A stretch of 64,000 nucleotides of DNA from Calliopum simillimum (taxonomy: Eukaryota; Arthropoda; Insecta; Diptera; Lauxaniidae). Shown here one piece after another: positions 1 through 64,000 of this stretch. The position numbers and the translations under genes are program-made. Location of the stretch: contig OX638368.1 of NCBI GenBank assembly GCA_951812925.1, forward strand, positions 4,278,001 to 4,342,000. The letters are read 5' to 3'. The first letter of the stretch is position 1, and every line of letters begins with the position of its first letter. The notes beneath the pieces were generated by a model. The model was given only the letters and a program-made list of their open reading frames with translations, made no database searches and was not told the DNA's origin.

Positions 1-982
1 GACAACTGGTGAAGAAAGTAAATTGATTTTGTCAGTTGGAAAAATTATATCAAAAAAAAATAGTGAAGTGATAATTTTTGACAAAAAAAAAAAAATATTG
101 GGTCGCTTGTGGACACCCTTAAAATATGGCTAAAAATGGGAAAATATGAAATTAAACGCAATCAAATGGAAAAGAAATCAAAATTGACATATTTTGGAAA
201 CATTGACTTACGCAGATTCAACAAATTCTGCTCCACGGCTTTAACAAAATCAGCGTCAATGCAAGCGTCGGGATCGAATAGAATCATGTCTGTTGTCCTG
301 AAACCAGACTTGATTGTATTCAGCGTCAACGCCAGATCAATTGTTTTGCAGACTAAGCCGGCTACGTGACGTTATTTGTATCCCTTTTGACATTGCTCTT
401 TTGCCAAGCATGAATTTTTTGTACAATTCCATGCCCGCCATCTGCTTCTCTTTCCACTTATCTGGAAACTCAATACCAAAATTTTTTGCAAAGTGGTATG
501 CTACCTTAACACCTACACTTAATGAAAATAACTTTTTTCTACGATATCTTTATCATTGATTCTTTCCTTTCAAATAAAAAAGCGTAAAAAGTCATAAGAA
601 CACCATTTAAATTAGTTATGTTGGCATCCACGACGATATTTCAGTAAAACACACGCTCTAAATAAAAAAAGGAGGGGTGCCCACATCCGACCCAATTGGG
701 TGCCCACAACCGACTTTGACAGCCACTTTGAAAAGCAACAAGCATATTCTGTTGTGTCAACATTTCGGTTGCATTCGGTTTTGAATTACAAAACACAATA
801 AATTTACTGCATAAATGTAGATTGCACTCAGCTTTTCGATTTATCGCATTTGGAAAATGATTGACTTTTTTGTTGACTTTGACTTATTTAAAAATTATTT
901 TCTTCTCTGCACAAAGCAAATGCGTCTTTTTGCTCTGGTATATGCACAAAAACTTCGGAACAGCCCTATTTGTTTTCTGTCA
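1..982 (-). mobile_element. pogo-like DNA transposon deletion derivative, copy 1 (cut by window edge)
   Basis: This segment is homologous, in inverted orientation, to the element at 45964-47030. Shared landmarks are the coding remnant at about 175-503, the motif GGGTGCCCACAACCGAC at 698-714, a variant at 676-691 and a diverged inverted copy near 101-119. Homology to copy 2 stops near 982, just before the outer terminal repeat, so this end is truncated. The other end lies beyond base 1. Family assignment is by the transposase remnant (CENP-B-type helix-turn-helix plus a pogo/jerky-type DDE tail) and is inference. Confidence 0.7.
175..503 (-). pseudogene. pogo-like transposase remnant (HTH part fused to C-terminal part)
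   Basis: On the minus strand the first piece (about 503-370) reads AYHFAKNFGIEFPDKW followed by KEKQMAGMELYKKFM. This fits the Tc5/CENP-B-type DNA-binding helix-turn-helix of pogo/Tigger/jerky transposases. It then shifts frame and runs into a second piece (about 325-175) with GFRTTDMILFDPDACIDADF, which resembles the 'GFR-TG-FPFNPD' end of the DDE_1 domain. The whole catalytic core between them is missing. Copy 2 near 46.5 kb has the same junction, so the deletion predates both insertions. The product cannot be a working transposase. Family recognition is from memory of the motif pattern. Confidence 0.6.
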
Positions 983-2640
983 TATGTAAGCAATTGTTGT
1001 TAACATATTTTTGCGCAAATTTTATGGTAGCAACATTTACATATATATTAAGTAACTTATTGTTTTTTTCTTATTTTACTCTAGAAACATTTTCACAATT
1101 TCAACATCATTGCAAGTGCTTTACAACTAAGTACATTTCATTTAATATTTTTCAATGCATTTATTTCTCATTACTTCTATTTGTTGAATGGTTTTTTTGT
1201 TATTGTTGCAATATTGAACTGCAATTGTTGTGTAAATTGTATGCTATTACATAATTGATTTGTAACATCGCCTTCAGTTGCGCTCAAGTGTGTTGACAGC
1301 AACAACGTCAAAAGTTGCTTTAACTGCAATGCAACGCTGCTGTTGCTGCTGCTGTTACTATTTGCATAATAAATGCATAATAAATTGTTAACACACATGA
1401 CAACAACAAACAACAGTTTTAACAATAAATACAAAATAATTAAGTAATATTTGTTAAATTTTTTGTTGTTTGCTTACTTGATGTTTGTAAACATTGTTGC
1501 CTATTATTGGCAAAAAATGGTGACACAAATTGTTGCTATTGTTATAGTAAAAATTGTTATTAATTTTGTTGCCAAATATAAAGCAATTTGTGGGTCACAA
1601 AATACACACACATGTGTATATATTAAAGTCACGTGACATACATAATAACCGTAGTTACAAATATACTAAATCACACATTAATATAACATGCGACGCAAGC
1701 CAAACAAAAGATTTAGGCAACGAACTTGTTGTGTTTCGATATTTTAAAAGCTGCAGTACCAAAAAAAAAAAAAAAAAAAATTTGTTTTTGTTTACAATTA
1801 GTTAAGAATTTAAATTATAGGTTCATAGTTCATTTTAAATTTTTAAATTTCACCAAAAAAAAAAAACAGTTTTTTTTTTCTATTTTCCCTGTGCCGCCTG
1901 CAGCATTTTAAATTATGTTAATAAACTCTTAACGTAAAAATTTTACGAAAAAAGGCACACAGCAAAGTTACAAAAAAAAAGTAACAATTATTATGATTTC
2001 TGAACAATTAAGTACCTACCTATGACAAATAGAAAATTGTGTCTCAAAAGATAATATTGCAGAAAACGTTAGCAATTTTTCTAGCAGCAGCAGCGCCAAA
2101 GTGAATGGCAATATGACAGCCAAAGCAGCTAAATATAATAATTAGCAGTAACAGCAGCAGCAGCTTTAGCGATGACTATAACAAAGTATGGTTTTTTTTT
2201 CTTACAGATTTTTCTTAGATCTACACTCGCTTGCTGTTGCAGGTTTCTGGGCCAATAGGGCAAATGTTTGAGCAGCACAAAAAGGAAAAACACTGCTAAT
2301 GAAATATAGGAAAATTATTTATTTGTACGGCATGGTTTTTTTTTATCTGAATTTATTTAATTTCATGATTAAGTGTCTCTAAGCAACATTGTAATCCACT
2401 GATTATATTCATTAGCGCTGTTCTTCTGTATTTAGTTGCGTCCTTAAAAAGAAATAAATTTTTTCGTAGCTTGCAATGTTTATACTTTTAATATTGCTCA
2501 CAATCAAGTGGAAATTATTCCTATTTTGCTACTTTGCAAGTCTAAATGCTCCGGATCGTGAACACGGCTAATGTGTTTTTTTCTTTCGTAGAAATTTGTC
2601 AAGCTATTTAAATCTAGATTATAGATGTAATAATGCGAAA
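983..2640. other. unique AT-rich sequence without genes
   Basis: No coding signal was seen. It contains TTG/CAA-rich stretches around 1180-1560, GCA/CAG clusters near 1320-1365 and 2083-2165, and long A runs near 1760-1778. One copy of the dispersed GACTTAAG-type motif lies at 1703-1728. The texture is typical of fly introns or intergenic DNA. Confidence 0.6.
1703..1728 (+). repeat. dispersed GACTTAAG motif, copy 1 (diverged)
   Basis: Reads AACAAAA then GATTTAGGCAACGAACTTG, two mismatches from the core consensus GACTTAAGCAACRAACTTG shared by about 17 sites in this window. Confidence 0.6.
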
Positions 2641-2675
2641 ATCTTTATTGCATGATTTCAGACATTTTTTAAAAA

Positions 2676-2850
2676 CATATTTCATAGACATTGACTAAAA
2701 GAAAATTTTCCAATTCAGGGACCAAAAAATTTTAAAACATCAAAAACAAGATTAGTACTGAGTTAAGCATCAGAAAAGCTAATTACAATTTTTTGGACCC
2801 TGAATTGGGAAATTTTCTTTTGGTCAATGTCTATGATATTTAAAATATGG
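2676..2850. repeat. small fold-back (MITE-like) inverted repeat
   Basis: Two arms of about 55-60 bp face each other (2676-2735 and 2788-2850) around a spacer of about 52 bp. Both contain ATAGACATTGAC, an A-rich GAAAATTT block and AATTCAGGG, with few mismatches. No coding sequence is inside. It could be a solo MITE; no clear target duplication was seen. Confidence 0.7.
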
Positions 2851-2944
2851 CTAAAATCGTGCACTAAAAAGGTTCAAATTATTACGTCTATAATTTATTA
2901 TTTAAAATAAGTAGTTTCAAGTTCGCTTTCTAAGTCTTTCACGC

Positions 2945-3175
2945 AGAGAGAAGCTTTGACACAGTTTGACAATCACTATGTCAATACAATTTGAGGAGGA
3001 CTAAAGTAATTAGTCCTCTCCACAGTTTAAAAAGCACTGCGATTTCACAGTTTGAGAAGCACCGTATCAATTTATATTTTTTACAGTTCATAAAGCACTG
3101 CGTTGATACAGTTTGAAAGTTTGTGTATTGAATAAAACAGTAACACAGTTTTGAAGCTGTGTGTGCTAAATAAAA
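2945..3175. repeat. degenerate tandem repeat, ACAGTTTGAAAAGCACTG type
   Basis: Four or five imperfect units around 'cacagtttga..aagcactg' recur at roughly 50-60 bp spacing. A perfect 9-bp hairpin (GAGGACTAA at 2996-3004 pairing with TTAGTCCTC at 3010-3018) sits inside. It abuts the mariner derivative at 3191. Confidence 0.5.
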
Positions 3176-3190
3176 ATTTCAAAACACAAT

Positions 3191-3903
3191 ATATTTCTAT
3201 CCAAGGCAACACTAATGTCAATAGCTAAAATCTGGCAACACCATAATATAGTTTGACATTTTTTAGCATAAACGTACTCACAACGTTTTGATGTACAAGT
3301 GCTATTTGTTTTGTTTACAGTGAGTTAAGAAAATAAATTTTTCCATTGATAATTTAAGCGATTGATAAATTATGGAGTTTCCAACGAGAACAAATGTTTT
3401 TTACAACTAAGTGTTCATGCAAAATCAAACGTATTGGAGTGGAACTAATGCCCAAAGATGCTTCTATCTCACGGTATGTCACATGACGATCTTGCATTAT
3501 CAGTTCACGCACGGCATCAATGTTCTCTGGCACAACGGCCGTTTTTGAACGACCTTCACGGAATTCGTCTTTGAGCGAGCGCCGGCCACGATTGAATTCA
3601 TTAAACCAGTTTTTTACAGTGCTATAGAATGGTGCTTTATTGCCATACAAAGATTTAAGTTCAGCGATGCACTTTTGCCGTGATAATTGACGTCGAAAGT
3701 TGTGAAAAATGATCGCACGAAAATGTTCACGAGTTAATTCCATTTCTTTGTCAAATTGATTTTTTCAAGTCACTGTAAGCAACACAAATGATGGTCGTAC
3801 GTCAAAAGGTTCTGAGTACGTTTATGCTAAAAAATGTCAAACTTTATTATGGTGTTGCCAGATTTTAGCTATTGACATTAGTGTTGCCTAAGATAGAAAT
3901 ATA
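3191..3903 (-). mobile_element. mariner deletion derivative with long terminal inverted repeats
   Basis: Inverted terminal repeats of about 120-130 bp (about 3191-3321 and 3772-3903) match closely. Both contain GGCAACACTAATGTCAATAG and AGCATAAACGTACTCA. TA dinucleotides lie at both outer edges, as expected for Tc1/mariner insertion. Between the repeats is a single open frame for the N-terminal third of a mariner transposase. The length of about 713 bp, against about 1.3 kb for autonomous elements, shows that the catalytic part was deleted. Confidence 0.8.
3354..3743 (-). CDS. mariner transposase N-terminal DNA-binding domain only (truncated)
   Basis: A 129-codon open frame starts at an ATG and has no internal stop. 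It begins MELTREHFRAIIFHNFRR, includes RGRRSLKDEFREG, PENIDAVRELIMQDRHVTYR and EIEASLGISS, and ends ...NLSIA. This matches the paired helix-turn-helix (HTH_48 type) region of the mariner lineage often annotated as SETMAR-like in arthropods. The full protein is about 340-350 residues; the catalytic D,D34D part is absent. The frame is intact, so a DNA-binding-only peptide could in principle be made and could compete for the element's own ends. That is inference; there is no sign of host use. Confidence 0.7.
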   Translation of the reverse strand: MELTREHFRAIIFHNFRRQLSRQKCIAELKSLYGNKAPFYSTVKNWFNEFNRGRRSLKDEFREGRSKTAVVPENIDAVRELIMQDRHVTYREIEASLGISSTPIRLILHEHLVVKNICSRWKLHNLSIA

Positions 3904-3984
3904 TATAGCAGGCTACGTAATAAGAAATAATCAAGTTCTTTTTAGAAAACCTTTTGTAGAGCACTAAATTTGCAATCGAAATAT

Positions 3985-4162
3985 TTTATTAAAAAAAATA
4001 TCCGAGTTCACCCAGCTTTTGCTCAGATCCTACATGTATAGTTAGTCCTTAGTGCCTGAGTGAAATTTGGTTTGACTATCTCAAAAAACGCTTTCAGTAC
4101 AGCGTTTTGAACCTTTTGCTTGTATGGGAGGTGCCACGCCCTCTTGTCCAAATTCGCCCAAC
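3985..4162 (+). repeat. copy of composite repeat with GGAGGTGCCACGCCCTCTTG
   Basis: About 170 bp closely match the tandem units at 10640-11150: 'caaaaaacgctttcagtacagcg' context, then the GGAGGTGCCACGCCC block and 'gttcacccag'. It directly abuts the copia-like relic at 4163, so one probably inserted next to or into the other. Confidence 0.65.
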
Positions 4163-4947
4163 TTTGCTGCGTAGCGATAATGGTCGCGAATATTTAAGTT
4201 TTTAATTTTCAACAAATTTAGAGAAACTAGGAACCAAACGTCAATTTTCCGTGGAGTACACGCCTCAGCAATATGGCTTGGCGGAACAAGCAAATAAAAC
4301 TGTTGTATAAATGCTTCGTTGTACGTTGATTGAACTTGCTGAGTCATTATTGTGGCCAGAGCAGTCAACACAGCAGTTTATTTTCGTAATAGATGTAACT
4401 CTAAAGAATTGGATGGAAAAACTCCAATCGAGACTTGGAGTAGTATTAAACCTTCTGTTGCCTGGACAAACACCCGGGGAAATCAAAGTTTCAAGCCAAG
4501 GGTATTGAATGTGTCTTAACTGGATTTTGTTCAGAATCAAAAGTTTATAGGCTCTACAATACCAGCACAAAAAAACTTCACAAAAGTAGAGATGCAAAAT
4601 TCTTACAAGAGCATATAGAGATGTCCTTGTAAAATGAGTACGACTTTTTTACAAGGACTCAAGATGTGGGTAGTTGCGAAAGTCAAAATTTTGATACAGC
4701 AGATTTGGTGATCAATACTCATGGATTAGATAAAGTAAGTGATCTACCTTTGGAGAGAAATCAGCAACGAACAGTTATAGATGATATTTAAGTAGCGTCA
4801 ACTGTGATGGATAATGATCTGCAATGCAAAGTTTTGAGGTCAGGAAGATGCGTTTATAATAACTTATTAAAAGTCAAGTCAATGCAAAAAGAGTACGATT
4901 TTCTGATTGCAAAAGGCAAAACAATCCTCGTTTTGTTACTTGCGTGA
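4163..4947 (+). pseudogene. Ty1/copia-type gag-pol relic (integrase region)
   Basis: With several frameshifts and stops, the plus strand reads LRSDNGREYLS, then GTKRQFSVEYTPQQ and YGLAEQANKT (codon 15 of the latter region is followed by a stop). Further on it reads ECVLTGFCSESKVYRLYN, STKKLHKSRDAKFLQEH and KEYDFLIA. This is the order seen in copia integrase: the SDNG catalytic aspartate, the AE(R/Q)ANRT catalytic glutamate, then the GYRLY/SRDVKF segment joining integrase to reverse transcriptase. Protease, most of reverse transcriptase, RNase H and both LTRs are absent. It is an old, inactive fragment. Confidence 0.8.
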
Positions 4948-7029
4948 ACAATACAAATTTCATATTTATAAAAATAAAATTAATTAATTTATGCTTTGAA
5001 AAACTTTAATTCAGCCAAAATTAAAGTGTACGTTTTTTGAACATATAAATTTCTCTAGACTACTAAATTTAAATATATACATATTAATGCCAAATAATAA
5101 TTAACTCCCTGTAATCATTGCTAATTTATTTGTATACTGATATTTGACATATTTAAGTGAGTTATTCCCGTTTTCTATTAAGATGTACAGTTTTTATTCT
5201 AAAAATCAAAAAACCAAATTATGCGCTCAAAAACCGTTCATTTGCTCACTTGATTCGAAGAAAAAAATAAAACTTTAAGCTTAAAGAAACAATCAAAGAT
5301 TCATAATTATTGCAAAAAAAAAAATTTTAAAAAAAATTATTTAATAATTTGCAATCAACGCTTTTGCTTCCTCTTATTTTGTTTTTCTTACTTCTGTTTT
5401 TTTTTGGTTCTGTTTTACCTCAACTGCTTAAAAATTAGGAAATCGTTGTCATTAATTTTCTAGCGTGCGTCGTTCTTTAGTCGCAGCATCAAACTTTAAC
5501 TCAAACTTTTGCTTTGGGCAGCCAGCCAGCTAGCTAGCTCATCATGCCAAGTTACTTAGTCAGCTTAGAAGCAGCAGCAGCATTGGGCTTTAGGTAGCAT
5601 ACCGAAATGGGTCAACCAACATCAAAGCGCTTTAACAGCTTTTATTGTTGATAGTTTATCATTAAGCATTTTGTCGATGTTTATAAGCTTGATTTAGTTG
5701 CTCTTGCTTTTGCTGTCTGTCTTACCATAATGTTACAATATTGCTGTATTGTTACTACGTATATTATTGCTATTTTCATTATTATTATTCTCGTATCATT
5801 AATTGGGCGTCTATTAATTAAGTAAGTTCATTTAAGCGGAAATATTAATGTTCTTAACATGACTCACATTAGTTCAAAGAGATTTTTTCCATATGTTTTT
5901 TTTCTGTAATTTTAATTATATACCTTAGAGGTTTAGTTTTGGTAAAGGTTCTTCCTACTTTATATATAAAAAGAACAGAATTCATTGCATTAATTTTGTG
6001 GCTACATTCTTAAATTAGAGTGGTTCTTTTCAATAAATTTCTCCGACATGTATTAATATATCTGTGGAGTACGCTCTTCCGAAATCTTAATCATTTCTTG
6101 CTACAAAAAGGTAAAATTTATGAGAAAAACAAAATATTCGTGGTGTACAGCTATGCGAGAAAGAATTTTTTGTATTTTTTGTTTCTTACGCTGACCAACA
6201 ATATTAAGTGTGTAGTTAGTTTTTCATAATTTTTAAAGTGTTTCCAACCTGCATTTAATGCAAATTTGTTGTTACTATTTATCGCTTTGCAAAAAAAAAT
6301 CCATTTATGCGTATACATGCGCATACAAAAACAAAAGACTTAAGCAACAAACTTGCAAAAGTAAAACTTTTTTTCATATTCTAAGTATATGCGGAGAAAT
6401 TTTTAAATATATAATTAACTGTGTTAAAATATTAGCAATTGAAATTTACTTATGGCACTTAAGACTGTTTACATTACACGTATTGTACATGTATAGTTAA
6501 CCAATAGGTTTTCGCTACAATCTACATATTTTTATTGCTTGCATTAAATAGGTCACCAATATTACTTAGTTGCTACACTTTCAAGCTATTTTACAACATT
6601 GTATAGATAAATATATTTATTAAATGAAATGCTATTGATTAAGAAGTTGATAGAAAATTTTGCAAAAAAAAAGAGGAAAAAAAATAAAAATTAACGATAC
6701 CACTCCTAAAGCAATGCGCCCACAATGTAAGAAAGCATTTCAAATCGCTGTAGATTTAAGAATAACATAAATTTCTTATGCCAATGTACTTAAGATTACA
6801 AAAAAAAAAAAAAAATAAAAAAAAAAACAAAAAATATTAAACAGTTTCCTTAAACCTTTCATGCCCGAGCTTCAGCTTCATCATGTACTAAAGATATAGC
6901 TTTTACTACAGTAAATGTACGAGTAAGTTAGATAGGGTCAAAATTTAGCCATTCTATTTTAAAAAATAGAAGGACTATTAAAAATTATGTCAGCATAATT
7001 TTTTTTTCGTTCCAGAAGAATTTGGATTC
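4948..7029. other. unique AT-rich sequence without genes
   Basis: No coding signal. It contains CAG/GCA-rich patches near 5480-5585 and A runs near 6790-6830. One near-consensus copy of the dispersed GACTTAAG motif lies at 6331-6355. Short open frames at 6020-6229 and 6258-6500 look like chance. Confidence 0.55.
6329..6355 (+). repeat. dispersed GACTTAAG motif, copy 2 (perfect core)
   Basis: Contains the core GACTTAAGCAACAAACTTG exactly, preceded by AAACAAAA. Confidence 0.8.
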
Positions 7030-7196
7030 TTCTAAGGGCCTATTTTGGCAAAAAAAAAACATGTTTTTCTCACAAGTTTTTTCGTCACAAAATGGAAACC
7101 CAAATTTGCTTTAAAAATAAATTCTAAATTGCAAAAATTATGGCATTAAAAAAATTATACTTTTTTTTATACATTTATCTAATTTTTTGCAGTATA

Positions 7197-7905
7197 CTAG
7201 GTGTACAAATATGAAACCGGTAATTTTTATTTAAAAAAACACGTTTATTTTGCGAACATGGTTCCAAATTTAATCTTCAAAGTAATTCCCCTCGCTAGCT
7301 ACACATCTTTCCCATCTTTCAGGCAATTTATGGATTCCTCGCCAAAAAAATTTTTCGTTTTTTGAGGCTATCCATTCATCGAGCCATTTTTGCACTTCCT
7401 CGTAAGAATTGAAGCACGAATCGTTGAGTGCGTGTCCCATCAATGAAAACAAATAGTAATCGGACGGCACCAGGTCCAGTGAGTACGGCGGGTGGGGCAG
7501 GGGCTCCCAGTTGTACGATTCTACCAAGTTTTTATTGACCGCTGCTCGATGTGGCGATGCGTTGTCATCTTGGAATACAATTTTATCATGGCGAAGTTGA
7601 AATTCGGGCCTCTTCTGACGTATATCACGGTTCAAAGCGATCAATTGTTGATGGTAGCGTGCACCAGTAACTGTTTCACCTGGTTTTAGTAGCTCATACC
7701 AAATAACACCACGCTGATCCCAGAAAATACACAGCATTGTCTTTCGGCCGAAGCGATTTGGTCTTGGCGTTGATTTGGGTCGTTGGCCGGGGCTCAAATA
7801 TGATTTTTTTCGTTTGGGATTGTTGAAATAAATCCACTTTTCATCGCCAGCGATGATTCGATGAAGAAAACCTTTTCTGTTTTTTAAATGGAAACAGGGT
7901 AATTT
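7197..7905 (-). mobile_element. mariner element, 5' truncated
   Basis: The downstream end is intact: a TA at 7195-7196, then CTAGGTGTACAAATATGAAA, a typical mariner terminal repeat. The open transposase reading begins only about half way along the protein near 7880, and no matching left terminus is visible beyond it. The element is thus a half copy of a Mos1-like mariner. Confidence 0.75.
7270..7880 (-). pseudogene. mariner transposase C-terminal half, D,D34D catalytic domain intact
   Basis: An uninterrupted reading of about 200 codons starts near 7880 (RKGFLHRIIAGDEKWIYF) and ends in the family's usual CVASEGNYFE end. The three catalytic acidic residues are visible: D in AGDEKW, D in QDDNASPH and D in LVPSDYYLF, with exactly 34 residues between the last two. 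The relative is the Mos1/mauritiana side of mariner (HKLPERWE, SYEEVQKW). The N-terminal DNA-binding domains, about 150 residues, are missing, so it should not bind its ends. The lack of stops suggests a fairly recent insertion. Confidence 0.8.
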
Positions 7906-8250
7906 TATATAAAACTAGAATACATTTTTTTTTTTTGTATTTTAAATTACTGCATCAAAGTTCAACGCACTTCACGATGGCTCGTTATTGATTTTAGACC
8001 CATAGTTTCTTGGGCAAAGTTTTTTAGAATTTGCCATAGATTTTTTTGTGGCTATATTCTTTGCCAAATTTTTGCCTCCCAAACAAATTGAACCGACCTA
8101 ATGTACATACATATAACTTTTTAATGCAAAAATTTTTCCAAGAACATATTATTTATTTTTAAAGCAAATTTGTGCGTCCATTCTATGAAAAAAAAAGTTA
8201 TAAGCAAAAAACATTTTTTTTGCCAAAATGGGCAAACAAAAGTGCTCCAT

Positions 8251-9990
8251 TAGTTTTGAGATGGTGTGGCGATGAATCTAAATTTCGAACTTTTCTAATA
8301 GATAATCATAGTGAATGGTAGTGGCACTGAATGGTAACGAAAGTAAAATATAAGAATTAAAATGGAAAATATGCAGTGCAAAAAATTTGAGTTCTTTCAT
8401 ATTTATGTAATATTGCACTATTATTTCAAAACGGCCATTAAAAAACAAGGAGATTATTATAAAAAATCTTTGGCCAAAAGACTTCATACAATAAATACGC
8501 TCTAAATAGCATCGCAATGGAAACATTGAGGCTTAAGAGCGAACACAATTTTCTGTTGAATATCATGACGTATGAGTTACATTAAATTGAAGGAAAATAT
8601 AAAAATGTTCCAAGCAAAACTATATTCTCTTAGCAACCAACAATAAAATCTGGGATTATTATACAAAAACTGTATACAAAATACTAAAACTAAATGGTTT
8701 CGAATGACGTAAGATATTGAGGTTTAACTCTGAGCAGAAAATATCTCAAATAAAGCTTGTCTAAAAATATTCAAGTTTATTGAAATACTAAATTAGCATT
8801 GTGTCACTATGAAAAACGCTTGGGTATAACAGAGTTAAGCGAAACTCAAGCAACAAGTGAACAGCATAAGCTACGCGACTTACTCGCGCAACTGCAACAC
8901 ACGGCTGTTTGCAAATCAACAACACTACAGCAACAACAACAGCATCATCAATAACAGCCATAACAAATAGCAATAATTTAACAAACAAAACCAAATCAAT
9001 ATAATCAACAAACAACAACACAAACGCCAACAACTAGTGACCAACTTTAGAGACAACACGCGAGCAAATACAACAGTAAAATAAATAAAACACAGACTGA
9101 CCAAACCCTCAAGTTACATACACCAATCTGGACGAGGAGCACACAAGTTACAATACTCATGCGAAATGATCACTTCAAAAAAAATCAAAAAAAAAAAAAA
9201 TGTTAAGACCGCTAATGTGTGTCCCTAAGACGATGTCTGCTGATGTGAGAATTGTTGCTACAACTTGTGCCAACAACACAGCAAATAAAAAACACCGCAA
9301 GACAAGCAGCAGCAACTGCGCATGCAGCTTAAGAGTTGCAGCAAAAAGAACGTGCGCCATAGAATACAACGCAGCAGCGAAAGAAGCAAAAATCAATGCT
9401 TAGCATAGGCATTCTTACGAGTACTACATTGTATATGCTGCTGTTTGCCAGTAAATAGGCGCGGAAGTGAACGACTTAGTGCAGTGGGTGAGCAAGTGTT
9501 ACAAGTTCAGATATGTAGCTTTGAGGAAATACTTGTTAAAATCAGTTGAAAAATTTGATTCAATTGTGATAAGCCAATTTCAGTTTTTTATTTTATGGTT
9601 ACGTTTTGATTTTAAGCCAATTTGGGCAATAAAAAAGATATTTTTTTCTAATAATGTGAGTAGATATTTTGTTATTTCGATTTCTAGTTCAAGAGGGCGC
9701 ACAGCGCTGTCATCCCATTTCCACAGCTTTAATTCGACTTTTATGAAATTTATTATTGCTTTCAAAATTGCAATTATTTTTGAAATGCAAGAAATAGAAA
9801 AAAAAAAGGTATTTATGTTTCGGGCTTTGTTGGGTTTTGACCAACAAGCTCATTTGTCCTTGTGTACATATCAAAATCACGAAATAAACAGTATTCACAC
9901 GTCTTTTTGCAAGGTAGGGAGTAGAGCCCAATATGCAGCCCCCATAAATACGCCTCTGGTTTTAGGCTATATGTAAAACTAATGTCTGAA
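8251..9990. other. sequence without recognised gene; CAA/CAG-rich block
   Basis: Positions 8870-9400 are rich in CAA, AAC and GCA trinucleotides. A 169-codon open frame at 9467-9976 has no recognisable domain and biased, low-complexity composition. I see no coding support for it. Positions 8251-8780 show nothing notable. Confidence 0.5.
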
Positions 9991-10149
9991 CAGCATAAAA
10001 ATTGGCCTGGTTACAAAATAAATACCCTACACTGCAGTATTTTGAAGCTTTTGTTTATATGAGAGATGCCACGCCCTTTTGCGCTTATAATTCGTAGTAT
10101 TTATGTATACTAGAATCGCCAAGTGGTCAAAATTCGGCCACAAATGTAT

Positions 10150-10565
10150 AAAATTAATTTGGTAATTTTTTGACACTTTCTGTAATTTTTTGACACTTTA
10201 AGTACTTTTTTGGCTATTTGGTACTTTTTTGACACTTTTAGTACTTTTTTGCTATTTGGTACTTTTTCACACTTTTAGTACTTTTTTGGATATTTTGTAC
10301 TTTTTTGACACCTTTAGTACTTTTTTGGCTATTTGGTAGTTTTTTGACACTTTTAGTACTTTTTTGCTATTTGGTACTTTTTGACACCTTTAGTACTTTT
10401 TTGGCAATTTAGTACTTTTTTGACACTTTTAGTACATTTTTGCTATTTGGTACTTTTTGACACCTTTAGTACTTTTTTGCTATTTGGTACTTTTTTGACA
10501 CTTTTAATACTTTTTTGGTATTTGGTACCTTTTTGACAACTTCAGCACTTTTTTTGCTATTTGGT
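10150..10565. repeat. minisatellite, unit about 40 bp (TAGTACTTTTTTG... GGTACTTTTTTGACAC)
   Basis: About ten imperfect units alternate 'tagtacttttttg-ctattt' with 'ggtacttttttgacactttt'. The half-unit is about 20 bp. It is plainly repetitive throughout with small indels. Confidence 0.9.
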
Positions 10566-10639
10566 ACGAAATAGAACTAGTAAGGGTGTAAAATTTGGCC
10601 TGGCCAAACATTAAATACCCTACACTGCAGTATTTTTAA

Positions 10640-11150
10640 AATTTTGCTCATATGGGAGGTGCTACGCTCTCTTGTCCGAGTTCACCCAGTTTTTGTCCAG
10701 AGCTTGGATTTATAGTTTTTAGTGTCAGAGTGAAAAACGTTTTTAGTACAGTGTTTTGAAGCTTTTGCTTATATAGGAGGTGCCACGCCCTCTTGTCTGA
10801 GTCCGTTTAGTTTTAGTTTAGAGCGTGCATTTATAGTCTTTAGTATTTGAGTGAAATTTAGTTGGATTATCTCAAAAAACTCTTTCAGTATAGCATTTTG
10901 AAACTTTAGCTTGTATGGGAGGTGCCACGCCCCCTTGTCCGATTTCACCCAATTTTTGCGGAAAGCTTAAATTTATAATTCTTGGTATCTGAGTCTAAAT
11001 TGGTTCGAATATATCAAAAAACGCTTTCAGTAAAGCGTTTTGAAGCTTTTGCTCATATGAGAGGTGCCACGCCTTCTTGCCCGAATTCGCTCAGTTTTTT
11101 TTTTAGAGCTTGCGCTTACAATTTGTAGTATTTATGTGTATTTTGGTTGC
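10640..11150. repeat. tandem units of about 120-142 bp with GGAGGTGCCACGCCC
   Basis: The 'gaggtgccacgcc' block recurs near 10656, 10775, 10917 and 11058 (spacing about 119, 142 and 141 bp). Each is preceded by a 'ctttcagta..gcgttttgaa' variant. One more unit lies at 3985-4162. Confidence 0.8.
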
Positions 11151-11900
11151 ATTGTCGTGAAAAATACTCCTAAAATTGCATTTTGAATGTATTTTTTGTA
11201 TGGGCGATAGGCGTATCCGTTGATCGATTTTGCTCATTTTCAATCCCACGAGCTGACTTTAATGACGAAGGCAGTGTACCAAGTTTCATTGAATTATATT
11301 GGTCAGTTTTTCCAGAAAATGAATTTCCACACACACCCAGCCAGCCAGACAGACGGACATAGCTATATCGACTCAGGAGGTGACGCTGATTAAGAATATA
11401 TAGTATATATACTTTTCTGTATCTGCCACACCTCCTTCTCCACGCTACAAACGGAACGACAAAGCGAATATACCCTGGTTGTAGGGTATAAAAATGGAAA
11501 ATACCTTGTTCCCAGGGGTAAGTATCAAGCATACAAATTTTGGTTCTGATCGGAAAATATTTGACCATGCCCTCAGTCCGTTGAAGGTTGGAAAAACGCT
11601 ATTTCTATGAAATATGTGGCGTTAATCAAAAGAATTAGTCATACCTTTGAAACTATTCAGTGTAGGTAGATGAAATTTGGTACGTATATGAACAATACGT
11701 GTACTTGAGTAAAAAAATGGACAATGCTCGCCCCCTCTATCCGAAATTCGTAGTATTTCTGGAAATAAAAAACCAAATTTGTCATTTCTCTGAAACTATT
11801 TGACACAGGTGAATAAGATTTAATTTCAGATAAAGTGATGCAAACAGGGTTCAAACTGCTGTAACATTTACAAATCAAACTTGATCTCAAAAATATTCAA

Positions 11901-13790
11901 GAGATTTTTTAGTTGGAGTGATTTCTGCAGAATTATATTAAAGAATTTAAATTTAACTAATATATTTTATAGTAGTATGTAACAGCATTGCCATAATTTT
12001 AACAAAAAATTAGAGGTATTGCACACCACTCTTTAAAGCGGAACATTTTAAATAATAAATACGCTTTTTTTTAATGAAGCATTAATTTCGAAGATGTTGG
12101 TCGCTCGCTGTTAAAATTTTATTAAAGCAAACAATCTACTGAAAGAAACCAATAAATTTTTGATTTATTTTCACTATTTAATCAAAAATTAATAATTCTA
12201 AAGGTTAACAAATTATATGTTTTAGCTATTAAATATGAAGGCAGCATTACAAATTACTCATTGATCTTTAGTGTCTACGATTTTAATTGGAAAACTTACC
12301 ATAGCCAAGTAATAAATGCCAATATTAAAAGCTTGCGCATACCACACATTGCGAGAGCAACCCAAAAAAAAAAAAACTATCCTTCCGTGAATGCAAACAT
12401 ACAAGTAAGTAAGTAGTACTTAACTACATACTAAGTACATAAAATGAATGCAGCAATTGCAATAAATTTTTTATTGCAGAAATTATAGTTAACAATAACA
12501 CAATGTCGCGCGGACTTTGGCAATGGCGACTTTTAATGTTGCACTCAGTCGTAATTAAAACATGACTTTGCGCGCTGCTACCAATGTTTGTATTTCCGCA
12601 GCTTTGCAAAACTTGCTACATAGCAGTTTATGATCCAAACATGAGAAAAAAGAAGAAAAAAATAAATTAATAAAATATTTGAAATGTCTGGAATAAAAGT
12701 TGACAACTATTTCATCTTTAAATGGTGAAAGTGGTGGTTTCAATTTTAAAGTGAAACTTCTTTAGTTGCGCTGAGGGTATTTTATTTTTTTTTTGATTTC
12801 TTTAGGTTACAAATAATGAAATAGGAAAATCATTTCTTTTTAATTAGATGAATATTATTTTTAAAAGTGAACACTTAAATGCAATATCTTTTTTAACTGT
12901 AGTGTGAAGTTTTGTCATCCATGAAAAAATATTCAATCCCATTAACTTAATCTGAAGCTCATAGTGAGTTAGTTCATTCGCATCAATAGAGCAGCAAAGT
13001 GATAGATACGAAAATTAATGAAAATTTTTAAACGTTTTGATGTGCCAGGAGGCTGAGATAACGAGTGACAAATTTCAATAACATAATTTTTAATAAAATT
13101 GAAAGACTACTGATTACATAACTCATTTCTTGTGCAAAATGTACGTATGCACACTCGAAATTGAGTTTAGTTTACCATTAAAACTTTTATTTTGGAGAAG
13201 AAACATGCCAGGAGGCTGAGAATTTGGCACTTTGAAGGGATAGATCTAGTTTTCAGTGTTATACTAGAATCAATTAAGATGTTTAGTTTAAATCACAAAT
13301 CAATGAAATATTGTTACAAATATCAAAAAGTGTTAAAAGCCTTGATGGACTCGAAAATTTTTGAGGAGAAATAGCTTTTCACAATATGCTTATAGTATGA
13401 GCATGAGCATGAGCATGGGTATGGGCATTATCATGAGCGATATTTTCTTCAAGAACTCCAGTTGAGTTTTCAGAAATTTGTGAAACTCAATCAAATCATA
13501 TTGAACATTATTTTTCACAATTATGAGTTTCAACATGGAGTTTGGATTTCTTCTTGTTCCAAATTGTCTTTGCTTATGCAAAAATACGCTCAATCGGAGC
13601 TGACGCGCCAGGAAAACAACGATAAAACTCGATAATGTGAATTCATTTTTTAAGCGAAACATGTTCTCTAATCTAATGACGGAATATTTCAACCCAATGC
13701 TCGTCTGTTGCCACCTTATTGTTCTTTCATTCCGTCTTTCCAAGTGAAATACATTTTATGTAAGCAAATTGATTGAAAATATATAAAAAA
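11901..13790. other. sequence without genes
   Basis: No coding signal. A 16-bp direct repeat TGCCAGGAGGCTGAGA occurs at 13043-13058 and 13206-13221. A short (GAGCAT)n-like run lies at 13398-13425. Otherwise it is AT-rich unique sequence. Confidence 0.5.
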
Positions 13791-15039
13791 CTAGCGGTCC
13801 CGGCAAACGTTGTTCTGCTCTTTTTCAATAAGTGGCGCGATGAGTTCGATTTGAACGAAAGCTGCTATAGGTGCAGGGACTTATCATTTAAACTCATTTT
13901 TTCATATAGCGTGCACAACAACCTCATGACCGATCCCTGCAATTTTTGCAAGGCTAATGGTTGACACTATTTATATTGATGTACCAAGTTTGAAAGCAAG
14001 AGCTGCTATTCCAACAGAGATATAGCATATAAAGTAATTTTTTTGTATGATAGATGCAATATCCTCTTGTGCAATCCACTCCACTTTTTGCACGTTGATT
14101 GGTAGCAAGAACATCTTTCCACATACCAAGTTTTATAACAAAATCTGCAATACCTGAAGAGATATAGCATTTTAAGACTTATTTTTCTATAGGGGCTACT
14201 ACTCCCTTTCACCCAATTCCCCCTTTGCATGGCTATAAACCACCTGCAGTACAAAACAAATACATACTGCGAAAATGGTTACGATCGGTTAAGCGGTTTC
14301 GAAGTTATAAGACGACAAACACACGCACACTACATTTTTATATATATTTTTATATCGATACCTTAGAGCGCTATAGTCCTATCTCCATTTTTCCAATAGT
14401 TGGGAAATGCAAAAAGAAGATTGGCTGCTATTTTAGTATAATGATACAAGCAATATTTTTACCTATAGTATATTTCAACATAATTTTATGTTTTTAACCA
14501 ATTTTATTAATTTTTAACGAAATACCAGCCAATTTATAGTATGTCATTACTTTTGCCTTATATAGAATTTCACTACTATTAAAAAAAAACGACACATTTA
14601 GTACACTTTTTGAATTTTTTCCACTAAAATGTCGTAAAAAGTCATGAAACGCGTAGAAAACACGAAGAAAACGAATTTTTTTTTTTTTTTTTGGAATTTT
14701 TGGTTCTGACAAACAAGAGTGGAGCCTTGGGTGTAACCAAATGTATGCACTAAAATGTCGCAAAAAGTCATGAAACGTGAAGAAACCGCGAAAAAACGAA
14801 GAATATTTTTTAAAAATGTGACTTATTTGAACATTTAGTGGAGATAGGACAGTAGCGCTCTTGAAAAAATTACAGTTTGGAGATAGGATTTGTCTTAATT
14901 ATCGAATATTTTGGTGGTATTTTGACATCACACAGTTTTCCACACGATAAAGAAACCCACAATGATGCCATAACTGCAAAAATCTCAAATTCGCAAAAAG
15001 TGGAGATAGGACTATAGCGCTCTAAGGTATCGATATAGA
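13791..15039 (-). mobile_element. non-autonomous Helitron, interrupted by the 14361-15027 element
   Basis: On the minus strand the inferred 5' end is an A followed by TCTATATCGATA near 15039, then, after the interruption, TATATATAAAAATGTAGTG and 'gtgtttgtcg'. The 3' end near 13800-13791 reads GCCGGGACCGCTAG followed by T, matching the CTAG end and AT-site insertion of Helitrons. Removing the inserted element and one TATCGATA restores a continuous Helitron 5' end. No Rep/helicase coding sequence is present, so it would depend on another element. Confidence 0.7.
14361..15027. mobile_element. 667-bp inverted-repeat DNA element with 8-bp target duplication
   Basis: Terminal inverted repeats of 26 bp are perfect and begin CCTTAGAGCGCTATAGTCC (14361-14386 and 15002-15027). 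The 8-mer TATCGATA flanks both sides (14353-14360 and 15028-15035), consistent with an 8-bp target duplication as in hAT or P superfamilies. A third, diverged copy of the terminus lies internally near 14838-14865. The interior (about 14590-14830) holds sequence akin to the middle of the Helitrons at 28.2 and 57.8 kb. No coding sequence is seen. The superfamily is undecided. Confidence 0.75.
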
Positions 15040-17541
15040 TTTCTTTGGTTGTAAAATGTTTCAGACTTTTTTCGGCTTTCAACTGGAAATCAGGAATAAT
15101 TCGGTAGTTGTTTCAATCAATAGACCAGATTAAAAATTATAAGTCTCCTGAAACCAATAATTGGAGTTGGTAGCACTAAGTATAAGTCTGATCATGGTAT
15201 AGTTAGATTCAACTCCTAAAATCTTCTTAAAATGTATGTTAAATTTACAATACTCATAAATGGTTTTATACATAAGTAAATGATAATAATGTACACCAAC
15301 TGAAGCTGCTTTTGTTTTCCTTGAATTTTTCTCGATTTAGTAAAAGAAGAGCCACAATTGCGATTAAAATAAAATTAATAAATGAACAATTGCTGCCAAG
15401 TTCATGAAAAATACCATTTTTTAATTGTTAAAAAAACGAAAATATCAGAAAAAATTTCCCATAACCACAATTTAATTAAAATTTTTTCACACAATGCGGT
15501 AAGAAGTTCAATGTCAGCTACAGAGTACTGTACTCATACGCGTGGTGTACAGTGCGCTAAGAAGAAACACATCAACCACATCAACGCGGCAAACAAATAA
15601 ACGATTAAAGCGACATTGACTATGATGATGAGTCAAACAAAAAAAGTAGAAAAATCAAATGAAAGATGCTAAACAACAACAGCAGGTTGGCGTATTTCAC
15701 ACGCGTTTTGAAAAAAAAAAAAAAAAAATAATAAACAATGGTAACACTTGTCGCATGTATTCATACTTATATGACATTCAATTCATATAAATTATTAATA
15801 AATTAAAAAGCTAAATCAAGTGCTTACTGCATTTATGATTATATGTATTATTTGTTATTTTGCTGCTATGTTTTGCCTTCACTATATGAGCAATGCATTT
15901 TGTTTAAACTTAAACGTAACATTTGAAGAACAGCAAGTTTTTGGAGCTGACATTTTAAAGGAAATGCATATTGATAAACATTGAAAATCTGTTAAGACTC
16001 ATATGCGCGCTTTTATGTGTAACAAGTTTGTTGCTTGAGTCTTTCGGCTTATATTGACATTTCAGTGCTGCTGATTTTCTGTGCTTATTTATTGAAAATA
16101 TTTTTGGTTACTTTTTATTATGTATTATTTTATTAATTTTTTATAAAATCATGAAAACACATCAAAGCTATTGAATGAATTTATAACATAAATATAAATA
16201 TATTGTAGTAGTTCTTTGAATATAAGTTTAATGGAGCATATACTATGCTGCAAAAAGTATATTTTTCAAAAGTTTTTATGAGGATACAATACAGGGTAAA
16301 TTAAAAAATCAACTTTTCTTGAACAAAAAAATTTTTGAGAATAAGAGATATAACACTTAGACCGATTCAGTTTAAAATTTATAATATTTCAAATTGTAAA
16401 TGCGAAAATATTGAACTGTGAATGACATTTCAATGGCAACACAAACAATAACGAGAGAAGAAAAAAAACAGTATTTTTTTTAAAGTAAAATTTTTCTACG
16501 TTGCTCTATGCCTAATAGATAGTTACTATACGGCAGCACTAACTTATCAACTTATCTCCAGGGTGGTAACTCAAGTAGACAATAGAGGAAGAGGTGGTAG
16601 TCATTGCCTATTGTTTTGTTATTGCAAGCAGCGAGCACACCACAAGGTATTTTGTACAGTTTTCGCGCTTGATTAAATATTTGGTACAAACGATAAGAAA
16701 TTACAACGAATTATATTAGTATTGTTGTTGCTTTGTATCTGCATCTCCCAGCAGCCCAGTAGAGTTTGAAAAAAAAAAAAAAAATAAAAATGAAAATCCC
16801 GCCAACCTGCTGTGTTTTGTGTCGTCGCATTTTTCGTGCGCGCATGCGCAGTTGATAAAACAAAAAGCGGAATCACCACAGCAGCGGCTTAAAGGAATTG
16901 CTGCAGTTGCTGCTGCTTGCTGGCCCCGTTGATTGCTTTATTGGGTGTGTTCAATTATATGCTTTAATAATAACGGTAACAGACGAAATCTGCAGATCTC
17001 TTGAGATTTGCTACAAAAAAGGGTAAAATACAATGCGATTTTTTGCTACAATAGTCGCTTGTTTAGATCCTTAAAAATATCACAGGAAGCAAATGAATGT
17101 TTAGATTTATTAACTGTTATCAATCGTTTTAAAAAACTTTAACCCGATAATTGAAACCTCGCATTTAAAAAATGAATTTCGTTCAAAATATTTCAAGATT
17201 TACAAAATTTTTAAATTTTTCAACGATTCTAAAGTTTGTCAACATTTTTCAATTCTAGCAAAATTTTTTGCCTCTATCAATGTTTTTGAATTTTAGCAGC
17301 ATTTTTTAATTTTATCAATATTTTTCAATTCTAGCAACATTTTCGCCTGATTAGCATTATTGAATTCTGTTGACAGTTTTCGCCTTTATCAACATTTAGT
17401 GACGCCGAAATTATAGTTCTAATTTTTAGTTTCTTAAAAAATTTTAGACATTGATGTATACATATTGTAATTAATGTAAATTAATTAAAGTACTTGCTTT
17501 GAAATAGAGTTTATTTTCAAAAATACATTTCATAGTAGGCG
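15040..17541. other. sequence without genes
   Basis: It holds A/T runs, an A18-like run near 15711-15728, a GCA/CTG patch near 16865-16925, and one motif copy at 16023-16047. Around 17200-17400 'caa(c/t)atttttcaattctagca' recurs loosely. No coding signal. Confidence 0.5.
16023..16047 (-). repeat. dispersed GACTTAAG motif, copy 3
   Basis: The minus strand reads GACTCAAGCAACAAACTTG, one mismatch from the core. Confidence 0.75.
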
Positions 17542-18232
17542 GGGAGCCGGTGACAGTAAAACTGCACTTACGCGAATTTTAAAAATGTTTGTATCAATCG
17601 ATAGCGTATGGTCATAGGAGCAATTTAAGCCTGGTGTGCCAGGAATTATCCTGGCACTAGTATTTTTTAGCAATTTTTGAAATTTGCATTTGCAGAAGCA
17701 TTTTGCACTCATACGGATTTCAATTTAAAAAATGCCATTTTGTTGCAAATTTTTTTTAATTTAAGAAAAGTTTGGTGTGCCATCTGATGTCCTGGCACAA
17801 AGGTCTGGCACACCGATATAAAGGAAATAAATGCAAAGAAAAAATTTTTTTTTTAATTTCGTCGTTTTGAGCTTTCACACTGACATATTTTCAAAGTAGA
17901 GCTAAAAATGAGGAAATTAAAAATAAAAAATTTTTCTTTGCATTTATTTCCTTTATATCGGTGTGCCAGACCTTTGTGCCAGGACATCAGATGACACACC
18001 AAACTTTTCTTAAATTAAAAAAAATTTGCAACAAAATGGCATTTTTTAAATTGAAATCCGTATGAGTGCAAAATGCTTCTGCAAATGCAAATTTCAAAAA
18101 TTGCTAAAAAATACTAGTGCCAGGATAATTCCTGGCACACCAGGCTTAAATTGCTCCTATGACCATACGCTATCGATTGATACGAAAATTTTTAAAATCC
18201 GTGTAAGTGCAATTTTACTGTCACCGGCTCCC
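17542..18232. mobile_element. 691-bp nearly perfect fold-back element
   Basis: Two arms of about 320 bp (17542-17861 and 17912-18232) are inverted copies with only a few mismatches and indels, around a spacer of about 50 bp. Arms begin GGGAGCCGGTGACAG. Within each arm are repeated CTGGCAC boxes, including the near-palindrome GTGCCAGGA-ATT-ATCCTGGCAC. No transposase is encoded. The arm similarity suggests recent origin or strong gene conversion. Target duplication is not obvious. Confidence 0.9.
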
Positions 18233-19900
18233 GGACTATAGTGAAAAATTGATTTTCATGTATGACTCAATATTAAAAAAAGTTAATAGAGAATTCATGA
18301 GTACTATTTGGCGAATTTATTAAAATTTTTTGATTTGGTTTAGCATAATTTTTTAACTTTTTCGACTTTCCTTAACATGCCTGAAAAGTTTCAATATTCT
18401 AGACTTTGCTTATATGCTAAGTATTTCCAGCATTTTTAAACTTTTTTATCTATTTTTTATTTTCGTCAACATTCTGTTCCTTATACCTGTTACAGTAAGC
18501 AGCATAAAATTTCGAAAATCTCCTCAATAATAAAGGAAAATTTCTTGGTGGTCCAATACTTTAAAGGCTCGTTCCGAAGAAACCTGTCAAAAACCATTTA
18601 ACCGCAAATAGAAAATGATCGATATTTGGATAAATGAGTTTTCTGCAGCAGCAACACGACAGCACTACTCCACAGTAACAAAGCAAAACATTTTCTTCAT
18701 AATTCTTTTGGACAGCAGCGATAACAACCATGATGGCGCGTTGATGGTGGTATGACTAATCAAAATATCGATCAAAATTTTTCAACTAAAACACAACACA
18801 AATGGCCAACAATAACAATAAAATTTTAAAGCGAAAAATGCTCCAAATGATCTAAAATGAATGTAAAGAAAATAGAAAAATCGAAGAAAAAAAAAACCAA
18901 AAGAAAAAAACTGAAGCATTTAACGGTCACTAAGCAATTCAGTCATTACAAAAGCAACAACAATAAGTTGTACTTAAACAAGGTTTACAGCCGCAGATAA
19001 CGACAGCAGCAACAACAACAACAGCGGTGAAATGATTATTATCAGTTTAACATTCTTGTGAATTGCAGATCGGCACGAGATCTTTTCTAGTTATTGGGAT
19101 TTTTTTGCTATTTCTTCTTTTGTTGTTGTTTTTGTTGTTATTGTTGTCGTTACTAAAGGTTCCTTGCCCATCCTATTAATGCAAGCTCAAAAAAAAAAAA
19201 AAAAAAAACAACAACAAATAAAGTATATTAAAAAAAAGTTTATTAAGAAAAACGAGCCGCTGAAATCTGCTCAACAACCTCATTGAAACGAGATTTTGGT
19301 GAAGGTTATTGCTGATCGGAAATTGGAGCGACCACGCTTCTTTTCTTGGTTTTTTAAGAATGAATTTCCTTTAACTTTTGGCGTTGAAGTTTTTTCATGT
19401 TTTTTTTTTATTTTGTTGCTTAACGGTTTGCATTAACAGCCATTGCTGTTGGTGGTGCTGCTGCTGCTCGCTTTGGCTTCTGCTTCTGTTAAGGTTTTTT
19501 AATGGCCAATACACACGTACATCATCACCATCATATTGTTGGAAATCTTTTGTACATTAAGTTAAATGGGAAAAAATTAATGTCCATAATGTCATAGAGG
19601 TTACAAGCGCGGGATATTTGGTTTTGTTTAAGAAAATACATCAAGTTACTTTCATCAAAGTTTCTTACATAAAAAAAGGTCCCACATATATAATTCCATT
19701 TGTTTTAAAGTAAAATTTTTGCAAATAAATGCTTTCAACTGTTGCAACCACAGAAGCTCAAGATATTCAAGTCTAAAAGAAAGAAACTGAGGATATCAAG
19801 ACATGATTGAAAACGTCGACAGTTTTGCATATACTATACTAGAGTTTGCTTCGATTTAACTTTAAAAGGACCACCCAATTATTAACTTAAGCAAACAAAT
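18233..19900. other. sequence without genes
   Basis: It contains CAA/AAC runs near 18955-19025, a TTG run near 19115-19150, an A20-like run near 19189-19209 and a CTG patch near 19440-19480. No coding signal. Confidence 0.5.
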
Positions 19901-19909
19901 TCGCATCAG

Positions 19910-20215
19910 TTACCATGTCTGCCTATTTTCCGTTTAGGGCTGTGGCAAAATCGAATTCAAAACATTAAGGTCTTATTAATGTTTCTAAGTGTTTACCTTA
20001 TCCGTTTTTTCTATTAAGGGACGTGGAAAAGCCCACTTTTAGACATTTAGGTCATATTATCGTTTTTTATTGCTAACCTTATCTTCATACCAAATTTTAT
20101 AGAAATCGATCCACTGGCATAGCTGTGAGAGCCTTTTTCTACTAAGGGGCGTGGCACCGCCCACTTTAAAACATAATGGTCATTTTATCGTTCCTTTCTT
20201 TACCTTGTGATGATG
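19910..20215. repeat. tandem repeat with GGGGCGTGGCACCGCCCACTT
   Basis: Two to three units of about 110-120 bp share 'ctattaaggg(g/a)cgtgg' followed by 'gcccacttt..aacat..ggtcat'. A further relative lies at 22535-22650. This kind of segment is common in fly intergenic DNA. No coding sequence. Confidence 0.6.
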
Positions 20216-20346
20216 GAAATCACATACGCTTATTTACCCACACACCGCGACTTAAGCATGCAATTTTCATCCAACAGCCAATCAAACAACCAACCATCCA
20301 ACTAACCAACAAACTAATCAATCAGCCAACCAATCACCCGACCAAC

Positions 20347-20790
20347 TAGTGATGAGCAAAATTAGTCTTGGTCTTGCGTCTTGTTCTTGGTCTTGGTAGT
20401 TTTGCAAGACCAAGAACAAGACCAAGACGCTGATATTTTTGCACGACCAAGACTGCTATGGTCTTGGTCTTGTTCTTGCTCACGATAATCGTCAAGACCA
20501 AGACTGCTTTTCAGTTTTGGTAATTTATAGTTAAAAGGTGTTTCACGCACGTTTTGAAGATAAAATCTTCTCTCATTTTGAATTTTGGCATCTTAAAAAC
20601 CCAACTGCTTTGGCAAAATATGGTTTTGAATCTTTGAATACTCAATATCTCTAGAAATTTTTTCAAGACCAAGACTAAGACCGAGACCAAGACTTAATGA
20701 GCAAGATCAAGACCAAGACTCAATGTGCAAGAACAAGACAAGACCAAGACTGTTATTGTCTTGGTCTTGGTCTTGGTTTGCTCATCACTA
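20347..20790. mobile_element. hAT-like MITE filled with GTCTTG/CAAGAC repeats
   Basis: Terminal inverted repeats TAGTGATGAGCAAA are perfect over 14 bp (20347-20360 and 20777-20790) and resemble hAT ends. The flanking 8-mers CGACCAAC and CGAAAAAC match at six of eight positions, suggesting a diverged 8-bp target duplication. Inside, both flanks are packed with GGTCTTG and CAAGACC repeats in both orientations, leaving only about 150 bp of ordinary sequence (20510-20660). The host site is a CCAAC-rich simple repeat. Confidence 0.8.
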
Positions 20791-21433
20791 CGAAAAACCA
20801 AATTTACAACCAACCAACAAATTAGCATGCAACTTTTGTCCAACAGCCAACCAACATCGGACAACACATGCAGCTTAAAAGCGCAACTTAGGCTCAACTG
20901 ACAATCGACATGTCGTACACGTAAGTACTTCACCCTGGGCCAACTAAATCTTTAGAAATCTTTAACTAAGCGAGTATATGAATAAAAGACAAACGCATGT
21001 TAAACTATCGCCCAACTAAGGTTGCAACCAACTGAATATCGCGTCATCAAGAAATTCCGAACACACCCCAATGAACATTACTTTCGAATCTCACGCAAGA
21101 GGGCGGGTGGCCACAATTTAATCAAGGCATTGAAGTAAGACGTGATCCTGATTTAATACATCCAGTGACTTAGGACTCTTTTAACAACGAGGACACATTG
21201 AGACATGACTGTGACACATAGTTAACAACCATAAGACACATTTCGAGGATAACTGACGGAGAGGAAAGGTATGTGATGCACTCCACGACGGACAAACGGA
21301 GACCTTGGACCAAAGACAGAGAGGTATGGTCAGTGATGCACTCCACGACGGACGGCCAGAGACACGCTGGAACCTTATCTCGTGTAGGAAGATTAAAGTT
21401 CAAGCAATGTGATAACTTTATATTATATTTATA
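20791..21433. other. sequence without genes; 60-bp duplication
   Basis: The block beginning GTGATGCACTCCACGACGG occurs at 21273 and again at 21333, a tandem duplication with 60-bp period. The left part is CCAAC-rich. No coding signal. Confidence 0.5.
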
Positions 21434-22341
21434 CAGGGTCCACCATCTAACGTTTATTTTTTCAATTAGTGCTTATTTCGTGAATGATAACACTTAGCTC
21501 ATGACTGATTTGACAGATAATTAGTTTTATCCTTCCGCTAAACGAATATGGTTGTGTATACGCTTGAACAATGCTTCGCTAAGTGGGCCTGCGATCGACT
21601 TGCAGAAGATACCGATTTTGGCAAAAAAATCATCTTTTCAAATGAAGCTCATTTTGATCTTGGCGGTTATGTAAACAAGCAAAATTGTCGCATTTGGGGC
21701 ACAGAAAACCCGCACGTATACATTGAAAAGCCGTTGCACCCAAAACGAGTCCTTGTTTGGTGCGGATTTTGGTCCAGAGGCATAATTGGGCCATTTTTCT
21801 TCGGAGTGGCCGTTACAGTCAATGGTGATCGTTATCGGGCCATGTTGAACAAATTTTTGTTCACAAAAATTGAAGAGGAAGATATTGGCAACATTTGGTT
21901 TCAACAAGACGGCGCTATGTGCCACACAGCCGAGGCTACACTCGATGTTTTGCACCTTGTTTTTGAAGATCGCATTATCAGCCGCAAAGCTGATGTCGTT
22001 TGGCCACCTCGGAGCCGCGATTTGACACCGTTGGACTATTATTTGTGGGGTGCCCTCAAAGATAAATATTACGCCGACAAGCCAGAGACAATTGACGCTT
22101 TAAAGGACAATATTCGTGAAGCCATTGGTGAAATACAGCTGCACTCAATCGATAATGGAAAATTGGACCGATCGTGTAGGCTACTGCATGGCCAGCCGAG
22201 GCAGCCATTTGAATAAAATTATTTTTTATTATTAACCGGAAGGATTGTACTTTCAAATGAAAAAAGAAATTTGAGAAAATATTCAATAGTTTTTTTTATA
22301 GAATTTTCAAAAAAAAAAAAAAAGTTATTTGGCGGACCCTG
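21434..22341 (+). mobile_element. DD41D (rosa-type) Tc1/mariner deletion derivative
   Basis: Ends CAGGGTCCACCA at the left and the inverse of CAGGGTCCGCCA at the right are flanked by TA (21432-21433 and 22342-22343). The 908-bp length against about 1.3 kb for complete elements, and a transposase starting in the middle, show that the 5' part including the DNA-binding domain was deleted. Confidence 0.85.
21548..22235 (+). pseudogene. DD41D mariner transposase, catalytic region, first D changed to N
   Basis: The open frame runs from CFAKWACDRLAEDTDFGKK through FSNEAHFDLGGYVNKQ, PKRVLVWCGFWSRG, NIWFQQDGAMCHTAEA, PPRSRDLTPLDYYLWG to IDALKDNIREAIGEIQLHS. Between D of QQDGA and D of TPLDYY there are 41 residues, the spacing of the DD41D family first found in Ceratitis rosa. 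The expected first catalytic aspartate (FSDEAHF) is N here. A frameshift near 22155 breaks the C terminus; the normal tail (CMASRGSHLN) continues in another frame. The N-terminal helix-turn-helix region is absent. Inactive. Confidence 0.85.
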
Positions 22342-22534
22342 TACTATATTATTAATTAGGTTAACATTTAATTAAGTGGCTTTCACTCGGTGGTCGCCGC
22401 ATAGGTTTTAGTGAATAAAATGAATTACAAGGTTTAGAACAGCACTGTTTTCTTGGGAAGAAAATATAAATTTTGTAGTGAACCCTGGACGCCGACGGCT
22501 ACACCCCAGCTAACGAAGGAAACGTACGTTACAA

Positions 22535-22650
22535 CCTATGGCAATTTTATCGTGCTAACCCTATTTCAGTACCAAATTTCAGTGCAGTGGTTTAGCCGTG
22601 AGAGCGTTTTTTCGATTAAGGGGCGTGCCATCGCCCACTTAAAAAAAGAA
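22535..22650 (+). repeat. relative of the 19.9-20.2 kb repeat
   Basis: Contains 'gtgagagcgttttttcgattaaggggcgtgccatcgcccactt', parallel to the units at 19910-20215. Confidence 0.5.
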
Positions 22651-22744
22651 AATTCTATAGACTGCTCTTCTTCGCAACCTCTCCAACAAATAAAAAATCA
22701 AGCGAGTATGATGAGATTTAATAGAGACTAAGCATGGGAAGCAT

Positions 22745-23230
22745 AGTACTCTACTTTCATATAAAAAATTAAGCAATAGTAATGTCATAATGTCACTGTG
22801 ATTTTACATTCAAGTATGTTAAAAACAGATTAAGAATTAGTTCATATTGCAAGTCAACCAATTTGGAGCAGATGTTTTGCGAATAAAAATTCAAAATGCC
22901 ATAATATGGACACAAAAATGTATCAACTCAAGAGGTAGTTATTTGAAAAATGTCATTTTTTACACTTAATATGATAAATTTTACACATACAAGTAAATTC
23001 TCCTTAAGCCACAGTTAATTTTTATACATCTCTAACAAAAATGCAGCCAATTCAAAAAGTAAATATGTATATGCAAATAATTCAGTCTACTCTAATGCAA
23101 ATAATATATTTTGTAAATATCGTTAAATTTACCTTTAAATTTGTTCATTATCATTTATTGTAAACTTACCTGAAAAAAGAAAAATAAAAGAAAATTGTTA
23201 AAGAAATTTTTGCAAAACTAAGTGTAAGAA
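22745..23230. repeat. interspersed repeat pair, copy A (partner 47036-47725)
   Basis: About 485 bp align nearly end to end with 47036-47725 at high identity. Differences are a gap of about 40-50 bp near the start of A and the 136-bp MITE present only in B. Neither copy has a coding frame. The shared unit ends just after a minus-strand pyrimidine-CAG/GTAAGT site. It could be a transposon remnant or a segmental duplication. Confidence 0.8.
23162..23198 (-). promoter_or_regulatory. candidate recursive splice site (ratchet point), copy A
   Basis: On the minus strand a pyrimidine tract of about 25 nt (TTTTCTTTTATTTTTCTTTT plus TT) is followed immediately by CAG and GTAAGT, with the junction between 23170 and 23169. 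This juxtaposed 3'/5' splice site is the signature of zero-length exons in long Drosophila introns. The same arrangement exists in copy B at 47660-47696. Splicing use is inference. Confidence 0.45.
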
Positions 23231-24209
23231 AAAAATAAAAAATAATATAAGGGTTGAAATTTAGATTCATCCCAACTACATCTCAAAAGTTAGAAAGAAC
23301 TCTTTAAAGCGATTCCTGCATCATCTTTTTTACGTAACGATAAATTGCCAATATGGCAATTATGATTTTCTTTTCGATTTTGTGCGCTTTTCGATTGCGC
23401 GGTCAGAGAAATGATTTCTTACTGAAAAGCAAGGCATCTTACTAAAATAATGGCTAAGTCAAAAAATGCTTAAAATTGTTCAAAGAAAACGTGTGAATTT
23501 TTTCAAAATTTTTGGAATATATTTGATTTGGTTTTGATCCATATTTGGAAAATTCTAAAATGTTTAAAAAATTCTCACATTTTATTTATAGAAAAAAGTA
23601 ATGCGAAAGTATCTATAGAGACAAGACATATTATGTTCCTCTGGAGATGATTAAGAGAGGCACTTGCCTCTATTTTCTCCAATTAACCAAATCCAGATAT
23701 CACTATTCGAAAATCAATTAATTGTTTTGATTGCACTGAAATTCTTTCGCTTATGCTTATTTTGGAATTGCATTTCGTAGGCTAAAAACATCATTTCCAC
23801 ATTTAATCCAGCAATTCATGAGATACGCGTATGAAATTTTTAAATACCTTTATTATTTTCCCATGATGCACTACAACGATTACACATGCGCACTTCCTGC
23901 ATTTTACAGCTTTTGCGTCTTTTGCGCCTTAAAATCTCATTGCACATCTTCCAAGCAATAGAACACACTGAGTGAGAGAGAGATGAGGAGTGTGAGCGAG
24001 AGCGAAAAACGGGCTTTTGTCAAAACTACGAAAACTATAAACTACTTCAGATAACAAATATTTAAAGTTGCACAAGCACACACAAATACTAATATGTGTT
24101 ATATTGTGACACTCAGCGGGAAAAATGTACGGAATGACTATATCAATTTGTTGAATTCAGAGAAAATTTGATCAAAAAGATAAATTTTATTAAAATTTCA
24201 AAGTTTTAA
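23231..24209. other. sequence without genes
   Basis: Nothing recognised except a GA-rich stretch near 23974-24005. AT-rich. Confidence 0.5.
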
Positions 24210-24600
24210 TCTAATATATAAAAATTAAAGTTTCTTCGTGTGTTTGTTTTTTATAGACCCAAAAACCACTCACTGATCTCGATTAGGGGATAGTTTTAGG
24301 TTAAAAAAAGGGTAATACCATGCCCCTAAAAATCAAAATTTAACACATCTCAAAAACTATTTGACGCATAAGAATGAAATTCAGCACATATGTAATCGAC
24401 ACTAAGCCAAATGACCTTCATTAGAAAAATGGGCGGTGCCCCACCTTTAAAAACCAAAATTTGACATACCTTAGAAACTGCCAAATAACTCTCGTTAGAA
24501 AAATGGGTGGTGCAACGCCCTTTAAAATAAAATTCGATATACCTCAAAAACAGTTTGATGCATTAAATTGAAATTTCGAACGAATCCAATGTCGTCATAT
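24210..24600 (+). mobile_element. Helitron 5' part, 3' truncated
   Basis: Begins with A, then TCTAATATATAAAAATTAAA and 'tcttcgtgtgtttg'. Modules follow with 'gaaatt.gcacatatg..aagccaaatg..cattagaaaaatgggcggtgcc', tandemly repeated about every 115-120 bp. The same modules are in the Helitron at 41882-42452. No CTAG end with hairpin is seen. Confidence 0.65.
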
Positions 24601-25296
24601 AATGTGAAACGCATAGAGTGGGTTAAAATAGTATAGTACGTTATTCTATAATGAACATTATAATGCATTCTATGTCCGGCTTGCTTTTAACAATTTCCTA
24701 CTGGGTTGACGCATACACACATAGAAGTAAATTGACAGCGAAAATGTTGTGAGAACAAGAGAAATGTGGTAAAAGGCATGAAAGTTTTTAAACATCAGAA
24801 TTAGAATTTGTGTTTGGAATTTTCAAGTGTTGCAACAACAGCAGCAATAGCAGCAATCAAAATAACAGCAGCAGCAGTAGGGGCAGCATGTCAGTCACTA
24901 TCGCGCTTTTATTTGGCTGCTGCTACTTTTTGTGCTTTTTTTCGCTTATTGCCATATCAAGCCAAGTTGTGTTGTGTTGCAGAAATTGTAATTACAGTCT
25001 TTGAGTTGTGTTTAACATGCGATTGAATTTTGTTAACTTGGCCAAAACAATTTCTTTTTGGCAAACTCCAAAAACAATTCAACGTCATGGTGTTAAGAAA
25101 ATACAACGAATGAATTACATAGCTTTCAAGTGCAAGAAGTCGAGCTTAGCATGTAACTGTATGTATGTTTTGTTTGTATGTGTATATATGTTTGTTGCAT
25201 TCCCCAAAAGGTTAAAAATTTGCCACTTTAATTTAAAAATGTGGGAAATTTATTGATTTTTCTTTTTAGCTGCGCTTAAGTAGATATCAAAAAATT

Positions 25297-25324
25297 AGGT
25301 TTGTGCCTTAAATCTTTTGTTTAC
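25297..25324 (-). repeat. dispersed GACTTAAG motif, copy 4
   Basis: The minus strand reads ACAAAA then GATTTAAGGCACAAACCT. It shares the extension AAACCTAATTT with copy 6 just downstream, which is in opposite orientation. Confidence 0.6.
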
Positions 25325-25402
25325 TTGTTGCATTTTTATGAAATTAAATGCAAGCATAATAAGTTGTTATGTATTTCCACAGCTAACTCAATGTTTTTGC
25401 AG

Positions 25403-25425
25403 ATTTTGTTGCTGTAGTCTTGTCC
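25403..25425 (-). repeat. dispersed GACTTAAG motif, copy 5 (diverged)
   Basis: The minus strand reads GACTACAGCAACAAAAT. The GACTACAGCAAC variant recurs at 36103-36130. Confidence 0.45.
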
Positions 25426-25443
25426 TCCACCACATGCAGTAGA

Positions 25444-25471
25444 CAAAACGAAAGACTTAAGTAACAAACCT
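25444..25471 (+). repeat. dispersed GACTTAAG motif, copy 6
   Basis: Reads AAAACGAAA then GACTTAAGTAACAAACCT, one mismatch in the core before the divergent end. Confidence 0.75.
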
Positions 25472-26980
25472 AATTTGTATATCGGTCTGTCGAACACATT
25501 GTAATCTAACTACTTATATTGCGTCAATGAATATTGATTTTTATTCGTTTTTTATTAACAAGTTTAATTTAAAACATTATTATAAATTTACAAATAACAA
25601 ATAAATATGCAACAACAAACACGTGCGTAATAAAAATCGAAAAAAACAAGTCATAAATTTTGCCAAAAATAAAAACCAGTAATAAATGCAAATTAAATGT
25701 TATTTTAAGCGCTGAATAAAATTCTCAACAACAAAAAAGACCAAATTTTGATTTACATGTTAGTGTTAAATAATTTAAATAATTTTCTTAACAAAAAAAA
25801 AAAAGCTTTAGTATTCATTAAAAAAAGCTTTATCGTTTACTATTCAAATGTTAAATAGCGTACAAATTATTTTGCATATGTTTTTACGTTTCAATCAAAT
25901 TAGACAAATAATGAAATCTTTTATTTTGCTTCATTACGAAAATTACTTATTATCAAAATACACACACAGACATATTTTATGGAAAAATATTTGTGAATCA
26001 ACTAAATTTGTTATGCAAATTCATCAAACAACTGAATTTTCATTTCAGTTTGTGATTTTAAATTTTTGTCTTGCGCACAAAATCAAAAGTGATGACAAAC
26101 ATATGAAAGATGATGAAAACAAAAACACCGACCAAACTCCACACAACGAGCACGTTGACCTTCAAAAATTTAGGATATATATTAATATTGTCAATAGATT
26201 GGTTTTGACTGATGAGACTCATTCACTCTACCTGTTAAGTTGGTAGTTGGTCAGTAGTGGGGTCAACTGCTGATGTGTAAGCGCAAACAATGAAGTTGTT
26301 TTTAAAATTTATTTAGTTAAAAGTTTTAACTTCATCTTAGGAGTTCAACAAGTTTTTTCGTTTGTTTTTTTTTTTTTAAAAAGCGCTTAGACAAAAAATG
26401 TGTTAAAATGCTTAAGCAGGCCTGACATTTTCGAAGGTCAGCTTAATTAAAATATATGTAGTGAATGATAATTGAAAATGCTTAAAGCTTAGAAGCAGAC
26501 ATATCTTCGATTTTTATTTAAAAAATGTGATAATTTCAAAAGATAAAATATGATGTTAATCTATTGAATATATTTGAATTGCTAATAGAAACCAGATTTA
26601 AGAGATTTTTGCGCTGAAATGGAAAAAAAACTAAAAACAGAAAAGTTCTATATGATGCGAACCAAAGCAAACTGAAAAATCGGTAAAGTTGTAGAGAAAG
26701 ATTTAAAGTCATAGCAAAAAATTACATTAGAAAGCGATATTTCATTTTAACCCAATGCTTTTCTAGGAGTTGAGGGAAAATACAAACATAGACAAAAATT
26801 TAAAGTTGATTAATAAGTCCATGAAAAGCTGCAACGAACTCGCATATAGACAAGAACTAGCTGTTTCACAAAGCGCTGCTCGTGTTTTGTTTAGTAATGA
26901 AAATTAATTTTCTAAGCAAGAAAGCACAGATCCTCCAGTTATTTTATATTATTATATTTAATTCCACAAAATTGTCATAT

Positions 26981-27345
26981 CTAAAATATCGGTAAAAGTC
27001 CAAATGTATCGTCAAATTACGAAATACATCGGAAAAATCGGTAAACGTCCAAAAGCATCGAAAAATATTGAAATACATTGAGAAATTGGCAAAAGTCCAA
27101 GTGTTTCGAAAAATATCTTAAATAACGGTAAAAGTCCAATAGTATTAAAAAACATCTAAAATATCGGTAGAAGTCCAAAAGTATCGAAAAATATTGAAAT
27201 ACATTGAAGAAATTGGTAAAAGTCCAAGTGTAACGAAAATCATCTAAAATATTAGTAAAAGTCCAAAAATATCGAAAAACATCTAAAATATCGGTAACAG
27301 TCAAAAATTATAAAAATACATCGAAAAAATCGATGAAAAACCAAA
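26981..27345. repeat. minisatellite, unit about 39-49 bp (GGTAAAAGTCCAAAAGTATCG)
   Basis: About nine imperfect units of 'atctaaaatatcggtaaaagtcc' plus 'aaaagtatcgaaaaa', with two length classes. No coding meaning; open frames across it are artefacts of periodicity. Confidence 0.85.
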
Positions 27346-27530
27346 AGCACTAAATTTGGTGTAAAAAGCACTAAATTGTCATGATATCAAAATCTTTATT
27401 TTCTCTTAAAGAATAAAATAAAAACAGGAAATGAAAGAGTTGAAAAAGACAATAACAACACATAATTCAAGAAGCACAAAAAAGAATGGCTACCTTTAGG
27501 GTATTCATATAAGCAATTTTACATAAATAG

Positions 27531-28155
27531 CACAGTTCTGCGATGAAAAAAAGTATGAGATCAGAGTAAGTGATTTTTATAGATTTTTGCACGCTGAATC
27601 CGAATATGAATTCCGATTTGCTCCATCACGTCTGAGATACGAGTTATCCTTGATTTAAAGTGCAGAAAACGCTATTTTTAAACATAAGGCGTACATCCTG
27701 AAAATAGTCTAGTTCACTTTTGACAGCGGCATTGAATAGCCCTAAGCTTCAGCTTTAAAGCGTACTTTTAAGTTTCTCAATTGGATCACTAATTTTCGAG
27801 ATATCATCCAATGAAGTAAAGGTATACAAATTGAATATAGTCATTTACAGGGATTAGCAATACCTTTAACTCAATAGATGACATCTCGGAAACTAATGAT
27901 TCAATTGAAAAAGTTAAAAGTACGCTTTAAAGAGGAAGCTCAGGGCTATTCAATGCCGCTGTCAAAAAAGAACTAGACTACTTTCAGTATGTACTCCATA
28001 TGTCTGAAAAGTCCACTTTTAATCACTGATAACTCGGATCTCAGACGTAATGGAGCAAATCGGAGATCGTATTTGGATTCAGCGATCAAAAATCTATAAA
28101 AATCACCTGCTCTCAATTCATACTTTTTTAACATCATCAAAAATGCAGGACTGTG
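27531..28155. mobile_element. long inverted-repeat (fold-back) element, family F, complete copy
   Basis: Arms of about 290 bp (27531-27825 and 27862-28155) are degenerate inverted copies. Matching blocks include CTGAATCC, 'gagatacgagttat', 'ggcgtacatcct', 'gcggcattgaatagccct' and 'aaagcgtacttttaa'. No coding sequence. Weaker relatives lie at 42690-43030 and 49890-50090. It abuts the Helitron 3' end at 28168. Confidence 0.75.
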
Positions 28156-28167
28156 TAGTATAGATGA

Positions 28168-28640
28168 ATAGCATTTCCCGGAGTGCGTTGCTACACCTTC
28201 TCTTGTACAGAGGGTAAGACATCTCCAATTAAATTAAAACAAAAAATATAAACTATCCCGATGCAATATGATATTTTTGAATGGCATGTCACCGTCTACT
28301 TTTCCCTTGGATATTATTTGTCCCGATATTCTTAATACATAAACCAAATATCATCCATGTGTGTTAAAGATTTTCGATAAATAAAGTTTTTCCACTAAAA
28401 TGTTGTGAAAAGTCATGAAAAACACAAAAAAAAAGGAAAACAAATTTTTGGTTCCGGCATAGTAGGGGGGACCCTTGGATGTAAAAAAAAAACAAAAAAC
28501 TCGAAAAAAATAAATGATGCAGAAACACGCGCCGTACCCAAAAATTTGTAATATATATTTTCTCGCTGATCGGTGCTGCCGTATGGGAGTCTATGAGGAA
28601 CATACAGACACACAAACATTCATTTTTATGGGGCATTCCA
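28168..28640 (-). mobile_element. non-autonomous Helitron, same family as 57804-58443
   Basis: The minus strand begins 'ataaaaatgaatgtttgtgtgtctgt' near 28640. It shares 'tttttcgagttttttg', 'ggttccgg' and 'catgacttttcacaacattttagtgg' with the 57.8 kb copy, and ends GGGAAATGCTAT near 28168, one base off the CTAG end. No Rep/helicase gene. Confidence 0.65.
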
Positions 28641-31600
28641 TAGTGAATCATTAGACATTTTGCTATAGATTATGACAAAACTTTGGTCATAACTAAGTTA
28701 CTTATTTTAAGTCTTAAGACTGTGAAAACAGTTTCGAAAAATAACTAAAGAACTCTTCCTTAACGAAGTATAAGGACATTTTAAGAAATTAATTTTTTCT
28801 GTATTGAATTGTTGTTTAAATAAGTGCGACTAATAGGACATGAAACTGAACGCAGTTTTTCATTTATTAACCAAAGGCAGAATTTTGGCCAAACTACAGC
28901 TATTTTATGAATTTTTTTTTTTACGTTGCAATTGAAGAAATATATGACTACAATTGAATACTTTAAAATAAAAGCAAGCTATTTTGATGAAGAAAATATA
29001 ACATTTTGAGTTTGTGACTCGACGGCACATTCTGTTTTTACTTGCGGCACAAGAATGAAATCAGTGAATTTTTTGTAGTGTATAATCCAATTTTTGATGT
29101 TTTAATGATGTCTATTGTAATAAGCAATAACTGCTTAAGATAATCTTTGGTCACAAATCAAAGCCGCATAAGCCATGTGGCCATAAATCAAATTTGGACC
29201 AATTTGCTTTTTGATGAAAAATCAGCCCAAGCTGCTGCTTCTTATTGTCACAGGTATAAAGAGAAGATATCGTAATGAAAAGTTTTGAAGTAAAAAAAAT
29301 TTTAGTGGTTGATTATGAAATATAAACTGAGCCAAATTTAGATAAATATGTTAGGAATATATAATTATAATTTTTTAAAACTTCTTTTAGAGATAGGTAA
29401 ACATTGGACATTTTACATTATGATATTGTTAAAATGGAGGTAATCGTAATAAATTTAATTTTTTCATGACCCATATACATATCTCTTACTGAGATCAAAA
29501 AATTTTTCAAATTTGAAAATGAAAGCGCAACAGGATTTGTGTAAAACGTATATTAAAGCGACCAGCTAAATCTTAGCATTGTAACCTTTTTTGAAACGAT
29601 ATCTGCATTCCTTATATAGTGCGGTGAAATCGAGTAAAAAAGGCTATAGTATCTAATTTTGTTGAAGAAGCACCGATTTTGATCCGACTTGGCTCATTTT
29701 TGTTGGTAATTGAATTTAGAAAAAAAACCAACACTTTAGTATATGCTGTTTTTGAAAAAAAAAAAAAAAAATTTAAACAATTCTTAACAAAAATAGTCAT
29801 TTCCGATACACATATTTGTCGATTCTGATTCCGAAATGGTCTACCACGTACGGTTTTTGAGATATCCTTGGCTAAAAGTTCAAAAAACACGATTTTTGAG
29901 ATTATATGGAGGATGCACGAAATTATTTAACTATTTTCTATCAAACGCAGCATTTAGTTCTATCTTTTGTCTTCAAAATGAGCTATGTTATGGTCTTAAA
30001 TGGTTTTCTATCAAAAGTAACGATCATTTCAAAATGGCATCATGAATTTATATCTCATTTTGAAGACACGAAATAGTACCATATGAAACATTCAATAGAA
30101 AATTGCAAATTATTTCATATCAATTTCATACTTTTGATAAAAACTGCTTCCAATTAATCCAGGGACTTGCATAGATTAATCCTGGGATTTTTGGGATTTA
30201 AAAAAGGCCGGGAATCGGCATCGCTAATTCCTACTGTGTCTAATGTTCGACGTGCGAATAGCGTGTCAAAATGCGATAATAAATCATGAGGCATTTTTAC
30301 TGCTAATATGCAAATTTTACGCTTTGTAACAATTTCAAAAGAGAACTACACCAATAAAATGATGACAGTTGGCTGATACAATTTTTATAGCATCGAATCA
30401 ATTTGACTTTCTGAACATTTCCTTTACAAACTGTTACGGTTTCTCTTTATTTTTGTTGTAAAGTAATTGCATTGCTAATGTTTTATGCTGCTGCTGCAGC
30501 GTGCAATAACAGTTACTTTCGTGTTTGAGTGTAAATATCATGTGCATATCGTCGTTGGTTCATTGAATTCAACAATGTCATAACTCAAAATTTGACATTA
30601 TTCGCAAAATTAAACTTAAATATACAAATGATTTTCTAAAGCCAGTGTTTGAAGTTCTTACGGATCATATTGCTACATTATTAAGCCAAAAATTAAAATT
30701 TTTTTTTTTGACTTATAACATTATTGTATTCTTTGTGCGCTTAAATATATGTGAGGGGTAGTTAAAGTTCTAACAGCCAGTTACTGCTAATTAGAAGAAA
30801 TAAAAGTAATGATAAATCGTAAAAATTTATTAAAAAAAGACAAACGGAAAAAGCCAACATTGAGGAAGCAAATGCAGCAGCTGCAATAGTTTTCGAACGA
30901 CGGAAGACAAACACTCACACTTTGGAGTTTTAGTTTTGAGCAAAGGTTTGGTGCGAAGGCTGTGGCTTCTACTTGTTAGCATGGGAAGCGTGTGTACAAA
31001 TTTAAGTCTTCCGAGTGGCAGTTGTGAGATTGCAGCATAGGCGTTAGCATTTCTATACTCAGACACTAAGCGTGCTTAATGACAGCGAGTTATTCTTTTA
31101 ATTGAGATTTTTATGGGAGATTTAAGCAACATTATGTTCATATATGAACAGTTATGATGCCAAGTAATGAACGTTGTTAAAATTTTGCATAAAGGTAGAA
31201 TGGCAAAATGTTTCGTTTTATTACTAAGGAAACTCATTAAGCATCATTTGCTTGCAACTAAAGAATGTACTTTCGAATAGTAAGTTCGACAATATGGCAA
31301 TACAATTGGCAAAGTTGTTAATAAATAAGTCCCACAGATTTAAGAAAAAAATGTCAGTGCTAATTTCATAGACTTTCTTTGTTTTAGTAAGTAATTTCGC
31401 AGGTTTATTTTTCTTTGGTGGGTTCTTGCAGGTGTTTGGTCGGGGACCAAAAATATAAGGTATATTAAGGTATTCAAAAAAAAAGTCAAAAGGTTACCTT
31501 TAACGCCCCTATGGGACACGACGATAGGCGCTTCTGCTACGCAAGTGGTGATTAGCTGCCAAACTGCTCTCTACGGGCTGCCAAGCTGCTATCCTTGGGA

Positions 31601-33239
31601 CGTTGCGGTAGACGATTTTCACGTTGAATCTGGAATCCCTTTTCGTATTAGTGCGAAGAGCACAAGAAAAAAACCACGTTTTCTAGGTTTTAAGATTCTG
31701 CACTTCAGGTTTATTTAATGACTATGGAACTATATTTAAGTTATTTTAAGGTATTGTTAAATTAGTCGTAAGTAATTTAAGAAACTTTAAAATACTTTTT
31801 ATTATAAAATTAAACTTATTCAAAATTAGACGATCTGCTGCAGTTGAAAATTAGACCGAAATGAGGTTTTTTGATGTCATGCAAAATGACATTTGCATTT
31901 CAGCAATAACACAGCAGAGTGAGTGAGACGGCAACACCGCACATGTAAAAGTCAATACATATTTTAACGTACATATACGAATTCGCCGTGCGAGTGGGTA
32001 GGGTTGCCGTAATTTAAAAATCAACTTGGATAATATTTCTAAAACTATAGAAAGGTAGTTGGGGACTATTTCATGGTTTACGTTTCCGTGTATACAGCAT
32101 TAAATGATTTTAAGGTTAACGTCTTGCTCGGCATATGCATCGCTGAAATCTCTTAAGCGTGATATCATACTCCATAAATTCCCAATACAGGTGAAAAGTT
32201 AGCAAAAATATTTTCTATTTTCATTAAAAAAAAAAAAAAGAAATAAAACACATTTAAGGAAATTTAAGTAAAATTAGAAACCTTATGCAAATTTTAAATC
32301 TCAGTTTTCTCTACTACTTACTATGCTGTACTATCATTGAATAGCTAAACAGTGAAAATCTCAGCAAAGCTCAAGACGCGGCGTGTTAAATTGTAAATTC
32401 TTAGCAGGAGAAGTAGAAAAAAACACAAAAATAATTTGCATGCTTGGCGAGCATTAGATGAGGAGCACAAAAAAACACAAAACTGTCACTTTGTGCAAAG
32501 TGCAATGCTTAAGCATTACTGCTTTTATTGCCGCTGTTGCTGTTGCTGTTGTTGCTGATATGCAAATTAAGCTGTCTGTTACTATGCGTAATTCCTTTAA
32601 GTGTTGCCCTAGTGACCAAATGAACTAATTTAATTTTAACAGCAACAAAAGCAAACGCGCAAAAAACCCAAGTTAGACAAGGCAACACCAACAACAGCAA
32701 AAAAAAAAAAACAATAAACAATAATAACAAGAGCAGCAGCAATTGCTGTGCATACCAACAACAAGTGTTGGTGGTCGGTAACTAAAAAAAGTAATTTTGT
32801 ATTCTAAGCCATAAAGTTAAGCGAAATTTCAGCGCCAGCTAAGAGCAATATAGCCAACAACACACAACAACAACAACAACAAAAATTAGACTACAAAGCC
32901 GCAGCAAATTTTATTTATGTTGCTTTCATTTGTTTAATTTTGTGGCAAAATGAAATATCCGACTTAAGTCAATTTCAGCAATGAGCAGCTATTTTGTTAA
33001 TAAGAAAGTACTGAATTTGTATTTTGCTTGGAATGCTCTTTTTTGCCGTGTCAATTATTTTTATGGTGCTTGCAATAAATCATATAAACTTCACTAATTA
33101 CACTAGGCAACAAAAAAAAAAAAATTTTTTGCTATTATTTTGGAGGGCCTAGTTTTTTGGGAACACGTAGCCTATGATTATTTTGTTTGAATTGATTCTA
33201 ATTCACGAAATTGTTTCGACAAACCACAAAGCAAAGTTG
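28641..33239. other. sequence without recognised genes
   Basis: A perfect 15-bp inverted pair (TGTCTTCAAAATGAG at 29967 and its inverse near 30054) lies in AT-rich sequence. Positions 31500-31670 are GC-richer than their surroundings and unrecognised. CAA/CAG patches lie at 32520-32770 and 32855-32885. 30830-31066 and 32509-32742 have open frames with no domain. Confidence 0.45.
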
Positions 33240-33885
33240 CAAGAGATTGTTTTTTTATTATTGAAGATACTATTCTGGAAGATTGAACTTTACGCAGCGT
33301 TTTCTACAGCTTTTTCAGAAAACTTGCAAAAGGGGTCATTCGGACGGGTGCTCGGACTAGTACAAATACTCTCTGAAACAGTCATGTCCAGTGAACAATT
33401 GAGCGAGATAATAATTTGGCACTCCATGTCTCCGCTAGAGCCGCATTTCAATAACGCCGCTGATTTTTTGCTTCCGATCCCCAACTCGAATTTCTAGCTT
33501 TTCAACCTTTTTCCTACTACTTAAAAGTACTGCTTCTGTTATGTGCTCAGCCAGCTACAAGCTCATTGATTGTAGCCATGCTTGAACGTTGCACTTTTCG
33601 GCAAGTTCAGTGGTGTGCTTAGCTACTGCTTCAATTGCAATATCATCAGCATACCCAACAATGTTCACTCCACTTCGTTTTTCAACCCCAAAAATTCTAT
33701 GATGATGGTTCATGTAGCGGCTTACCCTTTTTTTGGTATAAGCACTAAGCGCTGTACCTTCCATTGTTTTGGGAAAATTTCAAATACCTCCGGTCTTTTT
33801 TGGATGATAAGCCTCAATACAACATTTGGAATACTGTCTACACCAGGTGATTTTGTGATTGTACACACAGATTGTTGACACTCTA
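33240..33885 (-). pseudogene. R1-like non-LTR retrotransposon reverse transcriptase relic
   Basis: The minus strand, from 33860 down, reads KSPGVDSIPNVVLRLIIQKR and then KQWKVQRLVLIPKKG, the N-terminal reverse-transcriptase block of R1-clade elements. After a deletion comes GVNIVGYADDIAIEAVAKH with the YADD catalytic box. After further breaks follows NYYLAQLFTGHDCFREYLY, which resembles the region C-terminal to the polymerase. Endonuclease, most of the polymerase and the 3' end are missing. Stops and frameshifts separate the pieces. R1 elements normally target 28S rDNA; a fragment here is a dispersed relic. Confidence 0.75.
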
Positions 33886-34154
33886 AATATGTATATCAGA
33901 GAAACATCTAGAATATATTTGCCATGAACATTTGTCTGTTTTCAAAGTGAGTGCTGCGTTTGCTAACAGTAGACCAAAACAACAACAAGTCCATATGCCG
34001 AGCACTTTTTCGAGCTGTTTCGGCAAAATAGAAAAGAGTTTTTGCAATAATACAATGGATGGATGAATGCACTATTGCACGCCAGAGTCAAATTGGCAGT
34101 CAGCTGAGTATACAGCGCATTAGAGGGCTAGTAATATAATCAATAGTGATCATT

Positions 34155-34378
34155 TGAACTATGCAATTTCGAAGAATTGACTCCATATGCAAAGAAAAAT
34201 GTAATATTTTACGAAGACAATGCAATGTGCCGAATTGCATCCGCACTCATCGTATTCTTCAAATTTGGCTTCCAGCAACTTTTACATATTCGCAGACCTA
34301 AAACAAAATGCTCGCTCGAAAGAATTTTGGCTCAAAGCTACCTTTCATACAAATCCAATAAAAAAATAGTTACTTAAA
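34155..34378 (+). pseudogene. mariner transposase fragment (irritans-like), decayed
   Basis: The plus strand reads FEELTPYAKKNVIFYEDNAM and FFKFGFQQLLH, resembling the 'KKKVLFHQDNAPCH...ELGFELLPH' second-aspartate region of mariner transposases. After a frameshift it reads KMLARKNFGS, similar to 'LKRMLAGKKFSS'. The third aspartate block is lost. No terminal repeats were found. It lies just upstream of another mariner at 34560. Confidence 0.5.
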
Positions 34379-34559
34379 CGGCTTAAGAAATACTTATAAT
34401 TTTTCTACCATTTTGAAATGTATGTCACTATCAGTCTTAGTTCAAAAAATTAGTACGTTCCAAATCATTAAAGGTACCCTTCTGGTGGTTTTTCTTATGG
34501 ACTGGTGTTCAGAGTATTCGTTTCCAAACTTTAGCCTTTGTGACTTACTCTTGAAAGTA

Positions 34560-35461
34560 TTGGGTGTACAACTTAAAAACCGGAATTTGACGGTGGATGT
34601 CCGTACTAACAAATATCGTGAAAGCTCGAACTTTATATATATGTCATTTTGAAGGTACATTTGACAGCTGTCAAAATCAGTCAACAAAACAATTTTATCT
34701 TGTGTGCATCATTATTATTTTTCACGATGAATAACTTCGAAAATTGGAGAAAAAGACAGCATTTGCGGGGGGGTTCTAGTGGGTCATTTTTTTGCAAAGA
34801 AAACAGCTGCCGAAAGTCATCGCATTCTTGTAGAAGTTTATGGGGACTATGCTGCAGCTGAATCAAGCTGTCGTGAGTGGTTTAAAAGTGGTTATTTTGA
34901 TGTCGAAGACAAAGAACGTCCTGGTCAGGACCAGCTAGGTGTGATCCATTATGAGCTGTTGCCAGGTGGCCAAACCATTAATGCTCAATTCTATCGTCAA
35001 CAATTGATCCAATTGAAGCAGAAAATCCAGGCAGAGCGACCAACGTATGCGACCAGACATGAGTCAATCATTTTTCACCACGATAACGCTCGGCCACATA
35101 TTGCTGCCCCAGTCAAAAATTACCTGGAAAACTACGGAAAACAACGGATGGGAAATTTTGCCCCACCCGCTTTATAGCCCAGACCTTGCACCATCAGACA
35201 ACCATTTGTTCCGATCGGTGCAGAATGCCCTATCAGGAATACGCTTCACTTAAGTTCAAGATATCGAAAATTGGCTCGATTCATTTTTGGCCGCCAATCC
35301 GGCGCAATTTTTTTGGGATGGAATTCATAAATTGCCTGAAAGATGGGGAAATGTTGTAGCTTCCAATGGACAATACCTTGAATAAAATATATTGTAACAT
35401 TTTTCCACAATAAAGCATAAAATTTCGCAAAAAAATTCCGGTTTTTAAGTTGTACACTGTG
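34560..35461 (+). mobile_element. mariner, 902-bp internal-deletion derivative
   Basis: Terminal repeats GTGTACAACTTAAAAACCGG are present in inverted orientation at both ends (34564-34583 and 35437-35456), with TA duplications at 34558-34559 and 35462-35463. A complete mariner would be about 1.25-1.3 kb. Confidence 0.9.
34727..35385 (+). pseudogene. mariner transposase with central deletion and frameshifts
   Basis: Starts MNNFENWRKRQHLRG, shifts frame within a G run near 34770, then reads FFAKKTAAESHRILVEVYGD (DNA-binding region) and VEDKERPGQ. It jumps directly to LGVIHYELLPGG in the catalytic domain, so about 110-130 residues are missing, including the first catalytic aspartate. HHDNARPH with the second aspartate remains. 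A frameshift near 35145 precedes YSPDLAPSDNHLF with the third, and one stop lies near 35250. It ends WGNVVASNGQYLE. Mos1/vertumnana side of mariner. Inactive. Confidence 0.85.
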
Positions 35462-36102
35462 TACTGTTCATAAAATGAATAGCAAAATATGAAAATCAAA
35501 TACTTAGTGACTTATTGCAATTACTTCCAATCCCCACTCTGTAAAAGGTAAAATCAACAACAGAAAAACAAAGCTGTAGCTAAATAGTTGAACGTTTAAT
35601 TTGAATCCAAGCAATTTTTTTTAAGCTTGGCATAAAATTTTTATGGGCTACTGCTAATCTAAAGGCTGTTAAATATTGCGCACTTGATGCCTTCTTACTT
35701 AGTTGAACCTTTGATTTTGTCTTTGCTTTCAGCATGCACTGCCTGTAGTCGCTGTACCGCTGCTGCTGTAAAAAAATGCTGAAGCAGCATAAAAAGAAAC
35801 AAATAAAAAAAAAAAACAACCAACTCAACAAAGAAAGTGTTAAGAAAGTTAATTTATTTGCTTAGAGATGTCAGAGCATGAGAAAAATTTTTAAATTTTT
35901 TCTATTCTTTCTGGGCGCTGTGTGTAGCGCAGCGCATTCAAATTGAATTTTATGCAAAAATGTTAATGTTATTTTTTTTTTATTTTTAATTTTATTTTAA
36001 ATTTTTTATCAGCATGAGTTGCTGCGGAAATTAGGGAGAAATTTACAACTCTGCTCGTGAGTGTTGTTGATTTTTGATTTTCAGTAAGATAATTTTTCAT
36101 AG

Positions 36103-36130
36103 CAAGTTCGTTGCTGTAGTCTTTTGTTTA
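36103..36130 (-). repeat. dispersed GACTTAAG motif, copy 7
   Basis: The minus strand reads AAACAAAA then GACTACAGCAACGAACTTG, two mismatches in the core. Confidence 0.75.
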
Positions 36131-36159
36131 TCACACACAGTTGAATGCCAACAGATAAG

Positions 36160-36188
36160 CAAGTTTGTAGCTTAAGTCTTGCGTTTTA
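36160..36188 (-). repeat. dispersed GACTTAAG motif, copy 8
   Basis: The minus strand reads AAAACGCAA then GACTTAAGCTACAAACTTG, one mismatch. It lies 57 bp from copy 7 in the same orientation. Confidence 0.8.
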
Positions 36189-37980
36189 GATACTTTAATT
36201 TTATTTTGATTTGTCACAAAAAACAAGAAGTAGAAAAATTTCACTACAATTTCACTTCCTTGAGATAAAAATTAGACAACAACAAAAAAAAACAATTTGT
36301 CACAGCCTGTTACAATGTTGATGCCATCGCTGTCTTCCTGCATGTCTTTGGCTATAATATATCCAAAATTGCAATGCATATGTAACTCATATGTGTGTGC
36401 GTTGTACAGCAGCCAGCACCCGCTCGCTACGCCGCAATTTAACAAAGGGCAAGGCATCATCGTCTGCTGCCATCCCAAGAAAGCTTTCACATGGTAAGAG
36501 AGCAATAAAAATTGTTGCTGCTACGTTTGCATCTGATCGAAGTGAATTTATTGCTTAAAGAAAACTTTTTATTTTCGTAATTTTAAAATGTAATTTTTCG
36601 TGTTTTTGGTTTGGGGTTTTTTTTGTACGCTGACTTGGCGCAATGCATTTCATTGAAGTGATTTTGCAGTTTCGATGATGCGATTGCCGATAATATGGAT
36701 GATGATGATGCAGGAAGCGCATAATTAAGATAAAAGTTGTGAAACACATGAAATTGCAGCAGCAACAGCAGCCAAAGGCAAAAATGTCATTGTCCAAAGC
36801 ATGCTGTACATTTTTAGGGTGGATCTTAATAGTAGCAAGATCCACAGATGAATGGTTTGCCAGCTCCACTTCTGATTATGGCCATCTTAGCCATGCATCA
36901 CAGGTGGATATATCATACATTTGTTTTTAGTATCGAAAATAGCGTCCAAGACTTATAAAGTAATTATCTCTATTAAGAAATTATTTAGTCGATTATCGTT
37001 TTGAAGGAACCCACTGAGAGATAAAAGCAGCAGAAAGATGGCACTGCATGATAAAAAATTGATATGCTCAAATTTGAAATGAACTGGAACAACATGAAAC
37101 CTCTAGTAAGTCAGTTTGCTTAGAATTTGATATTTGTTTGTGTGAAATTGTTTGCTTTATTTTATTTTCGTAAAGTTGTCAGCCCTAAAACAGAGAACCA
37201 CCCTAATGCATAAGTATTTGTATGCTGCTGCTTTTAATATCCAGCCTGCTTTTCTTCCAAATCAAATAAAACAAAAAACAAAATAAAAAACGATTTTACA
37301 TGCCAAAACGACCACGTAATCATCTCGTATGTCTTGTAATGGCATGTTTTTTTTCGTCTTCTTTTGTTTCAACTACTTAAATTTACACAATAAAATTTTT
37401 ATAAATGGTCAGCGACATCAATACATGAGTATTTTTTTTCAGTTTTTTTGCTGACTTAATTCTTCTTGGCTCTTGCTTCACACGCCCCTACTTCGTTGCG
37501 GTTGTAAAATTTGCGCTTTTAATTGCAATTTCTGTGATTCGATTATGTAAGTTGTGTGAATCGATGCATATAGTGGCGTATACAACAACACCAGCAGCAC
37601 CATGGTACATCAAAGTGTTAATTATTGAGTGAAATTTGTTAATATGAAATGTTGCTTTTTTTTTGTTACTGTTATCAAGCATATCAATGTATGATTGCAA
37701 TTAACATGGCCACAGCAAGTAGAAAGATAACATTTCTGCTTATTGAAAGTGACCATCTTCAAAGAAAAATTCAAAAATTTCCACATTATGGAGTGGTAAA
37801 AAGAGGAAATAAATTTTTTGTTTCCGTAGGTTCACGATTTCTGTTGAATTTTTTTTCAGTGTGCGAAAAAAGAGAGTTATTTTTTTTTTCTAGCGTAATC
37901 TCTCCAAAGTATCTTGGTGATACCACCAGAGCCACCATCAAAGGATTTGACTACTTAAAAGGGTGATTTTTCAAGGTCTC

Positions 37981-38005
37981 ATCACATCACATCACATCAC
38001 ATCAC
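37981..38005. repeat. (ATCAC)5 microsatellite
   Basis: Five perfect ATCAC units followed by ACAAC. Confidence 0.95.
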
Positions 38006-38049
38006 AACACATGTTTTCGCTACCAAAACAACTAAAAAACTTGTTAACT

Positions 38050-38076
38050 AAGTTCTTTTCTTAAGTCTTTCGTTTT
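38050..38076 (-). repeat. dispersed GACTTAAG motif, copy 9 (diverged right half)
   Basis: The minus strand reads AAAACGAAA then GACTTAAGAAAAGAACTT. Confidence 0.65.
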
Positions 38077-38159
38077 AAAAAATCAACGTTTAATTGTTTT
38101 TGTCTTTTATGTTAAAGAAAATTAGTAAAAAGCGCCAATTTTCAAAATAACCTTAAGCT

Positions 38160-38188
38160 AGGTTCGTTGCTAAAGTCATTTTGTTTTG
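38160..38188 (-). repeat. dispersed GACTTAAG motif, copy 10
   Basis: The minus strand reads AAAACAAAAT then GACTTTAGCAACGAACCT. It is 110 bp from copy 9 and in the same orientation. Confidence 0.7.
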
Positions 38189-39177
38189 AAAATAAAAATC
38201 GTACGATTTTTAGCATTTTTCGTGGAATGTTAATTGGAAAACTACAACTTCATCGACAGCATCAACTGCATTATCATAATTTAACATGACTCTTCGATAA
38301 GTTCATATATTTTCTTGTTGTTGTTACTATCTAGGTACTTGGTTTAGCTCATTATTTTTGTTTTTTTTTCGTATTATGATGAACAAATGTAATTTTGCTG
38401 AAAATAAAAGTGAAATTTTTCCGCGAGTGCTGCTGCCTCTTAGCAACAACACTCATTCATTCACCCTCAACACATAACAACAATACAATACAACACGGTT
38501 TATGGCAATAACACAATGGCCACAACAGCCACAGTAAGCAGCAGCACTCAACATCACAGTACACACTCGCTTGCTGACTGAGTGCTTGGCGCATAGCAGC
38601 GTTTGATTGAAAAGCACTCGAAGATTCATTTCAACAAAAATTTATGTTTTTGAGGAGCTCGTCAGTCTGTCTGTTTGGCTGTCGAACGTTAACTATCTAA
38701 TGTGTTTTTTTTCAATTCTTTTTATTGTTGTTCGTGGGAGTGCAAGTAATGATTTCTTAAAATTTTTTTTTTTTGAAACAGACTGTTTAGTAAAGTGTTT
38801 ATTGTTATGTATGTTGGTTTCACTTGACAGTTGCTGTTTGTTGGGAGTTATAGGTGAAACCAAAAAAATAAAAAATAAACCGTCATATAATTGTTGTCCA
38901 AAATAATTATGTAGCATGTTAAATAGTAAATTATCACAGTAGGGGAGTTGAAATAAGCATTAGAAAAATTAAAAAAGAAAAATAACTTTCTTGAATAAAC
39001 CATGTTTGCATAATGTAATTAAATATTTAATAGTTGGCTCAGTTTACAATGAGTTATGCTGCGGTAAAAGCGCAATCAAATAAGAGGCAGGCATTAGCAC
39101 TTTGGAAACGGTATGTTGTGCTTTAAACGGATGAAAAATGGCCATATTTCTTTCATATTATTTCGTTTTTGAAAATA

Positions 39178-40098
39178 CAGGGTGGCTGATTCGAACTGTT
39201 ACCAACTTCAGATAGACTTATCTGACAGATGGAACATGACAGCTGTCTAAAAACTGGCATGATGTAAGTTCATTCTATTGTCAACAAGTAACCAAAAGCA
39301 TTTGCGCGTCAATTTATTGAAAATAAAAAATTTTCGAAATGGAATTCAAACGTAATAGTGTGATTGCTCTTTATTTGGCTGGAAAATCGCAACCAGCAAT
39401 TGTTCGTGAGCTGAAACATTTAAAAGTGAATAAAATGTTTGTGTATCGGACCATAACACGTTACAATGGTACCGGCAGCGTTGCCAAACGACATGGTGGT
39501 GGTCGGAAAATAACTGCAACTGGTTCGAAAGGTGAAGGCAAATGGCTGCCGAGGTGAAAATATCGCGTGAACGAATGCAACACATATTGTCAAACAAGCT
39601 CGGACTAAAGGCCCTCAAGTTCCAAAAGGTGCATGATCTCACTCCTGCTCAAAAAAAAGCTAGGCTCGATAGAGCCAAGGAGTTGTTGCGCTTGCACGCC
39701 GCCGGAAATCTGTCACAAATTGTCTTCTCTGATGAGAAAAATTACTGTATCCAGCAATATGTAAACAAACAAAATGATCGGGTTTACTTGACAGAGAAGT
39801 CCTACGAAAATTTAAATGTTCGTTTGGCCACCAGGATGCAGGCATCACCGCATGTGATGGTTTGGGCTGCAGTGACTGCTGATGGGCGCTCACCACTCGT
39901 TTTTTTGGCCGCTGCGACTCGTTCTTCGACCGTCTACGGGCCATAGTTAAGGCCAAAGGTGGCCATATCAAAAATCTCAAGTAGATTCTTAAAATTTGAA
40001 CATTTTCCAACAATTATAGCGTTTGATCAATAAAATCTGTGCATGGAAACTAAAAATATAGTCTTTTGAATTGGTAACACTTCGAATCAGTCACCCTG
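39178..40098 (+). mobile_element. Tc1-like (ITm) element, 921-bp internal-deletion derivative
   Basis: Terminal inverted repeats of about 29 bp begin CAGGGTG(G/A)CTGATTCGAA and continue to TGTTACCAA. They are flanked by TA at 39176-39177 and 40099-40100. The internal coding sequence is partial. Confidence 0.9.
39339..39984 (+). pseudogene. Tc1-like transposase with two internal deletions
   Basis: Starts MEFKRNSVIALYLAGKSQPA, with helix-turn-helix and GRKI(T) block VAKRHGGGRKITA. After a deletion and frame change near 39530 it reads VKISRERMQHILSNKLGLKA, DLTPAQKKARLDRAKELL, IVFSDEKNYCIQQYVNKQND (first catalytic aspartate, SDEK) and VMVWAAVTADGRSPLVF. It then jumps to DSFFDRLRAIVKAKGGHI and a stop. 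The segment with the second D and third acidic residue is deleted. The family resembles insect ITm D37-type transposases. Inactive. Confidence 0.8.
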
Positions 40099-40100
40099 TA

Positions 40101-40870
40101 GTCAATAAATAAAAATTGCGAATAATTAAAATCGGTACTTTGAAAAAAAAAACGACAAATATTTTTAACGAAAAACGTAGCAAATATAAAGTTTTTAGAT
40201 ATTCTTAATCGAAATTGTTAGAAATAAAGAATTATGGATTTCAAACACACAACATCATAGAAAAACAACGTTTATAAGTATTTGTTGAATAAAACTAATA
40301 TTTTGGATATTTCTAAATGAAAAACTATTTAGATATCATACATTCCACGCCTAACGTAAAAAGATTTGACTTCACCATTTTCCATTTCGCTGAAATTCAT
40401 TTCAGGCCAAAAACAATAAAAATGGTTATTGTAATTGACGAAAAGTACCATTTTATTGTATGCATTGATTTCAAAGCAAACGCTCCATGGCCTAATTTTT
40501 TGACCTCCCAAAATATTTTTCTTGCATATTAACCCAAAATTATTGTCTATCTTCAGCAGACTTCGAGTTGTGATTTTTTTTTAAATTTCAAAATTTGCAA
40601 TCGACCGATATGGTTTCACAAAATTGCCCATAACTAAGACATTTCTTAATTGTTTTTCATGTTCTGAGCTATTTTGGAAAGGTAGTAAGTAAAATCGATT
40701 ATTAGCACAAAGTAAGCTTTCGGCTATTTGTCAAAAAGTATGTACTATATTTACTACTTTTTACGTACTAAGATTAATAAAAACGCTCAATGACCTAGTT
40801 TTTAGTTCTTAAATATTATTTTGATTTTGATTTTATATGAAAGGTAATTTTGTTTTTTTTTCACAAAAAG
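40101..40870. other. sequence without genes
   Basis: AT-rich; nothing recognised. A short open frame at 40317-40532 has no domain. Confidence 0.45.
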
Positions 40871-40879
40871 TATTTTGTA

Positions 40880-41215
40880 AGTTCGAAAAAAAAATATAAT
40901 TTTAGTACTAAAAAGTTTTAATTTTGGTACTAAAAGTTGTAATTTTAGTATTAAAAGTTGTAATTTTAGTACTAAAAAATTCTAATTTTAGTATTAAAAA
41001 GTTGTGGTTTTAGTACTAAAAAGTTATATTTTTAGTACTAAAAGTTGTGATTCTAGTTCTAAAAACTTATTATTTTAGTACTAAAAGGTTCTAATTTTGG
41101 TATTAAAAATTTGTAGTTTTAGTACTAAAAAGATGTAATTTTGGAACTAAAAAAATTTTAATTTTAGTACTAAAAAGTTGTAATTTTAGTACTTAAAAGT
41201 TCTAAATCAGTTTTA
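40880..41215. repeat. minisatellite, unit about 22 bp (TTTTAGTACTAAAAAGTTGTAA)
   Basis: About fifteen imperfect units of 'aattttagtactaaaaagttgt'. Each carries the palindrome TTAGTACTAA. It shares the TAGTACT word with the array at 10150-10565. Confidence 0.9.
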
Positions 41216-41435
41216 CCAAAACACAAAAAAACTGAGACTATAGCCTGATTCAATACCCTTACAAAATGAAATCGGTTAAGAAATGTGTTGGTCATTATTT
41301 GCCGATTTTGCCATTTTTAGTAGTTTTGTCCTAAAACGAAACTATATATGTTTTGAATTTCAGTGAAATTCGAGATGGTGATGTCGATTCTTGTCACGCT
41401 AGATATGGAATGGTTTAATATTTAATATTATTTTA

Positions 41436-41881
41436 TCATACTACTATATAAAATACAACGTCAGTATATCTGTGTCTCCATAACTCGAGCACCATTTGTC
41501 CGATTTGCATGGTTTTTCCTTTTCTTTATAGATATTATGCATGACGAGGTTTTAAGATACATTTCATTTTGAAATACCTTCGGCTTCGTCCGGGTTCTTG
41601 GATAATCACATAATTCAAAAATCAGTTATCCGATTTGCATGATTTTTTGCTTTCGAAGACATGCTATCAGGTGAGATTTCTAATTTGAAATACCCTCGGC
41701 TTCGCCAGGAATATTAAAAAATTCTGGCACCGGGACAAATAACATTCGCTGGGAAAATGTCCAATACAGAGATCTTAAAGTAGACCTTCTGAAACTGTTT
41801 GACAGATATGCATGGGATTATGTTCATACATTTTTAAAAAGCATCGGGAACGGGCGAACGAAGTCGTTCCCGGGCTACTAG
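41436..41881 (+). mobile_element. non-autonomous Helitron with clear 3' hairpin and CTAG end
   Basis: Begins with A, then TCATACTACTATATAAAATA. It contains two tandem modules with 'tccgatttgcatg' and 'gaaatacc.tcggcttcg'. The 3' end has a stem GGGAACG/CGTTCCC (41845-41871 region) followed by GGGCTACTAG and T, the classic Helitron terminator. No Rep/helicase coding sequence. Confidence 0.75.
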
Positions 41882-42452
41882 TTTTATATATAAAAATTAA
41901 AGTTTGTGCGTTAGTATTATATTTTATAGACTCGAAACCACTGACTGATTTCGATGAAATTTTCACATTATGTTAGTGTAGATCAAGCAAAGGTTATAAG
42001 CTAGAAAAATGAGTGGTGCCACGCCCATAAAAAACTTAATTCGTTATATCTCTGAAACTGTTTGACGTATAGGAATAAAATTTTGCACATATGTTAAGGG
42101 CACTAAGCCAAATACCACACATTAGAAAAATAAGCGGTGCCATGCCCCTAAAAAATAAAATTAGACAGATTTCAGAAATAGTTTGACTCATATTGGAAAA
42201 ATGGGTGGTGCCACGCCTCTAAAAAACACAACTTGACAGATGTCAGAAACTGTTTGGCACATAGGAATGACATTTGGCACATACATATATTAAGGTCACT
42301 AAGCCAAATAACATTCATTAGAAAAATGGGCGATACCACGCCCCTAAAATCAATATATGACATATTTTAAAAACATTGGGATGTAATCTGGCACATATGT
42401 GAAGGGCATTAGCCAAATAATATTCAGTAAAATCTCACCGGGCAAAAGCTAG
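41882..42452 (+). mobile_element. second non-autonomous Helitron, abutting the first
   Basis: Begins 'ttttatatataaaaattaaagtttg' right after the CTAG of the previous copy. It then has four modules of about 115 bp with 'gggtggtgccacgcc.ctaaaa' and 'gcacatatgttaaggg.actaagcca'. It ends CACCGGGCAAAAGCTAG. Related to 24210-24600. Tandem joining of two Helitrons is a known product of rolling-circle read-through or of insertion at a shared site; which applies here is open. Confidence 0.65.
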
Positions 42453-42689
42453 TCGATAATAAAATTTTTTCCATATTCTCAATTGATATTGATAGGAATC
42501 GTAGAAAAAACAATTGCCATTTTTGTCAATAAATATTTTGGTAATTTTGGCTATAGATCATTAAATAGAATCTATGTAAAATTTAAAAATAATTTTTTTC
42601 TTTCTTCTCACTTTTATATTATAGCAAAGTATAGAGATTTTTGTTGGCCTTATGCTGCTCCTAGGAGTTAAAGAAGAATACATACATAC

Positions 42690-43030
42690 AGATTTTCGCC
42701 CTTTTCTTTACAAATCTGACCTGAATGAATTTAAAAACTGCAACTTTTAGGCATATGGCGTACTTCCAGACCAGATCGTGTGGCTAGTTTTTGCTAGTAG
42801 CATTAGGCAGCCTTTATTTTCGATACTTTGCATTTTGGCTTTTTAAAATGGTTTCTCATTTTCCGAGTTATCAATCGTTGAACACGATTAAAATTTAATT
42901 TAGACTTTTGAATGGTATTGAGATAACTTTACTTCAATTTATGATAACTTGAAAAGTAAGGGTCTAATTCTAAAACTAGATATTTACGGTTCAATAAAGA
43001 GGATTATGGCTGTTTGATGTCAGTGGTCAA
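42690..43030. repeat. degenerate relative of fold-back family F
   Basis: Matches the 27.5-28.2 kb element in the order 'ggcgtac.tcc', 'tagtt', 'gcatt..gcagcc' and 'ttttccgagttatc', and includes an inward copy near 42950-43020. Divergence is high. Confidence 0.4.
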
Positions 43031-44130
43031 TGATATGCATATTTGTTTGATGAAGGAAAAAAACAATAGTAGAAAAGTCTAAAATAAGTGTAAGTTCAAA
43101 TTTCCAAATATTTTAAAATTAGTTTTTCTCAAAACTATAAAGTTTGAGTTAACAATACAACTCGGAATAATAAATAATAATATTTTTTCTTCAAGTGTAA
43201 CTTTCATTTTCGCTACAATCGCTGAAAGTTATAACTCATAACTTATGAAGTGACAGCAAAGTGTTTTGTCAACTTTTTGTTGAAATAATAATAAAAAAAG
43301 AAGAAATATTAACAAAATGCACTTTTTTTGTCAGGTTTTACGATGTCTTCTTTACTTGGCTCAGTAGACAGAGGGTTGCTACCAGACAGCAGCCGTTAAA
43401 GCAACTTTTATTTTCGCATGAGTGATGTCTTGAGGAATTGTAGTGTATTATTTTGTATGTTTTGTTTCAAACACATTTGATATAATAAACCAAGCGTTAA
43501 ATGAATAAAAAATAAAAACAATAATAAAAACTATTGAATAATTCTTATATGTAGTTGTAAAAGTTATAAGACGAAGAAAAAAACAGAAATACAAACTACA
43601 ATTATTACGTTTACGGACATCCTACGAAAATTTCGTTGCTTTCATTAAACAAAATAAAACAATTGTTTCCACATAACAGTAACAATAAAAACAATAACAA
43701 CAACAACAGCAATAAGATTTGATTGATTTGTTGAAAAGTATTTCGTTGGATTTCGTTTTCGATTTTGTTTGTTTTGTGTTTTTATCGTTTGCCATGCCCG
43801 TTGATCACTTGAATAATTTGTTGAAATTTGTTACAAAAAAAGCAGGTAAATCCAATATTGGCCATAATTTTGAAATAATTGTAAAGTAAAAGTGATTCAG
43901 ATTTTTAACTTTTGCCAATTGTAAGTTTTGATTGGATAAAATTTGAGGAAATAGTTTTTAAAACTTTTTTTTTGTTGATTTTTTGCAAATCATTGTGCAC
44001 CATCTATTGTGCACATCACTTCAAATTTAGTTGTGCGAAATTTTTTTGAATTTTTTTCCTCCTCCTATCATTATAACATAAAAATGCTCGTTAATCACGT
44101 TATTTAATGCATAACAGCATTAGCGACAGT

Positions 44131-44154
44131 AACAACAACAACAACAACAACAAT

Positions 44155-44184
<30 letters not shown>
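44131..44184. repeat. (AAC)n microsatellite
   Basis: About 17 AAC units with one ATA interruption. Confidence 0.95.
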
Positions 44185-44185
<1 letters not shown>

Positions 44186-44440
44186 TTAACAACAATGGAA
44201 AAAAATGCAACTATTATTTAAAGCAGCTTTTGTATTATAGCGCCTAACGCATTAAATTTTTAGCTGTTAATTTGACATAAAAATGACAAAATTTGCGATT
44301 TGTTGCTTTTTTCCGCGCTTATGCAATATTTCGAAAAAAACACAATTATTTTTTTAAGTTTTTTGCATTATTAGTTGATGGCTTGCAGTCTTTTCTCTAC
44401 GGTCATAAAAGTGCTTGCACATTGTTAACTTTAATGTAAA

Positions 44441-44469
44441 AAATACGAAAGACTTAAGCAAGCAACTTG
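44441..44469 (+). repeat. dispersed GACTTAAG motif, copy 11
   Basis: Reads TACGAAA then GACTTAAGCAAGCAACTTG, close to the core. Confidence 0.8.
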
Positions 44470-44475
44470 ATGTTT

Positions 44476-44502
44476 AGTTTGTCGCTTAAGTCTTACGTTT
44501 TT
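44476..44502 (-). repeat. dispersed GACTTAAG motif, copy 12, inverted partner of copy 11
   Basis: The minus strand reads AAACGTAA then GACTTAAGCGACAAACT. Only 6 bp separate it from copy 11, so the pair could fold into a hairpin. Confidence 0.8.
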
Positions 44503-45084
44503 CAAACATTTAACGGTAATACGAAATTTTTGCAAAACCAAAAACAAAAAATGTGTTTTAAACTTTAACTGAGCCATTCATTCTCTGGCTAAATCGATTG
44601 GATCCAGAAATAAAAAATATGTATGAAGCCAACACATTTAGCAATATGACTTTTGGTAAAAATTTCAAAACGTTATGACTTTGTCTATTATTGTCTATTT
44701 GTCATATGTATATCAGTGAATTTGCTGTAATTTGCTGCGGTACTTCACTTTTTATTTAATAAAATCAAAAATTTTAAAAAGAATTTCCTAAAACGCATAT
44801 TTATTCTGTAGAAAAATCCTTGTAGGACCGATGGAGTCAATTGTTTCAATAGTCCAATCTTTGGTATAGTTTTTTTGTAAGTAGTCCATAATAGACAACA
44901 CTTAAAACTAGAATAAATTCACTTAAATTATCAATTGTTTCAAAAACGGTCCAAATATAATGCAACGTTGGTCAATTGTATCAAAAATGGAAAAGGCATA
45001 ATCCGTCATTAGTATCAAAAGTGGTCCAGTTGTGTATCGATTATACTCATAACTTTACTGACTACGTACTGTACGTCGATTGTG

Positions 45085-45160
45085 AAGAAGAGCAAACGAT
45101 AGTGTATCAGTTTAGTGCGTGGAGAGGCCCGGGTTCAAATCCTCCACTCGGTGATTTTTA
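45085..45160 (+). ncRNA. tRNA-like remnant (A-box/B-box, possible SINE head)
   Basis: TAGTGTATCAG (45100-45110) fits the pol III A box with one mismatch. GGTTCAAATCC (45132-45142) fits the B box exactly, and a T5 run follows at 45155-45159. GTGGAG and CTCCAC flank the B box as a short stem. Spacing between the boxes is too small for a whole tRNA and no acceptor stem pairs, so it is at best a deleted tRNA or SINE relic. A weaker B-box-like GGGTTCCAAACTC lies on the minus strand near 45281-45293. Confidence 0.3.
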
Positions 45161-45963
45161 ATTCCAATTTTTAAATTTCTATTAATTTGTACACGATTTG
45201 TCTAAAGAGTCTTCGGAGAAGAAATGAAATGTCCAACATAGCAGAGGTATAAAGTAATAAAAAAAATTTTCATCCACACTGAGTTTGGAACCCGGCACAC
45301 ATTGCTCAGAAATATGTAACAAACTCTTTAGTACAGTCGGCTATGAAACCTTTTGAAATTTTTGTGTAAATTTTATGAATTTCAAATTAAATTTATTGAA
45401 ATTTATAAATAAAATAAAAATAAAAAATTGGCCTTTTTCTGGTCCGATTGTAATGCATAAGGAGACAATTGGTTACGCCCAATGACAAACAATGTAAAAT
45501 ATAAATAGAACTTTATATGTGATGAGACCACAGTTTGAACTGGTCGGTTACTCTCATGGAGTAGTTTGTAAACTAGTTTTGGAATAGTCTGTGGTCCTGC
45601 GGGGATTCTTTTGATACGATTTTTTCCCACACATATACAAAGCATAGCAAAAGTAATGTCATAATTTGAAATGACTGCCGTTTTATTAAAAATTAAAAAA
45701 CTTGGGCATTGTCTTCATAAAAAGTTAAGCAAAAGTTTTACAAATTGTTTACATAAAACTTAAAATTGAAAAAATTATCGGTCCACCTGAGCACTTTTTG
45801 AGTTGATGATTTCACCGTACTTTGAATTCTAACTCCAACTAGTTGGGCTTATGTAAGCTGATCCTTTATTTGTTTTTAACATACTTATATATCAAAACCC
45901 AATAACTTTTAACATCATTTGTAAATTTTAATGTAGGAGGATAGAGTCGCCTGCGGTCATCGG

Positions 45964-47030
45964 TCGGGTGTGGGCACCCCCCCGTAACTTTTGACAGAAA
46001 ACAAATACGGCTGTTCTGACAAATGTTAAGCGCGTGTTATGAGAGCACGAGATTTTCGTGCATATACCGGAACAAATAGACGCATTTGCTTTTGCTGAGA
46101 GGAAAACAATTACTGAACAAGTGAATGTCAACACAAAAGTTTTTTTCAATAATTTTCCAAGTGCGGTAAATCGAAGTGAATCAATCGAAAAGCTGAATGC
46201 AATCTATATTTAACCAGTAAATTTATTATATTTTGTGAATCAAAATCGAATCCAAGCAAAATATTTGCAGAACAGAATTTGCTTATTGCTTTTCAAAGTG
46301 GCTGTCAAAGTCGGTTGTGGGCACCCCTCTTTTTTTATTGAATGCGTGTGATTTACTGAAATATCGTCGTCAACAAAACAAATTTTAATGATGCTCTTAT
46401 CCATTTTTACGTTTTTTTTTAGTGGAAAGGAAAGAACCAAAAGACCTTTTAAAGATATCGTAGAAAAAAAGTTGTTTTCATCAGGCGTGGGTGGTTAGGC
46501 GGCATACCATTTGGTAAAAAATTTCGGTATTGAATTTCCAGACAAGTGGAAATGGATGGCGGAAATAGATTGATACAAAAAAATCATGCTTGGTAAAAAA
46601 ACAATGTCAACAAAGGCTAGGAATTACGTCACGTAGCTGGGTTAGTCCGCAAAACAATTGATTTGGCATGGACGTCGAAGACAATCAAGTTTGATTTTAG
46701 AGCAACAAGCATGATGCCATTCGATCCAGACGTTTTCAGTGACGCTGATTTTGTTGAATTTGTGTGAGTCAATGTTTCTACAATAAATAAATTTTGCTTT
46801 CTTCTCCATTTGATTGCATTTAACTTCATATTTTCCCATTTTTAGCTGATTTTCTAAGGGTGCCCACAACCAACCCAAATATTATATTTTTTTTCAAAAA
46901 TTATAACATCACTATATTTTTGATATAATTTTGCCAACTGACAAAATCAATTTGCTTTCTTTTACATGTCTGCACAATATACATTTGGTCAAAAGTTAGG
47001 AGCCGAAAGCAAAATGGTGCCCACACCCGA
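45964..47030 (+). mobile_element. pogo-like DNA transposon deletion derivative, copy 2 (both ends present)
   Basis: Outer inverted ends TCGGGTGTGGGCACC (45964-45978) and GGTGCCCACACCCGA (47016-47030) match perfectly. Inside, a second inverted pair GGTTGTGGGCACCC (46313-46326) and GGGTGCCCACAACC (46858-46871) repeats the same theme. The coding remnant lies inside the inner pair. No clear TA duplication is visible outside the outer ends. Same family and same internal deletion as copy 1 at the window start. Confidence 0.8.
46502..46790 (+). pseudogene. pogo-like transposase remnant, copy 2
   Basis: Reads AYHLVKNFGIEFPDKWK then a stop-containing stretch, and farther on FRATSMMPFDPDVFSDADF before more stops. 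This is the same fusion of a Tc5/CENP-B-type DNA-binding piece with a pogo DDE C-terminal piece as in copy 1. The catalytic core is absent. Both copies also share the 'gcaaaacaattgat' junction sequence. Confidence 0.6.
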
Positions 47031-47463
47031 CACTATTTCCTTACTCTATTTTCATATATAAAATGGAGCAATAGTAATGTCAGAATGTGTAAGTGGCATA
47101 CTTTTTACAAATGGCGTTAAATATCACTGTAATTTGAGATTTAAGTATGTTGAAAACAGATTGAAAACTAGGTCATAATACAAGCCAACCAATTTGCAGC
47201 AGATGTTTTCCGAATAAAAATTCAAAATGCCATAAAACAAACACAAAAATGTATCAACTCTAGAGGTAATTATTTGACAGATGACATTTTTTACACTTAA
47301 TATGATAAATTTTACACATATGAGTAATTTCTGCTAAAGCTTCAGTTCATTTTTATTCATCTCTAACAAAAGTGCAACCAATTTACATTATGACATTTCT
47401 TTTGCTTCACCTTTTGAAAAGTAAACATAAACAAATAATTCAGTCTACTCTAGTACAAATAAT

Positions 47464-47599
47464 GAGGGGATTCCTGAAAACGTGTAAAAGCCTCGAAAAC
47501 CTCGTAAACTCGTAAGAGGTGTCAAAATCAATACAAAATTTGACAGTTTTACGAGTTTACGAGGTTTTCGAGGCTTTTACACGTTTTCAGGAATCGCCT
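47464..47599. mobile_element. 136-bp palindromic MITE with empty-site partner in the window
   Basis: Arms of about 50-60 bp are inverted copies. They contain GATTCCTGAAAACGTGTAAA and 'cctcgaaaacctcgtaaactcg', meeting at a short loop near 47525-47540. Copy A of the surrounding repeat (near 23095-23105) lacks it and reads across the site. The comparison gives a 3-4 bp target duplication (AAT or TAAT). No coding capacity. The superfamily is not settled. Confidence 0.85.
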
Positions 47600-47659
47600 T
47601 AATATATTTTATAAATATCGTTAAATTTACCTTTAAATTTGTTCATTATCATTTGTTGT

Positions 47660-47696
47660 TAACTTACCTGAAAAAAGAGAAATAAAAGAAAATTGT
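47660..47696 (-). promoter_or_regulatory. candidate recursive splice site, copy B
   Basis: The minus strand has a pyrimidine tract of about 25 nt (one A, otherwise C/T) followed by CAG and GTAAGT. The junction lies between 47668 and 47667. It is conserved with copy A despite substitutions around it. Confidence 0.45.
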
Positions 47697-47725
47697 TAAA
47701 GAAATTTTTTCAAAAATAAGTAAGG

Positions 47726-48608
47726 AATGTATTAGAAAAAAAGTAGTCGCATTGTTGAATCAGAATTGAATCAAATAATCAAGGAGGCAACAAATTTTTT
47801 TTCTTCGGCCTGTGTAAGTTTTAATTTGTTTAGTTTTAAAATTAGACACATAAAATGCTTAACTAAATTTGTCAATTTAATATAATGCAATCTATTTATT
47901 TTATATTCATATCTAAAATTAACAAAAAATCAAGGTCAAAACATTATTTTGTTGAAACAAATGCATCTCATCATAAACGTGCAAAAATATTTAAGAAAAA
48001 AAAAAAAATGTTTCCCAATTACATACGAATAGCTTTACAAATTGTTTGGTGCAAAATTTAAAAAAACTGATCAAAATTGCATTCAGCACGCATTTTTTTG
48101 TTAAACCTAGAGCGAATGACCTACATACAAAACACCGAAATTTCATAGTAGCGCGTGTCGTGTCGTGAGATACAAATGGCAATAATGGCAGCAACTATAA
48201 TTACAAAAACTATGGGCAAAAAAATAAAAAATTAAAACCAAAATTACTTTTAAGCGTTTAATCCAAAATAAAACGAAAGACAGCAACAATTTAATCATTT
48301 AAGTAACAAAAAAAGTTTTAATGAAAATCACACGCTTCAATATGATTATGCTGCTGCATGGACAAACACTTGATGTTAAGCCAACAACATTTTACTGCTG
48401 GTGTGCGGGTGCTAACAAGTGTATTCATAGCAACAGCAACAGCGACAGCTGAAGTGAAGCAATTGTTGCAACCTTGGCGACAGACGCTTTGAACGTGTGC
48501 CATAAGTACAATTACAATGCTAACAAGTTATTTGAATGACATTTGAATGAAGTGATAGATAGCAACAATTTCGGAAGTTGGAAATTTTGAAGATGAATTT
48601 GTCATTGG
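47726..48608. other. sequence without genes
   Basis: AT-rich with a CAA/GCAACAG patch near 48430-48450. A partial GACTTAAG-motif-like piece (ACGAAAGACAGCAAC near 48272) was seen but not counted. Confidence 0.45.
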
Positions 48609-48610
48609 TA

Positions 48611-49847
48611 GGGGAGGGGGGGGCTAGTGTGGACAATTTTTATATAATTACAGAATTATGTATGTAAATATATCATTTTTGTAATAAAGTAATTTTTAGT
48701 GATTACTTATACCTCTTGCCTTCATAATTGCATCAATAGTTATGAATTTTTATTTTCATAAATGCACTATTAAGTTATTTTAAAAAGAGCTTACATTTGT
48801 CCACACTAGCCCCGTATAAGGGGCTAGTGTGGACAACCATTGATTTAACTGGGGGCTAATGTGGACACCATAAGAAACTTAATAATTCATACAAAAACGT
48901 TAAGAAAGAGTTCAGATACATGTTTATTCAAGAAAATAACGATGTAATACAAATAATAACGCAAATAAAAAATTAACTGCTATCCCATGTTGTATTTGGA
49001 GAAATTTATATCAAACTTCATATAACTTGCTGATCGAAACGTTCCCGGCAGTTGTTGTGCTTGTGGCAGCTTTGCCACTATTTCATTTCGGTGAATTTGG
49101 CTGGTATCCGGTATATCGGGATACGTGAATCTATCGTTCTTTCTTTTTAGAAACGTAATGTCGAAATCTTGAGAACCGTGGATCTTGACAATTTGGCCAA
49201 TATAAAATACTTTTTGTCCATGATGTTTCAAATTTCATATAACTTGCTGATCGCGATGTTTCCGAAAGTTGTTGTGGTTGTGGCAGCTTTGTCACTATTT
49301 CATTTCGGTAAATTTCGCTGGTATCCGGTAAATCGGGATACGTGAATCTGTCGTCCTTTCTTTTTAGTAACGTACTTTCTTGGAACGGCTGTTAGAAATG
49401 GTCTGACGATTTCTGGAGTCATTTCAGCTGCTGCGGACATGTCCACAATAGCCCCATTTCAGTTGTCCACACTAGCCCCTTCATGTCTTGTTAAACAAAA
49501 ATATTTTTTTTTTAACCTTACGGTAAAGTTCTTCAAAAATAATTTTAAAGGTTTAAATAAACACTATTTTAAGTTGTATTATCTATTAACACTACAGCAA
49601 AAGAATAATTAGTTTAAAAGTATCACTGAAATTACGAAGCAACAAAAAAATTACTTTTTGCTGCTTAAAACATGTTCGGTCACGTTATCATGGAAAGCTG
49701 AACTGTCAACAAATGAATTTTTTTCTGGTGATGCAGAGTGCAAATACCAACTTGAAAAATATAAAACAGAAACAAAAAATTCATAACGGCGCGAGAATTT
49801 GAATTTGTCCACACTAGCCCCCAGTCCACACTAGCCCCCCCCTCCCC
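48611..49847 (-). mobile_element. 1,237-bp element with G-run ends and eight GGGGCTAGTGTGGACA boxes
   Basis: Perfect 24-bp inverted ends begin GGGGAGGGGGGGGCTAGTGT and are flanked by TA (48609-48610 and 49848-49849). The box GGGGCTAGTGTGGACA recurs at the two ends and internally near 48799, 48820, 48851, 49441, 49463 and 49805, in both orientations. The interior codes for a pogo/jerky-like C-terminal segment on the minus strand. The TA site and coding remnant point to the Tc1/mariner-pogo group (inference). Confidence 0.75.
48980..49440 (-). pseudogene. C-terminal tail of a pogo/jerky-like transposase, duplicated
   Basis: The minus strand reads MSAAAEMTPEIVRPFLTA near 49440-49385. Then come two tandem copies of one segment. 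The first (49372-49233) is LLKRKDDRFTYPDLPDTSEI and YRNEIVTKLPQ. The second (49231-48980) is VFYIGQIVKIHGSQDFDITF, LKRKNDRFTYPDIPDTSQIH and RNEIVAKLPQAQQL. This resembles the tail found after DDE_1 domains in insect jerky-like proteins (spacer '.SPE.IRP.PKA.PRK' then a small beta-rich module). No DDE core remains. Recognition is tentative. Confidence 0.45.
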
Positions 49848-49889
49848 TACAGACACAAAAGAAAATAAATGGAATAAACAGCCTTATAT

Positions 49890-50090
49890 ACGTTTTGATA
49901 CTGAATCCTACTGCATTCTCAGAATTGTCTATGTACCTGCACGATTTCATGATATCCTTGCTTGAAGTTGGAGAAAACGTTCTTCCAGTCTTATGATATC
50001 GTAAAGCCACATTTTATACCTTCAAACTTTTCCTATAGCACTCTTACTTTCCGAGTTATGATCTTTTGAAGGGCAGCTGTTTGCTCCACA
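49890..50090. repeat. degenerate half copy of fold-back family F
   Basis: Shares CTGAATCC, 'atccttg.ttgaagt', 'agaaaacg' and 'ttttccgagttatgat'-like words, in order, with 27590-27790. Strongly diverged. Confidence 0.35.
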
Positions 50091-51064
50091 TACAAAGGGT
50101 GCCTGTGCAATTGTTTATCATACGTCATGTCAAGCAAGCTGAGTAGAAAAAGAGTGTTTGTCGTAAAGCTACACAATTTAAGCTACGATTAAGTGCATGG
50201 ACTAAAAAAATGAATTTTATAATTGATTTGAAACAGTTTAATTATAATATCATAATTTTATTAATGGCCGCTTAGAAACCATGAAGTATCAACTAAGTAA
50301 AACAATACATAATTTATAACAAAATATTTTTTGTTGCTAAAGTTAAATGATACATATAGGTAAGTATGTATTTACATTGAAAAAATAACACACATAAATA
50401 CACTGCATTCAAGTGTTATCACCTTGTCTGAATATGAAAAAAGTACTCCTCATAAAACATAAGTGAAAAAATACGCATTCAATTACAAAGTCACTGACAG
50501 CTAAATATGAATACCTATCATTTGGTAATAAGTAATGTGAAAATTAAAAAATTAATAAAGAAAAACAAAACAAAAAAAAAGTCGCACCAACATTAATGCT
50601 TCACATTAACACCGGTGAGACCACCATAATATATAAAAACAACAACAACAACGATGCTAACTTTAGCAACAACACTTCACAACGCAGAGTTCAAATCATC
50701 AAATAATCGAAGGAGAAAGTAAAAAGCAATGCAGCGCACAGTTGTTGCGGGCGCAGCAGCAGGCACAGAGGGGACAAAACGCATTTCTGCGGCGGACAGC
50801 ACTTGAAAATATTTCAACAACAACACCAAAGATGTTTTCATCACAATCGAAAACTAAAACAACAACAAAAAAGCATTGTTCACGTTTTGCCGGTTAAGTT
50901 CATATATTATGTTTTAATATATTTCTCTCTCTTTCTCTGGCCATTTTCCCACATGCTTCTCTCGTTTCGTTGTTTCTCATGCGAAGTTGTTTTCCTTTTA
51001 TCTATGTTTATTGTTTATTTTTTTTCACTTATTTTTCTCGACATGTGGCTGGTTGCTTGATAGG
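50091..51064. other. sequence without genes
   Basis: CAA/AAC-rich near 50640-50665 and 50815-50875, GCA-rich near 50730-50765. A TAG/GTAAGTA juxtaposition with a weaker pyrimidine tract at about 51060 is on the plus strand. No coding signal. Confidence 0.45.
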
Positions 51065-51925
51065 TAAGTAGTCAAACTGTAAAGCAATTTTTGTAAGAAA
51101 TCTTCAAAAATGTTTCTTAACTTTGTTTCTATGCACTGTTTATAAACATTGTCCAGAAATTTTTTATAAACATTTCATATAAAGATTGTTAATAAACATA
51201 GGCTATCAATATTGCTTATAAACATTGTCTCTAAGCATTGCTTATAAATTTTTTTACATAAACATTGTTTATAAACATTGCTTGTAAATTATTGTATATA
51301 AAATTTGTTTATAAACATTATATAACTGTAATGCAATTTTCATAAAACATTTCCAAAAATGTTTCTAAACATTGTTTCTATGCAATGTTTATAAACACTG
51401 TCTATAAACAATGTTCATAAAAATTGTTTATAAACATTTTATTTTAAGATTGTTTATAAACATTGGCTATTAACATTGCTTACAAGCATTGTCTCTAAGC
51501 ATTGTTTATAAACATTGCTTAAAAATTTTTTGTAAACACACATTGTTGATAAACTTGCTCATTACAAACTGTTACGCATTTTTCATAATAAATTTCCAAA
51601 AATGTTTCTAAAACTTATTTCAATGCATTACTCATAAGCATTCTCTATAAACATAATTCATAAAAATTGTTTAAAATGGCTTATAAACATTTTATATTAA
51701 GATTGTTCATAAACATTTGCTATGATAAGCATTGTTTATCAACATTGTCTCCAAGCATTGCTTATCAACATTGTCTCTTAACATTTTTTACAAACATTTC
51801 TCATAAATTTTTGTGTATAAACATTTTTTGTAAATATTGCTTAGAAATTTTTTGTCTTGAAACATTGCTTATAAACATTATTTTAATGTTTTTGCATATA
51901 AACATTGTTAATAAACATTAACAAC
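51065..51925. repeat. two-level satellite, block 1 (AAACATTGTTTAT monomers in about 250-bp units)
   Basis: Short words AAACATTG(C/T)TTATA recur every 14-16 bp or small multiples. They are organised in longer units of about 240-260 bp beginning 'actgtaa.gcaattttcataaaa' and including 'ttttaagattgtttata', 'ggctatcaacattg' and 'gtctctaagcattg'. About three long units are present. Related block 2 lies at 53117-53545. Confidence 0.85.
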
Positions 51926-53116
51926 ATTTCTGAGATATTGATTTTTGATTTATTGTTACTTATGATTTTTTCAGAAAAGTTTTTCTAGGCATTGTATCTA
52001 AACATTATTTCGAATAAATCATGAAAATCGTACGTGCACTTTTATAGCATAAATTATCTGCAATAAACAAAGGCAATAACTTCCCTTCAGCTTTGTCCTA
52101 CTGTACACCGAGTGTGTTACATTGTCAGCGCAAACAGTTGTTGCTTTGGTTGGTTGGTACTTGTCTGCATTGTCGCGCTTTGAACTCTTTTCTATTGCTA
52201 GGGTTCAACATCATCATCGTCATCATTATCAACATCATATGGTGAAAAAACAACATATTGCACCTTTCTCTTAGTACATACTTACGTGTACTATTGTGCC
52301 TATGCGAGTACATTCATCTCAGTGTGCAAGTATATGTATATATTTGACTATCTGGCTGTCCGTCTATCGCACATATGTTTCGGTGCATAATTTAATTTGT
52401 AATTTTTTCTTGATTTTTTCAGTTTCAGGTTTCGTTGAATTTTCTTTCTTTTGTTTTTTGTGTTTTTGTTACTTATTTTCTTTGGTTTTTTGATTTTGGT
52501 TTTTATTTTAATTAAAAAAAATAAAGCTGGTCAGTTGAGTGTCTGCTTTCGGTGTTGTTGGTATATTTCTGTCGTATGGTGTTATTTTAATGCACTGGCT
52601 ATGCAGACACAAAGGCATTAAGACGATATACCAGACAGTGAGGCTGATACTACTTTGTGATAAATTTATAAGTCGTTCATATTAATGAAAAATTTACCCA
52701 TATTTTCAATAAATAACGAGCTATGAAGTCAATTCGTTTGATGTGCTTAATAAGTTTTTTTTTAAATGTTTTTAATTTTTATTTTCAAAGATGTACAGGT
52801 GTCCCGTAACTCACGCTAGATATGAATTTGCCGCCATTTGTGCGGTAAAGTGCTATCAATTTAAAAAAGAAAACAGTTTTGCAGTTGACAATTTACGAAT
52901 ATTAAAATAATATCAAAAAATAGATTCAATGCTGTATTAACGTAATTCAGCCACATTATTGAGAAGCAGCTAAGCAATTTTTATAATGCAACAGATATTA
53001 TTGTTCATTTATTCTAAAAAAAAATTCACGAAAAGTTGCCTTTAAAGTAAACAAATTTTATCCCAATTAACGTGATCTTATCGACGAAATGCAATTTTTT
53101 TGAGAAATCAACAATT
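51926..53116. other. non-repetitive sequence between the satellite blocks
   Basis: Contains an ATC run near 52205-52235 and general AT-rich sequence. Nothing recognised. Either it inserted into a once continuous satellite array or the array arose twice. Confidence 0.45.
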
Positions 53117-53545
53117 TATTGAAACTTAATATGTAATTGTTTAAAGATTGCTTATAAAAATAAGCTATCAACATTGCTTATAAACATTGTCTTTAAGCAT
53201 TGCTTATAAACATTGCTTTTAAATTTTTGTATAGAAACTTTGCTTATAACTATTATATAACTGTAACGCAATTTTCATGAAATATTTGGAAAAATGTTTC
53301 TAAACATTGTTTTTATGCACTGTATATAAACATAGTCTATAAACATTGTTCATAAAAATTGTTTATAAACATTTTATTTTAAGATTATTTATAAACATTT
53401 GCTATCAACATTGCTTATAAACATTGTCTCTGTTTATAAACATTGCTTACAAATTTTTGTATACAAACATTGTTGAAAAACTTGCTCATTAGAAACTGTA
53501 ACGCATTTTTCATAAAAAATTTCCAAAAATGTTTGTATATAATTT
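53117..53545. repeat. two-level satellite, block 2
   Basis: Same short and long units as 51065-51925. The segment 53255-53535 aligns nearly base for base with 51318-51600, with small differences. Confidence 0.85.
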
Positions 53546-55504
53546 TTTAAAGAAACTTCACAACTTATTGTAAGGGGCTCAGCAAATCATTTCATTCATT
53601 TTAAGCGTAATAATTAAGAGCAGCCCATCTCCCAACTCTACAAAAAAAGATTCATAATGTACAACAGTGTTAACAGCGGCACATATGAAGTATAGAAACA
53701 AAAACAAATAAAAACTTACTAATTAAAAGTAAACAAAATGATTTGAAAATAAACAAAAATTATCGAAAGGGAAATTCCAATTGCGTAAACATTAATTATT
53801 TAAATTAATATAATAAATAATAATAAAAAAACAGAAATCAGGAAAAACCAAGTAATTGCTTAAATTAAATAAAACTACAGCAACAATCATTAAACTCTAC
53901 ACTTTCAGGCCGTGCAGGGAAAATATGAGGGGGTGTTGGCTTTCAATGAAATTGATTTACAGCGCTAAAGCAAAAACCAACAAAAAAATTATGGCAACAG
54001 CAACTTCAGCAATAAATCCTGATAAAACTCGAGTAATTCAATCAAACAAAATCGAACTGTAACAAAATGATTACAACAAAATCACAAAAAACTTAAAAAT
54101 CTGGCTGTTGCAACACGGAAATCATTTCACTTGCATTCACTTGCTACCATTTTTTTTTATAATTTTGGCTTTTGTTGTAGTTTGCGCTATTGTTGTTGTT
54201 GTAATTGCATAAAACCAATTACTGGCACAAAAATTGCACTTTTAAAAATCAAATTGAAATAAAAAAAAAAAGAAAACGAAAATTTCGTTTGTAAATCAAA
54301 ACGAAAATTACAGTGTGTCGAACATTCATTGCAGAGGTCAGTTGGTAAATTTTAATAATTTCATTTTTCCGCAAGAGGGCGTGGCAATTTTATGTGGTGT
54401 AAATTACTTATGGCAGCAATGGGTTTTGAGATTTCAACTTTTATCAATTGCTGCTGCATGTAACTTGCGCTTTCACGACGTTTTTCGATTTTATCTATAA
54501 ATATATATAAATAGAGTGTCAAAATTATCGTAAAAATATGACACATCTAATTAATTTAATCACGATTTTTAGATCTTGAACTGTCAATTTAATAGCAATA
54601 AAAACAACGACAGCAAAGCAAATGAAAAACTCACGTTCACTTAATTAAGTTGCGCTTTTATTAATGAAAAGTTAGCATGCGTTTGCGTAATCATCGACAA
54701 ATCATAAAAAATCAAGTGTAAATTATTGTTGCTGCTGTCGACATTTCATTAACAATAAAAGTGTAATTTAAAGCTTGCGTTTGTATTTTTACTTTTCACT
54801 GCAACAGCGCTAACTTTTTGAAAATTCAGCTGAAACTCATCACATTCTCATGCTATTGAAGATGACAATTGAAAGAAAGTGTCAGACGCGTTTGCTCTCA
54901 GCGTAACAGCGGAAGTTCACTTAATTGATTGGACACGTTTTGTCGTTATTTAGTTTAATTTTTTTGTTGGTTTCTGGCTGTTGTTGTTTGTACAACGTTA
55001 ATTGAGAGCGAAATCTTTGTGTGCAATGCTCATTGGTAATAATAATAAAAGAAAGTAAGTTCGTTGCTTAAGTCTTTAGTTTTGTCTCACGTGCAAATGG
55101 CATTAGTTTGAAAGCATGCAGCATATTGCAGCGTTTACAGCAAGAGAACTCTAGTTACTTTTATTTTGTAGCTGCAGCAGCTTTCTAAATTTCTTATACT
55201 TATATCTTAAGAAATAGAGCAAATACTTCTGTTGCTTAATTTTGATGTTTTTAAGTAATATTGGAATTTATGCGTGTATCGAAAAATTTTAATTTATGGC
55301 TTTCTTTCGTTAGCCAGGGTGTTATTCGTTGGCGTCCAGGCTTCACTACAAAATTTATGTTTCCCAAGAAAACACAGCTTTTCCAAACGTTCTAATTGAC
55401 TTTATTTTGCATTTGGTACGACGCAATAAGATTGTGAATCCGCCTATAATGAAATCACAGGTGATTATCAAAAACATCCATAAAAAAATCCAAAAAAAAT
55501 ATGT
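53546..55504. other. sequence without genes; one motif copy
   Basis: AT-rich with TTG patches near 54190-54210. Dispersed motif at 55056-55084. A frame at 53856-54062 has no recognised domain. Confidence 0.45.
55056..55084 (-). repeat. dispersed GACTTAAG motif, copy 13
   Basis: The minus strand reads AAAACTAAA then GACTTAAGCAACGAACTTA, one mismatch at the end. Confidence 0.8.
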
Positions 55505-55836
55505 ATATCCAAAAATTTTTGGATGTTTTTTTTTTAAGTTTTTACTTTTGGATGTTTTTTATTTAAATGTTTTTTGGATGTTTTTTTTGATGTTTTTATT
55601 TTTGGATGTTTTTCATTGGATGTTTTAGTTTTTGGTTGTTTTTTATGTTTTTGTTTTTGGAAGTTTTTTTTTGGATATTTTTGTTGTTTTGGATGTTATT
55701 CATTGGATGTTTTAGTTTTCGGATATTTTTTTTTGGATGTTTTTTTTTGGATGTTTTTATTTTTAGATGTTTTTTTTTGGATGCTTTTTAATTTTTGGAT
55801 GTTATTTATTGGATATTTTAGTTTTGGATGTTTTTG
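55505..55836. repeat. minisatellite (TTTTTTGGATG)n
   Basis: About 25 imperfect units of 10-15 bp around 'ttttttggatgttttt', with some longer units containing 'cattggatgttttag'. Open frames here (55574-55837) are repeat artefacts. Confidence 0.9.
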
Positions 55837-56079
55837 AAATAACACAAGAAACATTTTTTTGGAACTTCTTAGCTTATTATTTACTATTTTTATAGGTCGT
55901 TTTGATCCTTTTTTCCAAAAACCGAGATCTACTGGGTTAAAAATTTTAGAGTAATACTCTACTCTTTCACTTGTTGTCCCCAAATGCAAGAACTGCTCAA
56001 AAATTCAGAATAATGAGTAAAAAATGTACAAAAAATTCAATCTCAAACAGAGTTATATTTTCTGACAAAAAAATTCTAC

Positions 56080-56425
56080 ATATTTTAGATTCTTATACGA
56101 TTCATATTTATATGACAAGAAAAGCAGCATAATACATAAGTTCCATTAACGGTTTAAGTTGTAAATAATATAATTTTTTAAAAATACAGCTTTTGTTCGA
56201 TTCGCAAATTTTGTTATAAAAGAGTGACTGTAATGTGATGTCAAAATACTTATGCCTCCAGATATTTGTACATTTTGTTCGTTTTTTTTTTCTTTTTGTT
56301 AAAGAGTGATTATTTAAAAATTTATGTTATATACAACTTAAACCGTTTATGAAACTTATATATTATGCTACTTTTTTTGTTACACAAATATACAATATAT
56401 CGTATAAGACTCTAAATAGTTATGC
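56080..56425. mobile_element. fold-back element of about 345 bp
   Basis: Arms of about 110 bp (about 56080-56190 and 56311-56425) are inverted copies. They contain TCTTATACGAT, AGCATAATA.ATAAGTT and AACGGTTTAAGTTGTA. The spacer of about 120 bp has no gene. MITE-like; target duplication not determined. Confidence 0.75.
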
Positions 56426-57803
56426 CTATGATTCTATCTCAAAATTTAGATGTGATGGACTAAAACGGATCCTCAAATTCATATTTTTTTGCGGTGTTGT
56501 CTTATCTTTTTCAAATATGCATAACTTTAAACAAGTATCTAAATCTAAAACTGTATGAAAAAATAATACATTTGCTTCCAAGCACATAATATTCATATTT
56601 TTGTAATGTAGCAAAGGCGCACTTATTGCTGCTGCTGTTGGTGTTGGCATTTCCAACCGCATGCTATATAATTTAATGCATGCCAAAGTATTCTTCCCGT
56701 TCCTATGGACATTGATGTCTATTGCAGTTTTGCAAAGTGTAGTTAACAATTTTAATACAAAATAAAGAATTTAATATCAAACGAAGGACCACCACAACTA
56801 TTGTAGCAGCAGCAGCAATATCTTCGATTTTACCTCAACTTAGGCAACAACAATAAACAACAATTTAAATCTCTTTGATTAAGCTTTTTATTTAACTTCA
56901 AGTCAACTGTATGCTATTATTCTAATGTTTTTCTTGCCACTTTCTTTTGAAGCTGCTGCTGCTTCTGCTGCCTCTTGTTGGCTCATTTTCAACTCTGTAT
57001 GATTATCTACTACGTAAGGCATTAGAAGCTTTGATAGAAATAATCATAAGTTTTCCAAATAATAGCAACAACTGAAAAGAAAACTTCTTAAAGAAAAAAT
57101 ACAACAACAACAGCACAGTAAAAGAAGCAAAATAACTTTACATTCATGGTGGTCAAAGATGTTTTCTTTGTAAGCGCGTGCTTTTTGTCTGCTGCACAGC
57201 GCTTAAATTTAATAACACATTATTAGAGTGTCGTTTATTTGCTGAAAATTATCGAACTTTCATTATACAAAAATATGCGTGGTATTAGACAAATTTGTGT
57301 ATGTATTATCTGAATTGTTTACATATTTGACAACAAGTTTTTTACACTTAAAGTATGCATAAAATGGCTTTAGCTCATTGCTTGAATTTTCGCAATCTAA
57401 GTAATTGTAAACTTCTAGAAAAATCTGCAGACTACCTTAGTTTATGCTCTATATACCTACAAAAAACACTAAACACAGTTTTTTATAACACAAACAGAGG
57501 CTTTGCTGATATTTCACCTAAGCTTCAACATTTTAGTCGAAAAATCCAATATCGCAACCAGCTTGTTTAAGAGCGTTGCGTATGATAAAGCAATTAAGTA
57601 TTGCTTTGATTACAGTGCAACATATTACAATTCTGGTTTGATTGCAGTGCAATAAGTTTGAAGTTTCGTCTTAAAATGTTGCCATAGTATCAATGCATAA
57701 AAACTCAGCTTTTTGTAGCATAAACAAGGACTTTACTGGTTTTTATTTCTAGAAAAATGTCGAAAATTATAGAAAAAGTCGAAGAGCACTAAATACTTTT
57801 TAA
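56426..57803. other. sequence without genes
   Basis: GCA/CTG patches near 56625-56640, 56805-56820 and 56950-56975. AT-rich otherwise. Confidence 0.45.
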
Positions 57804-58443
57804 TCTATATATATATATTGTAATGAATGTTTGTGTGTCTGTTTGTCTGTCTGTATGTTCCTTTCAGATTCCCAAATGGCTGGACAGATCAACGTGAAAA
57901 TTTATGTTTATAAGTTTTTGGATATGCCGCATATTTATGCATCATTATTTTTTTCGGGTTTTTTTTTCACCCAATGGTCACCTAGCATGTCGGAACCAAA
58001 CATTTTTTTTTCGTTTTTTCGTGTTTTCTACGCGTTTAATGACTTTTTACGAAAAACGTTTTTTTCGCTCAACGGACTCTCCTTGTATGGCGGAACCAAA
58101 AACCAAGGGTATATCTTGGATGTTGGAAACAAAATTTTATAAAATTTTTTTTTCGTATTTTTCGTGCTTCCAAAAAAAAATTATTTATCATATCTCTGAA
58201 AATATTTAACGAACATAGATTTTATTTGGCTTATGTATTGGACAAATAATGTCCAAGCGAAAAATGGCCGGTCCACGTCCTTAAAAAACGTCATATCTCT
58301 GAAACTATTGAACGCACTTAGATGATATTTGGTACGTAAATAAATTGCATCGGCAAAATTTTCATCCTTTTATTTAATTTAATTGGAAATGCCCCGGCCT
58401 CTGTAGAAGAGAAGGTGTAGCGACACACACCGGGAAATGCTAG
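57804..58443 (+). mobile_element. non-autonomous Helitron, full copy
   Basis: Starts with A, then TCTATATATATATATTGTAA and 'tgtttgtgtgtctgtttgtctg'. It ends CCGGGAAATGCTAG followed by T, with 5' TC and 3' CTAG between A and T as in Helitrons. The interior has 'ttttcgtgttttctacgcg' and 'catatctctgaaactatt.aacg' modules shared with the copies at 28168-28640 and 24210. There is no Rep/helicase coding sequence, so it is non-autonomous. About 640 bp. Confidence 0.8.
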
Positions 58444-58946
58444 TTAAAAATATCGGAAAATATTTGTAAAAAAAATTTCGCGAAGAATTTTGAAATTCCA
58501 AATTAATAAAAAAAATTATTTACTTTCAAAATTTTACCAGCTTTATTACGTTAATCTCTTGAAAGCAACACTTAAAACAACATTATTTTCATTTGATTGC
58601 TAAACCAAAATTACGACAAAATTTATTTTGAAATGTTGGGGCATTCTCTTACTAACACTTTTATTTTTCAATAATTCAAGCAAAAACAAGCAAAGTAAAA
58701 ACAAACTGCAATTACCGACCCCAGCCAGACTTCCTGACAAAACGCGTCGTCACACAAATTGAATTTGAACGTGAAAATGAAAATATTCAATAACACAGCA
58801 AAAGAAAAAAAAAGCACCAACAACAAAAACAACAACAAATTTGAGCTGAAAAAATAACAGGCCAATCAAGAAAGAAACAAACCACAATAAAAAATTAAGC
58901 AAAAAAATAATAATAAACAAACAAATAAACTTGCATACAAGTAAGC

Positions 58947-58974
58947 AAAACAAAAGACTTCAGCGACAAACTTG
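58947..58974 (+). repeat. dispersed GACTTAAG motif, copy 14
   Basis: Reads AAAACAAAA then GACTTCAGCGACAAACTTG, two mismatches. Confidence 0.75.
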
Positions 58975-59760
58975 ATATTTTTTCTTCTTGTTTTTTTTTT
59001 TGGGAATAATTTTTGTGATTTCCTACATATTTTTAATGCTTCGTTGCACTTGTCCAAATGCAGGCAAGGGAGAGAGAGACGTAAAGAGACGGCTACTAAT
59101 GCAAATACCACCACTGCCACTAAACGCGAAACAGTCGATAGTTTCAAATTTTCTGCAACAGCATGGCCAACCAGATTGTTCGAAATTTCCGTTTTTTCTT
59201 TCGTTCCTTCGTTTTGCTGTTGTTGCACTATGGCTGTTGTTGTAAATTGCAATTTACAAAATTTGAATGTTAAGGTTTTGCATTGATCTTTGCCTCGGCA
59301 GCAGCAGCACCATTCCAGCACAAATAGCAAAAACACTTGCGCTGCCATTAAATTCAGTTGTGTTGAGGCTGCATCCGCTTACAGTGAATACGCAAAGCGA
59401 GAAATAAAAACACGACGACAACACTAATGAAGTGAATTGGCAGCAAGCAGCGGAAAAAAGTGAAGGTAAAAAGTAAATAAATTCAAAAAAAAAAAAAAAA
59501 AAATAAAAAAGAAATGGAAAGTAATTAAAAAACAAAAATATATAATTACTGTTGCGTCATAGAAAAGCAAAATTAACTTTTTATTTTTTCAAACATACTA
59601 ATTGGAGTAAAAACAACATGGCACTCGTTGGTAATCGTTGGCTCAAGCTAAATTTTATGCTAAAACAAAAAGTTTGCTTACAAAAAAGGAAGTCAGAGTA
59701 AGCCAACGACATGAGTAGCCACATGATATTGCATAGTCTGTACTTAAAAAATCTTAGCAA

Positions 59761-59785
59761 GAAACAAAGACTTTAGCACTACAAG
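59761..59785 (+). repeat. dispersed GACTTAAG motif, copy 15 (weak)
   Basis: Reads GAAACAAA then GACTTTAGCACTACAAG, aligned only in part. It lies 36 bp before the LINE target duplication. Confidence 0.35.
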
Positions 59786-59821
59786 AAGTACTTAATTTTT
59801 TATTTATTGTTAGGCAGAAAT

Positions 59822-60451
59822 TTTAGGAAATGAAAAGGCAGATCTCTCAGCAAAAACAGGAGCTCTTTTAGAAGATCAACACATTAAAATTCCAGCACCG
59901 CTTCAACATTTCTTCTCTTTAAAGAACGCTCAAATGTTCTCAGTAGCGAATAGACGCTGGGAACAATCCCCAACCAGTGCTATAACAAAGTATTTTTGGC
60001 CTTATTTTCACAAAGCAGATTTTTCCAAATATTTACTATCTCTGACGAGGAGCGAGTGCAGCCTGCTGACAAGAGTTGTGACTGGTCATTGTCTAATTGG
60101 TCATCATGCCTTTAGACTGGGCATAGTCTCCAACAACTGGTGCAGAAACTGTCACGAGCCTGAGGAAGATGAAACAATTGAACACCTTTTATGTCTTTGT
60201 CCTGCTCTTGCAAGAACTAGACTGAAATGCTTTGGTCGGCCATTTTTTAATTCCCTAAAAGAACTCACTAAAATTCACCTAAGTGACATTAAAAGATTCG
60301 CAGTGCTTACAGGATCCTTCAGTTTGGACAAACACCATATTGAAAGGACCAGAGTTTATGAATAGACGTTAATATGAGAGTTTGTGGTATCACTATGGAC
60401 CCTTGCGGTCTATGTGTGGCAATATTGCCGCCACCCTAACCTAACCTAACC
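59822..60451 (+). pseudogene. 5'-truncated non-LTR retrotransposon: RNase H end and C-terminal zinc-knuckle region
   Basis: The open frame begins GNEKADLSAKTGALL (end of an RNase H domain) and continues through RSECSLLTRVVTGHCLIGHH, NWCRNCHEPEEDETIEHLLC with a C-x2-C...H-x4-C knuckle, to a stop near 60365. A 3' untranslated part ends in CCTAACCTAACCTAACC. Flanks carry a target duplication: TAGGCAGAAATTTTA (59811) and TAGGCAGAATTTAT (60452). The structure is a dead-on-arrival LINE insertion of about 630 bp. RNase H plus this C-terminal pattern fits the I/LOA/R1-type group; the exact clade is not fixed. No stop interrupts the retained frame, so it is fairly young. Confidence 0.85.
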
Positions 60452-60703
60452 TAGGCAGAATTTATGGTTACCAGTATGTTCACTGAGAAAAATGTGGTCA
60501 ATATTACAAAGTTGAGATACCTTTACTTAAATGGATGATAAATTGGAAAGTAAGAATACGTATGGAAAAAAAATAATTACGCTATTTCGCTGATTTCAAA
60601 TCTGGAACTGTAGCGGTTGTAAAAGGTTGAGTAAATAGAAATTTCAGAAAAATGAGCCAAGTTTAAGCAACTTTATTTTGTTTATCAAAATTACTTTATT
60701 GAG

Positions 60704-60985
60704 TCAAATATTTTCCATGTTATTGGCCACTTCTCGCCAACTTTTGGGCAAAACCATAATACCGTCGTTAAAAAATGTCTGTGTTGTCTGCACGAAAAAC
60801 TCGGAAACGACCTTTTTGCAATTATCTAGGAAATGCAATTTTACGCCATAAAGACAATTCTGCAACGAGCAAAACACATGGTAATTCAAAGGTGCAAGGT
60901 CTGAGCAATATGGTGAATGCATTAAAACTTCCCAGCCAAGCTCTCTTAGTTTTTGGTGGGGCAACAAAGAAGTATTAGTATAAGA
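60704..60985 (-). pseudogene. mariner transposase C-terminal fragment
   Basis: The minus strand reads KLRELGWEVLMHSPYCSDLA, PLNYHVFCSLQNCLYGV and FFNDGIMVLPKSWREVANNM. It corresponds to the third-aspartate block and tail ('PPYSPDLAPSDYHLFRSLQN...') of a mariner lineage. The catalytic D of PSDYH is N here, and other substitutions are present. The partner N-terminal fragment lies at 61412-61690. Confidence 0.75.
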
Positions 60986-60994
60986 AATTGATTT

Positions 60995-61085
60995 TTGATT
61001 TTTTTTGTATTTTCTACGCGTTTCATGACTTTTTACGACATTTTAGTGGAAACATTTTTTTTCACCCATGGGTCTCCTCTCCGAA
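60995..61085 (-). repeat. Helitron-internal fragment inserted in mariner relic
   Basis: Contains 'tttctacgcgtttcatgactttttacgacattttagtgg' and 'cccatgggtctcctct', shared with 14620-14770, 28385-28460 and 57985-58090. Confidence 0.6.
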
Positions 61086-61411
61086 GTTTTATTTGAAAAT
61101 GAAAAAATAAGCGACAAAATACAAACTTTATCAATACCTACTGAAAATTGCTTAAATACAGCTTTGCAGGAATACTCCTTTCATTACTTCGACCATCGAA
61201 CAGCTTCCAAACGTAAAAATATTTAACTTTCTTTGAGTGTTTCATTCAATCTAGTTAATTGTTGACAGTACAGTAGTTTTAAATTAATCGTTTACCCACG
61301 CGAAAGCAGTTCTTAGTACAAAGGTCCCATGCAATTCTACCAAATACTAAGCAAAACCTTACTTGGCGTCAGTTATGGCTTTGCAATCAGTAAGCAATCT
61401 GTGCAATGCGG

Positions 61412-61690
61412 TCAGTAAGATTTTTTTTTCACTTTTGCAATGTCGCGATTGCTTATGTGTCGATCTTCCTCCACCTTTATAAGAATTCCGTCAACTTTTT
61501 CGGTGCATGGTCGAGCACATTTAGGTGCGTCTTTTATATCAAAACTTCCAGACCATTTTCCAACTGTCCTTTCCGATAAAATATCTACTCCATAATGTGC
61601 ACAAATTTTTCTGTGAGTCTTCGCGGCCGTATAGTATTTTTCGGAGAAATAAAGTAAGTAAAATGTAACAAATCTTTTTCGATTTTGCAC
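61412..61690 (-). pseudogene. mariner transposase N-terminal fragment
   Basis: The frame starts MQNRKRFVTFYLLYFSEKYY and includes AAKTHRKICAHYGVDILSER and WSGSFDIKDAPKCARPCTE, the helix-turn-helix region and 'F.LKDAPRSGRP' linker of mariner. It continues to DRHISNRDIAK and then a stop. The middle of the protein, with the first two catalytic aspartates, is lost between this piece and 60985, where other sequence including a Helitron-like piece has accumulated. No terminal repeats were recognised. Confidence 0.7.
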
Positions 61691-62840
61691 TCAATTTAGT
61701 GACATTAAAACAATTGAATAATGAAGAAATTTCAATCAATAAAATATATTTATGATTTTGAAAGATGTCAACTATTTTTAGCAACAAAGATTTGGCAGAT
61801 CACAACAGTACTTGCAGTGCTACCGTTCTTTAAACTTTGCTATTTCACTTTTATGAACTATTTTTTTACTCAACTTTATGTTTATTAATTTCATAATTCG
61901 CATGATGTGTTCTTTTGCTATGTATACTACTTTCAGAGAGATTTTCTTTTAGTGTAAGAATAAAAATCGAAAACAAAAAAAGCACTAAGCTAACATTCAT
62001 CGACGCTGTTTTTTTTTTTTTTGTTAAGTTTTCTAAGCATTTTTCTCTTTTGTTTTTTTCGCTTTTTCTACTGAAACAAAACACATTTTTCTTTCATTCT
62101 TTATATTTTTTTCAACTTTTTTAATTTATTTTTATTAACATTAGCTGGCCGGAAGCGGCCGCAGTTGCTATTTAATTATTATACTTTAATGCATACACTT
62201 TATTTAGTAAGTTGAGGTGAAATTTATTAGCAATAATGGCATTATAAATCAAAACTTAACTAAGGAAATAGCCTGAACATACAGTTTTATGCATTTATGT
62301 TAATGCTTAAAAAAAATTGCATTAAAAATACTTAAGAAAAATTTTAATCATAAGCAACATCACTAGATTACTTAAAATGGTTAAAATTTGTATGAAAAAA
62401 TTTTAAGTTGCTTGGAATTTTATTCTCAGAGCTCTAAGATTTTGCTTTTGATGTAAATGAGCACCATATAAGTTTTGGTTCATTTACGAGAAAATTTGAT
62501 AGTTCCAAATCAGTTTAAGAAGTGAAACATGGTATAATTTTTTATTTCAAAATTGAAGCAGTTGAACTTTTTATATGAACTTTGAACTGCTTGATTAAAG
62601 TCTGCAATTTATTTCTCCATCAGTTTTGTAGTTTTGGAGGTATTGCTTGTTCCATTTTTATCTCAATTCGAATTTAGCAGCTCAAAATCCACATACTTAT
62701 ATATGAGCTTGGCGGCCATTTTAGTTACAAAAAGTTCCTATTAACATACGTTTTTCTAATTTTTTTAGAATTCTCGTTAAAATTCCTTTAATTTAATATT
62801 TGTCACATAAATTTTTTGGATTGGGATCAGCACACCGCCG

Positions 62841-62855
62841 CCCCCCCCCCCCCCC
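62841..62855. repeat. C15 homopolymer
   Basis: Fifteen C residues preceded by CCGCCG, in otherwise AT-rich sequence. Confidence 0.95.
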
Positions 62856-62966
62856 AGGAACAATTTTTTGGTAGTCTAGGCCACCTCTATCACCTCCTTT
62901 GTAATCTTAAGCGATACACCCTATAAAACAAAAAACTATTTAAAGCTTTTTGAATTTGTATTACCT

Positions 62967-62996
62967 AAAAACAAAAGATTTAAGCTAGAAACTTTT
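62967..62996 (+). repeat. dispersed GACTTAAG motif, copy 16 (diverged)
   Basis: Reads AAAACAAAA then GATTTAAGCTAGAAACTTTTG. Confidence 0.6.
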
Positions 62997-63144
62997 GTAT
63001 AGTCCAGTAAATTTGTCAAAAAGTATAAGTGTTTATACTTAAATCATAACTTTACTTAAGTAATATTTATTTCTTAATGAAATTGTGTAGAAAAATCAGC
63101 AACAGTTGTTTTTTACATCGCCAAAAGAAAGAAAATCACCGCAG

Positions 63145-63172
63145 CAAGTTTGTTGCTTAAGTCTTTTGTTTC
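63145..63172 (-). repeat. dispersed GACTTAAG motif, copy 17 (perfect core)
   Basis: The minus strand reads AAACAAAA then GACTTAAGCAACAAACTTG exactly, the same core as copy 2, 57 kb away. Confidence 0.85.
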
Positions 63173-63262
63173 TATGTGTGCAAACAACCCACTAGCAAGT
63201 AACTGACTGCATTCCAAAATAAATAACGCTGTAATTATGAGTTAAAATAGCAACAATAATAA

Positions 63263-63291
63263 CAAAAACAACAACAACAACAACAACAACA
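63263..63291. repeat. (AAC)n microsatellite
   Basis: About nine AAC units near the window end. Confidence 0.95.
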
Positions 63292-64000
63292 ATATTAAAT
63301 AAATAAAATAAAAAAATCAAATTAAATTTCATGTTGCCAATTTTCACACAACGAACAACAACAAAAAAAGCATCACCACTATCCGCTGCCACATCAGAAT
63401 TGCTACAGTTGCAACTTGCAAACAATTCACAGCACAGCACTTAAGTGTAGAAGAACATTTTACCAGCAGCAGAACTTAGTAGCAAATTTAAAAGGATGAA
63501 AAAAACCTCTGGGTGAAAGAAAGTACATCAGTAGAATTCATCTCTTCAAGAATGTTCTAAAATTCGCTTGTTAACAACAGAAATTCATTTCATCAAAATG
63601 TGCGATGTGATGATGTGCTGCACCACCAATAAGAACAATCACAACAATCCAAACATGCAACAAACAGCAAGCAAGGCATTGTCTAACAGTTGGTAGCTTT
63701 GCGCTGTTGAGAGAGTGTTGAGCGATTTTTACCATGGTAATTATAATAAAAAATGATAGCTTTGCTGTTAAATTTCTTTTAATTGCTTATGCGAATATAC
63801 TTATATACTGAATGAGTCATAGAAGATTCTTAAAAACCTCGAAATGCTTAAAGAAACAAACATTAATTTTTAAAGCCTTGTGTAACAGCTTGAAATTGGA
63901 TTAAGAAAATTGATTGAGCTTAAGTTGAGATCATAAATAAAATCGCATTTTCATTCAAGCTGATTATTTATTGTTCTGTCATTATTAGAAAAAAAATTTT

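Follow-up and report, generated by a model that had tools for sequence, protein, structure and literature searches.

A 28-bp motif clustered across a giant intron of a conserved dipteran gene, a candidate site of a multi-zinc-finger protein

Introduction

Insect genome organisation depends on several zinc-finger proteins that recognise long sites, most of which were found in Drosophila. A vertebrate example of such a site is that of REST/NRSF (RE1), which is bound by a polydactyl zinc-finger protein, is present in roughly a thousand or more genomic copies and marks a set of genes. The motif described here resembles RE1 by analogy only, in its length, its putative polydactyl binder and its copy number, whereas its letters and clade are different.

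Among the described insect systems, Su(Hw) is a 12-finger C2H2 protein with a site of 20–26 bp that contains an AT-rich module, as stated in the accessible parts of PMC5825117 and PMC2374998. The gypsy insulator, in which 12 Su(Hw) sites are clustered within 340 bp (PMC2374998, accessible part), shares with the present locus a homotypic cluster of long sites in AT-rich surroundings; in contrast to gypsy, the copies described here lie mostly kilobases apart, outside masked transposon frames, and have other letters. The locus also resembles the Pita/ZIPIC/CTCF class of long-site C2H2 architectural proteins (for Pita, PMC7983404, in part), a likeness at the level of the class and not of letters, the Pita and ZIPIC motifs being given as logos only in the sections available. 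Arrays of 4–5 Pita and ZIPIC sites were used in insulator assays, according to the available sections of PMC4317163. Another long site in insects is that of Kr-h1, an 8-finger protein (PMC9092015, in part), whose 30-bp binding site (KBS) starts with GACCTA (PMC6818763, in part).

Here we describe a 28-bp motif, AAAACRAAAGACTTAAGCAACRAACTTR, that recurs in a 64-kb stretch of fly DNA (the window, placed at C1:4278001-4342000). We propose that it is probably the double-stranded DNA site of a single multi-zinc-finger protein of the C2H2 type, with about nine fingers.

Results

The motif was the top-ranked recurrent word in an unguided spaced-word search of the unmasked window sequence, and PWM scans of the window resolved 15 high-scoring copies together with two weak partial ones. 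When the 19-bp core was searched with up to three mismatches, 13 matches were found against 0.07 expected (100 shuffles; largest shuffle, 1), and with the core PWM the weakest of the 15 clear sites scored 20.5 bits while the next best sequence in the window reached 13.1. Six of these sites are on the plus strand and nine on the minus strand. Both core match and PWM identified the sites at 1701..1728 (+), 6328..6355 (+), which carries the exact consensus and was also recovered as an exact 28-mer, 16023..16050 (-), 55056..55083 (-) and 58947..58974 (+). The remaining sites form five neighbouring pairs no more than 180 bp apart from start to start (32, 57, 110, 149 and 177 bp). Two are tandem pairs on the minus strand, 36103..36130 with 36160..36187 (57 bp) and 38049..38076 with 38159..38186 (110 bp), and a convergent pair, 44442..44469 (+) and 44474..44501 (-), is separated by a gap of 4 bp; all six were detected by core match and PWM. 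In the other two pairs one member was detected by PWM only, namely 25296..25323 (-), paired with 25445..25472 (+; core match and PWM), and 62968..62995 (+), convergent with 63145..63172 (-; core match and PWM), which has a perfect core. The original prediction that many copies are paired at short distance holds, with a closeness of p ~2e-4 relative to uniform placement. It had counted 17 sites, of which these 15 were located within a few bases, but the other two are partial and score far lower: 25401..25419 (-) consists of the middle of the motif without the A-rich arm (core score 11.4, middle score 20.1), and 59760..59777 (+) of the left part only (left-arm score 11.1).

The copies had also been described as lying outside recognised transposons and sharing no longer flanks, and both statements are borne out. 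Thirteen of the 15 sites have no base in the mask of repeats and transposon ORFs, and 44442+ and 44474- entered the mask solely through self-alignment of the inverted pair, no alignment being present there other than that of 44430-44513 with its own reverse complement. Mean pairwise identity among the 15 sites is 0.78 within the 28 bp and drops to 0.285 on one side and 0.308 on the other in the 28-bp flanks next to them, the level of random window segments (0.292). In a Pfam search of ten chosen frames, three had mariner-type domains, one had a weak zf-RVT below the cut-off and six had no match, and a tRNA search returned 0. For the mariner frame, 898 relatives were found; of the 120 that were listed, the few with names are arthropods or carry generic SETMAR labels.

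All 15 sites align without a gap over 28 columns, 10 of which are invariant and distributed along the entire length, and the information content of the site is ~32-35 bits. Substitutions gather in certain columns (p ~1.5e-4), a pattern unlike that of decayed repeats. Neighbouring sites are no closer in sequence than sites far apart. Of the three possible phases, one shows the highest conservation (p 0.02-0.04), a weak signal that could be chance and that is weakly consistent with fingers stepping by 3 bp.

We then scanned the window's own 690-Mb assembly with the reversed pattern as a control. The 19-bp core, allowing up to two mismatches, gave 1,416 matches compared with 26 for the control, divided 680/736 between the strands, and the exact 28-mer occurred 91 times (42/49 by strand) compared with 0, with 17-20 copies on each of the large contigs C1-C5. 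At 24 of 30 genomic loci, a search with the core only regained the A-rich left arm. The other six core matches carry a different left arm of the TTTC or AATC type, so that recognition of the core may not always require the A-rich arm. Such a swap, like the partial copies at 25401 and 59760, would be expected of separable modules, and it raises an alternative in which at least two smaller transcription factors sit side by side at a fixed spacing, as in an enhanceosome, with no polydactyl protein. We consider such a composite element unlikely, given the gapless 28 columns at all 15 window sites, the invariant positions along the full length and the abundance of exact 28-mers.

Rather than being scattered uniformly with transposon flanks, the outcome set beforehand as contrary to the original prediction, the sites are clustered, and the 30 loci compared have no long flanks in common. 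Among the 100 perfect cores listed, 39 adjacent gaps were of 100 kb or less, compared with 2.7 in simulation, and for the 91 exact 28-mers the corresponding numbers were 20 and 1.3. Each large contig also has one stretch of 28-56 Mb that is empty of the exact 28-mer. These data bear on a second alternative, in which the copies were spread by, and are remnants of, a mobile element that is old or very short (the ends of a MITE, or a transposon fragment targeted by zinc fingers). The high genomic copy number and one locus with TTTC-type copies in tandem (L019/L020) would fit such a remnant, but the window flanks are dissimilar, the longest extension between different places among the 30 loci is 99 bp at 77% and lies at the motif, decay is column-specific, clustering is strong, and the empty stretches, taken alone and apart from the clustering, would be odd for a free spreader. 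Neither sequence common beyond the core nor uniform decay, by which a MITE or SINE would be recognised, was found in the window or at the 30 loci, and we regard this origin as very improbable.

A homeodomain match was found within 200 kb of 7 of 57 site groups compared with 4% in simulation, and within 100 kb of 3 of 57 compared with 2%, both without control for gene density; for this reason we do not build on a homeobox link.

To place the window in its genomic context, we used tblastn with ten homologous proteins, seven of which hit exons flanking the window on either side and three the upstream exon only. The whole window (1..64000) is enclosed in a single minus-strand intron of some 100.8 kb at ~C1:4268057-4368825, where the limits are the ends of the alignments and not splice sites. 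The host is a dipteran gene that is conserved but uncharacterised. A matrix built from the 15 window sites located 12 further sites in 200 kb of neighbouring sequence, giving a local cluster of 27 sites (14 plus, 13 minus) in 159 kb, all between C1:4268482 and 4427332. The cluster occupies the ~100-kb intron and the upstream sequence of the host gene, and the motif is absent from the flanks of 30 and 75 kb examined beside it by matrix scan.

The motif could alternatively be the form that the Su(Hw) insulator site takes in this fly, a reading that we hold to be still more improbable than a mobile origin. The two are similar in length, the Su(Hw) site having ~26 nt in three modules (PMC5825117, accessible part), as well as in their A/T-rich arm, and on its opposite strand the motif has GTTGC followed by CTTT, in common with Su(Hw) sites (PMC2374998, accessible part). 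However, the consensus TGT(TA)GC(AC)TACTTTT from that part of the paper matches none of the 15 sites, and the 10 places in the window that fit it with up to two mismatches are all elsewhere; 5.5 would be expected, and a count of 10 is attained in 3 of 100 shuffles. Endogenous Su(Hw) sites are, by the same accessible text, mostly isolated, in contrast to the 27 sites in 159 kb here.

Kr-h1 was considered because its KBS begins with GACCTA, but by eye the rest of the 30-mer, GACCTACGCTAACGCTAAATAGAG as printed in the accessible part of PMC6818763, does not fit the motif. A search of literature full text with the letters of the motif, both strands and truncations included, listed two Drosophila papers with a 10-letter piece (PMC5871330 and PMC4667240), which serves there as a probe in FISH and as a PCR primer; motifs present only in figures would escape such a search. 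No motif given in letters in the accessible portions of the long-motif, insulator and Kr-h1 literature matches. An IMG/VR scan gave 0 exact matches.

Weakest of all, and scarcely credible, is a single-stranded RNA element (for splicing, a hairpin or an RNA-binding site) within the intron transcript: the window does lie inside one intron, the two members of the convergent pair 44442/44474 could fold back on each other as a hairpin and 4 of the 15 sites are more stable than the shuffle mean on the opposite strand (lowest -6.0 versus -2.5 kcal/mol), but orientations are mixed in the cluster and genome-wide, 12 of the 15 sites are at 0 kcal/mol on the motif strand with only one below the shuffle mean, Rfam gave 0 matches at the gathering threshold, and neither a stable fold nor a consistent strand was observed.

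Discussion

The original prediction had left the choice between a zinc-finger or insulator protein site and an RNA element. We favour a double-stranded DNA site because the strands are balanced, there is no consistent RNA fold, the alignment is gapless and the constraint is column-specific, and the mixed strands and lack of a consistent fold disfavour the RNA element. A site of more than 20 bp, gapless and with column-specific constraint, is what a polydactyl C2H2 protein would read, and the binder may well be a zinc-finger protein with an insulator or architectural role. The motif can be divided into nine triplets, AAA ACR AAA GAC TTA AGC AAC RAA CTT, followed by R, with one finger predicted for each triplet. 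The genome has at least 160 C2H2-array matches, with 150 of 931 candidates scored; when four of these arrays were compared with the motif using a crude recognition code, none stood out.

The gene-scale clusters are probably used for chromatin architecture or domain regulation. Many bound copies along the regulatory span of a gene would cooperate as architectural anchors, which may loop or insulate inside the domain or tether intron enhancers to the promoter; alternatively, the protein may be a domain-wide repressor. The sequence evidence here fits architecture, repression and activation alike. More tentatively, and with rather less confidence than we place in the DNA site itself, the motif may belong to an unrecorded architectural or repressor system of flies, in which a nine-finger protein marks gene domains via dozens of 28-bp sites, near-equal to one another and strewn across giant introns and upstream DNA up to the neighbouring genes.

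A site that is legible from raw sequence and forms gene-scale clusters opens a direct route to a long-site protein that may be new, enabling a pull-down of the factor, a computed list of target genes, and tests of insulation, tethering or repression. It also provides a first lead on the regulation of a conserved, uncharacterised dipteran gene with a ~100-kb intron. If such an unrecorded system exists, the loci under its control would form a discrete list, given by the clusters and obtainable from the sequence alone.

A long and sharply defined motif in the window

In the window, 13 matches to the core GACTTAAGCAACRAACTTG were found at up to three mismatches, compared with 0.07 in shuffled sequence. 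A matrix built from the core matches and then iterated gave 15 sites, each of 28 bp; an A-run at 8188, the sixteenth match above the threshold of the iterated matrix, was excluded from the site set. Because the weakest site has a core score of 20.5 while the best other window sequence reaches 13.1, the site class is sharply set apart. Fifteen of the 17 copies initially listed have a clear matrix match, whereas 25403 (minus strand) and 59761 (plus strand) are merely partial copies. The consensus, AAAACRAAAGACTTAAGCAACRAACTTR, carries about 32 bits over the 15 sites and 35 bits over a set of 33 sites, collected using matrices trained on the window sites. A reader-independent search of the unmasked window sequence for 14-letter words that recur, three positions being left free, returned the motif in its top-ranking rows; among the 80 rows listed of 634, a few include stray positions beyond the 15 sites, and a local repeat at 48.6–49.5 kb forms the sole other family.

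The reading of the window copies as a repeat family was rejected. Mean pairwise identity is 0.78 within the 28 bp but 0.285 and 0.308 in the adjoining 28-bp flanks, compared with 0.292 for random window segments, bearing out the earlier observation that the copies have no longer flanks in common. The departures from consensus (56 of 420 cells) are uneven over columns, 10 of which are invariant (p ~1.5e-4 if decay were uniform). Close neighbours (identity 0.771) are no more alike than the remaining pairs (0.783), and the site pairs therefore do not come from local duplication. Five of the 14 gaps between adjacent sites are 180 bp or less (p ~2e-4), with tandem, convergent, and divergent arrangements all present.

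Repeats were noted elsewhere in the window. A word like GGGGCTANTGTGGACA, apparently a MITE-like or local repeat, occurs six times at 48620–49466 in both orientations, with a looser copy at 38517. Tandem arrays of the 13-bp unit TGTTTATAAACAT occupy 51111–51919 and 53142–53427, with portions up to 86% alike between the two blocks. The blocks 4001–4165, 10628–11099, 24214–24560, and 41886–42383 align mutually within two groups and include tandem arrays of GGTGCCACGCCC-like words. Mariner-type transposase remnants (Pfam) lie at 3357–3764, 7273–7914, and 34731–35174, the second being a frame with 96% identity to an unnamed protein with the source tag lgn.

Copies across the genome

We scanned the whole assembly (690,472,685 bp in 334 contigs, with the window at C1:4278001-4342000 and C1–C5 denoting the five large contigs). 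The core at up to two mismatches gave 680 forward and 736 reverse matches, compared with 16 and 10 for the reversed core pattern; nine fall in the window, a density some 70 times the mean of the genome. The exact 28-mer has 91 copies (42 and 49 on the two strands; control 0 and 0), distributed over C1–C5 as 17, 18, 20, 19, and 17, and is absent from all other contigs of the scanned assembly. Thirty perfect-core loci were excised, two inside the window and four more from its cluster. Although the query was the core only, 24 of the 30 have the A-rich arm; the other six have an alternative left arm of TTTC or AATC type. BLAST among these loci (E ≤1e-5, low complexity filtered; alignments touching the motif and its 60-bp surroundings) gave short, motif-centred alignments, of which the longest joining separate places measures 99 bp (77%), with the overlapping L019 and L020 excluded. 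Perfect cores with the different left arm TTTCNAAAA were seen at L019/L020 (C1:38756605-38759668), L008, L027, and L028, and are possibly a second site class; L019/L020 holds two such copies separated by 45 bp, plus a weaker third one 300–350 bp off.

The copies are clustered. Among the 100 perfect cores listed, which extend to C3:86.66 Mb, 39 adjacent gaps are 100 kb or less, compared with 2.7 simulated, and steps of 200 kb yield nine groups of three or more. The 91 exact 28-mers show 20 such gaps against 1.3 simulated. The largest stretch free of exact copies is 28–56 Mb long on each of C1–C5, presumably pericentromeric DNA.

The cluster of the window and its host gene

Across 264 contiguous kb around the window, 27 sites exceed 26 bits, all within C1:4268482-4427332 (14 and 13 by strand), with one additional match at 16.0; column-permuted matrices produced, over 30 runs, a single match above 20 bits. 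Under uniform placement, so short a span has p ~5e-5, the region borders having been picked after the genome core matches were seen. Ten homologous proteins were aligned to the locus, and seven (from Musca, Ceratitis, Bactrocera oleae, Lucilia cuprina, Teleopsis, Drosophila simulans, and Eupeodes) align to two minus-strand coding stretches, ~4370283-4368826 and 4268056-4267601, while three match the former alone. The window thus lies entirely within an intron of ~100.8 kb. Per 10 kb, the intron carries 1.98 sites and the 57 kb upstream of it 1.23, and the matrix scan found no sites in the flanks of 29.6 kb and 74.7 kb. Relatives of the host gene, labelled in databases as uncharacterised or with mutually conflicting names, occur in numerous flies and mosquitoes, and its exon shows at most 47% identity over at least 70% of its length in the best 120 of 125 matches. 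This level of identity suggests that the source is a fly, probably a schizophoran, and distant from the species sampled. By eye, we take the frames flanking the locus to resemble 14-3-3, eIF3m, unc-45, and Fip1. Long frames at C1:4375338-4380735 (inside the site span, upstream of the host gene) and C1:4433756-4438990 (beyond it) were read by eye as BEL/Pao-like retrotransposons.

A candidate zinc-finger site

The motif is real, genome-wide, clustered, and long, and its sequence properties resemble those of a DNA-binding site. The motif strand folds at 0 kcal/mol at 12 of 15 sites, and the opposite strand is more stable than the mean of its own shuffles at four of 15. The balanced strands, lack of a consistent fold, gapless length, and column-confined tolerance point to a protein that would read 28 bp of duplex. 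Such long reading is limited to few protein classes, among them C2H2 arrays, with three bases per finger. One of the three phases is more conserved (0.956 compared with 0.82–0.88, p 0.02–0.04), agreeing weakly with finger steps. This phase cuts the motif into AAA ACR AAA GAC TTA AGC AAC RAA CTT, with several GNN triplets, which zinc fingers favour, on the opposite strand. Querying the assembly with a nine-finger C2H2 array returned at least 160 matches; in a crude recognition test of four of them, none showed a clear gain in fit over shuffled versions of its fingers. Large tandem groups of array matches on C5 (53.35–53.82, 81.0–81.9, and 107.99–108.14 Mb) are perhaps a lineage-specific gene expansion.

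Among known long sites, those of Pita and ZIPIC are given as logos (PMC4317163) and may be compatible by letters. Su(Hw) is the nearest known system in style, with a site of ~26 nt in three modules bound by 12 fingers (PMC5825117, PMC2374998); its endogenous sites are reported to be mostly isolated, and none of the 15 sites matches its consensus as given in PMC2374998. Ten weak matches to this consensus lie in other parts of the window, compared with 5.5 expected. The 30-mer for Kr-h1 in PMC6818763 does not fit the motif by eye.

Most likely, judging from these features, the motif is a new member among polydactyl zinc-finger sites, with a striking gene-scale distribution. Because the clusters are gene-wide, the sites may act cooperatively or additively across a regulatory domain, where they could serve in architecture or tethering, or in domain repression.
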